A stretch of 64,000 nt of DNA from an uncultured Roseburia sp. Its GTDB lineage: Bacteria > Bacillota > Clostridia > Lachnospirales > Lachnospiraceae. Shown piece after piece: positions 1 to 64,000 of this stretch. The position numbers and the translations under genes are program-made. Location of the stretch: the NCBI GenBank assembly GCA_947644305.1, contig CANRYS010000002.1:186001-250000 (forward strand). Reading direction: 5' to 3'. Numbering within the stretch: the first letter of the stretch is position 1; each line of letters opens with the position of its first letter. The notes beneath the pieces were generated by a model that did not search any database, was not told the DNA's origin, and saw only the letters and a program-made list of their open reading frames with translations.

Positions 1-2
1 TT

Positions 3-941
3 CCTTACGCTACGGGAGAGAACCTTGGAAGGTGTTATGATTACACCGAAGGAAAAGAGATTTATAAAGAATACCTTGCCGGGCTGGTGAAGCATTCTTT
101 TGAAGGGAAAAAGATTGCACTGGATATGTCCAATGGATCGGCCTCTCGCATCGCAGGAAAAATATTTGAAAAACTGGGCGCGGAGGTACATACGACAGGA
201 GATACCCCGGATGGAATGAATATAAACCGACACTGCGGATCGACACATATCGAGAATTTGCAGAAACTGGTAAAAGATACCGATGCGGATGCGGGCTTTG
301 CCTATGACGGAGATGCAGATCGATGTATCGCTGTCAATGAGAAGGGTGAGGTGGTCACAGGAGATCATATCATGTATCTGTGCGGTGTTTATCTGAAAGA
401 GCAGGGGCTGCTCAAAGATGACATGGTAGTCACAACTGTGATGTCCAATATGGGACTTTATAAGGCCTTTGACCGTGCCGGGATACGGTATCAGCAGACC
501 GCAGTGGGAGATAAATATGTCTGTGCCAGTATGATGGAACATGGTTATGTATTGGGAGGAGAACAATCCGGCCATGTGATTTTCAAAGAACATGCTGTCA
601 CAGGAGATGGAATCCTTACTTCTCTGATGATTATGGAAGCCATGCTCTCAAAGGGAAAACAGCTTTCCGAGCTGACAGAAGATCTCAAGATCTATCCTCA
701 GCTACTGGTAAATATGCGGGTGAAGGATAAAATGGTAGCCAGAGAGGATGAAGATGTCATCTTGGCAGCCAGAGAAGTAGAAGCTGCATTGGGAGACGAG
801 GGGAGGCTTCTTCTGCGGGAGAGCGGAACCGAGCCACTTATACGGGTTATGGTAGAAGCAAAGACCGACGCGCTGTGCAAAGAAAACGTTGACAGAATTC
901 TGGACGTTTTGAGGGCAAAAGGGCATGAAGCCGAGAAGTAA
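3..941 (+). CDS. glmM: Phosphoglucosamine mutase, 5' truncated by the window edge
   Basis: GlmM converts glucosamine-6-phosphate to glucosamine-1-phosphate for UDP-GlcNAc and peptidoglycan synthesis in the cytosol. The frame is open from base 3, so the N-terminal part with the phosphoserine loop lies outside the window; the GTG at 87 is internal, not a start. Visible family marks are the metal-binding loop DGDADRC, the sugar-binding loop GGEQSGH, and the C-terminal phosphate-binding RESGTEPLIRVM. These fit GlmM better than a general phosphomannomutase. The next gene starts 26 bases downstream on the same strand, so they may be cotranscribed. Identification is by family knowledge; truncation is seen directly. 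Confidence 0.9.
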   Translation, partial: PYATGENLGRCYDYTEGKEIYKEYLAGLVKHSFEGKKIALDMSNGSASRIAGKIFEKLGAEVHTTGDTPDGMNINRHCGSTHIENLQKLVKDTDADAGFAYDGDADRCIAVNEKGEVVTGDHIMYLCGVYLKEQGLLKDDMVVTTVMSNMGLYKAFDRAGIRYQQTAVGDKYVCASMMEHGYVLGGEQSGHVIFKEHAVTGDGILTSLMIMEAMLSKGKQLSELTEDLKIYPQLLVNMRVKDKMVAREDEDVILAAREVEAALGDEGRLLLRESGTEPLIRVMVEAKTDALCKENVDRILDVLRAKGHEAEK

Positions 942-967
942 ATGAATGCGAAGAAAGGAAAAACGAG

Positions 968-2110
968 ATGAAGGGTGCTTATTACACAAAACAGTATCGT
1001 AATGTATTTGCCGAGTGTGGATATTCACAAGAAGAAATTGATAAAAAATTAAAAGCTGCGTTCCATACTGTATTTTATGGTCCGGAGGGTGAAAAGTTTT
1101 ATTTTGAAGCCGGAGATGATATGGGATACTTTGAGGATACAGGAAATTTTGATGCCAGAACAGAGGGCATGTCCTATGCTATGATGATGTGTGTCCAGAT
1201 GGATATGAAAAATGAATTTGACCGCGTCTGGAAGTGGGCGAGGACTTATATGTATATGGAAGAGGGCTACAACAAAGGATATTTTGCCTGGTCCTGCCAG
1301 ACCGATGGAACCAAGAATGACCATGGGCCTGCACCAGACGGGGAAGAGTTCTTTGCTATGGCGCTTTTCTTTGCGTCCCACCGCTGGGGAGATGGAGAGG
1401 GGATCTTCAATTATTCCCAGGAGGCAAGAAATATCCTTAGTGCTTGCATACATAACGGTGAAAAGGAGCCTGGGGATCCGATTATGGAACCGGAGAATTA
1501 TCTGATTCGTTTTATCCCCAGTCGTAAATTCAGTGATCCTTCTTATCACTGTCCCCATTTTTATGAGCTGTTTGCCCTGTGGGCAAATGAAGAGGACCGG
1601 GAATTTTGGAAAAAAGCAGCACAAGCCAGTCGTGAGTACTTGAAAAAAGCCTGCCATCCAGAGACCGGGTTAGCGGCAGAGTACGCTTATTATGACGGAA
1701 CCCCGTATCCGGAAGAACAGGATGTCTTTGGCGGCCGCCATGACTGGTACTACAGTGATTCTTACCGGGTGATCGCCAATATTGGTCTGGATTATGAATG
1801 GTTTGCACCGGAAGACTGGAACAAGGAGAACAACAATAAGGTTCAGAAATTCTTTATGGAGACCCACCGCGGGGAAGATTTTATGACCTACGAGATCGAC
1901 GGCACCGTTCTTGATCAGCCGGCCCTTCATCCCGTGGCGATCATAGCCACCAATGCCCAGGCATCTCTGGCAGCAGATGGGCCTTATGCCAAGGAGTGTG
2001 TGGAGCGGTTCTGGAACACACCTCTTCGCACCGGCGAGAGAAGATATTATGACAACTGCTTGTATCTGTTCGCCCTGCTGGCGCTGAGTGGGAACTACCG
2101 GGTGTGGTAA
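968..2110 (+). CDS. GH8 reducing-end xylose-releasing exo-oligoxylanase (Rex)
   Basis: This 380-residue protein has no signal peptide and matches glycoside hydrolase family 8 enzymes of the Rex type (EC 3.2.1.156), which remove xylose from the reducing end of imported xylo-oligosaccharides. The expected general acid is E66 in ARTEGMSY and the base is D264 in YYSDSYRV; both positions agree closely with the known Bacillus halodurans Rex residues. HRWGDGEGIFNYS and FIPSRKFSDPSYH also fit the family. The length is normal (about 380-390). The start ATG follows an AAAGGA-type ribosome site. No xylose transporter or isomerase is adjacent, so its link to glmM looks positional only. Confidence 0.88.
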   Translation: MKGAYYTKQYRNVFAECGYSQEEIDKKLKAAFHTVFYGPEGEKFYFEAGDDMGYFEDTGNFDARTEGMSYAMMMCVQMDMKNEFDRVWKWARTYMYMEEGYNKGYFAWSCQTDGTKNDHGPAPDGEEFFAMALFFASHRWGDGEGIFNYSQEARNILSACIHNGEKEPGDPIMEPENYLIRFIPSRKFSDPSYHCPHFYELFALWANEEDREFWKKAAQASREYLKKACHPETGLAAEYAYYDGTPYPEEQDVFGGRHDWYYSDSYRVIANIGLDYEWFAPEDWNKENNNKVQKFFMETHRGEDFMTYEIDGTVLDQPALHPVAIIATNAQASLAADGPYAKECVERFWNTPLRTGERRYYDNCLYLFALLALSGNYRVW

Positions 2111-2246
2111 GTCGTGAGTCGGGTAATGAAAATAGCCTGCCTGCAGGGAATTTTCTGACTTGTTTCAAAAACGAAAAAAATGGGAATGCTTTTAAGAGCT
2201 TGCCTTTTAAAACAAATTTAGAAATCATATATGGAGGAATAAGAAC

Positions 2247-3566
2247 ATGAGTTACAAAGTAGAGAATCTTGAAAACAGTATGGCAAAGATCACGATAGAG
2301 GTAAGTGTAGAGGATTTTGAGGCGGCTATGGTCAAATCCTATCATAAGAATAAGGGTAAGATCTCGATCCAGGGCTTCCGTAAGGGAAAAGCGCCGAGAA
2401 AAATGATCGAGAAGCTTTATGGTCCTGAAATCTTCTATGAGGATGCCGCTAATTTTGCGATACCGGAGGCATATGAAGCAGCGGCGAAGGAGTGCGGTCT
2501 TGAGATCGTATCCCGCCCGGAGATTGATGTGGAAGACATCGGAAAAGATAAGCCTTTTGTATTTACAGCAACCGTTGCCGTGAAGCCAGAGGTAGAGCTG
2601 GGAGATTACAAGGGAATTGAGGTAGAAAAGCAGGAAATCAAGGTATTGGCAGCGGATGTCAATGCGGAGATCGACCGTGTACGTGAGCAGAATGCCCGTA
2701 TCATGACGGTAGAAGACAGAGAGATCAAAAAAGATGACATCGCAGTTATTGACTTTGAGGGATTTGTAGACGGTGAGGCATTTGAAGGTGGCAAGGGAAC
2801 CGATTATTCCCTGACCATCGGAAGCCATTCCTTTATTGATACCTTTGAAGACCAGTTGATCGGTAAGAAAACTGGTGATAAAGTGGATGTCAATGTTACG
2901 TTCCCAGAGGAATATCACGAAGCAAGCCTGAAGGGAAAACCGGCTTTGTTCAAGGTGGAGATCAAGGAAGTGAAAGTCAAAGAGCTTCCGAATCTGGATG
3001 ATGAATTTGCCAGTGAGGTTTCTGAATTCGATACGTTGAAGGAATACAAGGCAAGTGTCAAAAAGACTTTGACAGACAGAAGAAAAGCTCAGGTGAAGAC
3101 AGAGAAAGAAAATAAGGTTCTCCAGAAGGTTGTAGAGAACGCAAAGGTTGAGCTTCCGGCTCCGATGGTAGATGAGCAGGTATCCCAGATGGTAAATGAG
3201 TTTGCTTCTCGCCTTCAGCAGCAAGGGCTTTCCATCGAGCAGTATATGCAGATGACAGGCATGCAGCCTCAGGCGCTGATGGATCAGATGAGACCGGAGG
3301 CGGAGACGCGTATTAAGACCCGGCTTGTCCTGGAGGCAGTGGCTGATGCGGAAGAGATCAAGGCAACGGATAAGGACATTGACAAAGAGCTGGAGAAAAT
3401 GGCTGAGATGTACAGAATGGAAGTAGATAAGCTCAAAGAGATGGTTGGAGATGCTGAAAAAGAGCAGATGTCCAAGGATGTTGCCGTACAAAAGGCAGTG
3501 GATCTTCTGGTAAAAGAATCTGTTGAGGTCGAGGCCTCTGATAAGGTGGAAGAAGAGGCAGAGTAA
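2247..3566 (+). CDS. tig: Trigger factor, ribosome-associated chaperone and prolyl isomerase
   Basis: Trigger factor binds ribosomal protein L23 at the exit tunnel and holds nascent chains. The 439-residue length is normal. The N-terminal domain carries the ribosome-binding signature GFRKGKAPR (about residues 43-51). An FKBP-type isomerase domain follows at about 165-245 (DFEGFVDGEAFEGG to VEIKEVKVKEL), then the helical C-terminal domain with an acidic tail. The start follows a clear GGAGG about 7 bases upstream. Being first in tig-clpP-clpX-lon-engB is the usual Firmicutes proteostasis arrangement. Confidence 0.97.
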   Translation: MSYKVENLENSMAKITIEVSVEDFEAAMVKSYHKNKGKISIQGFRKGKAPRKMIEKLYGPEIFYEDAANFAIPEAYEAAAKECGLEIVSRPEIDVEDIGKDKPFVFTATVAVKPEVELGDYKGIEVEKQEIKVLAADVNAEIDRVREQNARIMTVEDREIKKDDIAVIDFEGFVDGEAFEGGKGTDYSLTIGSHSFIDTFEDQLIGKKTGDKVDVNVTFPEEYHEASLKGKPALFKVEIKEVKVKELPNLDDEFASEVSEFDTLKEYKASVKKTLTDRRKAQVKTEKENKVLQKVVENAKVELPAPMVDEQVSQMVNEFASRLQQQGLSIEQYMQMTGMQPQALMDQMRPEAETRIKTRLVLEAVADAEEIKATDKDIDKELEKMAEMYRMEVDKLKEMVGDAEKEQMSKDVAVQKAVDLLVKESVEVEASDKVEEEAE

Positions 3567-3604
3567 CACGGTACATGAATGTTATGTAGATGGAGGAAAA
3601 AGAT

Positions 3605-4198
3605 ATGGCTTTAGTTCCTTATGTCATTGAGCAGACGAGCCGGGGTGGCGAACGCTCTTATGATATATATTCTAGATTGCTCCGGGAAAGGATCATTTTT
3701 CTTGGGGATGAGGTAAATGATGCGACAGCAAGCCTTGTGGTAGCTCAGATGTTGTTTTTGGAATCTGAGGACCCAGGCAAGGATATTAACCTGTATATTA
3801 ACAGCCCTGGCGGCTCAGTGACAGCCGGCATGGCGATCTACGATACAATGAATTATGTAAAATGTGACGTCTCTACGATCTGTATGGGACTTGCAGCGAG
3901 CATGGGAGCCTTCCTGCTTTCCAGTGGCGCCAAAGGAAAGAGGCTTGCACTGCCCAATGCGGAGATTATGATTCATCAGCCATCTGGAGGAGCAAAAGGA
4001 CAGGCGACGGAGATTCAGATCGTGGCGGAGAACATTCTGAAAACAAAGAAAAAGCTGAATGAGATTCTCGCTGCCAATACGGGTCAGACTGTGGAAAAGA
4101 TTGCTGAGGATACCGAACGGGATAACTTTATGTCTGCTGAGGAAGCGCTTCAGTATGGACTTGTTGACCGGATTCTTGTCAATCACGAATCGAAATAA
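3605..4198 (+). CDS. clpP: ATP-dependent Clp protease proteolytic subunit
   Basis: ClpP forms the tetradecameric serine-peptidase barrel that works with ClpX, encoded next door. The catalytic triad is visible as S99 (GLAASMGA), H124 (MIHQPSGG) and D173 (ERDNFMSA). The glycine-rich [11 protein letters not shown] segment forms the oxyanion region. The open frame begins at 3590, but that ATG overlaps the Shine-Dalgarno sequence GGAGG; the ATG at 3605 is correctly spaced and gives the standard [11 protein letters not shown] start and a 197-residue protein. It follows tig by 38 bases. Confidence 0.97.
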
Positions 4199-4204
4199 TA
4201 GTTG

Positions 4205-4246
4205 TGGTGCCACCATTTTTTTGGGTGGCACCATGTGCTTTTTTAT
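4205..4246 (+). terminator. Hairpin terminator between clpP and clpX
   Basis: A perfect 10-bp inverted repeat (TGGTGCCACC at 4205-4214, GGTGGCACCA at 4224-4233) with a 9-base T-rich loop is followed by TGTGCTTTTTTAT. This is a rho-independent terminator or attenuator that would lower clpX expression relative to tig-clpP. Seen directly; function is inferred. Confidence 0.85.
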
Positions 4247-4291
4247 CTTTTAGAAACTTTATACGCTTTTAGCGCAGAAAGGGAGAATTTT

Positions 4292-5584
4292 ATGGCAGGA
4301 AGAAACAATGACAATCAGACATCCTTTCGCTGTTCTTTTTGCGGAAAGACAGAAAAACAGGTTCGCAAACTGATTGCTGGACCGACAGGTGTCTATATAT
4401 GTGACGAGTGTACGGAGCTCTGCGAAGAGATTCTCGCAGAGGAATACCAGGAAATGTATGGTGGGGATGATGTGGAAGAGGTGGAGATCAATCTGCTGAA
4501 GCCAAAGGAGATCAAGGAATTTCTGGACGAATATGTCATCGGTCAGGACGAGGCAAAAAAAGCGCTGTCAGTGGCGGTTTACAATCACTATAAGCGGGTT
4601 ATGTCTGCCGCGGATATGGACGTGGAACTCCAGAAGAGCAATATTCTTATGATCGGTCCTACCGGTTCTGGAAAAACGTATCTGGCACAGACCCTCGCTA
4701 AAGTACTGAATGTGCCTTTTGCCATCGCGGATGCGACGACGCTGACCGAGGCGGGGTATGTCGGTGAGGACGTAGAAAATATTCTGTTGAAGATCATACA
4801 GGCGGCAGATTATGATATTCCCCGTGCTGAGCACGGAATCATTTATATCGATGAGATCGATAAGATCACGAAAAAGTCAGAAAATGCATCCATCACCAGA
4901 GATGTGTCCGGTGAGGGCGTGCAGCAGGCTCTGCTTAAGATCTTGGAGGGAACAGAAGCCAGTGTTCCACCCCAGGGGGGAAGAAAACATCCCCAGCAGG
5001 AGTTTTATCATATTGATACGACGAATATACTTTTTATATGTGGTGGCGCTTTTGACGGACTGGATAAGATCATCGGTTCGAGGATCGACAAGAAGTCCAT
5101 CGGTTTCAATGCGGAGATTTCAGATAAAACAGATTCCAATATTGGAGATCTGTTCCGCCAGGTGTTGCCTCAGGATCTGGTGAAGTTTGGTATCATTCCA
5201 GAGTTTGTAGGACGTGTGCCGGTGACTGTCAGCCTGGATCTTTTGGACGAGGAGGCGTTGACCCAGATTCTTGTGAAGCCGAGAAATGCCATTACGAAAC
5301 AATATCAAAAGCTTTTGGAACTGGATGGCATCCGCCTCACCTTTGAAGAAGAGGCTGTGCGGGAGATCGCCCGTCAGTCCATCGAGCGTAAGACAGGGGC
5401 GAGAGGACTTCGTGCCATCATCGAGAACTGTATGATGGATTATATGTTTGAGCTCCCCTCCAGGGAGGATGTGAAGGAGTGCCGGATCACAAAGGCTGTT
5501 GTGGATAAAGAAGGAATTCCGGAATTGATCGGACAGGATGACCAGGTGATCCTTTTGGAAGAAAAGACTGGGGAAAGTGCCTGA
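4292..5584 (+). CDS. clpX: ATP-dependent Clp protease ATP-binding subunit ClpX
   Basis: ClpX is the AAA+ unfoldase that feeds substrates to ClpP. The 430-residue protein opens with the C4 zinc-binding domain (C14, C17, C37, C40), then has Walker A GPTGSGKT, pore loop GYVGEDVE, Walker [10 protein letters not shown], the RKH-type loop GGRKHPQQ, the ClpP-docking IGF loop ([10 protein letters not shown]) and sensor 2 (TGARGLRAI). The frame is open upstream to 4202, but that stretch runs through the terminator; the ATG at 4292 has a GGGAG ribosome site and gives the standard N-terminus. Confidence 0.97.
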
Positions 5585-5630
5585 CAGGCGACATTGTGGT
5601 ACAAAGGGAAGAATGGAGGAACAAGATGTC

Positions 5631-7940
5631 ATGGATGAACAAATGAAAACATTGCCAATCATCGCATTGAAAGGAATGACAATTCTACCGGGAATGCTGG
5701 TTCATCTGGATGTGAATCGTGATATCACAAAGCGGGCAGTAGATGAGGCAATGGCGGAAAACAGCATTATTTTCATTACGAGCCAGAAAGATGACCGGGT
5801 AGAACTGCCCCTTTATTCAGATGTAGAGAGTATTGGCGTCGTGGCAAGGATACGGCAGGTCATAAAGCTGGAAGATAATGTGATCCGAATTCTGGTTTCT
5901 ACGAGACAGAGAGGGACACTGACCGCCCTTGTTCAGAATGAGCCATTTTTGATAGGAGATGTCGTATTTTACGATAAGACGGCAGCAGCAGAAAATATTC
6001 GTGAGATCGAATATACTGCCATGTGCCGGGATATAAAGGATATGTATACCCTTTATCTGGGTCAGAATCCAAGTGCGGGAAGAAGCGCTTATGAGAAGAT
6101 CCAGAAAGAGAATGATCTGGACATTCTGCTGGATCTCATCGCCATGCATATTCCGATGGATCTGGAAAAACGCCAGCAGGTTCTGGAGTGCTTTGATGTG
6201 GAAAACCGCTTTTATCTGGTTTCTGAATATCTTGCTAGAGAGATTGATATCCTTAAAATTCGTGCTGACTATAAGACCAAAGTCAAATCCGAAGTGGATA
6301 AAAACCAGAAGGAATATTTTCTTCGGGAGCAGATGAAGGTTATCCGGGATGAGCTGGGTGAGGGAGCCGGCAGCTATGAGGAGAAATACCGAGAAAAGTT
6401 GGAGCAGCTTATCTGTTCTGATGAGATCAGGGAAAAGCTGGAGGAAGAGATAAAGAGACTTGACAGCCTTCCTTCTAGTTCATCGGAGAGTTCTGTGACA
6501 CGGGATTATATCGAGACGCTACTGGATCTGCCCTGGGATAAGATGGATGAATCTAGCCAGGATCTTCTGCGGGCTCAGGAGGTTTTGGATGAGGATCACT
6601 ACGGACTGGAAAAGGTCAAAGAGAGAATTCTTGAATTTCTTGCGGTCCGAAAACTGAATGCCAAAGGTGAGGCGCCCATCGTATGTCTGGTGGGTCCTCC
6701 GGGGACAGGAAAGACCTCTATCGCTAGATCCGTGGCTCGCGCCCTGGAGAAGAAATACGTGCGGATTTGTCTGGGTGGTGTCCGGGACGAAGCGGAGATT
6801 CGGGGACACCGCCGGACCTATATCGGTGCTCTGCCAGGACGGATCATCGACGGTCTCAAACGGTCTGGGGTAAAAAATCCATTGATGCTACTAGATGAGA
6901 TCGATAAGGTGAGCAGTGACTATAAAGGGGATACCTCTTCGGCACTTCTTGAAGTGCTGGACCCGGAACAGAATCAGCATTTTACCGATCACTATGTAGA
7001 GCTGCCGGTGGACCTGTCGGAAGTGTTGTTTTTGTGTACCGCCAATACGGTGGATACGATACCCAGACCTCTGTTAGACCGTATGGAGATCATCGAGATC
7101 TCAGGCTATACGGAAAATGAAAAGTTTCATATTGGAAAACAATACCTGATCCCCAAACAGATCGAAAAGAATGGATTGAAAAAATCAAACCTGTCCATTA
7201 ATGATAAAGCGCTGCGTGATATCATAAGCTATTATACCAGGGAGGCGGGAGTCCGCGGACTGGAGCGTCAGATCGGCAGGATCTGTCGGAAGACCGCGAG
7301 GCAGATCGTGAATGGAGAGACGGAAAAACTGCGGGTGTCCGGAAAAAATCTAAAGGAAATCCTTGGGAAGCGACGCTATACGAATCTAAAAGCCAATGCA
7401 GAGGATGAGATCGGCATTGTGCGGGGGCTCGCCTGGACACAGGTGGGAGGAGATACCCTGGAGATCGAGGTCAATATCATGCCGGGGGAGGGAAATCTGA
7501 TCCTCACCGGGCAACTGGGAGATGTGATGCAGGAGTCTGCCCGCATCGCCCTCAGTTTTGTTCGCTCGATCTGCAAAAAAGATAACGAGTATTTCAAAGA
7601 GCACGACATCCATGTGCACGTTCCTGAGGGGGCTGTGCCAAAGGACGGACCGTCTGCCGGTATTACGATGGCCACAGCACTGTATTCTGCTATCGAAGAG
7701 AAAAAAGTGGATGCCAGAACCGCTATGACGGGAGAAGTGACACTTCGGGGAAGAGTACTGCCCATCGGAGGTCTAAAAGAAAAACTTCTGGCGGCCAGAC
7801 TGGCCGGGATCACCCGGGTTATCGTGCCAAAAGAAAATGAACCCGATGTACAGGAACTGGAAGAAGAGATCACCGGGGGAATGGAGATCGTTTTTGCCGG
7901 CGAGATGAAAAAGGTACTGGATACCGCAGTAGTGGGATAG
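5631..7940 (+). CDS. lon: ATP-dependent protease Lon (LonA type)
   Basis: Lon degrades damaged and short-lived regulatory proteins. It has an N-terminal substrate-binding domain (about residues 1-200), a helical linker, an AAA+ module with Walker [10 protein letters not shown] and Walker B LLLDEIDK, and a C-terminal Ser-Lys peptidase. The dyad is S675 (PKDGPSAGI) and K718 (GGLKEKLL), 43 residues apart as in B. subtilis and E. coli Lon. Start choice is uncertain: ATG 5631 has GGAGGA about 10 bases upstream (769 residues), ATG 5613 has a weak closer site (775 residues), and GTG 5577 would overlap clpX. Confidence 0.95.
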
Positions 7941-7980
7941 GTATTTTAGTAGGACACGAGCTAGAGAAAAGGAGAATGGG

Positions 7981-8577
7981 ATGGTCATCCGATCACTGGA
8001 ATTAGAGACAGTTTGTGGCATTACCAGCAAGCTGCCACAGAATGATAAAATTGAGCTTGCCTTCTGGGGAAGATCCAATGTGGGAAAATCTTCCCTCATC
8101 AATACTCTGATGAACCGCAAAGGGTTTGCCAGAATATCTTCCCAGCCGGGCAAGACCCAGACGATCAATTATTATAATGTGAATGATGTATGTTATATGG
8201 TAGATCTGCCCGGCTACGGCTATGCGAAAGTGTCGAAGGAGACGGCGGCAAAATGGATGAAGATGATCGAGAAGTACCTGGATACCTCCCAGGCTCTGCG
8301 GGTAGTATTTCTTCTCATTGACATCCGCCACGAGCCCTCGGCAAATGATGTGAAGATGTATCAGCTACTTTTATCCAAGGGATTTAATCCGTTGATCATC
8401 GCTACAAAAGCGGATAAGATCAGTAAAAATGCCCGAAGCCGGCACATTTCTATGATTCGCAAGAAGCTGCAGTTGGTGGAGGGAACGCCAGTTATCCCTT
8501 TTTCTGCCCAGAACAGGGAGGGAAAGGATGAGATCTGGGAGTATATCGATACCTTTGTAAAGGAGATTCCATTATGA
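7981..8577 (+). CDS. engB: Ribosome biogenesis GTPase EngB/YsxC/YihA
   Basis: This GTPase acts in assembly of the 50S subunit. The 198-residue single G-domain has the expected motifs in order: G1 GRSNVGKSS, a G2 threonine in KTQTINYY, G3 [11 protein letters not shown]4 TKAD and G5 SAQ. The start has an AAGGAG site. It sits 40 bases after lon, the usual position in Firmicutes, and overlaps the next gene by four bases (ATGA), which suggests translational coupling. Confidence 0.95.
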
Positions 8578-9479
8578 ATCAGAAAACAAAGCATACGATT
8601 GAGAATGTAGTGGAAGAGATCGCTGATAATTACGAAAGGGAGCCTCTGTTTTCTACCAAACAGGGCAAGAACATGCCGGAGAGAAAGGTTATCATTGACG
8701 CTTTATTGGAGCTGCGCCTGGTGATGTTTCCTGGGTATTTTGGGGAGCAGGATGCCACAAGAGGACTGCCGAAATACTTCGTGGGTGACCGACTGCTTTG
8801 GATTTACAACATGCTCTGTGAGCAGATCGCCTGCGCCTTCGCCTATTATGAGGACGAAGAGGTGCTTAGGGCAGAATCTCTGGAGGGAAATCCAGATGAA
8901 AAAAATAAGGAACGGGCAGAACAGATCTGCCGTGAATTTTTTGAACAGCTTCCCCACATCCAGAAATTGCTCCTGAAAGATGTGCAGGCAGGATTTGACG
9001 GGGACCCGGCGGCACAGAGCAAGGAGGAGATCATTTTTTCCTATCCCGGCGTATTCGCTATCTTTGTCTACCGCATCGCCCACGAGTTTTACATACGGAG
9101 CGTACCGTACATACCGAGGATTATGACCGAATATGCCCACGCTAAGACGGGCATCGATATCCATTCTGGTGCCGACATCGGAGAATGTTTTTTCATTGAC
9201 CACGGTACCGGCATCGTTATCGGTGAAACTACCATCATCGGAAATAACGTGAAACTTTATCAGGGCGTTACTCTGGGAGGACTTTCCACCCGAGGTGGTC
9301 AGAAGCTTTCCGGTACGAAGCGCCACCCTACTATCGAAGACAATGTGACGATCTATTCCAATGCGTCGATCCTGGGCAGCGACACGGTCATCGGGAAGAA
9401 TTCCGTCATAGGCGGCAACACTTTTATCACAGAGTCCGTTCCGGAAAACTCCCGCGTCAGTTTCCAGAAGCCGGTTTAG
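8574..9479 (+). CDS. Serine O-acetyltransferase (EpsC/SrpH type)
   Basis: The enzyme transfers acetyl from acetyl-CoA to L-serine, giving O-acetylserine for cysteine synthesis. The 301-residue protein has an all-helical N-terminal domain (about 1-180) and a left-handed beta-helix of hexapeptide repeats (about 185-290). Key visible residues include the catalytic-type histidine in FIDHGTG and the acetyl-CoA face [20 protein letters not shown]. The long N-terminal domain fits the EpsC class rather than short CysE. Its start codon overlaps the engB stop (ATGA). No cysteine synthase gene is adjacent. Confidence 0.9.
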
Positions 9480-9513
9480 TACAACGAATGTTTTTGATAT
9501 ATTCGTTGTACTA
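9477..9513. terminator. Palindrome at the convergent gene ends
   Basis: Thirteen-base perfect arms (TAGTACAACGAAT at 9477-9489 and its complement at 9501-9513) enclose an 11-base T-rich loop. The left arm includes the stop codon of the serine acetyltransferase, and the palindrome sits between convergent genes, so it probably ends transcription from both sides. There is no long T-run directly after it on the plus strand. Confidence 0.7.
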
Positions 9514-9514
9514 A

Positions 9515-9913
9515 TTATGCCCGCAGAATTTTTTCATAAATCAAACCTACAATAAACCATAGGGGGGCATAATCCAGCCGGATTAGCCCCTTGATATTAT
9601 GTTTGGCGTCACTGTAATCCCAAGGGCAGCAGTGATTTTTTTTAAGCAGTTTTCCAGTCCCGTATTCCGTGGCAAAAATGCAGGTGGTATACACCATTCC
9701 GCGCACTACCACATTTACATTTTTCATTGCCCTTGAAATCGGTTTGATCAGGGATGCCATACCGTAGATGGGGAACATCCACATGGAAGTTCGGCAGGTG
9801 TATTCTTTATTTTTATGGGAAAATATGGAGTGTAACCCGGTCCAGAGGCACTCAAACCCCCATCCGTATACCCCACATTTGATGAAATTTTTAGTGGAAT
9901 CCTGTACTTTCAT
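9515..9913 (-). CDS. Small membrane protein of the CmpB-like putative ABC permease family
   Basis: The 132-residue protein is hydrophobic with about three to four membrane segments and ends in WDYSDAKHNIKGLIRLDYAPLWFIVGLIYEKI, characteristic of the ABC_trans_CmpB family (PF06541), common in clostridia and of unknown true function. The frame extends to 9955, but the ATG at 9913 has a strong GAGGAGG ribosome site six bases upstream and is preferred. It is convergent with the serine acetyltransferase and divergent from the two-component genes. No ATPase is adjacent, so a transport role is only by family name. Confidence 0.72.
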   Translation of the reverse strand: MKVQDSTKNFIKCGVYGWGFECLWTGLHSIFSHKNKEYTCRTSMWMFPIYGMASLIKPISRAMKNVNVVVRGMVYTTCIFATEYGTGKLLKKNHCCPWDYSDAKHNIKGLIRLDYAPLWFIVGLIYEKILRA

Positions 9914-10008
9914 AAAACCCTCCTCAAATGTCGTATAACTGATTATAGTTTGCACAGAAACGGGGATTTTATTTCGTCAATTGTGAAAAAAGAAAAAGGG
10001 AGAAGATC

Positions 10009-10704
10009 ATGAAGATAGCTATTGTTGAGGATGAAAAAAAATGGCAACACATCGTGAAAAGAGAGATTGAAAGCTATTATGGAACGAATATAAAAATAGA
10101 TGTTTTTTCCACGGGAGAAGAATTTCTAGAGAAAAAGGAACATTATCAGATTGTATTTATGGATATAGAATTGCCGGGAAAAGATGGTTTTGCCGTCTCT
10201 AAAGAATATACAGAGCAGGTATCGGAAACAGTTTTAGTCATCATATCGAGTCATACGGAATTGTGTCGTCTGGGATATCGGATCAATGCCTTTCGATACA
10301 TCGACAAGCTTTATCCTAAAGAGATAAGAGAAGCATTGGTCAGTGCAGAGCAGGCGCTGCGGCGGTATAAAAGAATTATTTTAAAAGTTTCTGGAATGAA
10401 AGAACAGCACGTATGCTGCAAGGATATTTTTTATTTTGAAGCGGCCAATCACAATGTCAGAGTGAAGATTGGACAGGAACTTTTTGAGTGCAGGGAGAAG
10501 ATTGGAAATCTTGCCAGGTCATTAGAAGAATTTGGGTTTTATCCGGTGCACAGGGGGTATTTGGTAAATCTTGACCATATAAAACTAGTTGGCAGTAAAG
10601 AGATCATTCTGGATAATGGAGATAGACTTCCTATTAGCCGGCGCAGATATTCAGACTTAAAAATAAGACATCTTCAATGGAGATTTGAAAATGCAAATGC
10701 TTAG
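10009..10704 (+). CDS. LytTR-type response regulator (AgrA/ComE-like)
   Basis: This 231-residue cytosolic transcription factor pairs with the kinase encoded next. The receiver domain (about 1-118) has acidic residues E7 and D8, phospho-acceptor D52 in FMDIELPG, a switch serine in VIISSH and the conserved lysine in YIDKLYP. The LytTR DNA-binding domain (about 125-228) shows FYPVHRGYLVNLDHIK and LPISRRRYSDLK. Such regulators usually control bacteriocin, toxin or surface-protein genes in response to a peptide. It overlaps the kinase gene by 14 bases. A candidate operator lies at 11800-11829. Base composition is AT-richer than the block upstream. Confidence 0.92.
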   Translation: MKIAIVEDEKKWQHIVKREIESYYGTNIKIDVFSTGEEFLEKKEHYQIVFMDIELPGKDGFAVSKEYTEQVSETVLVIISSHTELCRLGYRINAFRYIDKLYPKEIREALVSAEQALRRYKRIILKVSGMKEQHVCCKDIFYFEAANHNVRVKIGQELFECREKIGNLARSLEEFGFYPVHRGYLVNLDHIKLVGSKEIILDNGDRLPISRRRYSDLKIRHLQWRFENANA

Positions 10705-11770
10705 AAAGAATAGAAGAGAGGAAAAGCTGCCAAAGATAATTAGCTATATTTTATGGACAGTGGCTGTGTTAAGGATGCTGAATGGAATCTTTTTGGCGAT
10801 ATTTCAAATATTGGGGAACCAGTTTGGTGTGGGGAAGTGGGGTCAAAGAAATTTAGCTGTCACAGTGATTACGTTTATATTTTTACTGCTATGCGTGTAC
10901 TTACTTCGTCGAAAATACATCGATTTGCTTCAGCATGTGTCGGCAGGTTATTTTATCTTTTTTACTGGAATTATAGTCCTCAATGAAGTTTCACTTGCCT
11001 TAATCAGAGAACATATTGAAACAGGAGAATTTATAACGTGTGTGGTCACTTTGTTTATGTCCCTAGGTGTTTATTCTCAAATGATTATGGTTTTTCTCTT
11101 AGCCGCTTCCAAGCAGAAAAATACGGAGAAACAAAAGTGGAATGAAACATATCTTGAGGCGCAGGCAAAGCATTATGAGTATTTAGAAAAAAGGGAAGAG
11201 GAGACAAAGAAATTTCGTCATGATATGCGAAATCATTTGCGTGCAATTTATGATCTGGCAGGTCAGGAGGGAAAGGAGGAGCTGCGGGGGTATGTGGAAC
11301 ATATCTGTGGAAAATTTGAGATGTTAGATAGTTCTGTGACAGTTGGAAATGCCACTGCTGATGCAGTGATCAATCGATTTGCAGAGATGTTTTCCCAGAA
11401 AAATATAGAATTTATAGTGTCAGGACATTTACCCACTGATTGTTTTGTAGATGCCTTTGATCTATGCACTATTTTTTCTAATATCCTTGAAAATGCCATG
11501 GAAGCGTCTGAAAAATGTGCAGAAGAATTTCGCAAAATAAAACTGCAGATCCGCTATGATAAGGATATGATCTTCATCCTGGCAGAAAATTATTTCGCGG
11601 AAGAGATACAACATAAGGCTGGAGTTCTTAAGACAACAAAAGGTGAAAAAGCAGGTCACGGATATGGCATCCAGAATGTAATTGAAAGTGCAAAAAATTA
11701 TACAGGAACGGTAGAATATATACAGAACGGAAACTGTTTTCAGATATTTGTTATACTATATAAAGAATAA
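10691..11770 (+). CDS. GHKL sensor histidine kinase (AgrC-like)
   Basis: The 359-residue protein has about four N-terminal membrane segments (residues 15-140) with short outside loops, then a coiled region, an H-box with H177 in FRHDMRNHL, and a HATPase_c_5-type domain with an N-box (NILENAMEAS) and G-box (GHGYGIQNV). This is the layout of peptide-sensing AgrC/ComD-like kinases. ATG 10691 has a GGAG site eight bases upstream and is preferred to the TTG at 10685. No agrB/agrD-like peptide gene was seen next to it, so the signal is unknown. Confidence 0.88.
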   Translation: MQMLRKNRREEKLPKIISYILWTVAVLRMLNGIFLAIFQILGNQFGVGKWGQRNLAVTVITFIFLLLCVYLLRRKYIDLLQHVSAGYFIFFTGIIVLNEVSLALIREHIETGEFITCVVTLFMSLGVYSQMIMVFLLAASKQKNTEKQKWNETYLEAQAKHYEYLEKREEETKKFRHDMRNHLRAIYDLAGQEGKEELRGYVEHICGKFEMLDSSVTVGNATADAVINRFAEMFSQKNIEFIVSGHLPTDCFVDAFDLCTIFSNILENAMEASEKCAEEFRKIKLQIRYDKDMIFILAENYFAEEIQHKAGVLKTTKGEKAGHGYGIQNVIESAKNYTGTVEYIQNGNCFQIFVILYKE

Positions 11771-11799
11771 GTTAATATAAAATTAATGTTTTTTATTCA

Positions 11800-11829
11800 A
11801 TTCGCGCAATTAAAAGACCATTCGCGCAA
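11800..11829 (+). promoter_or_regulatory. Candidate LytTR operator: paired direct repeats
   Basis: ATTCGCGCAA occurs at 11800-11809 and again, identically, at 11820-11829, so the copies start exactly 20 bases apart (about two DNA turns). Paired direct repeats at this spacing upstream of a promoter are typical of LytTR sites, although the sequence differs from the AgrA consensus. Possible -10 elements (TATGTT 11854-11859, TATACA 11865-11870) lie downstream, before the secreted-protein gene at 11921. Repeats are seen; regulation is inferred. Confidence 0.55.
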
Positions 11830-11920
11830 AAGCCATTTCCTTTTTAAATATTTTATGTTATGTTTATACAGTTCGAACAAAAAGGTAACTTTCTAAAATA
11901 AAAAAAGGAGAAAAGGATAA

Positions 11921-14156
11921 ATGAAAAAGATCACAAAAAGGGTTATTGCGCTCTTAATTATGTTTTCAATGACTATCTGTTGCGTGATGGGTAATGAAAT
12001 GAATCCTGCCCATGCGGAAGAAACAAGTAAGAATTTAGTTGTTAAAGCAGAAAATAGTTTAAACGGCAGTATAGAAATGGAGATTTCTATAACAGCTTCC
12101 TGGGATAATCATTATAATGCTGATGTTACATTAAAAAATAAACTAGATGAAAAGATCGATAACTGGATGATTGCTTTTGATTTTAATAATAATATTGAAA
12201 ATATCTGGAATGCGAAAATTATTTCTCATGAGGAAGACCATTATGTAGTTAGCCTGACGATGCCAAATCGAACCCGCCGTGAATGGCGTATTTTGGCGAA
12301 CCACTTCGTTTTTCGTCCTTGTCTTGCGTCAGCAAGACTTCGTCCTCTAGCCTTGTTCTTCGCCAAAATACACCACACACGGTCGAAGATTTCAAACCAG
12401 TTATTTTGCGAATGCGAAGGCAGTTGAATGAGTCGTAGCGGTGGCTACGGCGATTGAAACTAACGAACGCATTTACAAAATAGCTGGTTAAGAAACGGGT
12501 TCGATTTGGCACCGTCAGGCTAAGAATGCAGATTGGAATCAGGATATACCAGTGAGGGGACAGATTACTTTTGGTATGACCGTTTCTTACGAAGAAGAAG
12601 TTTCCAATCTGACAAATTATTATGATGCTACGGATTTGATAGAAGTTGAACGCGATTATGATATTACATATACCCAGTTCACCCAATGGGACAATAAAAT
12701 CAATGGTCAAATAACAATTCAAAATAATTCGGAAGAGGATATAGAAGATTGGCGGCTTGAATTACTGAGTGATGTGGATTTTGACAATGTATGGAATGCA
12801 GAATTGTTGGAGTGTGCAGATGGATACAGTTATTTTGAAAATATGTCTTATAATCAAAATATCCCTGCCGGAGGTTCTGTTTCCTTTGGATTTATTGCCA
12901 CATGTGAAAAGGATCCTGATTTTTCTGAATATATATTGTATGAAATTGGAGAAGTACAGAAAGATTCTGCGGATGAGGACGAAGAAGAGGAAGAATATTA
13001 TGATGGTGATGTGATCTGGGGAGAGGAGGATTTTGAAAGTCCTGAAGACTATCAGGAGTATCTGAAGAGTATAGGTGGGTATGCACAGTATTCATTTAGG
13101 GATGATCGGATTATGACGCTTAACCTTGAGAAAGGTAAAGAATTGTATTGTGAATTAGAATGCCAAATCGATTCGATTCCAGATACCTATGCTATTATTG
13201 AGGGGCAAAATTCTATTGTTCTACAACTAAAAGGTAAGGCATTTCAAAATTTCTGTCTAACAGATAATTATTTGTATGCTACCCAACATGCAGGAGAGGA
13301 TACTTATTTACTTCGGTTTAAAAGAAATAAAGTGAAAGGAGAAAAGGCTGTTTTTAAAGATGCTATGCTGCTAGAGGGATTTGGGCATGGACAAAGTTTA
13401 CAGAAATTCACAGAAGGAAATAGTTCATATTTTCTATTGACTTGCCGTCCATTTTCTATTGCATCTGAAAAAGTTCCAAAAGGAATAAAAATCACTGATT
13501 GGGGAACTGAGATTGCTTGCATACAGTATAAAGGTAATACTATCATTAATTATGAAAATGATAAAGGTAAAAAATTTGGACTTATGAGAAATTTGGAGTA
13601 TGCCACAAATAAGGTTGATACGAAAACTAAAAAAAGAAAAAGTTTTGGTACAATAGTACGTGTTGATTTGGGTTTGTACTCTAATAAAACATTGATCCTT
13701 TGGAAAAGAAAAGCAAATATGGATATACAGATTGTTACATACAATTTCAAAGAAATGAAAAAACGCTTATCGATCGAAAATAAAATTATAGACTTTTCTG
13801 ATGAGAATATTAATACTAATGCCTATACATGTTTTAAAGGAAGAAAATTTGTTTCACCAAATGGTTCCATGCAAGGTATAGATATTTATGGTTCGGATAT
13901 ATATATAAGTTCTGGAGACCAGTGCAAGAGTATGAAATTATGTTTGTCCAGATTAAAAGTATCAAAGAAAAAGATAATTGGTATGAAGGATGAAATTAAG
14001 ATAAAAGAAATAGCAGAAATAGCAGCCGGCTCTAAAATGAATATGGAGGTTGAAGGAGTACAGATTACGAAGAAGAAAGTTTTTGTTTGTTTTACTCCAT
14101 GTAATCAAAACGTTGGAAGAAAATTACCACAATATATTATGTCTATTGACCGTTAG
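11921..14156 (+). pseudogene. Secreted protein with two CBM2-like domains, interrupted by a MITE-like element
   Basis: The N-terminal part (11921-12250) has a signal peptide (MKKITKRVIALLIMFSMTI, cleavage near AHAEE) and a beta-sandwich resembling cellulose-binding family 2 domains (ITASWDNHYNADVTL, NIENIWNAKI). The element at 12250-12522 breaks it; the frame resumes with KNADWNQDIP. Deleting the element plus one TA (271 bases) rejoins HYVV and KNADWN in frame, giving an ancestral protein of about 654 residues. The C-terminal part has a second CBM2-like domain, an acidic linker (DEDEEEEEYYD) and about 330 residues with beta-propeller-like features (QGIDIYGSDIYISSGD) faintly like helveticin-J proteins. 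That last assignment is uncertain. As it stands the product would stop within the element. Confidence 0.85.
12250..12522 (+). mobile_element. 269-bp palindromic MITE-like element, copy 1
   Basis: The element spans 12252-12520 and is flanked by TA on both sides. Its 25-bp terminal inverted repeats (GCCTGACGATGCCAAATCGA at the left end; right end 12496-12520) differ at one position. Inside are arm A (12277-12382, with GTATTTTGGCGAA pairing to TTCGCCAAAATAC and an apical GTCTTGC/GCAAGAC hairpin), a linker GGTCGAAGATTTC, and arm B (12395-12489, AACCAGTTATTTTGCGAATG pairing to its near complement, with apical CGTAGC/GCTACG). It encodes no protein. TA flanks suggest mobilization by an IS630/Tc1-type transposase, none of which is in the window. 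Confidence 0.85.
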
Positions 14157-14171
14157 GAAGAAGGAAATGGA

Positions 14172-15503
14172 ATGAAAAAAAATTATTTTACTGTATTGTT
14201 TGTTTTTTTCTGCATTCACATGATTTTATCCTGCCAGGACAGTTTTGCCGCCACAGAAGTGGCGGCTGGTTCCTGTGGTGACAACGTAACCTGGAGATTA
14301 ACGAGGGATGGGGTACTCAGTATAAGCGGGGAAGGGGAGATCACAGGCGGGACTTGGCAGCAAACAGACATCAAACCAAAGAAAGTTGTTATTGACGAAG
14401 GAGTGACATCCATTAGCGGCCGTTGGATATTTGGAGATGAAGAGATAGAAGAAATAACCATTCCTAATAGTGTAATTAAGATCGGGGATTGTGTGTTTCA
14501 GGGATGTGGTGTAAAAACACTAAGGATTCCGGACTCTGTGATAGAAATTGGAGAATATGCCTTTAGTAAATGTGAAAAATTAGAGCAGATCAGGTTGTCA
14601 GAAAATCTGAATACGATTAGCGCTCATATGTTTTCTTCTTGTTCTCGTCTAAAAAAGATAGAAGTACCAGATAGTGTGATATATATAGGTGAAGGTGCTT
14701 TCAGCAATATGGATTCTCTGGAAGAAATCGTTTTAGGAGGAGGATTACAAAAGGTTGGCGGGGCGATTTTTGAAAAATCTTACCGGCTTCGGAAAATTAT
14801 CAACCATTCATCGGTTATACTGAATATAAAAAATACCAAAACTGCAGTACAGAAGGTTATATGGTCTGCAGGTAGGAAAAGAACGGAGGTTGTTCCAGGA
14901 AATTGTGTTGCCATAGGAAAAGGGAAAAAATATAAGCTTTCTTATCGCCTGAATGGAGCAAAAGTGAAAGGAAAACTTCCGAAGAATTATAGGTATGGTG
15001 ATGTCGTTAAGTTTCCCGTAAAAGTAAGAAAAAAGGGATATATTTTTTCTGGTTGGAATGTTATTTCACCAGAAAATCAAAAAAAGGGAAAAAAGAGTTA
15101 TGGATTATATAGATGGGACGATCATTGTGAACTGGACAGTGTGCAGGAAACATGTGGCGATAAGATCGTGACGCCTCGATTCTACAAGATCTATATAACT
15201 AAAAGAAATAAAACTTCGGTCAATGTCAAAGTGGATATCAGTAAGAGCAATACCAAATATTTTCGATTTACTGCCCTTCGGTATTCTACGGATCCCAATA
15301 TGGGAACATACCGGGTAAAATACTCCTATCCATCGACGAAAACGTTAAAATCAGATTATGTTTTAAAAGGATTGAAAAAAAGGAAAAGGTATTATATTGA
15401 TGTAATGATGACGGATGATGACTGGTTCTTTGCGGATTACTGGGAAAATAAAAAGATTGATTATTTGCCGTGGGACGGTAGGAAAATATACCGTCATAAA
15501 TAG
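14172..15503 (+). CDS. Secreted BspA-like leucine-rich repeat protein with InlB-type repeat
   Basis: The 443-residue protein has a signal peptide (MKKNYFTVLFVFFCIHMILS, mature from about residue 27), then the segment TEVAAGSCGDNVTWRLTRDG and BspA/LRR_5 repeats (about 70-230), each around a (I)PDSV-I-IG--AF-- pattern. A Listeria-Bacteroides B-repeat follows (YKLSYRLNGAKVKGKLPKNY to KKGYIFSGWN, about 256-300), then a C-terminal domain ending WDGRKIYRHK. Such proteins are secreted or surface-attached and often bind host or cell-wall ligands; no sorting signal is visible. A paralogue follows 39 bases downstream. Confidence 0.85.
   Translation: MKKNYFTVLFVFFCIHMILSCQDSFAATEVAAGSCGDNVTWRLTRDGVLSISGEGEITGGTWQQTDIKPKKVVIDEGVTSISGRWIFGDEEIEEITIPNSVIKIGDCVFQGCGVKTLRIPDSVIEIGEYAFSKCEKLEQIRLSENLNTISAHMFSSCSRLKKIEVPDSVIYIGEGAFSNMDSLEEIVLGGGLQKVGGAIFEKSYRLRKIINHSSVILNIKNTKTAVQKVIWSAGRKRTEVVPGNCVAIGKGKKYKLSYRLNGAKVKGKLPKNYRYGDVVKFPVKVRKKGYIFSGWNVISPENQKKGKKSYGLYRWDDHCELDSVQETCGDKIVTPRFYKIYITKRNKTSVNVKVDISKSNTKYFRFTALRYSTDPNMGTYRVKYSYPSTKTLKSDYVLKGLKKRKRYYIDVMMTDDDWFFADYWENKKIDYLPWDGRKIYRHK
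14246..14341 (+). repeat. 96-bp near-identical patch, copy 1
   Basis: This stretch matches 15617-15712 with one mismatch, although the two genes are much more diverged on both sides. It begins at the signal-peptide junction and includes a perfect 8-bp hairpin, GCCGCCAC-AGAA-GTGGCGGC (14247-14266). Gene conversion or a recent recombination event is the likely cause. Confidence 0.85.
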
Positions 15504-15542
15504 TGGAACTTGATGATCGGTTTATCGTAAGGAGGAATATAA

Positions 15543-16859
15543 GTGAAACATAAGATCTGTCTTTTGTGTACTCTTTTTGTAGTCATAGCATGTTTTTGTC
15601 AGGGGACTACGAGCCTTGCCGCCACAGAAGTGGCGGCTGGTTCCTGTGGTGACAACGTAACCTGGAGATTAACGAAGGATGGGGTACTCAGTATAAGCGG
15701 GGAAGGGGAGATGAAACAGGGAGAATTTCTTCCAGAACCGTATGAAGGTATGCCAAAAAAAGTAGTTATCGGTCATGGTGTCACCAGTATTAAATTTCGG
15801 GCTTTTCCTTATGATAGTATTAAAGAAATCAGTATACCGGACAGCGTTGTGTCTATTGAGAGTGGAGCCTTTCAGAATTGCGGATTTGAGAAGATAATGA
15901 TTCCGGATTCGGTGGAGATGATTGGTGAAAATGCTTTTGAGGGATGTTCTGAGTTGAAAGAAATTCATTTGCCGGGGAATTTGAAGGTTATCAGAGGACG
16001 TATTTTTTCCGGATGCGTAAACCTGAGAACCCTGGTGATACCGGACAGCGTGGAAAAGATTGAACCGCTGGCATTTTACCGTGCTTATGGTCTTACAAAG
16101 GTGACAATTGGAAGAGGGGTAAAAGAAATAGGCAATAATATTTTTCTGGAAGCAGACCGAGTTCGGGAAATCAATAATCTTTCTGCGGTTTCTTTTGACA
16201 TAACCCAGACTGGAACAAAAATAGATCAGGTCAGCTGGTTTGTTAATGGAAAGCAAACGAAGAGTATCCTCCCTTTTAGTGTGGCACTTGGCAGGGGAAG
16301 AAAATACAAACTGTCCTATCAGCTAAATGGTGCAAAGGTGAAGGGAAAGCTTCCCAAATCTTATCGATATGGTGACATTGTGGAATTCCCAAGAAACGTG
16401 ACGAAGAAAGGATATATTTTTTCAGGATGGAACATTATTTCAAAGAAAAGATATCTGGCAGGCAAACGTTGCATGGGGCTTGAAGACTGTAAACTGGACA
16501 GCTTGTATGATACTCACGGAGACAGGATCATGATCCCGCGCTTTTATAAGGTGAAGATAAAAAGAAAGAATAGATCAAGCGCCCTTGTGACAGCGGATTT
16601 ATCCGAACTGGGTACTAGTTATTTTGGGACGATATTACTCTGTTACAGTGAGGCTGGAAAGGATAAAAAATACAAGGTTACATATCGTGAGGAAGATAAG
16701 CATAAAAAAGTAAAAATTGTAATGAAGAATCTAAAAAAGGGTAAGAAATATCAGGTAAAGTTTTTGTTGACTGACAGTTCCAGATACGATATGGACGGTG
16801 TAAAAAAAGTAGTGGGGGTACTGAAATTTGATGGGAGGAAAGTGTATAGGCATAGGTAG
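15543..16859 (+). CDS. Secreted BspA-like leucine-rich repeat protein, paralogue
   Basis: The 438-residue protein has the same architecture as its upstream neighbour: signal peptide (MKHKICLLCTLFVVIACF), the shared TEVAAGSCGDNVTWRL segment, LRR_5 repeats (for example IPDSVVSIESGAFQNCG), a B-repeat (YKLSYQLNGAKVKGKLPKSY to KKGYIFSGWN) and a matching C-terminus (FDGRKVYRHR). It starts at GTG with AGGAGG six bases upstream. The pair arose by tandem duplication, followed by strong divergence outside the 96-bp patch. Function is unknown; secretion is inferred from the signal peptide. Confidence 0.84.
   Translation: MKHKICLLCTLFVVIACFCQGTTSLAATEVAAGSCGDNVTWRLTKDGVLSISGEGEMKQGEFLPEPYEGMPKKVVIGHGVTSIKFRAFPYDSIKEISIPDSVVSIESGAFQNCGFEKIMIPDSVEMIGENAFEGCSELKEIHLPGNLKVIRGRIFSGCVNLRTLVIPDSVEKIEPLAFYRAYGLTKVTIGRGVKEIGNNIFLEADRVREINNLSAVSFDITQTGTKIDQVSWFVNGKQTKSILPFSVALGRGRKYKLSYQLNGAKVKGKLPKSYRYGDIVEFPRNVTKKGYIFSGWNIISKKRYLAGKRCMGLEDCKLDSLYDTHGDRIMIPRFYKVKIKRKNRSSALVTADLSELGTSYFGTILLCYSEAGKDKKYKVTYREEDKHKKVKIVMKNLKKGKKYQVKFLLTDSSRYDMDGVKKVVGVLKFDGRKVYRHR
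15617..15712 (+). repeat. 96-bp near-identical patch, copy 2
   Basis: This is the partner of 14246-14341, with a single G/A difference. The hairpin GCCGCCAC-AGAA-GTGGCGGC lies at 15618-15637, again at the signal-peptide junction. Confidence 0.85.
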
Positions 16860-16900
16860 GAATGTTGGTTTAAGACTAGGAGAAATAGGAGTATGAATAA

Positions 16901-18883
16901 ATGAAACGATTTCTTATTATGATAAAGCTATTTTTAAAAACCCCTGGTATCGTAATTCCTTTTGGCATTTTAGTGGCTTGCTGCAATGTGTTTTTATTTA
17001 AGTTGACCACCGGCTTCATTGCAAATGTTAGTAACCCATCAGCGATTAGCGACGCCATTTATTATTTTGGGGATATCAATTTATTATGTTTTCTTTTGTT
17101 TCTGTTTTGGATCTTTATTAGTTTTGAATTTATGCGAAAAGTAAAAGAAACACATATGGAAGAATTGTTGAATACATATGGAAGGAGCGGAAAATTAGTT
17201 TGTTTAGAGCAGGTGTGTGTGCTGGTTTTGGTAGCTGCTCTACTAGCCATAAACATATCTGTTTATTATATTGTGGCATGTGTTAGTTTGAGCGTATCTG
17301 ATCAGCTGACTGGGGAAGCGATCCGGCTATTGCTGGTGAATGTCTGGTGCCTCTCCTTTGGAGCCATCGGGATGGGATGTGTGCTGGCGAAAATTAAGAA
17401 ACGTTTTTTAGGATACGTGATAATGCTTGCAATTCTTTTTTTGATTCTTCCCAATACCGTAGATTTTTTTGGAATGCTGCAACGGGATTATTATATCCCT
17501 GTTTTCTTTGTTAGGGATCTGATCTGTCTTATTCCACCGGATATGTCAGCAGTAAATGATACCTTATATGGTTTTCCTACAGAAGCGTACCGTATGGCGG
17601 CGATGGGATTCTGGATTGTATTTGCCCTCCTGCTTTTTGCCTGGGAATTTTATAAAAACATCCCAAAGAGACGTTTCATTTCTTTGGCAGTACTGGTAGG
17701 ATTGTCAGGATTATTATTATATCAGGCAGAAGTAAAGGGAAGTGTTTTGCTGATGAAGGATCATCCAGAGGCTAGTTTAAATGAGATCGTAGATTATTAT
17801 ATAAAACATGAGGCAAAAGACGAAGCGGCGAATTTTGAAATTACAGAATATAATATAAACATGACTATGGGAAAAGAGTTAGAGGCAGAAGTTATTATGG
17901 ATTTACGTTCGCCAGAGAGAATGTCATGCTATCGTTTCACATTGTATCATGGGTATAAGATTAAAGGGGTGACAGATGGGGCGGGAACTCCCTTAGAGTA
18001 CTCCAGAGAAGGAGATTATTTGGAGGTTCAATCCCAGGGTGACAGCCTGTCGGAAATATGTATCGCCTATAAGGGACATAGTTCCAGCTTTTATGCAAAT
18101 AAGAAGGCTTGTTTTTTGCCAGGATTTTTTCCATATTACCCAAGGGCAGGATATCGAATGATTTATGATATCAATAAAAGGATATATGTGTCTCATAGGG
18201 ATGAAAAGGCGAAGTTCCATGTTACAGTTGATAAAGATCAAATGTTTAGTAATCTGAGGAAAGAGGGAAAGACATTTGAAGGAGTGGCTGAAAATCTAAT
18301 TCTGGTCAATGGATATTACAAGGAGACCAAAAGTGAAGGTAAACGGATGATAACATATCCTCTTTGTGAAAGTGAAGAACAGGGAATAAAAGAACGATTG
18401 AAGCAGCTTCCCACAGAGTTAGAAGAACTGCAGTCATTCTTGGGGATATCTGATCTGGAAACATCATTTCCCGAATTAATTGTAACAGTGCCAGGAAGTT
18501 TGGCGATGGCAAGTTCGGTGCAGAAATATTTTTCTTATGAAGATTATGCTCTTGTGTCTTCTGATACTGGGGCTTATGATATGTTAGAAGAGAAAATGCT
18601 GGAGAGCGGTATGGTCACAAAAGAGAAAAAACTTCTTTTTGATACCTTCTTTTCTATGCATATAGAAACTGATACGGATGTAGATATATTGGGATTATGG
18701 AAAGAAGAAGAAGGGTTTACCGGATACGAAACAAAGGAAATGGAATTAAGTGATTTTTTCGTTGAAAAAATAAGAAAGTATGGAGTTCAATATGTATCGA
18801 GCGAGATCATGCGTTATCTTTTGGACGAAAATAATCATATGGATTCCCTGGAATTCATAAAAAGATTGGAAAAGGGGGAGTAA
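16901..18883 (+). CDS. Large ABC-2-type membrane protein with extracytoplasmic domain
   Basis: The 660-residue protein has about six to seven membrane segments in residues 1-290 (for example IVIPFGILVACCNVFLF, FLGYVIMLAILFLILP), then a soluble region of about 370 residues. In ABC-2 permeases of this shape the soluble part often resembles an M1-like peptidase fold; I see no intact HExxH, so no peptidase activity is claimed. The ATPase gene begins four bases after its stop and a second permease follows, so the three probably form one exporter. The locus follows a LytTR system and secreted proteins, suggesting peptide export or self-protection (inference). Confidence 0.7.
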   Translation: MKRFLIMIKLFLKTPGIVIPFGILVACCNVFLFKLTTGFIANVSNPSAISDAIYYFGDINLLCFLLFLFWIFISFEFMRKVKETHMEELLNTYGRSGKLVCLEQVCVLVLVAALLAINISVYYIVACVSLSVSDQLTGEAIRLLLVNVWCLSFGAIGMGCVLAKIKKRFLGYVIMLAILFLILPNTVDFFGMLQRDYYIPVFFVRDLICLIPPDMSAVNDTLYGFPTEAYRMAAMGFWIVFALLLFAWEFYKNIPKRRFISLAVLVGLSGLLLYQAEVKGSVLLMKDHPEASLNEIVDYYIKHEAKDEAANFEITEYNINMTMGKELEAEVIMDLRSPERMSCYRFTLYHGYKIKGVTDGAGTPLEYSREGDYLEVQSQGDSLSEICIAYKGHSSSFYANKKACFLPGFFPYYPRAGYRMIYDINKRIYVSHRDEKAKFHVTVDKDQMFSNLRKEGKTFEGVAENLILVNGYYKETKSEGKRMITYPLCESEEQGIKERLKQLPTELEELQSFLGISDLETSFPELIVTVPGSLAMASSVQKYFSYEDYALVSSDTGAYDMLEEKMLESGMVTKEKKLLFDTFFSMHIETDTDVDILGLWKEEEGFTGYETKEMELSDFFVEKIRKYGVQYVSSEIMRYLLDENNHMDSLEFIKRLEKGE

Positions 18884-18887
18884 ATGG

Positions 18888-19577
18888 ATGCTTAAGGTAA
18901 AACATGTAAAGAAGAACTTTGGAAAAAGAAAAGTTTTAGATGATATCTGTTTGGAATTGGAAAATGGATGCTATGGCTTGCTGGGTCCGAATGGTGCAGG
19001 AAAAACTACATTGCTCCGTTGTATTTTGAAATTGTATCCAATAAAAGAGGGACAAATCAGTACAGAAAATAAGAACATAGGATATCTTCCTCAAAAATTT
19101 GGAGTGTTCCAGGAATTGACGGTATATGATATATTGTATTATTTTTCTACCTTAAAAAAAGTTCCAAAAGAAGAGCGGGATGACGAAATTGATCGGGTGC
19201 TTTCTCTGGTAAATCTGGAAGACCGGAAAAAAGAGAGAATGAGTCGTTTGTCTGGGGGTATGCTGCGCAGGGTTGGAATTGCCCAGGCGATATTAGGAGA
19301 CCCGGAGATTCTTTTCTTTGATGAACCAACAGCGGGGCTGGATCCGGAGGAAAGGGCTAGATTTAAAAGATTAGTGAAAAAGATTATGGAGGGCAAAATT
19401 GTTATTATTTCTACGCATATAGTCGAAGATGTGGAATCATTATGCGATCGGGTTATTATTATGAATCAGGGAAAAATTCTGGAAAATGTAACGGTGGATG
19501 AGGCATGTCGATTTGCTGGGTCGGAAGCTAATGCCAATCTGGAAGCCGGATATCTGGCACGAGTACAAGGAGATTGA
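18888..19577 (+). CDS. ABC transporter ATP-binding protein
   Basis: The 229-residue ATPase has Walker A GPNGAGKTT, Q-loop YLPQKFG, signature LSGGMLRR, Walker B ILFFDEPTAGLDPEE and switch histidine STHIVED. It is closest in style to ABC-2 exporter ATPases (CcmA/NatA-like). The start has a GGGGGAG site overlapping the end of the upstream permease gene. It provides the energy for the permeases encoded on either side. Confidence 0.93.
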   Translation: MLKVKHVKKNFGKRKVLDDICLELENGCYGLLGPNGAGKTTLLRCILKLYPIKEGQISTENKNIGYLPQKFGVFQELTVYDILYYFSTLKKVPKEERDDEIDRVLSLVNLEDRKKERMSRLSGGMLRRVGIAQAILGDPEILFFDEPTAGLDPEERARFKRLVKKIMEGKIVIISTHIVEDVESLCDRVIIMNQGKILENVTVDEACRFAGSEANANLEAGYLARVQGD

Positions 19578-19582
19578 CACGT

Positions 19583-20230
19583 ATGATTTCATTACTTTGG
19601 GTAAGGATGCGGAAGCGAAAAGCCATAATGGTTATTCCAATTTTCATCTTAGGGATATTTGTGCCGATTATGTGTCATTATTTTTCGGTACGATATGTGG
19701 AGGAACCAGAACGAATTGTTGAAGAGATAATTGCTCTTTTACATACTTGTATACCTATGGCGGGATGTTGGTGGATCATTCTTTTGTATCAGGATTTTTT
19801 TGTATGGGAGGGAAATGAACTTCTATATTATTATCATTCCTGGAGACAGCTAATAAAAGAATATATATTTGTTATGGCAGTTTATGCAGGGATATCTGGT
19901 TTCATCGCTTTTTGCATACAACAAACAATAGACTTCCCGCTTTTTGTAATTGGACAGCTGAGCGTTGAGACCGTTTTTATTGCCTCACTAACTTTATTTT
20001 CTTCTTTCCTTTTGCAAAATACAGGAGGGAGTTTATTGATTGTTATTGCATATTGTGTATACTTAAATCACTTTGATTCCCTGGGAATATTTCAGTTTAT
20101 GTCTGTGTTTCCCCGGCGTGAGGAATTTCTAAATTTCAACGTTGGATTACTGCGAAATGCTCTGGTCAGCTCAGGAATAATGAGTGTATTAGGAAGTGCA
20201 TGCATAGGTTGGCGCAGAGGATATAAATAA
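19583..20230 (+). CDS. Hydrophobic membrane protein, probable second permease of the ABC exporter
   Basis: The 215-residue protein has about six membrane segments (for example AIMVIPIFILGIFVPIM, LLIVIAYCVYLN). I do not recognise a named family. ATG 19583 has AGGAG ten bases upstream and is preferred to the TTG at 19574, which overlaps the ATPase stop. Its place directly after the ATPase gene and before a terminator makes it the last gene of the exporter operon. Confidence 0.7.
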   Translation: MISLLWVRMRKRKAIMVIPIFILGIFVPIMCHYFSVRYVEEPERIVEEIIALLHTCIPMAGCWWIILLYQDFFVWEGNELLYYYHSWRQLIKEYIFVMAVYAGISGFIAFCIQQTIDFPLFVIGQLSVETVFIASLTLFSSFLLQNTGGSLLIVIAYCVYLNHFDSLGIFQFMSVFPRREEFLNFNVGLLRNALVSSGIMSVLGSACIGWRRGYK

Positions 20231-20290
20231 AAGAATGTTTGAAAATGGAGTGTAGGATTTGGTGGATGAGTTTACATCGTTAGGCTAGAA

Positions 20291-20332
20291 GACAGAAAAG
20301 GCATATGCAGAGGGAGCATATGTCTTTTTTTG
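20291..20332 (+). terminator. Rho-independent terminator after the ABC operon
   Basis: GGCATATGC (20300-20308) pairs with GCATATGTC (20316-20324) around a 7-base loop, followed by TTTTTTTG; the flanking GACAGAAAA and TTTTTTTGTC extend the stem. It ends the accessory plus-strand block. Confidence 0.88.
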
Positions 20333-20350
20333 TCTAGATCGTCCATAAAA

Positions 20351-20378
20351 ACGGATTTATTTTCTATGCATATAATTA
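20351..20378 (+). promoter_or_regulatory. Candidate sporulation sigma-K promoter
   Basis: AC at 20351-20352, 16 bases, then CATATAATTA at 20369-20378 matches the sigma-K pattern (AC, 16-17 bases, CATANNNTA) known from Bacillus and Clostridium. It lies about 50 bases before the start of a collagen-like spore-surface gene, where late mother-cell expression would be expected. The match is seen; use by sigma-K is inferred. Confidence 0.5.
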
Positions 20379-20426
20379 TTGTAAAACGCATTATAACCAA
20401 AATAAATACGAAGGAGGTGGTTTCAA

Positions 20427-21230
20427 GTGAATAACATGAATAATAACTGGATGATCAATCCGCCGAATCTATTCGGTATGAGGACTGCCAACAGGAATTA
20501 TAATCAAAACGCAGTTCAGCCTTCCTCTGATTTCATATGTGAGACAAACACTGACATACCAGAACATTCACAGTATACAGATTCCATACAACCAGAGGAA
20601 TATTATGATTCTTCCTGTTATTGTGAATATGGAACGATGGGATCAGGGGAAATGCAGGGACCAATGGGACCGAGAGGGGAGCCTGGTCCACCAGGATGTC
20701 CCGGCGATCGCGGAGAAACCGGTCCACAGGGAGTCACCGGACCGCAGGGGCCCCAGGGCGCCACCGGACCAATGGGGCCTAGAGGAGAACCAGGTGCACG
20801 TGGGCCGGTGGGTCCCCCTGGCTATCCGCAAAATAGTATATTTGCAACATTTTCGGGTCAGGAGTTGATCATGCCGGAGAGTGCCAGGCTTCCACTTAAA
20901 ATGGAGATACCGGATATAACTCAAAATATTTCTCTTTGCAATAACTGTTCCGTTGTGCTGACGCCTGGTTACTATGCTGTTAGTTATTATATATCCACGG
21001 TGATGAGAAGGCACGGCTTCATAAAGCTTACTCCCATATTTAATGACTGTAAGCAGACGGTATATTCCGCATACGCAGAGGCGGTAAAGAGGAAGGAAAT
21101 GCTGGTGATATCAAGATATTTTATCATTGATATACCAGCAGGTTCCACAATGCAATTCGCATGGCATTCATCCGAGGGGGCTTCCAGAATCAATATGAAT
21201 CTGAGCATAGAGAAACTTTGTAGACAATAG
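20427..21230 (+). CDS. Collagen-like protein with C1q/BclA-like C-terminal domain
   Basis: This 267-residue protein has a non-secretory N-terminus rich in N, Y and M, then about 20 Gly-X-Y triplets ([20 protein letters not shown] to GPVGPPGYP, residues about 76-135), then a C-terminal beta domain ([20 protein letters not shown] onward) of the trimerizing kind found in exosporium collagen-like proteins. Start is GTG with AAGGAGGTGG upstream. The glycosyltransferase gene follows after 24 bases in the same direction. Spore-surface location is inferred from family, absence of a signal peptide and the sigma-K-like promoter. Confidence 0.85.
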
Positions 21231-21254
21231 ATCAAAAGGAGAGAGGGGAACTAT

Positions 21255-22322
21255 ATGGCTACTATAAGCCTTTGCATGATCGTCAAAAATGAAGAAAAGC
21301 ATATTGCACGCTGTCTCGACAGTGTGGCAGAACTCGTAGATGAAATTATAATCGTAGATACCGGCTCCACGGATCGGACGGTGGAAATAGTGTCTAATTA
21401 TACATCAAAAGTCTATACGTATCCATGGGAGGATGACTTCTCTAAAGCCAGAAATTATTCTTTTTCCAAAGCATCTATGGACTATTGTATGTGGATGGAT
21501 GCCGACGATATTCTGGAGGGGACGGAAAGGGACAAATTTTTGCAGTTAAAGCAGTCTCTGGCATCGGATATTGATATTGTAATGATGAGATATAATACCT
21601 CTTTTGATGAAGCTGGTAAGCCTTCTTTTTCTTATTTCAGGGAAAGATGGATTAGAAACTGCGCGGAATACCGCTGGATTGGTGCAGTCCATGAAGTAAT
21701 TCCACCAAAGGGCAGGATAATATATTCTGATGTTGCGATCTGTCATAAAAAAATGGGTGCCGGAGATCCAGATCGAAATCTGAAAATATACCAGAAGATG
21801 ATTGCTGACGGAAAACCTTTGGAACCAAGACAGCAATATTATTATGGGCGAGAGTTGTATTATCACGAGCAATACAAAGAGGCGGTTTCTGTGCTAGAAG
21901 AGTTTCTGCTTTCGGCGGAGGGATGGATCGAAAATAAAATTGAGGCATGTTCCATCTGCGCCAAATGCTATTACAAGCTGGGTCAGGAAGAATCCGCGTT
22001 GCTCTCTCTTTTGCGCAGCATGAGTTTTGATCTGCCCAGAGCTGAATTGTGTTGTGAGATCGGAAAATATTTTCTGGAACATGGGAACTATCATAACGCT
22101 ATTTATTGGTATGAAACGGCGTTGAACACACCTAAAAATGAGTATTCCGGCGGGTTTATGCTGCCAGACTGCTATGACTATGTCCCTCTTTTACAGTTGT
22201 GTGTATGTTACGACAAATTAGGAGATCCACAAAAGGCAAAAGAGTACAACGAAAGAGCTGGAGCCTGTAAGCCATATTCCCAGGCATTTCTTTATAACAA
22301 ACGGTATTTTGAAAGTTTGTAA
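21255..22322 (+). CDS. Family 2 glycosyltransferase with TPR-like C-terminal region
   Basis: The 355-residue enzyme begins with the GT2 core ISLCMIVKNEEKHIARCLDS, IIIVDTGSTDRT and the DxD-type metal site MWMDADDI. Residues about 190-350 form helical repeats resembling tetratricopeptides. This build is common among transferases acting on peptides and spore-coat proteins. It is cotranscribed with one collagen-like gene and precedes another whose repeats are rich in threonine, a known glycosylation site in BclA. Glycosylation of those collagens is inference. Confidence 0.85.
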   Translation: MATISLCMIVKNEEKHIARCLDSVAELVDEIIIVDTGSTDRTVEIVSNYTSKVYTYPWEDDFSKARNYSFSKASMDYCMWMDADDILEGTERDKFLQLKQSLASDIDIVMMRYNTSFDEAGKPSFSYFRERWIRNCAEYRWIGAVHEVIPPKGRIIYSDVAICHKKMGAGDPDRNLKIYQKMIADGKPLEPRQQYYYGRELYYHEQYKEAVSVLEEFLLSAEGWIENKIEACSICAKCYYKLGQEESALLSLLRSMSFDLPRAELCCEIGKYFLEHGNYHNAIYWYETALNTPKNEYSGGFMLPDCYDYVPLLQLCVCYDKLGDPQKAKEYNERAGACKPYSQAFLYNKRYFESL

Positions 22323-22464
22323 ATATCCCATAGCATGTTTGATTGTAATGTTCTTTCTTTTTTATTTCGACAAAAAGTAGCAATTATTTCGAAGCTACAT
22401 AAAATACTTGATGAGAATGATACATTATGATTATCTTTAAAATACTATGAAGGATGTGATTTAG

Positions 22465-24300
22465 ATGAATCAAAATACTTTTGGTAACTGCTGTCAGAAT
22501 CCGTGCCCTCCTCACTGCTGTGAACGTGGTCCTGCGGGTCCTAAGGGTGATCAGGGTCCTGCGGGACCACAGGGGATCAAAGGGGATACCGGCTGTCCCG
22601 GTCCTAAGGGGGACAGAGGAGATCAGGGCCCCATGGGACCTCAGGGGATACCTGGTACTCCCGGCGCAAGAGGCCCCAGAGGAAATACAGGCCCGGTAGG
22701 ACCTACTGGTAACACTGGTCCAAGAGGTTATGCCGGTCCGAGAGGCTACGCAGGTCCACAGGGTATTCAGGGAATCCAGGGGGTTCGTGGTGATATTGGT
22801 CCGAAAGGGGATCCAGGCTGTGAAGGTCCTAAGGGAGATATTGGCCCTCAGGGACCAGCGGGTCCAGTAGGCCCGACCGGACCGACGGGACCGCAGGGAG
22901 ACATCGGTCCTCAGGGTCCTAGAGGTATTCCGGGTCCAACAGGTCCAACCGGAGCCACCGGTTCCATAGGCCCCCAGGGGGTAACTGGTCCGCAGGGTAT
23001 TCAGGGTGTAACTGGACCGATCGGCCCTCAGGGACCGAAAGGCTGTCCAGGAGATGAAGGCCCGACCGGCCCGACCGGCCCAACGGGAGCAGATGGAGCA
23101 ACAGGAGCAACCGGACCGACAGGGGCAGATGGGGCCACAGGTCCAACAGGAGCCGACGGAGCAACGGGAGCAACAGGTGCAACCGGTGCAACAGGGGCAG
23201 ATGGAGCGACGGGAGCAACGGGTCCGACAGGAGCCGATGGAGCAACAGGAGCAACAGGGGCAGATGGAGCCACAGGTCCAACAGGAGCCGATGGAGCCAC
23301 GGGAGCAACAGGTGCAACAGGAGCCGACGGAGCGACGGGAGCAACGGGTCCGACAGGAGCAGATGGAGCAACAGGAGCAACCGGACCGACAGGGGCAGAT
23401 GGAGCCACGGGAGCTACGGGCCCAACAGGAGCAGATGGAGCAACAGGTGCAACAGGAGCCGACGGAGCAACAGGTGCAACAGGAGGCGACGGAGCCACGG
23501 GAGCAACAGGTGCAACAGGAGCAACAGGGGCAGATGGGGCCACAGGAGCAACAGGGGCAGATGGAGCGACGGGAGCAACAGGCCCAACAGGAGCAACAGG
23601 GGCAGATGGAGCGACGGGAGCCACAGGCCCAGATGGAGCAACAGGGGCAGATGGAGCGACGGGAGCCACAGGAGCAGATGGAGCCACGGGAGCAACAGGC
23701 CCAACAGGAGCAGACGGAGCGACGGGTCCAACAGGTGCAACAGGAGCCACAGGAGCGACAGGGCCTACTGGTGTTGCAGGTACGGGAGCAATCATTCCGT
23801 TTGCTTCAGGGCTTCCTATCACACTGACGACGATCGCCGGAGGCCTTGCAGGACTTCCTGCCTTTGTTGGCTTTGGAAGCAGTGCGCAGGGTCTTACGTT
23901 GTTGGGTTCCACAATTGATATCACTAATGCCAGCGGAACACTTTCTAACTTTGCTTTCCAGGTTCCGCGTGCGGGTACCATTACCTCGTTCAGTGCATTC
24001 TTTAGTACAACAGCGGCACTTTCCTTAGTCGGTTCCACTGTCACGGTAAATGCGCAGATCTATCAGTCTACAACGCCAAATAACGTATTTACCCCGATTG
24101 CCGGAACACTGATTAGTCTGTCACCATCACTTACCGGAATTATATCCGTCGGGACATTGTTAAATGGTGCGCTTACCGGGCTGAATATACCGGTAACGGC
24201 TCAAACACGGTTGATGCTGGTATTTTCAGCAACGGCAAGTGGATTGAGCTTGATCAATACAGTTGCAGGATACGCTAGCGCTGGTTTAAGTATCAATTAA
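22465..24300 (+). CDS. Large threonine-rich collagen-like exosporium protein (BclA/BclB type)
   Basis: The 611-residue protein opens with a short cysteine-rich head ([20 protein letters not shown]), followed by about 138 Gly-X-Y triplets (residues about 22-435). The first half is varied ([12 protein letters not shown]); the second is low-complexity GAT/GPT/GAD repeats. The C-terminal domain ([20 protein letters not shown] onward) closely resembles the BclB C-terminal trimerization domain. There is no signal peptide. A spore-surface filament function is expected from the family. The threonine-rich Y positions are likely O-glycosylated by the neighbouring transferase (inference). Confidence 0.9.
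23056..23769 (+). repeat. Tandem 9/18-base repeats coding GAT-GAD-GPT triplets
   Basis: About 700 bases consist of near-identical 9-base units such as GGAGCAACA, GGAGCAGAT and GGTCCAACA in changing order, coding the threonine-rich half of the collagen region. Such runs change length by slippage or unequal recombination in multiples of three, keeping the frame. The opposite strand is also open for 338 codons, but only because of the repeat. Confidence 0.9.
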
Positions 24301-24317
24301 TTTGTCAAAATAAAAAT

Positions 24318-24350
24318 TCCCAGGGGTTTCGATATTCGGAATCTCTGGGA
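24318..24350 (+). terminator. Hairpin after the collagen-like gene
   Basis: TCCCAG (24318-24323) pairs with CTGGGA (24345-24350), and the stem continues inward with wobble pairs around an ATATT loop. No strong T-run follows, so termination strength is uncertain. Confidence 0.6.
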
Positions 24351-24734
24351 TAATTGGAATATAGAATTTACTGTCAAATGATACCGCATTTTTCTTCTAA
24401 TTCTGGAGCAGCAGTCTGTCATTTCTTAAGTAAATGATACACTATCTTGAATAATCATTAGCAATCCCTCCTTGATGAGCGTACAAAACCTGACACGCTA
24501 TGTCAATATAGTAATCTCTATATCAAGCAGTATCAACAGGCTGAATATAAATTTTTGTCGCCTGAATGTGATTGAGCGGTCAAACTGTTTAAAAAATGAA
24601 TTTGCCATTTGTGAATGAACTGTAAAGTATTTTAGAAGGGCTTGTTTTCTTTTCCTTTTTTCGCTATACTAAAGATAAGAGTTTTACGAAATCTTGAAGA
24701 GGTCACGGACAGGTGTGGCGATAAGGAGGAAAAC
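24351..24734. other. Intergenic stretch without a supported gene
   Basis: This AT-rich 384-base region separates the spore cluster from DUF1015. On the minus strand an AAGGAGGG site (24466-24473) precedes an ATG at 24458, but the frame stops after ten codons. A TTGACA-17-TACGCT match on the minus strand would start transcription at the ribosome site itself, so I do not call a gene. No convincing plus-strand promoter was identified. The DUF1015 ribosome site GGAGG is at its end. Confidence 0.6.
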
Positions 24735-25970
24735 ATGGCAGAGATCAGACCATTTAGCTGTGTGCGCCCAGCGGCGGAGCTGGCGGACAGAGTGGCAGCG
24801 TTACCATATGATGTCTATAACAGGCAGGAGGCAAAGGCAGAGGTTCAGAGAGAGCCCATGTCTTTTTTAAAGATTGACAGGGCGGAGACCAGTTTTGATG
24901 ATTCCGTGGACACTTATGCCCCTGAGGTTTACGAAAAGGCAAGGGAGCTTTTGGAAAAGGATATTGAGGATGGCGTCTATATTAGTGATACGGACCGGGT
25001 ATACTATATTTATCAGCTAGAGATGGATGGGAGAACCCAGACGGGGCTAGTGGCATGTTCCTCTGTAGACGATTACATGAACCAGGTGATCAAAAAGCAC
25101 GAAAATACCAGGGCGGATAAAGAAGTGGACCGCATTACCCATGTGGACACCTGTTCGGCACAGACCGGACCGATCTTTCTTGCCTACCGTGCCGACCAGG
25201 AGATCAGCCGGGTGGTGGAGAAGTATGTGAAGACAGAACCGGTATATAATTTTACAGCAGTAGACGGGATCTCTCACCGGGTTTGGAAGATTGATGGCAG
25301 AGAAGATGTGGATACGATCTACCAGGCATTTCAGAGGATTGATAAGATCTATATCGCTGACGGCCATCACCGGGCAGCATCTGCGGTAAAGGTGGGGCTG
25401 AAACGGCGGGAGGAAACCCCAGGATATACCGGGGAAGAGGAATTCAATTACTTCCTTTCTGTGCTGTTTCCCCACGATGAGCTGATGATCATGGATTATA
25501 ACCGTACCGTGAAGGACCTGAATGGTCTTTCCCTGGATGAATTTATGGAAAAGGTAAAGGAAAAATTTGAGGTGGCGGATTCGGAGACGCCTGTAGCACC
25601 GGAGAAAAAAGGAACTTTTGGTATGTTTACCAAAGGGAAATGGTATGTTCTGACGGCGAAACCGGAGCTGTTTGAGGGAAAGGATGCAGTGGAGAGTCTG
25701 GATGTATCTGTTCTGCAGGATAATCTGCTGGGGCCGGTACTTGGCATCGGAGATCCCAGGACGGACAGCCGCATTGATTTTGTCGGTGGGATTCGTGGGT
25801 TACAGGAATTGGAGCGCAGAGCTAGTGAAGATATGTGCATTTCATTTTCCATGTATCCCACATCTATTATCGAGCTTTTTGACGTGGCAGATAACGGCCT
25901 TTTGATGCCGCCGAAATCTACTTGGTTTGAGCCAAAACTAAGAAGTGGATTGTTTATACATAGGATATAG
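24735..25970 (+). CDS. DUF1015 family protein
   Basis: The 411-residue cytosolic protein has the full DUF1015 pattern: MAEIRPFSCVRPAAELADRV and PYDVYNRQEA near the N-terminus, then IADGHHRAASA and RTVKDLNGLS, and VGGIRGLQELE towards the C-terminus. The family is widespread in clostridia and distantly related to ParB/SerK-like folds; the reaction is not established to my knowledge. The frame is open to 24642, but the ATG at 24735 has a perfect AAGGAGG site and gives the family's normal N-terminus. A YesL-like gene follows after 24 bases. Confidence 0.85.
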   Translation: MAEIRPFSCVRPAAELADRVAALPYDVYNRQEAKAEVQREPMSFLKIDRAETSFDDSVDTYAPEVYEKARELLEKDIEDGVYISDTDRVYYIYQLEMDGRTQTGLVACSSVDDYMNQVIKKHENTRADKEVDRITHVDTCSAQTGPIFLAYRADQEISRVVEKYVKTEPVYNFTAVDGISHRVWKIDGREDVDTIYQAFQRIDKIYIADGHHRAASAVKVGLKRREETPGYTGEEEFNYFLSVLFPHDELMIMDYNRTVKDLNGLSLDEFMEKVKEKFEVADSETPVAPEKKGTFGMFTKGKWYVLTAKPELFEGKDAVESLDVSVLQDNLLGPVLGIGDPRTDSRIDFVGGIRGLQELERRASEDMCISFSMYPTSIIELFDVADNGLLMPPKSTWFEPKLRSGLFIHRI

Positions 25971-25994
25971 ATGACAGGGAGGAAATAAGCGATC

Positions 25995-26684
25995 ATGGAA
26001 CGTTTTTTCAATGCAGACAATGGAGTTATGAGGGCATTGTCTAAGGTTTTCGATATTGGATGGCTCAGTCTGATCTATGTGGTATTCTGTATTCCTTTGA
26101 TTACCATCGGAGCGGCGACGACATCCCTTTATTATGTGAGCGCAAAGGTGCTGCGCAGAGGCAGGAGCTATGTGTGGACAGAGTTCTGGAGGAGTTTCAA
26201 ACAAAATTTTGCACCTGCCACATTGATCTGGGTAGTGTTTGCGGCTGTATTTGGACTTTTATTTTTTAATTTTACCATTGTCAATCACGAGTCAGAATAT
26301 GGAGGGTATCTGATCGGGGTTTATTTGGCGCTGGCATTGATCCTGTTGTGTATTATGTCTTATGCTTTTTGTGTCTTATCCCGTTTTTCGATGAAGACCG
26401 TGCAGATCTTTCGTTTTTCTCTGTACTGCGCCTTTCGTCATTTTGCTCACACGCTGGTGTTAGTGGTAATTCTGTTGGTGGGCATCACCGGGATATTTTT
26501 ACCCCTTTTGTTCTCGTCTCCGGTGGTACAATCGCTAGTGCCGATGATCCTGGCATTTGTGCCAGGGACAACTGCATTTTTGTATACGTTCCCTATGGAG
26601 CATCTTTTGAAAAAATACATGCCGGAATCTGAGCCAAAATATACAGAAGATGGTGAGAGGATTTTGGAATGGTATGAAGAGTGA
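25995..26684 (+). CDS. YesL-like (DUF624) membrane protein
   Basis: The 229-residue protein has about five membrane segments (for example LSLIYVVFCIPLITIGAATT and LVVILLVGITGIFLPLLF). The opening MERFFNADNGVMRALSKVFD and the PLITIGAATTSLYYV motif are typical of DUF624/YesL proteins, usually found beside sugar ABC transporters. Here the neighbours are DUF1015 and glgB instead, so its role is unclear. It ends 16 bases before the glgB start. Confidence 0.82.
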   Translation: MERFFNADNGVMRALSKVFDIGWLSLIYVVFCIPLITIGAATTSLYYVSAKVLRRGRSYVWTEFWRSFKQNFAPATLIWVVFAAVFGLLFFNFTIVNHESEYGGYLIGVYLALALILLCIMSYAFCVLSRFSMKTVQIFRFSLYCAFRHFAHTLVLVVILLVGITGIFLPLLFSSPVVQSLVPMILAFVPGTTAFLYTFPMEHLLKKYMPESEPKYTEDGERILEWYEE

Positions 26685-26700
26685 TGAGAGGAGGAGTATG

Positions 26701-29025
26701 ATGGGATTGAAGCTGGATGATTACATGGATTGGCCGGAGATCGAAGATCTAGAATATGCGGAGTGCACCAACCCGAAGCATGTACTGGGACCGGTAGAGG
26801 TGCGGGGTGACGTGCTGGTGCGCTGCTTTTTTCCGGGAGCGGAAAAGGTGTCTGTGAAAGTAAAGGAAAAAAGCCGGCCGTTGGCGATGAAAAAGATGGA
26901 CGAAGCGGGATATTTTGCAGCATTTCTTGGTTGTAAGAAGATTCCTGAATATTCTTACGCTGTAGAATACAAAGATTACAGTATGGAGTTGTGTGATGCC
27001 TACGCCTTAGAGGATTTTGTCGATGTGATGGACGCAGCGATGTTCGAGGAGGGGATCCATGACAGCATTTATGAAAAGCTTGGGGCACATCCTGGGACAG
27101 CCTCTGGATTTAAGGGGACTTATTTCGCTGTGTGGGCGCCGAATGCAATCTCTGTGAGCGTTGTGGGTGACTTCAACCATTGGGACGGCAGGGTGAATCC
27201 GATGAGGCGTCTGGAGTCTGGGATCTTTGAATTGTTTGTGCCCGGTGTTTCAGAAGGGTATCTTTATAAATATGAGATTCATGGGTTTGATGGAAAGACC
27301 GTTTTAAAATCAGATCCCTATGGTTATTATTGTGAAAAACGTCCTGCCAACGCCAGTGTGGTATGGGATATCAGCGGATATTCCTGGCGGGATGAGAAGT
27401 GGATCGAACAGCGCCAAAAGACGGATCTGACAAAAGAACCTGTTATAGTCTACGAGATGCAACTGGGATCTTTTAAAAAGCCTCAGCCGGATGGACAGAA
27501 TGTGGAGAAGGATTTTTATACATACCGGGAGCTGGCGCCGATGGTGAGCCAGTACTGTAAGGAGATGGGGTATACCCATGTGGAACTGATGCCGGTGATG
27601 GAGCATCCATTGGATGCATCCTGGGGCTATCAGGTGACGGGGTACTATGCGCCGACCTCACGCTACGGCACTCCCGAAGATTTTATGTTTTTCGTGGACA
27701 CCCTTCATCAGAATGACATCGGAGTGATCCTGGACTGGGTGCCGGCTCATTTCCCTAAGGACGAGCACGGTCTGGCGCGTTTTGATGGAACTTGTCTGTA
27801 TGAGCACCTGGACAAGCGGCAGGGAGAGCATCCTCACTGGGGGACTTTGATTTATAATTACGGACGGCCCCAGGTGGTGAATTTTCTCGTGGCAAACGCA
27901 CTATTTTGGCTGGAGAAGTACCACGCGGATGGGCTTCGGCTGGATGCTGTGGCGTCCATGCTCTATTTGGATTATGGAAAACAGGATGGAGAATGGGTGG
28001 CAAACATGTACGGTGGCAATGAGAACCTAGAGGCAGTGGAGTTCTTAAAGAAGCTGAATCAAAAGGTAAAAGATAGAAAAGACGGGACCATAACCATTGC
28101 GGAGGAGTCCACGGCATTTCCTATGATCACAGGGTTGCCGGAAGAGGGAGGCCTTGGATTTGATCTGAAGTGGAATATGGGGTGGATGAACGATTATCTA
28201 GAATATATACGCACCGATCCGTTGTTCCGCAAAGGGCGGCATGGGATGTTGACCTTCAGTATGGTATATAATTATTCAGAGAATTTTATGCTTGTATTTT
28301 CCCACGATGAGGTGGTGCATGGCAAGGGTTCCATGTATGGGAAGATGCCGGGAACGCCGGAACAAAAACTTGCGGAGCTGAGGCTTTCTTATGGTTATAT
28401 GGTGGCACATCCGGGTAAGAAGCTCTTGTTTATGGGACAGGATTTCGGCCAGGAGCGGGAGTGGAGCGAGGAGAGACAACTGGATTGGGAACTTCTGCAG
28501 GATCAGCAGGCGGCAGCCAGCATTTCCGGGGAGATCATCGCCATCAAGTCTCCCCATTCCATGCTAAAGGATTATGTGGCGGGACTATGGCATTTTTATA
28601 AAGAACATCCGGCACTTTACGCCGAGGATTACAATCCCAATGGGTTCCAGTGGATCAGTATGCTGGACGCGGATCACAGCGTCATTGCCTTTTTGAGAAA
28701 ACATGAAAAAGAGACATTACTTGTGGTGTGCAATTTTACCCCAGTAGTATACGAAGAGTTCCGGTTGGGAGTTCCATTTGCTGGAAAATTTAAAGAAATA
28801 TTTAACAGTGACAGTATAGCCTTTGGCGGAAAAGGAAACATTAATCCAAGATTACGGCAGTCTCGTGCCGTGGAATATGACGGTATGGACCAGTCCATCG
28901 AGTTCGTACTGGCGCCGTCAGCGGTACAGATTTTCCAGTGCACGGAGTCGAGGACTGGCACGACAAGAAAGACGGCGAAGACAGTGAAGAAGAAAGCTGT
29001 TTCGCAGAAAAAGAAAGAAAAGTAG
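26701..29025 (+). CDS. glgB: 1,4-alpha-glucan branching enzyme
   Basis: GlgB makes alpha-1,6 branches in glycogen. The 774-residue protein has two N-terminal beta domains including a CBM48 module (YFAVWAPNAISVSVVGDFNH), then a GH13 barrel. Catalytic residues lie in GLRLDAVASMLY (nucleophile Asp), TIAEESTAFP (acid Glu) and VFSHDEVVHGKGSM (Asp). The C-terminus carries an unusual basic tail (KTAKTVKKKAVSQKKKEK). ATG 26701 is preferred because AGGAGG lies six bases upstream; the open frame reaches 26650. Glycogen synthase is 15 kb away and no glgC/glgD is in the window. A small CGGGGAA/TTCCCCG hairpin follows the stop. Confidence 0.95.
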   Translation: MGLKLDDYMDWPEIEDLEYAECTNPKHVLGPVEVRGDVLVRCFFPGAEKVSVKVKEKSRPLAMKKMDEAGYFAAFLGCKKIPEYSYAVEYKDYSMELCDAYALEDFVDVMDAAMFEEGIHDSIYEKLGAHPGTASGFKGTYFAVWAPNAISVSVVGDFNHWDGRVNPMRRLESGIFELFVPGVSEGYLYKYEIHGFDGKTVLKSDPYGYYCEKRPANASVVWDISGYSWRDEKWIEQRQKTDLTKEPVIVYEMQLGSFKKPQPDGQNVEKDFYTYRELAPMVSQYCKEMGYTHVELMPVMEHPLDASWGYQVTGYYAPTSRYGTPEDFMFFVDTLHQNDIGVILDWVPAHFPKDEHGLARFDGTCLYEHLDKRQGEHPHWGTLIYNYGRPQVVNFLVANALFWLEKYHADGLRLDAVASMLYLDYGKQDGEWVANMYGGNENLEAVEFLKKLNQKVKDRKDGTITIAEESTAFPMITGLPEEGGLGFDLKWNMGWMNDYLEYIRTDPLFRKGRHGMLTFSMVYNYSENFMLVFSHDEVVHGKGSMYGKMPGTPEQKLAELRLSYGYMVAHPGKKLLFMGQDFGQEREWSEERQLDWELLQDQQAAASISGEIIAIKSPHSMLKDYVAGLWHFYKEHPALYAEDYNPNGFQWISMLDADHSVIAFLRKHEKETLLVVCNFTPVVYEEFRLGVPFAGKFKEIFNSDSIAFGGKGNINPRLRQSRAVEYDGMDQSIEFVLAPSAVQIFQCTESRTGTTRKTAKTVKKKAVSQKKKEK

Positions 29026-29060
29026 CGGGGAAGAGTTTCCCCGACGGAAATGGAGATCGT

Positions 29061-31979
29061 ATGAACGCAGTAGAAGGATATCGAAAACTTGTACAACAGG
29101 AGTTGACCGAGCTGGATGCCCAGGGGTATTTGCTGGAGCATGAGAAGACAAAAGCAAAGGTGGTTTTGATCGAGACCGCGGATGACAATAAAGTATTTTC
29201 TATCGGATTCCGGACTCCCCCCAAGGATTCTACAGGAGTAGCGCATATTATAGAACACACGGTGTTATGTGGTTCCAGGGAATTTCCGGTGAAGGATCCC
29301 TTTATCGAATTGGCGAAGGGGTCCCTGAACACCTTCCTCAATGCCATGACCGCCCCGGATAAGACCGTGTATCCCGTGGCAAGCTGCAATGAAAAGGATT
29401 TTCAGAATCTGATGCACGTTTATCTGGATGCTGTATTTTATCCCAATATCTATCAGGAAGAAAAGATCTTTATGCAGGAGGGGTGGCACTACGAGTTGGA
29501 GAAAACAGAAGGCCCGTTGAAATACAACGGAGTGGTCTACAATGAGATGCGGGGGGCGTATTCATCCCCAGAACAGTTGATGGAGAGAAAGATTCAGCAG
29601 TCCCTGTTTCCCGATACGACCTATGGTTTTGAATCGGGAGGGGACCCAGAGAACATTCCAGATCTGACCTATCAGCAGTATCTTGATTTTCATAAAAAAT
29701 ATTATCACCCATCCAACAGCTATATCTACCTGTACGGAGATATGGATATGGCGGAAAAGCTGAAATGGATCGACGAAAAATATCTGAGCCATTTTGACTA
29801 TCTAGAGGTAGATTCCGAAGTAAAGCGGCAGAAAGCATTTGATGCGCCGAAGGAAATGAAGGTATACTACTCATTGACAGAGGGCGAGAGCGAAGAGGAT
29901 AAGACGTATTTTAGTTACAATGCGGTTACCAGTACGTCGCTGGACAGAGATCTCTATATCGCTTTTCAGGTGCTGAATTATGTGCTGGTGCAGGGAGTGG
30001 GTGCTCCGGTAAAACAGGCGCTTCTCGATGCTGGCATCGGCAGTGAGATTATCAGCTTTTTCGAGGAAAGCATATGCCAGCCCGTGTTTTCCATTATTGC
30101 CAAAAATGTAGCTGACGACAAAAAAGATCAGTTCGTAGCCGTGATACGGGAGAAGCTGGAAGAGCTGGTGGAGCAGGGGATCAACCGGGATTCTCTGAAT
30201 GCAGGGCTGAATTCCCTGGAATTTCGTTATCGAGAGGCGGATTTTGGCTCCTATCCCAAGGGGCTGATGTATGGGCTCCAGATCTTTGATAGCTGGCTCT
30301 ACGACAGTGATAAGCCATTTATCCACATACGCGCCAACGATACTTTTGAAACACTGCGTAAAAAGATGGATGAGGGATATTTTGAGTCCCTGATCCAGAA
30401 ATATCTGCTGGATAACACCCATCGTTCGGTGGTGACAGTGGAGCCAAAGACCGGACTGACCACCCAGATGGAAGAGAAGGAGGCGAAGCGTCTCGCTGGG
30501 TATCTGGAGACGCTGTCCCAGACAGAGAGAGAGGAATTGATTCGCCAGACGAGAGAGCTCAGAGAGTACCAGGAGGAGCCGTCGCCGAAGGAGGATCTGG
30601 CGAAGATTCCGCTGCTGGCAAGGGAAGATATCGGAAAGAAAGCCCTTGGGTTTTCCAATATCAAAAAACGGGCAGCAGGCTGCGACGTCATTCATCACGA
30701 TTATTTTACCAACGGCATCAGCTACATCAATCTTTTATTTGACATCAAGCCATGGCTGGCGGACTATGCGCCCTATATCAGCCTTCTTATGTCAGTGCTG
30801 GGTTGTATAGACACGGACCTGCATGACAAGCTAGATTATTCCAACGAGATCCTGCAGAATGCAGGAGATATGTCCTTTGATACCAAGATAATGAAAAACA
30901 GGGTGAAAAAGGGGCACTACGATGCCTATGCTTCGTTTGGGACCAAGGTATTTACCGATAAGACAGAGAAGATACTGGATCTGTTTTATGAGGCGGTGAG
31001 CTGCTCCCATTTGGAGGATGAAAAGAGGCTAAAAGAGATCGTTGCCGAACAGTGTTCTTCCCTGCAGATGCGGCTGATCTCGGCGGGACACAGCACGGCG
31101 GTAAGCCGCGGACTGGCATATCTGTCGGAGCCATCCTGCTTTGATGAGGCATTCAGCGGAATCTCATATTATCGTTTTCTAAAAGAGTTGGATCAGAATT
31201 TTGACAGCCATAAGGAGAATCTGATTCAGGTATTAAAATTTCTCGTAGAGAATATCTTTGTCCGGGATCAAATGCTGGTGGGGATTACCTGTGCAGAGGC
31301 GGACTATCCAGTATTTGAAAAGGCATTTACTGCATTGGCGGGGCGCCTGCCGGAGAAGAAGGATGCGAAGTTGCCAAAACCAGATCTGTCTCAGGAAGAA
31401 ATTCCGTGCAATGAGGGCTTTCTTACGGCAGGACAGGTACAGTATGTGGCGAGAGTGGGCAATTATAGGAAACAGGGTATCGGCTACAGCGGTGTCTATA
31501 AGGTGTTGAGATCCATACTGAGCTATGAATATCTGTGGAACGAAGTGCGGGTTAAGGGAGGCGCTTACGGTATCATGTGTGGATTTTCGGACAGCGGGGA
31601 GGGATATTTTGTATCCTATCGTGATCCGAAGCTTGCTAAGACCAATGAGGTATACCAGAGCGTGCCGGAATATCTGAGGAATTTTGAAGCAGATGAACGT
31701 GATATGACCAAATTCATCATAGGAACCATCAGTTCTGTAGATACGCCATTGCCTCCGAGGGCCAAAGGTGCGCGGTCCATGGTGGCTTATATCACCGGAA
31801 TTACCGAAGAAGATGTTCAGAGAGAGAGAGACGAGATTCTGGCCGCCAGACAAGAAGATATCCAAGGCTGCGCCAGAATGGTGGAAGCCATTCTCTCTGA
31901 GGACCGGATCTGTGTACTGGGCAACGAAGAAAAAGTAAAGAAAAACCAGGAGTTATTTGAAGTTACGGTGACAATGTAG
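29061..31979 (+). CDS. M16C-family zinc metallopeptidase (presequence protease/insulinase-like)
   Basis: The 972-residue cytosolic peptidase belongs to the PreP/falcilysin branch, which degrades peptides inside a closed chamber. The inverted zinc motif is HIIEH (H62, E65, H66), with the downstream glutamate in YNEMRGAYSSPEQ. Four homologous domains are expected, the last ending near residue 950; length fits. The frame is open to 28938 inside glgB's tail, but ATG 29061 has a GGAG site and gives the family N-terminus. It lies in a run with glgB and era. Confidence 0.92.
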   Translation: MNAVEGYRKLVQQELTELDAQGYLLEHEKTKAKVVLIETADDNKVFSIGFRTPPKDSTGVAHIIEHTVLCGSREFPVKDPFIELAKGSLNTFLNAMTAPDKTVYPVASCNEKDFQNLMHVYLDAVFYPNIYQEEKIFMQEGWHYELEKTEGPLKYNGVVYNEMRGAYSSPEQLMERKIQQSLFPDTTYGFESGGDPENIPDLTYQQYLDFHKKYYHPSNSYIYLYGDMDMAEKLKWIDEKYLSHFDYLEVDSEVKRQKAFDAPKEMKVYYSLTEGESEEDKTYFSYNAVTSTSLDRDLYIAFQVLNYVLVQGVGAPVKQALLDAGIGSEIISFFEESICQPVFSIIAKNVADDKKDQFVAVIREKLEELVEQGINRDSLNAGLNSLEFRYREADFGSYPKGLMYGLQIFDSWLYDSDKPFIHIRANDTFETLRKKMDEGYFESLIQKYLLDNTHRSVVTVEPKTGLTTQMEEKEAKRLAGYLETLSQTEREELIRQTRELREYQEEPSPKEDLAKIPLLAREDIGKKALGFSNIKKRAAGCDVIHHDYFTNGISYINLLFDIKPWLADYAPYISLLMSVLGCIDTDLHDKLDYSNEILQNAGDMSFDTKIMKNRVKKGHYDAYASFGTKVFTDKTEKILDLFYEAVSCSHLEDEKRLKEIVAEQCSSLQMRLISAGHSTAVSRGLAYLSEPSCFDEAFSGISYYRFLKELDQNFDSHKENLIQVLKFLVENIFVRDQMLVGITCAEADYPVFEKAFTALAGRLPEKKDAKLPKPDLSQEEIPCNEGFLTAGQVQYVARVGNYRKQGIGYSGVYKVLRSILSYEYLWNEVRVKGGAYGIMCGFSDSGEGYFVSYRDPKLAKTNEVYQSVPEYLRNFEADERDMTKFIIGTISSVDTPLPPRAKGARSMVAYITGITEEDVQRERDEILAARQEDIQGCARMVEAILSEDRICVLGNEEKVKKNQELFEVTVTM

Positions 31980-32009
31980 TGCCGCCGGACTAGAGGATGA
32001 GAGGAAAGT

Positions 32010-32936
32010 ATGGAAAAATCAAATCAGGATATTGTATTTAAGTCCGGTTTTGTCTCCCTGGTGGGGCGGCCGAATGTGGGAAAGTCAACACTGATGAATC
32101 GGATCATTGGCCAGAAGATCGCCATAACCAGCAACAAACCCCAGACTACCAGAAACCGGATTCAGACCATTTTTCACGACGAGAGAGGTCAGATCGTGTT
32201 TCTGGATACGCCGGGGATCCACAAGGCGAAAAATAAGCTCGGTGAGTATATGGTGACGGTGGCAGAAAGAACCTTTGACGAAGTGGATGTGATCCTCTGG
32301 TTGGTGGAGGCGACGACCTTTATCGGCAAGGGGGAGCGACATATTGCGGAACAGTTGAAAAAAGCGAGTATTCCCGTAATTCTGGTGATGAACAAGATCG
32401 ATACGGTGAAAAAAGAACATTTATTGGAGTGTATCGCTGCTTACAGGGGGCTTGTGGACTTTTCTGAGATCATTCCGGTGTCTGCTAGAACTGGTGAGAG
32501 CGTGGAACATTTGATCGATGTGATGTTCGGATATCTGCCAGAGGGACCGCAGTTTTATGATGAAGATACAGTGACGGATCAGCCGGAGCGCCAGATCGTA
32601 GCGGAACTGATCCGGGAAAAAGCATTACGCCTTCTCTCCGATGAGATCCCCCATGGCATCGCGGTGGCGGTGGATCAGATGAAATTGCGTCATAATAATA
32701 AAAATTTATATGATATTGACGCCACCATCATCTGCGAGAGGGATTCCCATAAGGGGATCATCATTGGTAAACAGGGGCAGATGCTCAAAAAGATTGGAAC
32801 CCAGTCAAGGGTAGAGATCGAGGAATTTTTACAAAAGAGAGTGAACCTGAAGCTCTGGGTGAAGGTAAAGAAAGACTGGCGCGACAGCGATTTTCTTTTG
32901 AAAAATTTTGGGTACAACAAGAAGCTGGATGGATGA
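32010..32936 (+). CDS. era: GTPase Era, 16S rRNA-binding ribosome assembly factor
   Basis: Era binds 16S rRNA near its 3' end during 30S maturation. The 308-residue protein has G1 GRPNVGKST, G2 QTTRNRIQ, G3 DTPGIH, G4 NKID and G5 SART, and a C-terminal KH domain (GIIIGKQGQMLKKIG, about 245-260). The start has a GAGGAAAG site. yqzL and recO follow, the usual Firmicutes order. Confidence 0.97.
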   Translation: MEKSNQDIVFKSGFVSLVGRPNVGKSTLMNRIIGQKIAITSNKPQTTRNRIQTIFHDERGQIVFLDTPGIHKAKNKLGEYMVTVAERTFDEVDVILWLVEATTFIGKGERHIAEQLKKASIPVILVMNKIDTVKKEHLLECIAAYRGLVDFSEIIPVSARTGESVEHLIDVMFGYLPEGPQFYDEDTVTDQPERQIVAELIREKALRLLSDEIPHGIAVAVDQMKLRHNNKNLYDIDATIICERDSHKGIIIGKQGQMLKKIGTQSRVEIEEFLQKRVNLKLWVKVKKDWRDSDFLLKNFGYNKKLDG

Positions 32937-33079
32937 TCTGGCAGAATGTTCTAGTATAGCAGCATTCCTTTGTGGAGAATCTATAAAGTGAACACCGGTG
33001 GATGGATGCAGGGGAAAGATGATTTTCTGAACTTAACGTGATCCTTTCGTCGGAGAAAAAAACCACGGAGGAAACCAAT

Positions 33080-33277
33080 ATGCAGGGTGATAGCTGGAAT
33101 GATTTTGCAAAAAGCGGAAAAGTATCAGATTACTTAAAATACGTAGATTCCGCGAGAAATACAACGGAGGAATATGGGAAGTATTCTGGGAGAGTGAAAG
33201 AGTCTAATCGTATGGAGTCGGTGCAGCATGCAGGAAAAAGTGACGGGAATGGTGCTTTCGGGCACTCCGGTTGGTGA
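33080..33277 (+). CDS. YqzL-like small protein
   Basis: This 65-residue protein contains SWNDFAKSGKVSDYLKYV, matching the short YqzL family found between era and recO in Firmicutes, with an extra C-terminal tail of about 40 residues. ATG 33080 has GGAGGAAA upstream. Its last 50 bases overlap the start of recO in another frame, so the tail may be an overlap effect and translation of the two could be coupled. Function unknown. Confidence 0.75.
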   Translation: MQGDSWNDFAKSGKVSDYLKYVDSARNTTEEYGKYSGRVKESNRMESVQHAGKSDGNGAFGHSGW

Positions 33278-33989
33278 AAATGACAAACGGATCGTGATAC
33301 TTACGAAGGAGCGGGGTAAGATCTCCGCCTTTGCCAGAGGGGCGAGACGGCCAAAGAGTCCGCTGTTAGCGGCTTGTGAGCCCTTTACCTTTGGGGAATT
33401 TAGTGTATACCGGGGCAGGGATTCCTATACGGTATCTTCTGTCGAAGTAAATAATTATTTTTCAGAGCTGCGGGAGGAGCTGGAGGATATCTACATGGGA
33501 ATGTATTTCTGTGAGGTGGCAGATTATTTTACCAGGGAAAATCTCGATGCCAGAGAGGTATTGAAACTTCTCTACCAGTCGCTGCGAGCTCTCAAGGTAC
33601 CTTCACTGAACCGGGTCCTTGTAAAGACGATTTATGAATTTAAAATGATTGCGGTAAACGGGGAAGCCCCCCGTTTATTTGCGTGTATTGAATGTGGAAA
33701 AAAAGAAGAACTTTTTTACTTTCATGATCAGCAGGCGGGAATCCTTTGTGAAGACTGCTATCAAAAAGCGCCCCACGGCGGGAAGGGCGCAGTGAAAATA
33801 ATGGGGACCACTACATATATCCTGCAGCGAATCCTTGCTACTCCTATAGAAAAACTGTATACTTTCAGCGTGAAAGAACCCGTGCAGAAAGAATTGGAAC
33901 AGGTGGTAAAAAGATATTTTTCGACAAGAGTAGACCGCCGGTTTCACACTGCAGAACTAATGGAAATGTTAGAGCTAAATCTCGTTTGA
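33228..33989 (+). CDS. recO: DNA repair protein RecO
   Basis: RecO anneals single strands and loads RecA with RecR. The 253-residue protein has an N-terminal OB fold (VTGMVLSGTPVGENDKRIVI to GEFSVYRGRDSY), a helical domain, and a CxxC zinc site (CIECGKKEELFYFHD with CEDC, about 151-177). It begins inside the yqzL-like frame and ends overlapping the convergent dehydrogenase gene by 15 bases. Confidence 0.95.
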   Translation: MQEKVTGMVLSGTPVGENDKRIVILTKERGKISAFARGARRPKSPLLAACEPFTFGEFSVYRGRDSYTVSSVEVNNYFSELREELEDIYMGMYFCEVADYFTRENLDAREVLKLLYQSLRALKVPSLNRVLVKTIYEFKMIAVNGEAPRLFACIECGKKEELFYFHDQQAGILCEDCYQKAPHGGKGAVKIMGTTTYILQRILATPIEKLYTFSVKEPVQKELEQVVKRYFSTRVDRRFHTAELMEMLELNLV

Positions 33990-34946
33990 ACATTTTCCTG
34001 TGTGAAAGTATTCCTCCAGATTAGAAAGGGTAATGCTAGCGATGTTTTTCAGCGCTTCCTCTGTGAGAAAAGCCTGGTGGGAGGTAAGGATGACATTGGG
34101 ACGGGATACCAGGATGGAGAGAATGTCATCCTTGATTACGATATTGGAAAAATCCTCATAAAATAAATCCGATTCCTCCTCGTACACGTCTAGACCCGCA
34201 GCTCCGATCTTGCCAGAGGTCAGTCCGTCCAGAAGTGCCTGGCTCTCGATCAGGCTTCCTCTGGAAGTGTTGATGATATAGACACCCCGTTTCATCCGGG
34301 CAATGCTGTCTTTGTTGATCAGGTGGTGGGATTCCCTGGTCAGCGGACAGTGGAGAGATATGATGTCACTTTTGGCAAACAAGGTGTCCAGGTCTGCATA
34401 AGGGATATCCGAGTCCTTTACCGGATAGGGATCATAGGCGATGATCTCCGCTCCGAATCCCCGGCAGATATTGATAAATACCCGTCCGATCTGTCCAGTG
34501 CCGATGACGCCGATGGTTTTGCCGTGGATATCAAAGCCGATCAGGCGGTTCAGGCTGAAATTAAAGTCCCTGGTTCGGATGTATGCCTTGTGTATCTTTC
34601 GGTTCAGAGTCAGGAGCAGCGCCATGGCGTGTTCCGCCACAGCGTAAGGTGAGTAATAGGGAACGCGCAGAACTTTTACCTTTCCCTTTGCTGCCTGGAT
34701 GTCCACATTGTTAAAACCGGAGCACCGCATGGCGAGAACTGGGACCTGTTCTTCGCACATGGTATCGATCACCGTCTTGTCGATTTCATCGTTGACAAAG
34801 GCGATGACACCGTCGTAACCACGGACCAGTTTACAGGTTTTGGGAGTCAGCTTTCCCTCAAAATAATCAATTTCTAATGATTCATTGTATTCGTCAAACC
34901 ATATTCTGTCGTATGGCTTCGTATCAAAAAAAGCAATTTTTTTCAT
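33975..34946 (-). CDS. D-2-hydroxyacid dehydrogenase, LdhA-like
   Basis: The 323-residue NAD-dependent enzyme resembles D-lactate dehydrogenase, reducing pyruvate or another 2-ketoacid. The Rossmann motif is GVIGTGQIGRVFINICRGFG. Catalytic residues sit in INTSRGSLIES (Arg), AAGLDVYEEE (Glu) and LTSHQAFLTEEAL (His). The start follows a weak AAAGG site. It is the only minus-strand gene in this region, with its stop inside the recO end. VanH-like and hydroxyisocaproate dehydrogenases have similar sequences, so the substrate is uncertain. Confidence 0.88.
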   Translation of the reverse strand: MKKIAFFDTKPYDRIWFDEYNESLEIDYFEGKLTPKTCKLVRGYDGVIAFVNDEIDKTVIDTMCEEQVPVLAMRCSGFNNVDIQAAKGKVKVLRVPYYSPYAVAEHAMALLLTLNRKIHKAYIRTRDFNFSLNRLIGFDIHGKTIGVIGTGQIGRVFINICRGFGAEIIAYDPYPVKDSDIPYADLDTLFAKSDIISLHCPLTRESHHLINKDSIARMKRGVYIINTSRGSLIESQALLDGLTSGKIGAAGLDVYEEESDLFYEDFSNIVIKDDILSILVSRPNVILTSHQAFLTEEALKNIASITLSNLEEYFHTGKCSNEI

Positions 34947-35110
34947 GTTATCCGACCTTTCTTCAGTGTATTGTTCCCACGGCAGAACCTCCGGGGAAGT
35001 GCCATGTTATCCCTATCTTTGCCGGTTGTTTATCCGAATATACATAGCGGTTTTTTCACAAAATGACAAAAATTTCATACAATGAGGTATATCCACAGGG
35101 GAGGCAGCGT

Positions 35111-35884
35111 ATGGGAAATATTTTGTCATTTCGTCATATATCCTATTCCTACCACAGTGTAAACGGAGAAACCCTCGCTTTAGATGATCTGAGTTTTGAT
35201 GTGAAAGACGGAGAATTTCTCGCTGTCGTCGGTCCAAGCGGCTGCGGTAAATCCACCCTGCTTTCTATTATTGCCGGCCTGATTGAGCCGGATTCCGGAG
35301 AGGTTTTGATTGAAAATACACAGCGGGATAAATCGGGTGTGAACATCGGTTACATGCTTCAGAGGGATCATCTTCTGGACTGGAAAAATACCTGGCAGAA
35401 TGCGGCGCTGGGATTATCAATTCAGAAGAAAAACTGGGACGGGGACAAAATCATGCTGCTGAATCATCTGTTTCAGACCTATGGCCTGGTGTCTTTTGAA
35501 AAGGCAAAGCCATCGGAGCTCTCCGGCGGCATGCGTCAGAGAGTTGCCCTGATCCGTACACTGTTGATGGAACCGGACCTGCTTCTTCTGGATGAACCAT
35601 TTTCTGCACTGGACTACCAGACCAGACTGGAGGTTTCGGACGATATCTGGAAGATTATAAAAAAAGAAAAAAAGACGGCGATCCTTATCACCCATGATAT
35701 TTCGGAAGCCATCAGTATGGGGGATCGGGTTCTGGTCCTTACCTCAAGACCGGCGAAGTTGAAAAAAGAGATCTGTATCGACCTCAGCTATGAGGGGGAG
35801 ATCACTCCGTTCAAGGCGAGAAGTACACCGGAATTTCAAAATTATTTCAATGAAATATGGGAGGAATTGAACGGTGGAAAATAA
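35111..35884 (+). CDS. ABC transporter ATPase, SsuB/TauB/NrtD type
   Basis: The 257-residue ATPase has Walker A GPSGCGKST, signature LSGGMRQR, Walker B LLLLDEPFSALD and switch histidine ITHDISEA. It belongs to the importers for sulfonate, nitrate or pyrimidine precursors. The frame is open to 35063, but ATG 35111 with GGGGAGG six bases upstream gives the correct N-terminus. It overlaps the permease gene by 11 bases. No binding protein is encoded nearby. Confidence 0.9.
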   Translation: MGNILSFRHISYSYHSVNGETLALDDLSFDVKDGEFLAVVGPSGCGKSTLLSIIAGLIEPDSGEVLIENTQRDKSGVNIGYMLQRDHLLDWKNTWQNAALGLSIQKKNWDGDKIMLLNHLFQTYGLVSFEKAKPSELSGGMRQRVALIRTLLMEPDLLLLDEPFSALDYQTRLEVSDDIWKIIKKEKKTAILITHDISEAISMGDRVLVLTSRPAKLKKEICIDLSYEGEITPFKARSTPEFQNYFNEIWEELNGGK

Positions 35885-36701
35885 CATTTCGATCCGAAAA
35901 TTAAAACGTAGTCTTTCTGGAGACGTATCGCATCGCCAGCGGGAATTTATCCTTTCCTGTATTCGTCAGAAACGGAAGGTGAGGATACTCCAGATCAGCA
36001 TATTTATTCTTTTTATTCTGGTCTGGGAGGTGACCGCTCATTTTGGGTTCATTGATCCCTTTGTCTTCAGCAGTCCCTCCCGAATGGCAGAATGTTTCCT
36101 CCAGCTCTCGGCAGACGGGAGCATTTACTATCATATCGGGGTGACGTTGTTTGAAACCTTTTTAAGCTTCTTTTTTATCATGTTTTTTGGAATACTCATT
36201 GCCATCTTGCTCTGGTGGAATGAAACGGTGGCAAAGGTGAGTGAGCCCTATCTGGTGGTGCTGAACAGTCTGCCCAAGACAGCCCTTGCTCCGGTGTTTA
36301 TCGTCTGGCTGGGAAATAATATGAAGACCATTATAGTAGCTGCAGTATCAGTAGCTGTCTTCGGAAGTATTATCACACTGTTTACAGCCTTTTGTTCTGT
36401 GGAAGAGGAAAAGATCAAGCTGATCCGCACGCTGGGAGGAAACCGCATCGATATACTGCGCTATATTGTCCTTCCAGGAAATGCTCACACCATCGTCAGC
36501 AATATGAAGGTCAATATTGGACTGTCCCTGGTGGGTGTCATTATCGGTGAATTTCTCGCTGCCAATGCCGGGCTTGGCTATCTGATCGTATATGGAAGCC
36601 AGGTGTTTAAACTGGATTATGTGATCTTAAGCATTGTGATCCTGTGCATTGTGGCGACAGGGCTTTACAAAGGGCTGGAGGCTCTGGAAAAACACTGGTG
36701 A
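35874..36701 (+). CDS. ABC transporter permease, SsuC/TauC type
   Basis: The 275-residue permease has about six membrane segments and the BPD_transp_1 coupling helix around VEEEKIKLIRTLGGNRIDIL, followed by LPGNAHTIVSNMKVNIGLSL. It starts at GTG inside the ATPase gene, so the two are translationally coupled. Without a binding protein here, the substrate is unknown; a partner gene elsewhere is likely. A strong terminator follows. Confidence 0.9.
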   Translation: MENNISIRKLKRSLSGDVSHRQREFILSCIRQKRKVRILQISIFILFILVWEVTAHFGFIDPFVFSSPSRMAECFLQLSADGSIYYHIGVTLFETFLSFFFIMFFGILIAILLWWNETVAKVSEPYLVVLNSLPKTALAPVFIVWLGNNMKTIIVAAVSVAVFGSIITLFTAFCSVEEEKIKLIRTLGGNRIDILRYIVLPGNAHTIVSNMKVNIGLSLVGVIIGEFLAANAGLGYLIVYGSQVFKLDYVILSIVILCIVATGLYKGLEALEKHW

Positions 36702-36723
36702 AATCATAAAATTTTTATGAAGG

Positions 36724-36770
36724 AAAAGTCTGACAAACGCCTTTAAATAGCTGTTTTGTCGGACTTTTTT
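36724..36770 (+). terminator. Rho-independent terminator after the ABC importer
   Basis: AAAAGTCTGACAAAC (36724-36738) pairs with GTTTTGTCGGACTT (36753-36766), one wobble, and is followed by TTTTGC. It ends the importer operon. Confidence 0.88.
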
Positions 36771-36862
36771 GCGTGTGTGGTTGGAGGCAGGAAAAAAGAC
36801 AGAGCGGAACCCCGTATTTTTTTGTTGAATTATGCGTAGAAATATGGTAGCATTACCCAAAA

Positions 36863-36952
36863 TGGCTAAAACAGTGAGCTGGTAAAGCTACGAAGTAGCA
36901 ACAGCCCGGTGTTTTAGTCATGAAATATTTGTGCCGCCTCTGGCGGCATATT
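36863..36952 (+). promoter_or_regulatory. Structured 5' leader upstream of the M60 peptidase
   Basis: TGGCTAAAACA (36863-36873) pairs fully with TGTTTTAGTCA (36910-36920), allowing one G-U. Inside, GCTG/CAGC and GCTAC-GAA-GTAGC stack into a long bulged hairpin. A second GC-rich hairpin TGCCGCC-TCT-GGCGGCA follows (36932-36948), 26 bases before the start codon, with a short weak T-run. The arrangement looks like an aptamer plus an expression hairpin. I do not recognise a known riboswitch class. Confidence 0.45.
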
Positions 36953-36974
36953 TAGAAAGAAAGGAAGCGAGAGA

Positions 36975-39900
36975 ATGAGGAGATTAATTGCTATTCTGCT
37001 CACCGGATGTCTGGCCTTTCAGACCTGGGCAGCGGCGGCTGTTCCGGCAAGCGCCGGTTCCAAAACAGGAAAGACAGCCATAGAGAGCAGTGAAAATTCG
37101 AATCGTGAAAGTGTGTCACAGACAGAGAGCGGACTGGAAGTAGAAATCCGGTCTTCCCGCCTGTTCCCTTTTCAGGGAAAGGCAACGATACAGATCCGTG
37201 GCGGAGAGGTAGAAGAATCCAAAGAGCTGCACTTTGGCGGTTCTGATGCAGCCTCAGAAACCCAGCGGTTTGATGTCCCCCAGGGAGATTACACCGTTAC
37301 GATTAAGTCTGATAAATTTGCTGACTACAAACAAAAGGTTCAGGTGTCCAAGGGCTGGGTGTCAAAGATTCAGGTCTGGGCAGCCAGGTATGAGAATGGA
37401 AGAGGTGCCAGTCCTGGATGGATCCGTCAGGGAGACATCAATGGGGATGGCGTGATTGACCAGAAGGACACCGAACTGATGTTGTCAGCGGTCCGAGAAG
37501 ATCCGAAAAAAAGCGATACCGATCTGAACCAGGATGGATATACGGATCTGGTGGATCTGCAGAACATGGTTCAGGGAATCGATGAAACACAGGAATCCAA
37601 TATCGAAAAGCTGGCGCTTCTCAGAAAAGTTCAGGCTGTCGGAGGAACAACGGTAGAGGGAAGCATGGAATCCTTTCTCAGCCGTTCCGAAGGCATTGTT
37701 TTAAAACCATCGGATGCCAGTGCTGCGATCTCAGCCAGTAATCCAGTGACCCTTGAATTTACATTAGCAGAGGACGGGGCACAGGATACCGCAGATATCC
37801 CAAAGATACAGGGGATCGCCATTCATGCGCCGATGAAAGCGGAAGAAGGCGAAGATGTCTCCAGTGAGATTGTGGATGGAGAAGCACAAGTGGTTGCCGT
37901 GGATGAGAAGGGGAATGAACAGGAATTGACGCTTCCTCTTGCCTCAGAATCGAAGCGGAGTATGTCATTAAAGGCCTATTCGGCGGATCCGAAGGTTCAT
38001 ATGGATGCAGATGGTTCACTGATCCTGGATTTCGGAACCCAGATCGCTGTTAAGAGAGTGACGATCAAAATCACCGGTACAAGAAAAACTGAGCCGCTGG
38101 TTAATCTGGCGAAAGTGGAGTTTGTCAACAACATGGAAGACCGCATCGCTCCTCCACAGCTAGATATTCCGACATTAAATGCACCGGTATCGGACAATAT
38201 GGCTTTAACCGTGACCTGGAGTGCACAGACCAATATCACAGGTTATGAAGTCTATGTGTCTGGTCCGGTGAAAGGCCAGACAGAGAATGAGACACAGATT
38301 GTTCGTGTCTCTGATACAGTACATACGATCAGCGGGATCAACGATAAAAAGCTGATCAATTATGAAAAATATAAAATAAAGGTACGTTCGGTAAATGGGG
38401 ATTGGAAGAGTCCCTGGTCCAATGAACAGACCGGAATTCCTAAACCTCAGAAGCTGCCGGCACCTCCAGATTATGTTAAGGCAGAAGGGGGATACCGCTC
38501 CATCAGCGTGTCATGGAAGGACATGGACGATGCAGACGGTTATATGGTATATTATAAAAAGTCAACAGATACAGAATTTAAGCCGGTGGTGGAGGATTTC
38601 CAACCAGTACAGGCAGGAACCGGAAAGCTGAAAGATGCCCACTATGTGATTTCCGGTCTGGAGGACAATGTAGAGTATTCGGTTTATGTCATAAGCTGGA
38701 ATGAGCTGGGATGGGGCAAGGCTTCCCTTGTATCCTCGGCAGTCACAAAGGATGATGGGCCGCCTCAGCTTCCGACGTATAAACTTTTAAATACCTCCAA
38801 AGGCGAGGGTGTATTGAGCGACCACATTGTAAATGCAACAATCGGTGGAAGTGGGGGGGCCAAGATGGTTAGCAGCCCATTGGATACATCTGCTGGCAGT
38901 GCTTTGGGACTGGTAGATAATAATTTTGGCTCCTATTGGATCAAATCTGACTGGGATGACGGAGTCGCTTATCCAAGTCTTGGCAAGGGAATGATCATTA
39001 CACTGGATAATGATTATCCAATGAACTATATGACTTTTGCAGCCGCCGATCAGAAGACCTCGGTGGACGTTGTGAGGATTGGATACTGGAACAAGGAAAA
39101 TCCAGATAAAGAGCAGATTGTAAACGCCCGCCTGATTCAGAAAAAAGATGAAAATAATAATCCTTATTATATCGTAAAATTTGACGGTGCTATCACAGCG
39201 AATAAGATCCACATGTGCCTTGGCAGAAGCTGGGGAGGTTCTGGAGATCTCATGGTAGGGGAGATACATTTTCACAAATATGATTCCCTGGAAGATGATA
39301 TCATGAGACTGTATGAAGATGAAATGCATACGACTTTGCGCAAAGATGTGACGGAAGCCACCATCGCTGCTTTGGAAGAAAGGCTCAATACGATAGACGC
39401 GGAGAGCGGAGAGAAACATCCGCTGTTTCAGGAGCTGACTCTGGAGATCAAGACAGCAAGAGAGATATTGAATTCCAAGCTGGATCCTTCTCTTGAAGTG
39501 GATAACAGGATCACATCGCAGAAGGATAAACATCTTGGCTTTAGCGGCTTAAATCCATGGCAGCCGTTAGGAAAGACCGCCTACGCCGGTGAGACACTTC
39601 TTGTTTATGTGGGGCACAACACAAAGAGAACCGGAGATTCCACGAATCTTCAATTGATCGTGACCCAGCATCACGCAGAGGCAAATAGTCTTGCCAAAGG
39701 GATCAATCTAAAGATAGGAAGAAATGAGATCACGGTTCCGCAGCTCACTTCCAATACATTTGAGAGGGGCGGACAGCTCTACGTCGCTTACACTGGAAAC
39801 AATTCTTCTGACCAGTATGCTGTTCGAATCAGCGGCGGAAGCAGTATACCAGTATTAAACGTCTATGGGAAGACTGGCAATGAGCGGACGGAGGCGATCC

Positions 39901-42191
39901 GTGCGTATGTAAAACAGCTTGAGAGCTATGTCAATACGATTCAGCCAGGACATGAGGAAAAACATACTGGCACAAAAAATGTAGATTATGATTACGATGT
40001 AACAAACTGTATTCTGAATGCGACGGATATCATGATGAAGGATATGATGTATTCGGTTCCCGCCACACAGGTCTGGGCAGCGATCAAGAATGCAGAAGAC
40101 AAGACAGAAAAATTAGATCATTCCTTGAAGGCAATGGAAGATACGATGACGTTGTTCTACCAGCACAAGGGCCTCAGTGATGACGCAGGTACCAAGAGAG
40201 GCAACAATGCTCTTCCTGTACAGCATCTGAATATACGTTACATGAGAATGTTCGCTGGCGCTTTTATGTATGCCTCCGGCAACCACATAGGAGTGGAGTG
40301 GGGATCTACCACACTGGCAGGCGGACCGAATGACTGGTCTGGTTTCGGATGGGGTGTTGCCCATGAGATCGGCCATAATATCAATCAGGGAACCTATGCG
40401 GTGGCAGAGATCACCAACAACTATTTTGCACAGCTTCTGACGAAGACGCCAGGAAAGACCAGATTCCAATATCCTAAGGTGTATGAAAAGGTGACCTCTG
40501 GAACCATTGGCCGCTCTTCCAATGTGAGTACGCAGTTGGCATTATACTGGCAGCTCCATCTGGCATTTGATAATCATACGGATGACAGACATATCTTTGA
40601 TGATTATGAAGAACAGTTTAATAACCTCTTCTTCGCCCGTGTGGATACTTATTCCAGAAACCCTGATAAAGCACCGCAGTCAGGTTTGTCATTGAAGGGA
40701 GGTACGGACCAGAATCTTATGCGTCTCGCCTGTGCCGCTGCGAACAAAAATATTCTACCATTTTTCCAACGTTGGGGAATGGTGCCGGATGAGGAAACCA
40801 AGGCTTACGCTCAAAAATACGGAGAAGCAGAGACAAAGGCATTGTATTATGTAAATGATGATGCCAGAGATTACCGCGCAGCCCATACCGGCGAAGAGGG
40901 AACGATTTTGAATCAGGATGTGGTAACTGCCACTGTGGCGGCGAAATCAAACCAGGTAGAGGTTACCATTGCAACAGAACAGAACAAGGATCTGATACTC
41001 GGTTATGAGATTCTTAGAAGTATGACCTCAAATGGAAAAAAAGAGAAGAAAGTAGTTGGCTTCCAGCCAATTGACACCGCTCAGAACACGGTATATGTGG
41101 ATTCCATTTCCTCCATAAACAACAGAGTTATGGAGTATGAGGTACGGGCTGTGGATAAGTATCTGAACTATTCCAATTCGGTTCAGGCGGGATCTGTCAA
41201 GATCCAGACAGATGGTGTGCTGGATAAAACGGAATGGACGGTTGAAACCACTATGACATCGGAGGATGATGTGGCGATTGATTCGGATATCGAAGATCCT
41301 GACAGTGGGTATCACGCAGAAGATCCGGGCAGCATCGGTGAAAAGAAAGTGCACAGCATCGACCGGATTCTCGATCAGGACAGAACAGAGGCAGGAACCT
41401 ATCACGGAATAAGCGAAGGAAACGCAGTGATCACTATCGATATGCATAAGACCGAGCAGGTAACAGCATTGAAATATCAGGGAGATGCCCTGACCGGGAT
41501 GACCATTGAGGTCAGTCAGGATGGAACTGCGTGGACAGCAGTAAAAGAAGGTTATGCAGGATTGTCCGGAACCGGGGAACAGACCGTGTGGTTTGATTCT
41601 GTGAAGGAAGATTTAAGAGACAGTTGGATCGGTACCTACGATGCCAGATATGTGAGAATGACCATTCCGCAGTCCGGCGAGATTGCCATCCAGGAGATCG
41701 AGATATGCGGACCATCGGGAGACAATCTGGAATTTATGAAAGCGGAAGAAAATACGCCGGCAGTTGGCGTGCTGACAGAAGACTATAAGTACGGCAGCCA
41801 GGATTCAGATGTGATCAAAAAAGGCTCTTTGATATTTACAGGAACCTATAAAGGAAATCCTGCTTACAATGTTGTTGTATTATACGATACAGAAGGAAAT
41901 GTAATTGGTGCAAAAGAGGACGCGGTTCAGGCAGGTCAGGTTATTTTTGCCGATGTGCCGGAGCAGGGAAATCTTGGCGAGACCTCAAACGGAACATGGG
42001 TATACTACGTGGAGCCCGGTCAATGGGATGCCGCTTCTCTGCAGAAGATCAAAGGAGTTCGCGGTGAGCTTTACCGTGTGGACGATGCTCTGACGTTAGA
42101 AGGAGAGCGCATCGTCAGTGATACTCAGATGATTCAGCTTCCGGATTTTCTGCCGGATATTACATTAACAGGATCTGGATACGGATCTTGA
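36975..42191 (+). CDS. Secreted M60-like zinc peptidase with dockerin, FN3 and discoidin domains
   Basis: The 1738-residue protein has a signal peptide (MRRLIAILLTGCLAFQTWAA), a type I dockerin (about 153-205; calcium loops GDINGDGVIDQKD and DLNQDGYTDLVD), two FN3 domains (about 395-600) and a discoidin-like region (about 610-780). The M60/enhancin-like domain (about 860-1290) has gluzincin site H1130-E-I-G-H1134 and third ligand E1145. Further FN3-like and F5/8C-type domains follow (about 1450-1590). M60 enzymes cleave heavily glycosylated proteins such as mucins. There is no sorting signal, so attachment probably uses the dockerin. A small secreted gene follows directly. Confidence 0.9.
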   Translation: MRRLIAILLTGCLAFQTWAAAAVPASAGSKTGKTAIESSENSNRESVSQTESGLEVEIRSSRLFPFQGKATIQIRGGEVEESKELHFGGSDAASETQRFDVPQGDYTVTIKSDKFADYKQKVQVSKGWVSKIQVWAARYENGRGASPGWIRQGDINGDGVIDQKDTELMLSAVREDPKKSDTDLNQDGYTDLVDLQNMVQGIDETQESNIEKLALLRKVQAVGGTTVEGSMESFLSRSEGIVLKPSDASAAISASNPVTLEFTLAEDGAQDTADIPKIQGIAIHAPMKAEEGEDVSSEIVDGEAQVVAVDEKGNEQELTLPLASESKRSMSLKAYSADPKVHMDADGSLILDFGTQIAVKRVTIKITGTRKTEPLVNLAKVEFVNNMEDRIAPPQLDIPTLNAPVSDNMALTVTWSAQTNITGYEVYVSGPVKGQTENETQIVRVSDTVHTISGINDKKLINYEKYKIKVRSVNGDWKSPWSNEQTGIPKPQKLPAPPDYVKAEGGYRSISVSWKDMDDADGYMVYYKKSTDTEFKPVVEDFQPVQAGTGKLKDAHYVISGLEDNVEYSVYVISWNELGWGKASLVSSAVTKDDGPPQLPTYKLLNTSKGEGVLSDHIVNATIGGSGGAKMVSSPLDTSAGSALGLVDNNFGSYWIKSDWDDGVAYPSLGKGMIITLDNDYPMNYMTFAAADQKTSVDVVRIGYWNKENPDKEQIVNARLIQKKDENNNPYYIVKFDGAITANKIHMCLGRSWGGSGDLMVGEIHFHKYDSLEDDIMRLYEDEMHTTLRKDVTEATIAALEERLNTIDAESGEKHPLFQELTLEIKTAREILNSKLDPSLEVDNRITSQKDKHLGFSGLNPWQPLGKTAYAGETLLVYVGHNTKRTGDSTNLQLIVTQHHAEANSLAKGINLKIGRNEITVPQLTSNTFERGGQLYVAYTGNNSSDQYAVRISGGSSIPVLNVYGKTGNERTEAIRAYVKQLESYVNTIQPGHEEKHTGTKNVDYDYDVTNCILNATDIMMKDMMYSVPATQVWAAIKNAEDKTEKLDHSLKAMEDTMTLFYQHKGLSDDAGTKRGNNALPVQHLNIRYMRMFAGAFMYASGNHIGVEWGSTTLAGGPNDWSGFGWGVAHEIGHNINQGTYAVAEITNNYFAQLLTKTPGKTRFQYPKVYEKVTSGTIGRSSNVSTQLALYWQLHLAFDNHTDDRHIFDDYEEQFNNLFFARVDTYSRNPDKAPQSGLSLKGGTDQNLMRLACAAANKNILPFFQRWGMVPDEETKAYAQKYGEAETKALYYVNDDARDYRAAHTGEEGTILNQDVVTATVAAKSNQVEVTIATEQNKDLILGYEILRSMTSNGKKEKKVVGFQPIDTAQNTVYVDSISSINNRVMEYEVRAVDKYLNYSNSVQAGSVKIQTDGVLDKTEWTVETTMTSEDDVAIDSDIEDPDSGYHAEDPGSIGEKKVHSIDRILDQDRTEAGTYHGISEGNAVITIDMHKTEQVTALKYQGDALTGMTIEVSQDGTAWTAVKEGYAGLSGTGEQTVWFDSVKEDLRDSWIGTYDARYVRMTIPQSGEIAIQEIEICGPSGDNLEFMKAEENTPAVGVLTEDYKYGSQDSDVIKKGSLIFTGTYKGNPAYNVVVLYDTEGNVIGAKEDAVQAGQVIFADVPEQGNLGETSNGTWVYYVEPGQWDAASLQKIKGVRGELYRVDDALTLEGERIVSDTQMIQLPDFLPDITLTGSGYGS

Positions 42192-42204
42192 TATGGAGGT
42201 AAAC

Positions 42205-43359
42205 ATGAAAAGAATCATATTATTCTTCGTGGCAGTACTAGTTCTTGCTGCCACGGTGCCCACGGCTGCCAACGCGGCAGGAACCGGCAGTGGTACGCTT
42301 AGCGTAGACAAAAATAATGTGTCTGTGTCGCTGGCCATACCAGGGGGAAAGACAAAGACCATCACGTCCCTGCGTGTGCAGCTTCGGGTGTCAGTCACCA
42401 GTGGTACGATGGATCAGCCGGATTTCACCTTTGACTCTTCGATTCCAAGTACCGTGAAAAGTGCTGCGATCAAAAAAGACGGCAGCGCCTATATGGTGGA
42501 TATCATTTTGTCAGGGAAAAAGAATCAGGATATATTCAAAAACAGTGAGAATGCCAAACTGGGAATTCTGTCCTTGAAGCCCACCAGCACAGATTATCAG
42601 ATCAAGGTGGAATTTGCGGGTAAAACGGATGGAAGTAATGCCCCCGTTATAAAGTATGCGGAAAGCAGCAGTCTGTCAGAGGTGACACTTACGATGTCCC
42701 ATGCCCTTCCGGTGACAGTGGGATCTACAGCGCAAGTGAACGCTCCGCCTTCTGGAAAGACTATGGGGAAACCAAAATTGACTGCCACGGTAAAAAAAGG
42801 TAAAAACCGCGTCTATTTCAAGTGGAACAAGATCAGTGGCGCCAGTGGATACAGGCTTTATCGATACGATGAAAAAACGAAAAAGTACAAGAAGATAAAG
42901 ACGATCACCAAAGGAGGAACAACGTCCTATTCTAAAAAGTATGGTTATGCTTCCTCCCATCGTTTCCGGATTCGCGCATTTAAAACAGAGGCGGGTGGAG
43001 CAAAGACTTATAGCAGCTACAGTTCGACTGTTAAGGTTACGGTGCCGCCGACTAAGGTGAAAAAGTTCTCGGCGGAATACTGGAGCGACGGAAAGGCTGC
43101 CCTCCTGTGGAAGAAGGTCAGCAAGGCAAAAGGCTATCAGATCTATCGGAGCAAGAAAAAGAGTGGAAAATACCTTCGCGTAAAAACGATTCGAAAGGGC
43201 AAGATCACCAAATGCACCAGTGTAAAACACAAACTCGGCAAAACCTATTATTACAAGATCAGAGCTTATGTTACCGGTGCGGATAAAAAACGTGTTTATG
43301 GTAAATTTAGTGTGGCGGTGCCATACAAAAATAAGGGTAGCTCGACAGCGCCAATTTGA
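42205..43359 (+). CDS. Secreted protein with N-terminal beta domain and two FN3-like domains
   Basis: The 384-residue protein has a signal peptide (MKRIILFFVAVLVLAATVPT, cleavage near ANAAG), a beta-rich domain (about 28-165; GTLSVDKNNVSVSLAIPGGK onward) with a weak cohesin-like look, then two lysine-rich FN3-like domains (about 190-285 and 290-378). ATG 42205 has TGGAGG six bases upstream, beginning 14 bases after the M60 gene, so the two are cotranscribed. The last residues SSTAPI and the stop codon lie inside the palindromic element at 43338; without it the protein would end KGKQ. Cohesin identity is unproven. Confidence 0.72.
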   Translation: MKRIILFFVAVLVLAATVPTAANAAGTGSGTLSVDKNNVSVSLAIPGGKTKTITSLRVQLRVSVTSGTMDQPDFTFDSSIPSTVKSAAIKKDGSAYMVDIILSGKKNQDIFKNSENAKLGILSLKPTSTDYQIKVEFAGKTDGSNAPVIKYAESSSLSEVTLTMSHALPVTVGSTAQVNAPPSGKTMGKPKLTATVKKGKNRVYFKWNKISGASGYRLYRYDEKTKKYKKIKTITKGGTTSYSKKYGYASSHRFRIRAFKTEAGGAKTYSSYSSTVKVTVPPTKVKKFSAEYWSDGKAALLWKKVSKAKGYQIYRSKKKSGKYLRVKTIRKGKITKCTSVKHKLGKTYYYKIRAYVTGADKKRVYGKFSVAVPYKNKGSSTAPI

Positions 43360-43609
43360 ACCCTGTTTCGTTCTGCGCTAGCAGCAAAATAGCGTTGTTG
43401 CTTTCATTCGATGATGTCACCACATCACCTCATTCAAGCGCCTAGCTATTTTGCTGCTATCACAATCCGAAATCTTCGACCTCCGCTTGTGATTTTCCAA
43501 TTTACAAGGAAACGGAATGAAACGTACTGGAGGTACGTTGATTGACGTTGACGTAGAAAATTGGAAAATCACAAGCGGAGGCAGGGTTCAAATTAGCGCC
43601 GTTGAGCTA
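43338..43609 (-). mobile_element. 268-bp palindromic MITE-like element, copy 2 (reverse orientation)
   Basis: The element spans 43340-43607 between TA dinucleotides. Terminal inverted repeats of 26 bases (43340-43365, 43582-43607) resemble copy 1, sharing the GAACCC core. Read on the minus strand it has arm A (a perfect 24-bp stem, CCTCCGCTTGTGATTTTCCA and onward, apical AACGTAC/GTACGTT), linker GGTCGAAGATTTC (43469-43481) and arm B (TAGCAGCAAAATAGC stem, apical GATG/CATC). Order, linker and loop motifs match copy 1, while stems differ. Removing it plus one TA restores a GGT-AAA-CAA-TAG gene end. Confidence 0.85.
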
Positions 43610-43677
43610 AACAATAGATATGTAAAATAAAAAAAATCCTTTTCTATCTTCCCCAAATAGTGTATACTATAATAAAA

Positions 43678-43760
43678 ATGATGTTGGGGTCAAAAAGTTT
43701 TTTGCTCCCAACGGATGCTGCGGATTGAACGGCATTTTGACCTTTTGACCCTGGCATCAT
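43678..43760 (+). repeat. Long hairpin upstream of glgA carrying a dispersed repeat
   Basis: ATGATGTTGGGGTCAAAA (43678-43695) pairs with TTTTGACCCTGGCATCAT (43743-43760), with three unpaired bases per side. The right arm belongs to a 28-base sequence (43729-43756) that recurs inverted at 45264-45291 after glgA. An extended -10-like TGTATACTATAAT (43661-43673) lies just upstream, so the hairpin would be in the glgA leader. Confidence 0.65.
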
Positions 43761-43802
43761 ATCATATTACTTATGGGATACCATGTGAATGGAGGGAAAG
43801 AC

Positions 43803-45239
43803 ATGAAAAGGATTTTATTTGTAGCTTCAGAGTGTGTACCATTTATTAAAACAGGCGGTCTCGCCGATGTTGTGGGGTCACTGCCAAAATACTTTAATAA
43901 AGATGAATTTGATGTCCGGGTTATGATCCCCAAATATACGGCGATCCCGGAAGAATATAGGAATCAGATGCAGTTTGTCACTCATTTCTATCTCGAACTT
44001 GCATGGCGTAAGCAGTATGTGGGGATTTTTCAGATGGAGTATCAGGGGGTTAAATTTTATTTTCTTGACAATGAATTTTATTTTAATGGAAATACACCAT
44101 ATGGGGAAATCTATCAGGATATAGAGAAGTTTGCCTTTTTTGGAAAAGCAGCGCTGTCTTCCCTCCCACTGATTGATTTTCGTCCAGATATCATCCACTG
44201 TCACGACTGGCAGACCGGTTTGATCCCGGTATATTTGAAAGATTCTTTTCAGCAGGGAGATTTCTTCCGTGGCATCAAGTCCATCATGACGATCCACAAT
44301 CTGAAATTCCAGGGGATCTGGGACAAGAAGACGGTGATGGATACCGCCGGACTGGATGCTTATTATTTTACACCGGATAAACTGGAGGCATATGGGGATG
44401 CCAATTATTTGAAGGGCGGAATTGTGTACGCAGACCAGATCACTACAGTCAGCGATACATACGCTGAAGAGATCAAGACACCATTTTATGGAGAAAAACT
44501 GGATGGCCTAATCAATGCCAAGGCGGGCTGCCTTACGGGAATCGTAAATGGTTTGGATTACGATGAATACAATCCTTCCACGGATCCGATGATCGCGGCG
44601 CACTACGATGCCAGAACCTTCCGCAAAGAAAAGATTAAGAACAAACGGGCGCTTCAGAAAGAACTGGGACTTGCCCAGGATGATAAAAAGTTCATGATCG
44701 GTATCGTGTCCAGGCTCACCGACCAGAAGGGATTTGACCTTATTGACTATGTGATCGAGGAGATCTGTGCGGAGGATACCCAGCTTGTGGTTCTGGGAAC
44801 CGGAGAAGAAAAATATGAACACCTTTTCCGGCATTTTGCATGGAAATATCCAGAGCGCGTGTCGGCGAATATTTTTTATTCCAATGAGCGCTCCCACAAA
44901 ATATATGCTTCCTGCGATGCGTTCCTGATGCCATCTCTGTTTGAGCCCTGCGGGCTCAGCCAACTGATGAGCCTCCGCTATGGAACGGTTCCCATCGTTC
45001 GGGAGACGGGAGGACTGAAGGATACGGTGGAGCCATACAATGAGTACGAGAGCAAGGGAACCGGTTTTTCCTTTGCCAACTATAATGCCCATGAGATGCT
45101 CAACACGATCCGTTACGCCAAATATATCTATTATGATAAGAGACGCGACTGGAACAAGATCATTGACCGCGGTATGGCGATGGATTTTTCCTGGGCGAAT
45201 TCCGCCAGAAAATACGAGGATCTGTATTATAGGATGTGA
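43803..45239 (+). CDS. glgA: Glycogen synthase (GT5)
   Basis: GlgA transfers glucose from ADP-glucose to glycogen. The 478-residue protein has the GT5 start MKRILFVASECVPFIKTGGL with the ADP-binding KTGGL, then HCHDWQTGL, the C-terminal domain GIVSRLTDQKGFDL, and the catalytic EPCGLSQLMSLRYG. The open frame begins at 43773, but ATG 43803 with GGAGG upstream gives the standard N-terminus. It stands alone between the structured leader and gap. Confidence 0.95.
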   Translation: MKRILFVASECVPFIKTGGLADVVGSLPKYFNKDEFDVRVMIPKYTAIPEEYRNQMQFVTHFYLELAWRKQYVGIFQMEYQGVKFYFLDNEFYFNGNTPYGEIYQDIEKFAFFGKAALSSLPLIDFRPDIIHCHDWQTGLIPVYLKDSFQQGDFFRGIKSIMTIHNLKFQGIWDKKTVMDTAGLDAYYFTPDKLEAYGDANYLKGGIVYADQITTVSDTYAEEIKTPFYGEKLDGLINAKAGCLTGIVNGLDYDEYNPSTDPMIAAHYDARTFRKEKIKNKRALQKELGLAQDDKKFMIGIVSRLTDQKGFDLIDYVIEEICAEDTQLVVLGTGEEKYEHLFRHFAWKYPERVSANIFYSNERSHKIYASCDAFLMPSLFEPCGLSQLMSLRYGTVPIVRETGGLKDTVEPYNEYESKGTGFSFANYNAHEMLNTIRYAKYIYYDKRRDWNKIIDRGMAMDFSWANSARKYEDLYYRM

Positions 45240-45263
45240 AACAAGGAAGCAATTCGCAGCATC

Positions 45264-45291
45264 TGCCAGGGTCAAAAGGTCAGAATGCCGT
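45264..45291 (-). repeat. Inverted copy of the glgA-flanking repeat
   Basis: This 28-base sequence is the reverse complement of 43729-43756 with one mismatch; it starts TGCCAGGGTCAAAAGG on the plus strand. A 10-base GATGCTGCGR motif adjoins both copies, on opposite sides of the core. An 11-base piece (CAGGGTCAAAA) also occurs near 52404. Confidence 0.7.
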
Positions 45292-45321
45292 CAGAAATTT
45301 CAAAAAAAACGATATTACCTC

Positions 45322-45350
45322 TTGAAATTTGTTTTGTTATTGGTTAGAAT
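45322..45350 (+). promoter_or_regulatory. Sigma-A-type promoter of gap
   Basis: TTGAAA (45322-45327), 17 bases, TAGAAT (45345-45350), about 70 bases before the gap start and its AGGAGG site. The -35 box is also the right arm of a small AAATTTCAA/TTGAAATTT palindrome. Confidence 0.65.
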
Positions 45351-45418
45351 AGGAAACAGAGAGTTTGTATAAATTTTAACAAACAGAAATCAAGTATATT
45401 ATTAGGAGGAATCGACAA

Positions 45419-46432
45419 ATGGCAGTAAAAGTAGCGATTAACGGATTCGGACGTATCGGACGTCTTGCATTCAGACAGATGTTTGGAGCAGAAGGTTATG
45501 AAGTAGTAGCGATCAATGATTTGACAAGCCCTAAGATGCTTGCTCACTTGTTGAAATATGATTCAGCTCAGGGTAAATATGCTCTTGCTGATAAAGTTTC
45601 TGCAACAGATGATTCTATTATTGTAGACGGAAAAGAGATCAAAATTTACGCAGAGGCAGATGCAGCGAAGCTTCCATGGGGCGACTTGAAGGTTGACGTT
45701 GTACTTGAGTGTACAGGTTTCTATACATCCAAGGACAAGGCTTCCGCGCATATCACAGCAGGTGCTCGTAAAGTAGTTATCTCCGCACCAGCAGGAAATG
45801 ATCTTCCTACCATCGTATACAATGTAAACCATGAGACACTGAAGCCAGAGGATACTGTTATTTCAGCAGCTTCCTGTACAACAAACTGCCTGGCACCTAT
45901 GGCTAAGGCATTGAATGAGCTGGCACCGGTTAAATCTGGTATCATGAGCACAATTCACTCTTACACAGGAGATCAGATGACTCTGGACGGTCCTCAGAGA
46001 AAAGGTGACCTCAGAAGATCCCGTGCTGCAGCAGTTAATATCGTTCCTAACAGCACAGGTGCTGCGAAAGCGATCGGTCTTGTTATTCCAGAACTGAATG
46101 GTAAACTTATCGGTTCTGCACAGCGTGTACCATGTCCTACAGGTTCTACTACCATTCTTGTAGCAGTTGTAGAAGGAAAAGTTACGGTTGATGACATCAA
46201 CGCTAAGATGAAAGCATCCGCTACAGAATCCTACGCTTACAATGAGGATGAGATCGTATCTTCCGATATCATTGGTGCTACAGCAGGTTCTATTTTCGAC
46301 GCAACTCAGACTATGGTATCTCCTATGGATGATGGAAATACACAGGTTCAGGTTGTTTCTTGGTATGACAATGAGAACTCTTACACAAGCCAGATGGTAA
46401 GGACAATCAAATATTTCAGCGAGTTGGCTTAA
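45419..46432 (+). CDS. gap: Glyceraldehyde-3-phosphate dehydrogenase
   Basis: This 337-residue glycolytic enzyme has NAD motif [14 protein letters not shown], catalytic cysteine C153 in [13 protein letters not shown], and the usual [13 protein letters not shown] and [14 protein letters not shown] segments. AGGAGG precedes the start by 8 bases. Codon choice is strongly biased, as expected for a highly expressed gene. A terminator separates it from pgk. Confidence 0.97.
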
Positions 46433-46489
46433 TATACGGAAGATTGTCCGCTGATGATCGATACTTCGGCGAATATAAATTTGAAACCC

Positions 46490-46524
46490 AAACGGGTCCG
46501 GTCTGTAAGGACCGGGCCCGTTTT
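46490..46524 (+). terminator. Terminator between gap and pgk
   Basis: AAACGGGTCCGGTC (46490-46503) pairs with GACCGGGCCCGTTT (46510-46523) with one G-U pair and a 6-base loop, then TTC. It likely makes gap more abundant than the downstream genes. Confidence 0.85.
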
Positions 46525-46582
46525 CAATCCTACTCAGATTTTAGACTGAAACAGGAACTATTTTTGAAAGGAGATTCATTCC

Positions 46583-47779
46583 ATGTTAAACAAAAAGTCA
46601 GTAGACGATATTAATGTAAAAGGCCAGAAGGTACTGGTTCGCTGTGACTTCAACGTACCTTTGCAGGATGGCAAGATAACAGATGAAAACCGTCTTGTGG
46701 CAGCACTCCCTACGATCAAAAAACTTATCGCAGATGGTGGTAAGGTGATCCTTTGCTCCCATCTCGGAAAGCCAAAAGGAGAGCCTAAGCCAGAGCTGTC
46801 TCTTGCACCGGTAGCAGAACGTCTTTCCGAGCTTCTGGGACAGGAAGTCAAATTTGCAGCGGATGCCAATGTAGTTGGTGACAACGCAAAGGCAGCGGTA
46901 GAGGCTATGAAAGATGGAGAAGTAGTTCTTCTTGAAAATACTCGTTACCGTGCAGAGGAGACAAAGAACGAAGAGGCATTTTCTAAAGACCTGGCTTCTC
47001 TGGCAGATGTATTTGTAAATGATGCATTTGGTACAGCCCATAGGGCACACTGCTCCAATGTAGGTGTGACAAATTATGTGGATACGGCAGTGGTTGGATA
47101 TCTGATGCAGAAAGAGATCGATTTCCTCGGAAATGCAGTGAACAATCCAGAGAGACCGTTTGTAGCCATCCTCGGCGGGGCAAAGGTTTCCTCCAAGATC
47201 TCGGTTATCAACAACCTGCTTGACAAAGTGGATACACTGATTATCGGCGGCGGTATGGCATATACCTTTATGGCTGCCCATGGAGAAGAAGTTGGGAAAT
47301 CCCTTCTGGAAGAGGATTACAAGCAGTATGCTCTGGATATGGAAAAGAAGGCGGAGGAGAAAGGTGTTAAGCTTCTGATCCCTATCGACACCGTGGTAGC
47401 AGATGATTTTTCCAATGATGCGAATTCGAAGATCGTTGGACGCGGTGAGATTCCGGCAGATATGGAAGGACTTGATATCGGACCAAAGACCTCAGAGCTT
47501 TTTGCAGAGGCAGTGGCTGGTGCAAAGACCGTCGTATGGAACGGACCGATGGGATGTTTTGAGATGCCGAACTTTGCCAAAGGAACCATAGCAGTGGCTG
47601 AGGCAATGGCAAAATTGGAAGGCGCTACTACGATCATCGGCGGCGGCGACAGTGCGGCAGCGGTAAACCAGTTGGGCTTTGGTGACAAGATGACACATAT
47701 TTCTACCGGCGGCGGTGCTTCTCTTGAGTTCCTGGAAGGAAAAGAGCTTCCGGGTGTGGCGGCTGCTGACGACAAATAG
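46583..47779 (+). CDS. pgk: Phosphoglycerate kinase
   Basis: The 398-residue monomer makes ATP from 1,3-bisphosphoglycerate. It has the N-domain signature [28 protein letters not shown], and the C-domain nucleotide site [13 protein letters not shown] with [14 protein letters not shown]. Start has an AAAGGAG site. tpiA follows 58 bases later in the usual order. Confidence 0.97.
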
Positions 47780-47837
47780 AAATCTGTTTATCTGCTTGAA
47801 TAGATTAATGATCCGTAAAGGAGGAAGAAAATAAATT

Positions 47838-48587
47838 ATGGCTAGAAAGAAAATTATTGCCGGCAACTGGAAGATGAATAAGACACCAAGTGAAGCCGTT
47901 GCATTGGTAAATGAATTAAAACCTCTCGTGGCAAATGAGGAAGCGGATGTGGTATTCTGTGTACCTGCCATCGATATCATCCCTTGTGTGGAAGCAGCGA
48001 AGGGAAGCAATATTCAGATCGGTGCAGAGAATATGTACTATGAGGAGAGCGGCGCTTATACCGGCGAGATCGCTCCGAACATGCTTACCGATGCGGGAGT
48101 GAAATACGTGGTGATCGGACACTCTGAGAGACGTGAGTACTTTGCGGAGACCGACGAAACGGTAAATAAGAAGGTGCTAAAGGCATTTGAACACGGCATC
48201 ACACCGATTATCTGCTGTGGGGAGTCCCTGACACAGAGAAAACAGGGAATCTACATTGACTGGATTCGTATGCAGATCAAGATCGCATTCCAGAACGTGA
48301 CTTCCGATCAGGCAAAGAAAGCGGTGATCGCTTATGAGCCGATTTGGGCGATCGGTACCGGCGAGACAGCGACTTCTGACCAGGCAGAGGAAGTATGTAA
48401 GGCGATCCGCGACTGTATTGCTGAGGTATATGACAGTGCCACAGCAGAAGAGATCCGTATCCAGTACGGTGGATCAGTCAATGCAGGAAATGCAGCAGAG
48501 CTGTTTTCTAAGCCGGATATCGATGGTGGTCTTGTGGGAGGGGCATCCCTCAAAGCAGATTTTGGAAAAATCGTAAATTATAAGTGA
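47838..48587 (+). CDS. tpiA: Triosephosphate isomerase
   Basis: The 249-residue enzyme interconverts dihydroxyacetone phosphate and glyceraldehyde-3-phosphate. Catalytic residues are seen in AGNWKMNK (Lys), [10 protein letters not shown] (His) and [11 protein letters not shown] (Glu), with phosphate loop GGSVNAGN and [14 protein letters not shown] lies upstream. It is the last of the glycolytic run and is followed by a terminator. Confidence 0.97.
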
Positions 48588-48616
48588 TCATAACAGTGAT
48601 CAGGGAACATAATAAA

Positions 48617-48656
48617 AGAAGCCTCGAAAGCAAAAGTTGTTTTTGGGGCTTCTCAA
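48617..48656 (+). terminator. Terminator after tpiA
   Basis: AGAAGCCTCGAAA (48617-48629) pairs with TTTTTGGGGCTTCT (about 48640-48653) with G-U pairs. The following bases are only moderately T-rich. Confidence 0.7.
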
Positions 48657-48715
48657 ATTTACGCGAAGCGTGAGCTCATTGTTGGCTCTGCTGGGCTGAA
48701 AGAGTGGAGAAGGAG

Positions 48716-49327
48716 ATGAAGAGGGAAAACGGTTTTTATGTGTATTATATGTTTCACAAACCTGCAGGCTGTATCACTGCGGTGAAGGATAACAGGCACC
48801 CGACGGTGATGGAATATTTTCACGGTGCGGACGTGCCGGGACTTCATCCGGTGGGGCGGTTGGATAAGGACACAGAGGGACTTCTATTTGTTACAAACGA
48901 CGGTATGTGGAACCAGAAGCTTATGAACCCGGAAAGTCATGTAGAAAAGACTTATTTTTTCTGGGCACTGGGCAAGCTCTCGGAAGAAGGCCGCCAGCAG
49001 TTGGAACAGGGGATCGAGCTGAGGGGAGGCAGGGCGGGTGCTTCTCATCTGGTTCGGGGAAAGGAAGCGGTTCTTGGGGATATACAGGATCTCGCCAGAG
49101 GGATAAAACCGGGAAACAGAAAGGACCAGCCAGTGTTTTCAGGATATCTCACGATCTATGAGGGACGCAAGCATCAGGTAAAGAGGATGCTGAAAGCGGC
49201 AGGATGTTATATCGTCTATCTGAAACGGCTATCTATTGGGGGAATCCAACTGGATGACAATCTGTCACCTGGTGAGTTTCGCCCTCTTTACCACGATGAA
49301 TTGCAACAGATATCTATGGAAATTTGA
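48716..49327 (+). CDS. RsuA/RluE-family rRNA pseudouridine synthase lacking an S4 domain
   Basis: The 203-residue enzyme has catalytic motif HPVGRLDKDTEGLLFVTNDG, whose Asp attacks uridine, plus YEGRKHQVKRMLKAAG. The N-terminal S4 RNA-binding domain of RsuA and RluB is absent, as in RluE-like proteins. Start is ambiguous: ATG 48716 is preceded by GGAG, while GTG 48704 would extend it by four residues. The exact rRNA target cannot be told from sequence. Confidence 0.85.
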   Translation: MKRENGFYVYYMFHKPAGCITAVKDNRHPTVMEYFHGADVPGLHPVGRLDKDTEGLLFVTNDGMWNQKLMNPESHVEKTYFFWALGKLSEEGRQQLEQGIELRGGRAGASHLVRGKEAVLGDIQDLARGIKPGNRKDQPVFSGYLTIYEGRKHQVKRMLKAAGCYIVYLKRLSIGGIQLDDNLSPGEFRPLYHDELQQISMEI

Positions 49328-49495
49328 TAGAAAATCTAGAAGTTTTTGTGAAATACGCTAAAAAAAGGGTTTCTGGGAAAAAAATGCTTTATCTTTGGGG
49401 GGAACTTGTGTTATAATGTTCACAGCGACTAATCAAATGTTATTTTGAAAGTCAAACCATAATACTATTTTTAAGTTTAGGAGGAATTTATAGAC

Positions 49496-52132
49496 ATGGC
49501 AAACAAATGGGTTTATTTGTTCAGTGAAGGTAACGCAGACATGCGTGAACTCCTCGGCGGAAAAGGTGCAAACCTTGCTGAGATGACCAGCCTTGGTCTT
49601 CCGGTACCACAGGGATTTACGATTACAACAGAAGCATGTACACAGTACTATGAAGATGACCGTGAGATCAATGATGAGATCCAGGGACAGATCAACGAAT
49701 ACATCGTTAAGATGGAAGAGATTACTGGAAAGAAATTTGGAGATAAAGAGAATCCGCTTCTTGTATCCGTTCGTTCCGGAGCACGTGCTTCCATGCCAGG
49801 TATGATGGACACGATCCTGAACCTTGGACTGAACGAGACAGTAGTAAACGTAATTGCTGAAAAGTCTAACAACCCACGCTGGGCTTGGGACTGCTACAGA
49901 AGATTTATCCAGATGTACTCCGACGTTGTTATGGAAGTTGGAAAGAAATATTTTGAAGAGCTCATCGACAAAATGAAAGAAGATCGTGGAGTACAGCAGG
50001 ACGTTGAACTGACTGCAGATGACCTGAAGGAACTGGCAAATCAGTTCAAAGCTGAATATAAAGAAAAGATCGGTGCAGACTTCCCGGATGATCCGAAGGA
50101 GCAGTTGATGGGTGCGATCAAAGCCGTATTCCGTTCCTGGGACAACCCTCGTGCAAATGTATACCGTCGTGACAATGATATCCCTTACTCCTGGGGTACT
50201 GCTGTAAACGTACAGTCCATGGCATTCGGTAATATGGGGGATGACTGTGGTACAGGTGTTGCCTTTACCCGTGATCCAGCTACCGGCGAGAAGAAACTTA
50301 TGGGTGAGTTCCTGAAGAATGCTCAGGGAGAGGACGTGGTTGCCGGTGTTCGTACACCGATGCCGATCGCTCAGATGGAGCAGGAATTCCCAGAGGCATT
50401 TGCTCAGTTTAAAGAGGTTTGCTCCACTCTGGAGAACCACTACAGAGATATGCAGGATATGGAATTTACTGTTGAAAATAAGAAACTCTACATGCTGCAG
50501 ACCCGTAATGGTAAGAGAACTGCTCAGGCTGCTCTTAAAATTGCCTGTGACCTTGTAGATGAGGGGATGAGAACCGAAGAAGAGGCAGTTGTGATGATCG
50601 ATCCTCGTAATCTGGACACGCTTCTTCACCCACAGTTCGATGCTGCTGCATTGAAAGCCGCTACACCGATGGCAAAAGCACTTGGTGCATCTCCGGGAGC
50701 TGCCTGCGGTAAAGTCGTATTTACTGCTGAGGATGCAGTAGAGTGGAATGCCCGCGGTGAAAAAGTTGTTCTGGTTCGTCTTGAGACTTCTCCAGAAGAT
50801 ATCACTGGTATGAAAGCTTCCCAGGGTATCCTGACCGTTCGCGGTGGTATGACAAGCCATGCAGCCGTTGTTGCACGTGGTATGGGTACATGCTGTGTAT
50901 CCGGTTGTGGTGACATCAACATGGACGAGGCAAACAAGAAATTTACATTGAATGGTAAAGAGTTTAAAGAGGGAGATTCCATCTCCATCGACGGCTCTAC
51001 CGGAAATATTTATGATGGCATTATCCCAACAGTAGATGCTACCATCGCTGGTGAGTTTGGCCGCATTATGGATTGGGCTGACAAATATCGTACCATGAAA
51101 GTACGTACCAATGCAGATACTCCTGCTGATGCAAAGAAAGCACGTGAGCTGGGTGCAGAGGGTATTGGCCTCTGCCGTACAGAGCATATGTTCTTCGAGG
51201 AAGACAGAATCGCTGCATTCCGTGAGATGATCTGTGCAGATACCGTAGAGGAAAGAGAAGCTGCCCTGGACAAGATTCTTCCTTATCAGCAGAGTGACTT
51301 TGAGGCTCTCTACGAGGCTCTTGAAGGAAATCCGGTTACCATCCGTTTCCTGGATCCGCCTCTTCATGAGTTCGTTCCGACTGAGGAAGCAGATATTAAG
51401 AAACTGGCGGATGCTCAGGGCAAATCGGTAGAGGATATCAAAGCGATCATCGCTTCCCTCCATGAGTTCAACCCAATGATGGGACATCGTGGATGTCGTC
51501 TGGCTGTAACCTATCCGGAGATCGCTAAGATGCAGACAAAGGCTGTGATCCGTGCAGCGATCAACGTTCAGAAAGCACACGCAGACTGGACTGTAAAACC
51601 AGAGATCATGATTCCATTGATCGGCGATGTAAAAGAGCTTAAATATGTTAAGAAATTTGTTGTTGAGACAGCTGATGCTGAGATCGCAGCGGCTGGAAGT
51701 GATCTGAAATATGAAGTAGGTACCATGATCGAGATTCCTCGTGCTGCACTTACTGCTGATGAGATCGCAAAAGAGGCTGACTTCTTCTGCTTCGGTACCA
51801 ACGACTTAACCCAGATGACATTCGGTTTTTCCCGTGATGATGCTGGTAAATTCCTGGATGCTTACTACGATGCTAAGATCTTTGAGAACGATCCATTTGC
51901 AAAACTTGACCAGACTGGTGTAGGCAAACTTATGGAAACTTCCCTGAAGCTCGGTAAACCTGTAAACAGTGCCCTTCACTGCGGTATCTGTGGTGAGCAC
52001 GGTGGAGATCCATCTTCCGTAGAGTTCTGCAACAAGATCGGTCTTGACTATGTATCCTGTTCACCTTTCCGTGTGCCAATTGCAAGACTTGCGGCAGCAC
52101 AGGCAGCGATTGCTAGTAGGGAGGGGAAGTAA
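49496..52132 (+). CDS. ppdK: Pyruvate phosphate dikinase
   Basis: PPDK interconverts pyruvate and phosphoenolpyruvate using ATP/AMP and pyrophosphate, a common anaerobe route. The 878-residue protein has the ATP-grasp domain (LLGGKGANLAEMTSLGLPVP), the swivelling domain with phospho-histidine H455 in GGMTSHAAVVARG (same number as in C. symbiosum), and the TIM barrel with C832 in LHCGICGEHGG. AGGAGG precedes the start. A -10 box TATAAT is at 49412-49417 without a good -35. Codon use is that of a highly expressed gene. Confidence 0.97.
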   Translation: MANKWVYLFSEGNADMRELLGGKGANLAEMTSLGLPVPQGFTITTEACTQYYEDDREINDEIQGQINEYIVKMEEITGKKFGDKENPLLVSVRSGARASMPGMMDTILNLGLNETVVNVIAEKSNNPRWAWDCYRRFIQMYSDVVMEVGKKYFEELIDKMKEDRGVQQDVELTADDLKELANQFKAEYKEKIGADFPDDPKEQLMGAIKAVFRSWDNPRANVYRRDNDIPYSWGTAVNVQSMAFGNMGDDCGTGVAFTRDPATGEKKLMGEFLKNAQGEDVVAGVRTPMPIAQMEQEFPEAFAQFKEVCSTLENHYRDMQDMEFTVENKKLYMLQTRNGKRTAQAALKIACDLVDEGMRTEEEAVVMIDPRNLDTLLHPQFDAAALKAATPMAKALGASPGAACGKVVFTAEDAVEWNARGEKVVLVRLETSPEDITGMKASQGILTVRGGMTSHAAVVARGMGTCCVSGCGDINMDEANKKFTLNGKEFKEGDSISIDGSTGNIYDGIIPTVDATIAGEFGRIMDWADKYRTMKVRTNADTPADAKKARELGAEGIGLCRTEHMFFEEDRIAAFREMICADTVEEREAALDKILPYQQSDFEALYEALEGNPVTIRFLDPPLHEFVPTEEADIKKLADAQGKSVEDIKAIIASLHEFNPMMGHRGCRLAVTYPEIAKMQTKAVIRAAINVQKAHADWTVKPEIMIPLIGDVKELKYVKKFVVETADAEIAAAGSDLKYEVGTMIEIPRAALTADEIAKEADFFCFGTNDLTQMTFGFSRDDAGKFLDAYYDAKIFENDPFAKLDQTGVGKLMETSLKLGKPVNSALHCGICGEHGGDPSSVEFCNKIGLDYVSCSPFRVPIARLAAAQAAIASREGK

Positions 52133-52567
52133 TCTAGGCATATTGGGCAAGCCCAATATGATATACTTCGATTTTATGATAGATTACGAACAGGCATTGG
52201 CTTTTCGTAAGGCAAATGGAGGTTATTTGCGGAAAGGGCAATGGAAAGACCTTACTGTGGAAGTATATATAATTTAAATAGGGAATCCCGTCTTTTATAA
52301 GGCGGGATTTTCTGGTATACTGGTTATGTATATAGGCGATATGCAATTTAGAGAAAGTATCTGAGAGAATGTAGTGAGGTATTTTGTGTCCTAATTTGGG
52401 GACAGGGTCAAAACCGCATTATTTGGTGTTGATTGTACCATATTTTGTGGACAAGATGGGGGATTATGGAGGAAATAACACCAGGTGGACGGGTGAAGTT
52501 TGTGACCTGGATTCGTGTAATGGATTACATAACACTAAATAGATATATCAAAAATTATTGAAAAGAG
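52133..52567. other. Gap after ppdK with hairpins and short unsupported frames
   Basis: It holds a perfect 10-bp hairpin (CATATTGGGC-AA-GCCCAATATG, 52139-52160) just after ppdK, a 39-codon frame at 52158-52277 with no ribosome site, a terminator at 52284-52313, and a 31-codon frame at 52466-52561 (MEEITPGGRVKFVTWIRVMD). Neither short frame resembles a family I know. CAGGGTCAAAA near 52404 echoes the glgA-flanking repeat. It marks the transition from core to mobile DNA. Confidence 0.55.
52284..52313 (+). terminator. Rho-independent terminator downstream of ppdK
   Basis: AATCCCGTC (52284-52292) pairs with GGCGGGATT (52301-52309), one wobble, 8-base loop, then TTTCT. Confidence 0.8.
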
Positions 52568-53599
52568 ATGAGTTTAATGAATTATGATGGTGTAATATTT
52601 GGTAACGGAATGTCATTGAATTTATTACAGCAGTTAAAAAGTTTAGTACCTAAAGATAAACAATATTTGTTGGATATAAATGATTTCTTGAAATTTTGGA
52701 TAAAAGGTAAAATATCGCAAAGAGAGGAAAAGATATTTTATACGTCTCTTTATGGAAATAAGAAGGATAAATGGAAATTCTTTGAGTTATTGAAAGATAA
52801 AGTGGCATTATACTATGAAACATATGATGCAGATATAGAATACACATTAGGAGCATTGTTGTTTAAAGAATCGGAATATAAAGAGATAATATTGTTTTTT
52901 CCGGCAATATATAATATTTGGTATATAATTTTGAGTGATTATTTAAAATATCTTGATTTGAAATCGAAGATTACAGGGTTTTATCAATCTGTCATACGGG
53001 TTACCGAAAATCCACAATATATCTGGACAACAAATTTTGATTTGTTTGCCGAATCAATAGATCCAGAGCATATTCATGGCCGCTTTCTTCCTAAAATAAG
53101 AACATACGAAGATGTTGTATATAAAATGATAAACAATGGAGTGAATTATTATTTTAAGTATATTTGGGGAGAAATTTGCGAATTTTGGGATGATATAGAA
53201 TATGTACTCAATGATAGTGGAGCTGAGGGAAGTACATTAGTACTTAAAAAATATTTTATATTAGAGAGTGGATATTCATTTCGTGATGAGGTGTTTGACG
53301 ATGTAACTAATTTGGTGGAAGCATTAAGAGCACTTAAAGAATTTTATTTATCCAAAGAAAATAATTATGAATCAGATTATTCACTTTTGTTATTAAGATT
53401 ATCCTATCGCATAATTTTACAATATGAGGAAAATTCGGCATGGTTTAGAGAAAAGAAAAAAGAAATCTCAGAATTATTAATGGAATTATCGGAATTGGTT
53501 TGTAGATTAGATAAAGCAAAAGCTTACTATGAAAAAGATGATATTGATAAAATTAAAATTTATACTTATAAATTTAATGAATATTGTAGAAATGAATGA
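52568..53599 (+). CDS. Putative SIR2/AbiH-like protein, possible phage-defence NADase
   Basis: This 343-residue AT-rich gene differs in composition from ppdK upstream. Short motifs fit SIR2-like or AbiH-like proteins: an N-terminal GNG loop (residues 12-14, VIFGNGMSLNLL), TTNFD (154-158, YIWTTNFDLFAES) and HGRF (170-173). In defence proteins the N of TTNxD and the H of HG take part in NAD cleavage. The rest is helical with no clear second domain. The start may be ATG 52568 or 52577; neither has a strong ribosome site. It sits directly before an integrative-element fragment, a typical place for imported defence genes. Function is inferred. Confidence 0.5.
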   Translation: MSLMNYDGVIFGNGMSLNLLQQLKSLVPKDKQYLLDINDFLKFWIKGKISQREEKIFYTSLYGNKKDKWKFFELLKDKVALYYETYDADIEYTLGALLFKESEYKEIILFFPAIYNIWYIILSDYLKYLDLKSKITGFYQSVIRVTENPQYIWTTNFDLFAESIDPEHIHGRFLPKIRTYEDVVYKMINNGVNYYFKYIWGEICEFWDDIEYVLNDSGAEGSTLVLKKYFILESGYSFRDEVFDDVTNLVEALRALKEFYLSKENNYESDYSLLLLRLSYRIILQYEENSAWFREKKKEISELLMELSELVCRLDKAKAYYEKDDIDKIKIYTYKFNEYCRNE

Positions 53600-53617
53600 A
53601 CTGTCCGCAAAAGATGA

Positions 53618-54655
53618 TCGACTGACATCGAGCAGCAGGAGGGAAGAATCTTACGTCAGGGCAACCTCAATCCAAAGGTAAAGATTTTCCGATATGTGAC
53701 GGAGGGGACATTTGACAGTTACTCATGGCAGCTTATCGAAAATAAGCAGAAATTCATCGGGCAGATTATGACATCAAAATCTCCGGTCAGAAGCTGTGAG
53801 GACGTAGACGAAGCTGCGCTCACTTATGCGGAGGTCAAGGCGCTTGCGACCGGAAACCCGTATATCAAGGAAAAAATGGATCTCGACATTCAGGTGTCAA
53901 AGCTAAAACTGATGAAAGCAAACCATACCAGCCAGAAGTACCGCCTTGAGGACAATATCGCCAAGCACTACCCGCAGCAGATCGCTATTCTGAAAGAGAG
54001 GATAGAGGGTATGGATGCCGACATTCAGACCGCAAAGGCGAATCTTCCGGCAGATAAAGAACGATTCCTCATGAAAGTCGGGGATAAGACTTATACGGAC
54101 AAAAAAGAAGCTGGAACCGCCCTTGTGGAGATGTGCAGGGAGATGAAAACCGTCAATGTGCCTGCCACGGTCGGGGAGTATGCCGGGTTTAAGATGGCGG
54201 TATCTTTCGATTCGTTCAACCAAAAATTTGTGATGAACTTAAAAGGGCAGCTTTCCCACAACCTAGAGATTGCCGCTGATCCGCTCGGAAACCTTGCCCG
54301 TATCAACCATGTGCTGGAATCCATGCCGAAGCAGCTTTCCGAAGCACAGACCAAACTGGAAACCGTGGAACGCCAGCTTGAGACCGCAAAGGTGGAGGTT
54401 AAAAAGCCATTTGCACAAGAAGCACAGCTTGCGGAAAAGCTGGAGCGGTTATCAGCGTTAAACGCCCTGCTCAACATGGACGAAAAGGGCGATGATGCTA
54501 TCGGCATGGACGACGATGGGCCGGAGGAAGAAAACGGAGGGCAGGAGGAAGATACTTCTCAAAAACCGGAAACGGTGGGAAACGCTGCAAAGATACCATA
54601 TCCGGTAGAAAATGCAGGATGGGTGCCTATGACGGGCGGCGGCTATGTGCGATAA
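53618..54655 (+). pseudogene. C-terminal fragment of an integrative-element SNF2 helicase/methylase
   Basis: Homology begins abruptly at IEQQEGRILRQGN (53627), the last SNF2 helicase motif region, and continues VTEGTFDSYSWQLIENKQKF, then YAEVKALATGNP and a coiled C-terminal region ending PMTGGGYVR. Complete versions are very large (over 2000 residues) and sit in Tn916/CTn-type elements. Here everything before the last helicase motif is missing; a stop lies in frame at 53615-53617 and there is no start with a ribosome site. The region is GC-richer than the SIR2-like gene before it. Confidence 0.85.
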
Positions 54656-54827
54656 GCCGGTACAGAAGATGTCACTAAAGGAAAAGCCTGGAAGCGTTCA
54701 AGGCACAGGCGGCTGGAACAGACAGGGCGGATACTGAAAAGGTAAAAAGGAAGGAGGAAACGCTGTAATCATTAAAAAATCAATGAAATTTCAATCGTGT
54801 TCAGACCGGAAGCCCAAAAAATCCGAT

Positions 54828-54856
54828 TGATTTAGCACGAATTTCGGGGTATAATA
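54828..54856 (+). promoter_or_regulatory. Sigma-A promoter for the Rpn-type nuclease gene
   Basis: TTGATT (54828-54833), exactly 17 bases, TATAAT (54851-54856), about 60 bases before the start. This is the best consensus promoter noticed in the window. Confidence 0.75.
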
Positions 54857-54919
54857 GCAGTGAGGTCATATACCTTTTGGGAATGGCTTTTGCGTTTCCT
54901 ATCATACCAAAGGAGGTCT

Positions 54920-55873
54920 ATGGCTATAATGGATACGGAAATAAAAAATGCAGTCAGCGCAGCGGATCAGGACGCACAGTATGACGACAGAGCAAAGCGC
55001 CTGTTAGGAAATAAAACCATTCTGGCGCATATCTTGGTAAAGACGGTTGACGAGTTTAAGGGAATGGACCCGAAAGAGGCAGTAAGCTACATTGAAGGGG
55101 AACCGTTCATCAGCGTAATTCCGGTAGAACCGGGGCTGACCAATGCCGAAAAGGAAGAAGCGGGGCAGAGGATAGTCGGTTTCAATACGGAAAATGCGGA
55201 GATTAACGAGGGGCTTGTAAGGTTTGACATAGTGTTTTATGTGCGTATGAAAGACGGGCTTTCACAGGTTATTGTGAATTTAGAAGCACAAAAAGACGAA
55301 CCGACAAGCTACCATATCTTAAATAGGGCAGTATTTTATGTGAGCCGCCTTGTTTCTTCGCAGAAAGAACGGGATTTTGTTAAGACAAATTATGATGACA
55401 TAAGGCGTGTTTTTTCGATATGGATATGTATGAACATGGACGAAAACAGCATGGCTTATGTGCATTTGGCGAAAGATGACCTGCTCGGCTCTTATTCATG
55501 GAAGGGTGGAATTGACCTGTTGAATATTGTTTTAATAGGTATATCAAACGAACTTCCGGCGCATGATGAGAAATATGAGCTGCACCGTCTGCTGAGTGCG
55601 CTGCTCTCTATAGAATTGACCGTTGACGAAAAAATTGGGATTATCAAAAGTGAATATGATATTTTAGTAAATGATGAATTGAGAAAGGACGTGAGCGCCA
55701 TGTGTAATCTTTCACAGGGAATCAGGGAAAAAGGCGGGGCAGAAAGAGAAGAAAAAATTATCATGAATATGCACAGGAAAGGCTATACATTAGATCAGAT
55801 AGCGGAATGTGTGGAAAAGAGTATTGACGAGGTAGAGGCTATCATCGAGAAAAGAGAGCCTGTATTGGCATAA
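54920..55873 (+). CDS. Rpn/PD-(D/E)XK nuclease family transposase-like protein
   Basis: The 317-residue protein belongs to the family annotated as recombination-promoting nuclease or PD-(D/E)XK nuclease transposase (PF12784). Key features are LLGNKTILAHILVKTVDEFK, RFDIVFYVRM and the ExQ-type active site VIVNLEAQKDEPTSYHIL. The C-terminus (YTLDQIAECVEKSIDEVEAI) is a small helix-turn-helix tail. ATG 54920 has AAGGAGG upstream. It has its own promoter and terminator and is a frequent cargo of integrative elements. It appears intact. Confidence 0.82.
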   Translation: MAIMDTEIKNAVSAADQDAQYDDRAKRLLGNKTILAHILVKTVDEFKGMDPKEAVSYIEGEPFISVIPVEPGLTNAEKEEAGQRIVGFNTENAEINEGLVRFDIVFYVRMKDGLSQVIVNLEAQKDEPTSYHILNRAVFYVSRLVSSQKERDFVKTNYDDIRRVFSIWICMNMDENSMAYVHLAKDDLLGSYSWKGGIDLLNIVLIGISNELPAHDEKYELHRLLSALLSIELTVDEKIGIIKSEYDILVNDELRKDVSAMCNLSQGIREKGGAEREEKIIMNMHRKGYTLDQIAECVEKSIDEVEAIIEKREPVLA

Positions 55874-55963
55874 TCACAGTAACTTAATAACACAGACAGT
55901 AAAGCAGTGAATTTGTTTTTTATCTTTTAGAAAACAATTTGCTGCTTTTTCTGTTTTCAGAGG

Positions 55964-55994
55964 AAAAGACAGTCAAATCGGATTGTCTTTTTTT
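55964..55994 (+). terminator. Terminator between the nuclease and the ArdC fragment
   Basis: AAAAGACAGTC (55964-55974) pairs with GATTGTCTTTT (55981-55991) with one wobble and is followed by more T. Confidence 0.8.
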
Positions 55995-56017
55995 CATGTA
56001 GAGAAAGGAATAAATAT

Positions 56018-56244
56018 ATGGCAAAAACATATTCAAACCGTACCAGAGATAAACAGGAGGTAAAGGCGATTACCGACCAGTTGGAGGAAGGCTTAAAGGA
56101 GCTTTTTGCAAATGAAAAATATAAAAGCTACTTTACCATGATGTCCAAGTTTCACAATTACAGCGCCAATAATATCCAGCTCATCGCAATGCAATGTCCT
56201 GATGCAACCTTTGTTGCGGGTAAAAAGGCATGGGAGAATGAGTT
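56018..56244 (+). pseudogene. N-terminal fragment of an ArdC-like antirestriction protein
   Basis: MAKTYSNRTRDKQEVKAITD, FHNYSANNIQLIAMQCPDAT and VAGKKAWENEF match the N-terminal ssDNA-binding part of ArdC-type proteins from conjugative elements. After AWENEF, where the family continues for hundreds of residues, the sequence switches to unrelated DNA; the frame ends at 56272. It has an AGAAAGGA ribosome site. The junction is at about 56243. Confidence 0.75.
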
Positions 56245-56382
56245 CTGCCCTTGTCCGCAAATAATAAGGTAGACAGAAAGAAGTTCCAACAGATTGCAAA
56301 GGAGAGGGTGTAAATGAGATTATTTTGTCTGCCAAGTGCTGGCGCACAAGCAAGCAGTGGAAAATGCTCTTTTGCAAGGTAG
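56245..56382 (+). pseudogene. Remnant of a peptide synthetase adenylation-domain end plus thioesterase start
   Basis: In frame from 56245, LPLSANNKVDRKKFQQIAKE ends at a stop (56311-56313). This is the A10 motif (consensus LPLTANGKVDRK) at the C-terminal end of adenylation domains. Directly after the stop, ATG 56314 begins MRLFCLPSAGAQASS, resembling the first residues of type II thioesterases (KLFCLPYAGGSA), and soon stops. Together they look like a deleted NRPS operon joined to the ArdC fragment. The fragments are short, so the match rests on motif recognition only. Confidence 0.55.
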
Positions 56383-56643
56383 GAAATAAGGGTTCACTTG
56401 TGTTTGTAATAAAGGAGTATTAGATAATATTTCATCATCTTGGAGCAAAAGGTTCCCTCTTTATTAGTTGTAGCAATGCTTGAATATTTCTAACAAGAAT
56501 GTTAAAATTGACTAAAAAAATGTTATTATAAGTTATGGGTTAGCGATTTGTTTTTATTAACTTTTTGATCTCAATATATTTTATTATATGTAAATCTACT
56601 GTATAATTGGGTAAATAAAAAATTAGAAATGAGAGTAAGATTT

Positions 56644-57136
56644 ATGACTAAAGCAGAAAAATTGGAAACATTTCACAGAGATAATATTGCAAATGCAGCG
56701 GAAAGACTTTTTTCAATTAAGGGAATAGAAAAAACATCTAAGGATCAAATTTCAAAAGAGGCCGATTATAGTAAGTCGACGATTTATGTTTATTTCAAAA
56801 ATAAGGATGAGATTATATTTGGTGTTAAGAGGAATGAAAGAAATTAATATTAATATTGGAGAAATTATTGATGCACAGAATTCAGAGATTGAAAAATATA
56901 ATCAAATCTGTAATGTATTGGCTGATTTGTATAAAAAATCTCCCTTCATATTTTCACGAATTATGGACAGTATAGAGGTTGAGGAAGAAAAAAGAGCATC
57001 TATGCCCCTTTTAGATTCAATTTATAAAGAGGGTGAAGATATAACTAAAAAAATTGCAAATTTGCTACGAAGTGGAGAAAAGAAAAAGGTATTTTCAGTT
57101 CAAGAAGATTATTCTCAAGTTGGATTTGTTTTTTGA
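56644..57136 (+). pseudogene. TetR/AcrR-family regulator, frameshifted
   Basis: Residues from ATG 56644 form a TetR helix-turn-helix (NIANAAERLFSIKGIEKTSK, ADYSKSTIYVYFKNKDEIIF). Near 56820-56840 the frame shifts: this frame stops at 56845, while the neighbouring frame continues sensibly (VLRGMKEININIGEIIDAQN) to 57136. The combined length, about 163 residues, is shorter than usual (about 190), so the C-terminus may also be lost. It may once have regulated the vanished NRPS genes (inference). Confidence 0.7.
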
Positions 57137-57393
57137 ATGATAGTTTTTAATTGTCATTTAATCTAATAAAATAGGAGTGTTTATAGAATTCTTAATATCT
57201 CCCGATTAAATTACAAAGAATTTCTGAGAAGTATTTAGGGAGGAAGTGGGAGCGGGAATGCATGGCTTTATGAAGATGGAGAAGAAATTTCGGAAAGAGA
57301 TATAAAATTTGCCTGGTCTGTGGCTCCAAAGTATTCTTTTGGGAAAAACGTAAATACTAAAAGATGAATTCTTTGAAAAGGAGCGGACGGCAT

Positions 57394-57651
57394 ATGAAGA
57401 AATGGGAGTATGTGATCCAGGATGAGATAGGTATTCATGCAAGACCGGCGGGTGAGCTGGTAAAGGAAGCGAAAAAATACAATAGCAGGATCACGATCAG
57501 CAAAGATGGAAAGAGTGTAGAAGCTACTAAATTGATGGCTGTTATGGGTCTTGGAGTAAAATCCGGACAGACAGTGGAAATTACGGTAGATGGAGAGGAT
57601 GAGGAGACAGCTTATGAGGGGATAAAAGATTTCTTTGAAAAAAATTTGTAA
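57394..57651 (+). CDS. HPr-family phosphocarrier protein
   Basis: This 85-residue protein has the active histidine in DEIGIHARPAGELV and the regulatory serine region GKSVEATKLMAVMGLGVKSG, both as in PTS HPr. It may be the general HPr or a Crh-like paralogue; no enzyme I gene is near. ATG 57394 has AAAGGAG upstream; the frame is open to 57364. A fragment just before it (about 57240-57367, reading GNAWLYEDGEEISERDIKFA) is an open stretch of unknown origin ending in TGA. Confidence 0.88.
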   Translation: MKKWEYVIQDEIGIHARPAGELVKEAKKYNSRITISKDGKSVEATKLMAVMGLGVKSGQTVEITVDGEDEETAYEGIKDFFEKNL

Positions 57652-57653
57652 CA

Positions 57654-57697
57654 GGAACCACCGGAGTAGCGGGACTGGTACGTTGCTCCGGTTCATT
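57654..57697 (+). terminator. Hairpin after the HPr gene
   Basis: GAACCACCGGAGTAGC pairs with GTTGCTCCGGTTC, with a two-base bulge. No strong T-run follows, so it is a weak terminator candidate. Confidence 0.5.
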
Positions 57698-57805
57698 CTT
57701 GAGAAGCACAAAATGCAGTAGTGCTTATGTTATAAAGTTAATATTATTTTAATTCATATTATTCATATTTCATTATACGAAGCATATATGTATCAAATTT
57801 TTTAT

Positions 57806-58068
57806 TTAGTAGCTCACATAACGTCGGCTAATTGGGATAGAGATGTTATTATGCAAAATTACATTTTTCTCATGTGTATTTACATAGTGCCTTAAGTTGA
57901 TGGCTGCTGAACGTGAAATGGAACAGAAACCAAGTGCATTGAGGTCTTCTACACATTTTTTTAAAGGTTTTCTTGTGGAATAAGATTCTTCACTTAGGGT
58001 ATAAAAAATAGTATATTTTTGTTCGGCGTGCAGATACAAGATATCTTTACACGGAATGCTGTTTTTTT
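57806..58068 (-). pseudogene. LytTR DNA-binding domain, broken by the IS element
   Basis: Minus-strand frame NSIPCKDILYLHAEQKYTIF, GFCSISRSAAINLRHYV and ISIPISRRYVSY is a nearly complete LytTR domain. It runs straight into the left end of the IS at 58068. On the other side of the IS, 59575-59613 codes KPYKDFESLTAETE on the minus strand, which fits the receiver-LytTR linker of the same regulator. The receiver domain itself is gone; the uracil-DNA-glycosylase-like gene ends there instead. Confidence 0.75.
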
Positions 58069-59574
58069 GAGTGTGTGAAGAAAAGGACCTGTTGACAAAT
58101 GAAAGAAAAATGATCTCCCATATGGTATAATTATTATATTAATTGCGGGAGGTCATTTATTATGATGGGAAAACAGAGTGGACAAATACAAATGATAATC
58201 TTGGAAATAGATTCCATGATTCCGAAGGATCATCTCCTAAGACAGATTAAAAATTGTGTAAACTTTGATTTTATATATGAAAAGGCGGCACCCTATTATT
58301 CTCACGTTGGAAGAAAATCTATCGATCCAGTTATTCTGATAAAAATGCTGCTGATTGGATATCTCTATGGGATCAAGTCTGAGCGAAGGCTTGAGGAGGA
58401 AGTGTCTCTTAACCTTGCATACCGCTGGTTTTGTGGCATTGATCTTACACAGAGAGTGCCGGATCATTCAACATTTAGCCAGAATAGACGGCGACGCTTT
58501 CAGGATGCCGGCATATTTCGGGGAATTTTTAATGAGATTGTGCTCAAATGTATACAGCTTGGGATTGTATCCGGGGAAACGGGTGTTGCTGACGGCTCTT
58601 TTCTTCCCTCCAATGTATCATGGAGCAGCCGTTATGAGGTGGTCGAGACTGTGAACCGGTCCACGATAAAATATATGTCTGAACTGGAAGAAGAACTTGC
58701 TTCCATGCCAGGTTATAGGAAACCGGAAAATGAAGAAACAGAGAAAAAATCTCTGAAGAGCCGCACCGATCCTGAGTGTGGTTATATCCATCAGGCACGA
58801 AAAAAGGGGTTAGGATATCTGACCGAAATGACAGTGGATACCAGCCATGGAATTATCACCGGTGTTGACTGTTATCCTGCAAATCAACGGGAAAGCGATA
58901 TCATCCTGGAACATTTAAAAGAACAACCTTGTGAATATCAGGAGATCGGTTTAGACGGAGGATATGATATAGGAGCGGTACACAGAGGGTTGGAGTTATT
59001 AGGGATCAATGGTTATACAGCCATACGGGAATATCAAAATAATGCGATGAAAAAAGGATTCCATTATGAAGAGGAAAAGGCTTGTTTTGTATGTATACAG
59101 GGGAAGCATTTAGAGTTTCATAAATTGATCTACAAAAAAGCAACGCAGAATTATTACCGATTATACAGCCGTTCTAAAAAACAATGCAAAAACTGTCCGG
59201 GATTTGCCACATGTGCAACAGACCTGGGCACGGTTCGGATCAATGCCAGTGCCTATTACCCATCTTTTTATAGGAATAATCAAAAAGTGGGGACGGGTGG
59301 TTATCTGAGGGTTATGCGATTACGGCAGATATGGGCAGAAGGAACATTTGCCGTTTTAAAACGAGAACACAAACTGAATAAGATACAGAAAAGGGGGCTT
59401 CAAAAAGCGACAGAGGAATGCCTCTTATCGGCAACAGCATGGAACCTAAAAAGACTGGTAAAAGCGGTGTGAATAACCGGATTTACCAGCCTTTTTATTC
59501 AATCTCAGAAGAAGAGATATATAAGCAGACCTGAAAGAATGAGTTTGTCAACAGGTCCTTTTCTTCACACACTC
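58069..59574 (+). mobile_element. IS1182-family insertion sequence, intact
   Basis: Perfect 31-bp terminal inverted repeats (GAGTGTGTGAAGAAAAGGAC and onward, 58069-58099; complement 59544-59574) bound a 1506-bp element with one transposase gene. No clear target duplication was found. It is inserted in a LytTR regulator that was already truncated. Confidence 0.88.
58162..59472 (+). CDS. IS1182-family DDE transposase
   Basis: The 436-residue transposase starts with the DUF772-type N-terminal domain (IPKDHLLRQIKNCVNFDFIY, GRKSIDPVILIKMLLIGYLY). The DDE residues are expected in GVADGSFLPSN, IGLDGGYDIGA and WAEGTFAVLKREH. A cysteine cluster KKQCKNCPGFATC sits in the insertion region. The frame is intact, with GGGAGG upstream of the start, so the element may be active. 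Confidence 0.88.
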   Translation: MMGKQSGQIQMIILEIDSMIPKDHLLRQIKNCVNFDFIYEKAAPYYSHVGRKSIDPVILIKMLLIGYLYGIKSERRLEEEVSLNLAYRWFCGIDLTQRVPDHSTFSQNRRRRFQDAGIFRGIFNEIVLKCIQLGIVSGETGVADGSFLPSNVSWSSRYEVVETVNRSTIKYMSELEEELASMPGYRKPENEETEKKSLKSRTDPECGYIHQARKKGLGYLTEMTVDTSHGIITGVDCYPANQRESDIILEHLKEQPCEYQEIGLDGGYDIGAVHRGLELLGINGYTAIREYQNNAMKKGFHYEEEKACFVCIQGKHLEFHKLIYKKATQNYYRLYSRSKKQCKNCPGFATCATDLGTVRINASAYYPSFYRNNQKVGTGGYLRVMRLRQIWAEGTFAVLKREHKLNKIQKRGLQKATEECLLSATAWNLKRLVKAV

Positions 59575-59613
59575 CGTTTCTGCTGTCAGGCTTTCAAAAT
59601 CTTTATATGGTTT

Positions 59614-60216
59614 TTACTTGATTATTTCTAACATAGTGGCTATATCTTCGGTTGCCATTGTTACTTTCGACTTTTCAATTAAAATGTTTCCCCCTGTCAT
59701 TATATAGGACGGCATTACTCTAATACCCTCATAATAGATTTTGCTACTCCGCAATTTATAGGTGGAAACGGCGGGAATAGCATTTTTCTTTGTTGCCTTT
59801 TTCGTAATCATGTTGAAGGCTTTTTTTGCAACATCACCCATAAGCATAATAGCCTTTATATTTGGGAATAAAGAAAGCTCTGCTTCTAAATAAGGCAGAC
59901 TATTTTCAATACTGCTTTTGTTAATGGTATATTCAGTCTTTGGGGTTTTTACAGCATTTGTGATATAGATACCCATTTGTAATATGTCTTGTATAGAATG
60001 AACCTCTGCTCCTGCCCCTTGCAAAAGAGGAATCGTTGTTTTCAGATAATCAGCGTCGGGGATTCCATAAAAATCCTGTAAGGGGTCAGAGGGGACAACT
60101 TCATTTATCATAATTGCCTTAATCGTAAGTGGGTCAATTTCAATGTTGTTTAAATATATACCGTTTACTATACCTACTTGCGTTTCAAGTTCCTTTTTTA
60201 TATTTATTAATTTCAT
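59614..60216 (-). CDS. Uracil-DNA-glycosylase superfamily protein
   Basis: The 200-residue protein resembles family-4-like uracil-DNA glycosylases: IMINEVVPSDPLQDFYG near the N-terminus corresponds to the catalytic-loop region, and IKAIMLMGDVAKKAFN to the central strand-loop. The cysteines of the iron-sulfur cluster in true family 4 enzymes are absent. ATG 60216 has GGAGG eight bases upstream, while the frame reaches 60303. Its stop directly abuts the LytTR-linker remnant. The exact base-excision activity is not assured. Confidence 0.65.
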   Translation of the reverse strand: MKLINIKKELETQVGIVNGIYLNNIEIDPLTIKAIMINEVVPSDPLQDFYGIPDADYLKTTIPLLQGAGAEVHSIQDILQMGIYITNAVKTPKTEYTINKSSIENSLPYLEAELSLFPNIKAIMLMGDVAKKAFNMITKKATKKNAIPAVSTYKLRSSKIYYEGIRVMPSYIMTGGNILIEKSKVTMATEDIATMLEIIK

Positions 60217-60547
60217 TTTTATTACCTCCGAAGATGTGGATTTATCGTTTTCCCTATTGTACCACAAATCTGAGAGCGTGGAAATAGGGAGTTTAATTTT
60301 CAAAGTTAGCTTATGTTAAAGAACTCTGGAAGATCGAAGTGGGAAACCGACAGAGAATGAACCGCAGTTATGTGAGGAAATTGACGGTACATCAAATTTG
60401 TCCGCATCATATTACAAAAGGCCTCGGCCATCGTTTCCAGCAATTGTGGTGTGGGGATCTTCAGACTTATGTTTATCCGCAGGGTGAGGAAAATATCAGA
60501 GGGTGACGAAAGGAAGGTGTCAGCAGGTACAACGAATAGGTGAGTCG
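60217..60547. other. Gap holding an orphan open fragment
   Basis: A plus-strand frame at 60297-60506 is open but lacks a start with a ribosome site. It reads KELWKIEVGNRQRMNRSYVR and ends GDLQTYVYPQGEENIRG. It looks like real protein but I cannot assign it; it is probably the C-terminal end of a deleted gene. Nothing else was seen here apart from the ribosome site of the minus-strand gene. Confidence 0.45.
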
Positions 60548-61570
60548 TTATTTCATATCCGATGTATTAGCTGTTTTTTCCTCTTTGGATGATTTCTCTT
60601 TTTTTCTCTTCTGAAGAAAAAGCACCAGAAGAAGAATGAGCACGATAATAATGGCATAGGGTGAGACACGGATGGCGAAGAAAAGCATTGTCTCCATAAA
60701 TAACAGAAAGTTTTTAAAGGTGTCCTTTATCGTGGCGCCCAGCCGCTGTATAAAAGTGTCTGTTTTTTCCGGTTCCTCTTCATATTTGTTTACTTCGCGG
60801 ATCGTCAGTTCAATGGTGGAGTAGCTCACATCGGTTTTGATCTCTTTCATCCGGGTTTTGATCTGGGCGATCTTGACCTGCAGTTCCGTCAGCTCTTTTT
60901 CAATACTTATGGCATGGTTATCATCGGTGATATCGGCGAGCATTTTGATATAGCGTTTTTCCTTTGCCTCGTAGATGTCCAGTGATGTGCCCAGATCGGT
61001 ATATTCCTGATTCACATTTTCTACGTTGGATTCTTTTGAGCGGATATCACCAAGCTGTCCGGCGCCAGAGAGGAACGTTTCATATTTATCCTGGGGAACC
61101 CGGACAGTTGCTTTATAAGATTTCGTTTTTTCTGAATCTTCTATATAATATTCCTGGCCGGTTAATCCATCGGAATATCGTTCATTTTCTACAAAGCCGC
61201 CGGCGTTGTTCAGCATTTGGCGGAATGTATTGACAGAAGTTTCATAATTCAGCGTGTCGATCTTGAGAGTACAGGTATAGATCAACATCTTAGTATTAAT
61301 TTGTGATTCCGACTTCACAGCAGTTTCTTCAGCAGTTTTTTCAGTATTTTCTCCAGGATCTTCTCCGGTAGCTTCTGTCGCACCGGCGCCTTCTGACGAG
61401 TCCGAATCCACCGCACTTTCATTCGCTGCAGGTTCAGATTGGTTATATAATCCAGAATTGGATTGGGAGACGGAATTTTTGTCTCCAGATCCACAGCCAC
61501 AGAATAACAGCAGGGGGCACAGGATCAGCAGGACCCAGGAACAGATTCTTTTTCTTGATCGTAGATTCAT
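60548..61570 (-). CDS. DUF4349 family lipoprotein
   Basis: The 340-residue protein has a lipoprotein signal (WVLLILCPLLLFCGCGSGDK), a low-complexity acidic linker, then the DUF4349 domain (about 90-270; YTCTLKIDTLNYETSVNTFR, YKATVRVPQDKYETFLSGAG, a coiled coil around EKELTELQVKIAQIKTRMKE). A C-terminal membrane segment (YAIIIVLILLLVLFLQ) and a basic tail end it. It would be anchored at both ends on the outer face of the membrane. ATG 61570 has AGGAGG nine bases upstream, better than TTG 61576. Function unknown. Confidence 0.85.
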   Translation of the reverse strand: MNLRSRKRICSWVLLILCPLLLFCGCGSGDKNSVSQSNSGLYNQSEPAANESAVDSDSSEGAGATEATGEDPGENTEKTAEETAVKSESQINTKMLIYTCTLKIDTLNYETSVNTFRQMLNNAGGFVENERYSDGLTGQEYYIEDSEKTKSYKATVRVPQDKYETFLSGAGQLGDIRSKESNVENVNQEYTDLGTSLDIYEAKEKRYIKMLADITDDNHAISIEKELTELQVKIAQIKTRMKEIKTDVSYSTIELTIREVNKYEEEPEKTDTFIQRLGATIKDTFKNFLLFMETMLFFAIRVSPYAIIIVLILLLVLFLQKRKKEKSSKEEKTANTSDMK

Positions 61571-61624
61571 ATGCAATATCCTCCTTTTTCTTCATTTTAA
61601 CATAAAAAGGAAAAGAAGTATATT

Positions 61625-61665
61625 AAAAAAACCTGTTACGAATGACTTGTATCAATCGTAACAGG
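61625..61665 (-). terminator. Terminator of the minus-strand SGNH-like operon
   Basis: CCTGTTACGA (61632-61641) pairs with TCGTAACAGG (61656-61665); on the minus strand the stem is followed by TTTTTTT. It lies 20 bases beyond the stop of the gene at 61685. Confidence 0.88.
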
Positions 61666-61684
61666 AAAAAGAATCAGATCCGGG

Positions 61685-62824
61685 TCAGTCATAGATCTTT
61701 TCTATCAGGCTGGAGTCGTCCATACCCTGGAAGGGAAGCGTACCGTGAGCCTCGTAATATGCCCGCCACTCTTTCAGGTGCTGGCGTCTTGAAGCGATCT
61801 CTGTCTCCACATTGTCCTCATTTAATAGAACACCGAATCCTGCATATTTACAGGGTTTGCCCGCCATAGTATCGATCATGAGATCTCCGATCTCATAGTA
61901 GTAATGGGCGATGTCATAATAATTATATACGTTCATTGCCACGTCGTTGAAGGTGTTGAAACACCATACGTCTCCGGCGGTCTGTACGACCTGCCGCAGA
62001 AAATGATAGAAGCTGTCGCCCTCATAGCCCATCATCTGACCGGCAAAGACGGAACCGAAAAAGACCTGGAATTCTACATTGTGTTTGTCACACAAGTTTT
62101 TCATCCGCTTGAGGGAGGCGATACACTGGCTGGTGACTTCGGATTTATCTTTTGTCCCGTTTACCAGTGTCTTATAAAAAGCATCCACCTTCTTTTTCAT
62201 CAGGAAGTTGAAATATTCCTCTGTTCCCTTCTTTTCATTGAAATAATTGTAATATTTGGTGAGGTTCCGCTCTCCGGTCTCCAGGCAGGGATACCGTTCG
62301 GAATCATCGGTGATCTCTTCGTAGGAAAGTTTTAGGTTCTTAAACAGAAATGTCATATATTCTGAGATCTTTGAGTCGCCGCTGAGCATCGCCGGAGTTT
62401 CGTAGATGGCGCCTCTGGATTCCCGGTCAAACTGCTTGATCTCGGAAGTCGAGATCTGGAGCAGGATTTTCTTTGCTTTCGTATTCTTTACGATATATTC
62501 GGTATAGGCTTCATAATCCTGAAAGTTTCCAGACATTACCCAGCAGTTGTAGTAATCATAGCCATCCAGCTCTTTCAGCTTCTCTGTGCGCAGGGCGCCA
62601 GCCTTGGAGCCGCCGATGAGATAAGCATCGTACCGGTCAGAAAAATGTTTGATGTGTTCTGCTTTCAGTTCCCGGAGATAGTCATTTTCATCCAGCTCAT
62701 AGCAGTCTCCGCTCTGGCTCCGGAAATATCCATAGGGATCTACAAAATAGTTGATTCCCATGATCGTGGCCAGGGCAGCCAGGATGAGACAAAGAAAACT
62801 GATACACCATTTTTTTGTCGTCAT
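61685..62824 (-). CDS. Membrane-anchored SGNH/DltD-like protein A
   Basis: The 379-residue protein has one N-terminal membrane anchor (MTTKKWCISFLCLILAALAT) and an outside domain. DAYLIGGSKAGALRTEKL matches the strand and nucleophile loop of SGNH-type proteins that accompany MBOAT acyltransferases, and the C-terminal YYDIAHYYYEIGDLMI matches a D-x-x-H pair. Such proteins help O-acylate or D-alanylate exported polymers. ATG 62824 has GGAGG five bases upstream. It is the second of two tandem paralogues. The catalytic assignment is an inference. Confidence 0.68.
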   Translation of the reverse strand: MTTKKWCISFLCLILAALATIMGINYFVDPYGYFRSQSGDCYELDENDYLRELKAEHIKHFSDRYDAYLIGGSKAGALRTEKLKELDGYDYYNCWVMSGNFQDYEAYTEYIVKNTKAKKILLQISTSEIKQFDRESRGAIYETPAMLSGDSKISEYMTFLFKNLKLSYEEITDDSERYPCLETGERNLTKYYNYFNEKKGTEEYFNFLMKKKVDAFYKTLVNGTKDKSEVTSQCIASLKRMKNLCDKHNVEFQVFFGSVFAGQMMGYEGDSFYHFLRQVVQTAGDVWCFNTFNDVAMNVYNYYDIAHYYYEIGDLMIDTMAGKPCKYAGFGVLLNEDNVETEIASRRQHLKEWRAYYEAHGTLPFQGMDDSSLIEKIYD

Positions 62825-62852
62825 ATTTTCCTCCAATCATACACACCGGACT

Positions 62853-64000
62853 TTACTTTAAGTTTGCTGCATCCTTCGGGACATTGCTGGGATCGTCAAA
62901 ATCAGCAAGAGGGATTGTACCAGTCTCTTTATAGTATTCCCGGATTTTATCGGTCTCTTTTTTTCGCAGCGTGATCTCGGAAGCTATGTTATCCGGTGTC
63001 AGATAGACGCCGAAATTTTTGAAATCCGTCTCTTTGCCGCTCATGCGCTCGATCATCAGATCGCCCATTTCAAAGTAATAGTGACGTGCATTGTAATAGT
63101 TAAAAGGATTGTAAACCAGATCGTTATAATTGTTGAAGCACCAAAGCCCTCCGGTGATCTCTACCATCTGGGTGAGCCAGTTATAGAAGCTGTTCCCCTC
63201 ATAGCCCACCATTTCACCGATAAAGAGAGTACCTAAAAATACCTGGAGCTCCACATTGTTTTTGTCACAGAGCTTTTTGATTTCTTTCAGATAATTCAGG
63301 TTGCTGTTGACTAGATCTGCTTTATCCTTTGTTCCTTTTATCAGGCGGGGCAGATAGGGATCTACCTGGGCTTTCATCAGATAATTATAATAATCCGCTG
63401 TGTCATGGTGTTCCTTGTAAAAGCCGTAGTATTTAGTAAGATTCCGCTCTCCGGTCTGCAGCACCGGATATACGGTCTCTTTGTTTGTGATGGTGTCGTA
63501 GCTCACCGACAGATTTTTAAATAAAAATTTAAATACTTCTGCGGTCTTGCTCTCGCCGCTCATAACCGCCGGAACTTCGTAGATATCTCCCTTCGCTTCC
63601 CGGTCAAACTGGGCGATCTCCGAGGTGGAGATATGGAGAAGGAGCTTCTTTGGATGTGCGGTCTCAATGATATATTTGGAATAATTGTAGTAGTCTTCAA
63701 AATTTCCCGACAGCAGCCAGCAGTTATAATAGCGGTAGCCGTCAATCTCAGAGAGTTTGTCGCTGTGGATCGCGCCGGCTTTGGAACCGCCTACCAGGTA
63801 AGCGTCATAGTCCCCAGCGTGATATTTGATATGCTCTGCTTTTTGTTCTCTGAGATAGTCCTCTTCGTCCATAGCGTAATTTTCTCCCTTCTGGGCAGAA
63901 AAATATCCATAGGGGTCGATCCAGTAATTCGCGCCTGCGATAAAAAGAAGACTGAGTATTATGAGAAATACAAACCCGATGGTCCATTTTTTTGTCGTCA
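62853..64000 (-). CDS. Membrane-anchored SGNH/DltD-like protein B, missing only its first base
   Basis: The frame reads TTKKWTIGFVFLIILSLLFI from the window edge, so the start codon's first base lies one base outside (382 residues in all). Domain order equals protein A: membrane anchor, NYWIDPYGYF, DAYLVGGSKAGAIHSDKL, and C-terminal YYNARHYYFEMGDLMI, where the Asp of protein A's D-x-x-H is Asn. About half of the residues are identical between the two, so they arose by duplication. An MBOAT-family gene would be expected further upstream (inference). Confidence 0.68.
   Translation of the reverse strand, partial: TTKKWTIGFVFLIILSLLFIAGANYWIDPYGYFSAQKGENYAMDEEDYLREQKAEHIKYHAGDYDAYLVGGSKAGAIHSDKLSEIDGYRYYNCWLLSGNFEDYYNYSKYIIETAHPKKLLLHISTSEIAQFDREAKGDIYEVPAVMSGESKTAEVFKFLFKNLSVSYDTITNKETVYPVLQTGERNLTKYYGFYKEHHDTADYYNYLMKAQVDPYLPRLIKGTKDKADLVNSNLNYLKEIKKLCDKNNVELQVFLGTLFIGEMVGYEGNSFYNWLTQMVEITGGLWCFNNYNDLVYNPFNYYNARHYYFEMGDLMIERMSGKETDFKNFGVYLTPDNIASEITLRKKETDKIREYYKETGTIPLADFDDPSNVPKDAANLK

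Follow-up and report, generated by a model that had tools for sequence, protein, structure and literature searches.

The 64,000-nucleotide stretch of DNA analysed here (the window) carries two palindromic elements, and it raises the question of what these elements are and whether their fold is itself under selection. A preliminary description had proposed that both share one two-armed fold whose stems differ but still pair, and that this implies selection on folded RNA or single-stranded DNA, beyond a simple transposon end.

Results

Two elements of the window share one fold

Elements 1 and 2 are palindromes with a TA on each flank (Table 1). The parts named in the preliminary description were all present at the positions given there, where the elements had been delimited without the flanking TA: the terminal stem with GAACCC, arm A with CCTTGT, the linker GGTCGAAGATTTC, and arm B with TTGAATGAG facing CGA(T/A)TGAAA. 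Folding as RNA gave -139.1 kcal/mol for element 1 and -145.9 kcal/mol for element 2, with z-scores of -13.4 and -16.2 (200 dinucleotide shuffles each, none as low). The minimum-energy folds contain 98 and 105 pairs, respectively, and 60 of these are common in the two-sequence alignment. Between the copies 22 of the shared pairs differ at both positions, 3 at one and 35 at neither, so that the stems do differ and stay paired. Sliding one fold by 1-3 columns against the other left just 0-16 shared pairs. The further claim, that loops and linker are kept while stems differ, was only partly borne out by the two copies alone: the stems compensate, but identical columns make up 36 of 55 unpaired in both and 73 of 120 in shared pairs, and the contrast became visible only once many relatives were compared. 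Template switching within a palindrome can carry a change over to the opposite arm, and compensation between two palindromic copies alone is therefore not proof of selection on the fold.

Table 1. Features of the two elements and of the interrupted gene, in window positions.
Feature	Position	Strand	Remark
Interrupted gene, left part	11921..12249	+	CBM_2 profile positions 3-54 at its end
Element 1, two-arm, subfamily 1	12250..12522 including TA on each side; 12252-12520 without	+	within CBM_2-containing gene
Element 1, left terminal inverted repeat GCCTGACGATGCCAAATCGAACCC	12252..12275	+	
Element 1, arm A	12276..12380	+	not matched by R2 at E 1; core either lost or diverged too far
Element 1, linker GGTCGAAGATTTC	12381..12393	+	
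Element 1, arm B, conserved core	12390..12497	+	R2 78.9 bits; among the 45 training rows
Element 1, right terminal inverted repeat GGGTTCGATTTGGCACCGTCAGGC	12497..12520	+	
Interrupted gene, right part	12523..14156	+	another CBM_2 further on; in-frame join only with one TA kept
Element 2, two-arm, subfamily 2	43338..43609 including TA on each side; 43340-43607 without	-	
Element 2, arm B, conserved core	43364..43471	-	R2 71.6 bits; among the 45 training rows
Element 2, linker GGTCGAAGATTTC	43469..43481	-	
Element 2, arm A, second core, opposite strand	43479..43585	+	R2 64.7 bits, E 4.8e-16; outside training rows

Removal of element 1 restores an open frame of 310 codons only if one TA is retained, and, read in either remaining frame, the right flank closes after 10 and 33 codons. 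The rest of the split CBM_2, to the right of the element, was not recognised when searched alone. Among 37 loci for which the empty site was reconstructed in this way, ten gave a long open span: with one TA only in four (including the window), with both only in three, with none only in one, and with several of these in two.

The family is built around one core

The element family is wider than the preliminary description had reported. The window's own genome holds 18 near-full copies, 7 of subfamily 1 and 11 of subfamily 2. With covariance model R1 the core was detected in 61 of the 397 Lachnospiraceae genomes (57 of 334 genera), and with model R2 in 24 of 398 genomes of the phylum Bacillota, three of them uncertain in that the core was not located by sequence (L389, L392, L394). 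A DNA search showed that Streptomyces plasmids carry the core as well, with R1 E-values of 1.3e-7 to 6.4e-6 in all four loci. A strict pattern of the linker plus TGAATGAG hit just one of the 397 family genomes; sequence patterns thus miss the family. The pattern scan of the genome collection returned 18 stretches. Judged by their sequence and folding, 12 of them are elements; L097, L103, L104, L105, L108 and L110 look like chance matches. Exact-pattern scans of viral contigs gave no element, and the one-arm query had no match in phages. One genome (G262) holds many copies; the two compared were identical. Two facing copies in it were considered as a compound transposon, but the frame between them reads, by eye, like a MarR regulator, and we therefore took them as separate insertions.

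The common form among the relatives has a single arm and is a hairpin of 162-164 bp. Exact TAG...CTA ends were located at 35 of the 70 loci, including 24 one-arm elements, 20 of which have the stated length. Element 2 is an inverted pair of this one-arm core. Indeed, R2 matches each of the two arms, one per strand, in all 11 subfamily 2 copies and in 6 of 6 other two-arm elements, while in subfamily 1 the R2 search found the core in arm B only (arm A 0/7). Since solo end-to-end palindromes occur, and an arm-A-deleted form exists at four sites, arm A and the linker are dispensable for movement.

One strand of the core carries the signal

We aligned 45 chosen sequences (alignment A3), in which 29 of 68 arms were hand-chosen for variety. 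All but one of the 26 core pairs show changes on both sides, and 93.8% of cells are paired. The covariation score was 0.786 compared to 0.236 in shuffles (0/500 as high) and at most 0.143 in slides, so that covariation across copies is strong. Counted over the 26 pairs there are 115 G-U and 23 A-C. Tandem G.A/A.G pairs are set between the covarying base pairs, with G.A at 42-66 in 45/45 rows, A.G at 39-69 in 44 and G.A at 38-70 in 43. These counts hold for the chosen rows, since six of the 20 Streptomyces loci, with divergent cores, were omitted (L357, L361, L362, L367, L370, L371), some of which have ordinary pairs in place of the G.A array. Pair 41-67 shifts from U.U to G-C or C-G; changes thus track the pairing register and not the direct-repeat register.

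Mismatches are distributed unequally between the strands. The ratio of G.T to A.C on the core strand was 98:32 in 49 one-arm elements, 27:5 in 20 Streptomyces elements and 56:8 in 24 of the 28 phylum-search loci (L389, L392, L394 and L396 left out), and it was 37:10 in outer stems outside model R1; these counts are not independent, as the elements are related. The arms of two-arm elements gave 9:10 in a first test, hence no asymmetry. In a larger set arm B (48:19) and the terminal stem (36:19) were asymmetric and arm A (23:21) was not. The arm set comprised 68 arms after L166 was dropped, with 3 arms near contig ends left out of the mismatch count. An early strand count based on energy was set aside, because the energy model favours the sense strand by construction. 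Strand asymmetry, conserved non-canonical pairs and covariation together argue for selection on a folded single strand, and selection on the fold of one core strand, as the preliminary description had proposed for RNA or single-stranded DNA, is supported. The frequent G-U pairs favour RNA over single-stranded DNA.

Ends, target and orientation

Among the one-arm elements with exact ends a C precedes in 20/24 and a G follows in 16/24, pointing to a CTAG-like target. The ends of IS630-family transposons (13 end strings from 9 loci) were matched by 12 of 23 one-arm elements at 14 or more of 19 positions, and for each of the 12 none of 200 shuffles reached that; the comparison is slightly lenient, as the best of two element ends was set against shuffles of one end. 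The other 11 match none of the 13 strings. Elements with one and the same core match two different IS630 end types, L306/L310-like and L311-like. The core was absent from 22 loci with DDE_3 hits (some loci overlap), and is thus not a remnant of the parent transposon there. DDE_3 itself was absent from the window's own genome (G000), G322, G223, G299, G316 and others (13 of 19 genomes without it; 17 of 23 without it). An autonomous partner of the two-arm form, which in the window's own species has TAGCTCGACGG ends, was sought by paired ends, and among the matches listed no end pair at transposon spacing was seen in G000 or G322. As about half of the one-arm ends tested match IS630-family transposons, in which the core is lacking, we read the elements as MITE-like and probably mobilised in trans, with varying ends and a conserved inside. 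The earlier phrase "beyond a simple transposon end" stands for the selection on the fold, but the element is still transposable, a kind of MITE ending in TA.

None of the elements lies inside a called frame at the 40 loci examined. The sense strand showed negative GC skew at 42 of 56 loci outside G262 and in 9 of 26 copies in G262, three of these copies being shared as loci with the first set of 40. Taken by set, it was negative at 31 of the first 40 loci and at 12 of the next 19 (not significant), and the bias was absent in G262. Since it was strong, then non-significant, then absent, we keep orientation just as a weak lead.

Comparison with known repeats

Rfam 15 gave no match in the window at gathering thresholds. 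A permissive search returned three hits for element 1, all far below gathering scores, and none for the cores of seven relatives and four Streptomyces loci. Tandem GA beside a stem recalls the hammerhead; this likeness was dropped given the lack of an Rfam match. A literature search for the core family found no description either. The preliminary description knew of no named family with this plan, and this agrees with both searches, but the plan as such is known: in CIR of Caulobacter a linker connects two arms, which are long inverted repeats (PMC2229807), and a two-arm plan alone is therefore not unique. The arm loop of CIR exposes GANTC in that account; in the window's linkers and arm loops it was not seen by eye. 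The same source describes RUP of Streptococcus pneumoniae, a 107-bp MITE of IS630-Spn1, which by description is likewise a short repeat with a TA target and IS630-like ends; unlike this 107-bp repeat of S. pneumoniae, the present core is conserved across families and in a second phylum while the ends vary. For Correia/NEMIS and ERIC, the excerpts of PMC10969869 and PMC2229807 report stable stem-loop transcripts, with TA ends and RNase III effects for Correia and RNase E effects for ERIC. These occur in other hosts, and a tandem G.A core is unmentioned in the excerpts, by description.

Discussion

We consider it fairly probable that, taken jointly, these are TA-inserting, MITE-like elements of the IS630/Tc1-mariner type with a conserved core that is selected for its fold and works probably as RNA. 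The elements are without a transposase gene and would depend for cut-and-paste movement on a transposase supplied from elsewhere. It would act on the TAG...CTA ends, an IS630 match being shown for about half of the one-arm relatives tested. The core of one strand is predicted to fold into a long rod broken by tandem G.A/A.G pairs, with one core in the form of about 163 bp and two inverted ones in element 2. Core RNA would arise by read-through or from a promoter of its own, and the rod may bind a protein or resist RNases, which would help the element to persist or move. A useful read-through RNA would let us expect the sense strand to run along genes, and the predominantly negative GC skew outside G262 is a point against it. 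Outer sequences change freely, but the folded core differs little between gut bacteria and soil Streptomyces, which suggests a function for the fold as such.

The strand-specific fold would also suit a hairpin of single-stranded DNA, formed by the core strand during replication or excision and recognised by a transposase or host enzyme. In integron attC sites and IS200/IS605 ends structure rather than sequence is conserved, and one strand is active. Tandem G.A pairs can form in DNA too, and the long palindrome of near-constant length as well as the skewed orientation outside G262 fit such a hairpin. We nevertheless hold it to be unlikely. G-U is frequent at several pairs, as is more typical of RNA; G262, with its many copies, does not show the orientation; and, judged from GC skew, the sense strand would sit on the leading-strand template and not on the exposed lagging-strand template. 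Y1 transposases were considered as mobiliser and rejected, as they do not track the element (12/20 element-bearing versus 14/20 non-bearing genomes), and in contrast to attC and IS200/IS605 the elements are TA-flanked with IS630-like ends. A plain double-stranded MITE, with stems kept paired by template switching and conserved core letters serving as duplex protein-binding sites, is already disfavoured and appears improbable. The elements are indeed TA-flanked MITEs that would not need arm A and linker to move, arm A lacks strand asymmetry, and palindromes do become homogenised. However, homogenisation and duplex binding are strand-blind, and on the core strand G.T mismatches outnumber A.C in each of three separate one-arm sets. 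The internal G.A mismatches persist though their neighbours change, and changes in the motif halves follow the pairing register at 41-67.

Strong hairpins that avoid called frames at 40 loci could be taken for an RNA serving the host, copies near genes acting as terminators or as signals for mRNA processing or stability under host selection. Correia and ERIC are precedents, as far as the excerpts of PMC10969869 and PMC2229807 go. We regard this as very improbable: presence among the family genomes is patchy, element 1 sits inside a gene, G262 has many copies with identical sequence in the two compared, and conservation across phyla would better fit a role that serves the element. Within the fold-selected, transposase-dependent reading preferred here, we tentatively put forward a bolder possibility, itself somewhat doubtful: the heritable unit may be the core with its fold, acting selfishly as a structured RNA (or single-stranded DNA) that spread through at least two phyla by swapping its outer ends for those of the host's IS630-type transposase, with the two-arm form as a dimeric branch. 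It would be a bacterial counterpart of a SINE, riding a DNA transposase.

Bacterial MITEs are usually regarded as short-lived wrecks defined by their ends. Here it is the inside that many genera and a second phylum have in common, conserved and strongly covarying, and the ends that differ. The family thus offers a putative case, open to test, in which a non-coding mobile element has a folded functional part of its own. The covariance model is ready for use in annotation, and such repeats are a possible reason why contigs end inside them.

Two elements with one fold

The window carries two palindromic, TA-flanked elements, and the features ascribed to them in the preliminary description were recovered in the sequence. 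Both consist of a terminal stem and two arms, and both fold at a lower energy than 200/200 shuffled sequences (element 1, -139.1 kcal/mol, z -13.4; element 2, -145.9 kcal/mol, z -16.2). Their stems had been described as differing but still paired; indeed, 60 pairs are common to both folds and 22 of these have both sides changed. A suggested check of the whole window against Rfam at gathering thresholds returned no match; a permissive search with element 1 gave only matches far under the gathering scores. No published description was seen in searches of the open-licence literature.

Positions of the elements, their cores and the non-canonical pairs of the core
Feature	Position	Strand	Basis
Element 1 including flanking TA	12250-12522	+	sequence
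Element 2 including flanking TA	43338-43609	-	sequence
Arm B core, element 2	43364-43471	-	R2 match
Arm A core, element 2	43479-43585	+	R2 match; outside training rows
Element with hairpin piece in the core, centre TGTGCCAGYGGCACA (L326)	G262:C24:61267-61479		
Element with hairpin piece in the core, centre TGTGCCAGYGGCACA (L327)	G262:C34:31839-32051		
G.A pair (A3)	42-66		45/45 A3 rows
A.G pair (A3)	43-65		37 of 45 A3 rows
A.G pair (A3)	39-69		44 of 45 A3 rows
G.A pair (A3)	38-70		43 of 45 A3 rows
GA/GA (A3)	35/36 with 72/73		25 of 45 A3 rows; rest mostly Watson-Crick

Copies and variants in the own genome

DNA searches for further copies in the own genome found, in near-full form, seven resembling element 1 and 11 resembling element 2, with many fragments besides; these numbers are lower bounds, since several contigs end within an element (L070, L071, L074, L075, L077, L078). 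The covariance model R2 of the conserved folded core, built from 45 sequences with Streptomyces and the window among their sources, matched both arms, on opposite strands, in 11/11 copies of subfamily 2, that of element 2, and in 6/6 two-arm elements of other genomes. The two-arm plan is therefore an inverted pair of one core. In subfamily 1, which includes element 1, R2 matched arm B only (arm A, 0/7); here one copy of the core is decayed or replaced.

In four copies at different sites (L065-L068), arm A and linker are missing through the same deletion, and thus the shortened form has probably itself moved. The genome also contains a one-arm element (L399, G000:C4:128054-128163) and solo end-to-end palindromes approximately 52 bp long (L015, L017, L019). 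Such solo palindromes (about 45-60 bp, two terminal repeats only) accompany full elements in another genome, G322, as well. Some cores contain a hairpin piece of about 50 bases, giving 213-bp elements in genome G262, and a similar piece was seen in a decayed own-genome copy (L008). In the one-arm element L192 (G340), the inner TAG...CTA repeat (117 bp) is enclosed by a longer, nearly perfect palindrome.

Distribution, ends and insertion

The covariance-model search proposed for the window's family was run with R1, built from nine arm sequences, none from Streptomyces, and matched 61/397 genomes (E 0.01). Relatives found by pattern carry the labels Roseburia, Lachnoclostridium, Eubacteriaceae and uncultured Clostridia, from which we take Lachnospiraceae to be the family searched. 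Among 65 arms later tested, 49 came from one-arm and 16 from two-arm elements. Exact TAG...CTA ends were present at 35/70 loci, while 12 loci, some cut by contig ends, had no end pair. With exact ends, 20/24 one-arm elements measured 162-164 bp, and two-arm elements 272-279 bp. A one-arm query matched Streptomyces plasmids in DNA searches (nine records), Streptomyces queries matched 29 and 58 records, and R1 recognised the first four Streptomyces loci (4/4, E 1.3e-7 to 6.4e-6). R2 matched 24/398 phylum genomes (E 0.001), in three of which the core was not located by sequence; the 28 loci from this search comprised 14 with TAG...CTA, three with TA, seven with other end pairs and four with none.

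One-arm elements appear to have a CTAG-like target, judged from the bases beside exact ends (C before in 20/24, G after in 16/24); two-arm elements do not show this context. Element 1 interrupts a gene whose left piece ends in positions 3-54 of 101 of the CBM_2 profile; Pfam did not recognise the right piece from its initial 47 residues. With one TA the joined frame runs for 310 codons without closing, and with none or two it is closed; this agrees with, but does not prove, duplication of a target TA. In the right flank, the two remaining frames reach stops after 10 and 33 codons. Applied to 37 loci, this test gave mixed outcomes: ten had a long open span, with one TA only (four), both only (three), none only (one) or several (two). 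This leaves the main claim unaffected, since that rests on ends and fold. The element seen here is repeated and flanked by TA, carries no transposase gene and has a conserved strand-specific fold.

IS630-type enzymes may move it in trans. Matches to DDE_3, the IS630-family transposase domain, occurred in 6/19 and 6/23 element-bearing genomes, and 12/23 one-arm elements matched IS630-family ends such as TAGTGTACTGACACATTGATAT at >=14 of 19 positions, the transposons compared not necessarily being from the element's own genome; for four of these 12 the match was to a second end type (L311, TAGTATAGCAAATATTAAG). No core was found in the 22 loci with DDE_3 matches. For two-arm ends, no partner was seen among the matches listed in the own genome and G322.

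Covariation and strand asymmetry of the core

Covariation across copies had been named as a test of the fold. The alignment A3 consists of 45 chosen core sequences and omits 6/20 Streptomyces loci, whose cores are divergent and in some cases lack the G.A array. In it, 25/26 consensus pairs show compensated changes and 93.8% of cells are paired. The covariation score was 0.786 (shuffled mean 0.236, 0/500 as high; slid partners <=0.143), somewhat favoured by a structure derived from the sequences scored. Tandem G.A/A.G mismatches are interleaved with the consensus pairs. By eye, ordinary base pairs replace this array in Streptomyces L361, L362, L370 and L371, and AAGGC...CAACGC is retained.

If only a double-stranded palindrome mattered, either strand should carry as many G.T as A.C mismatches. 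In 49 one-arm elements the core strand had G.T 98 vs A.C 32 (by element 35 vs 5, 9 ties), with the significance of these strand tests overstated by their p-values because the elements are related. The same bias was seen in 20 Streptomyces elements (27 vs 5; by element 15 vs 2), in 24 of the 28 phylum-search loci, one belonging to the window's family (56 vs 8; by element 20 vs 1, 3 ties), and in outer stems outside R1 (37 elements, 37 vs 10). The one-arm sets thus lend support to the proposal of selection on a folded strand, beyond a simple transposon end. Arms of two-arm elements gave 9 vs 10 in a first test; a set of 37, of which 24 belong to the own genome or to relatives of it found by pattern, gave 48:19 for arm B, 36:19 for the terminal stem and 23:21 for arm A.

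Such a strand could act as RNA or as single-stranded DNA. We infer RNA, since several pairs are often found as G-U and neither Y1 transposases, sought in element-bearing genomes, nor a consistent replication orientation accompany the element (the sense strand has negative GC skew at 42/56 loci outside G262 and 9/26 in G262). Our best guess is that the core, working as RNA, would bind a protein that promotes persistence or movement of the element. The nearest known kinds are RUP, Correia, ERIC and CIR (PMC2229807, PMC10969869), and a human-microbiome survey reports 3161 RNA candidates, 250 of them palindromic, among which the element could stand unnamed (PMC8040213).
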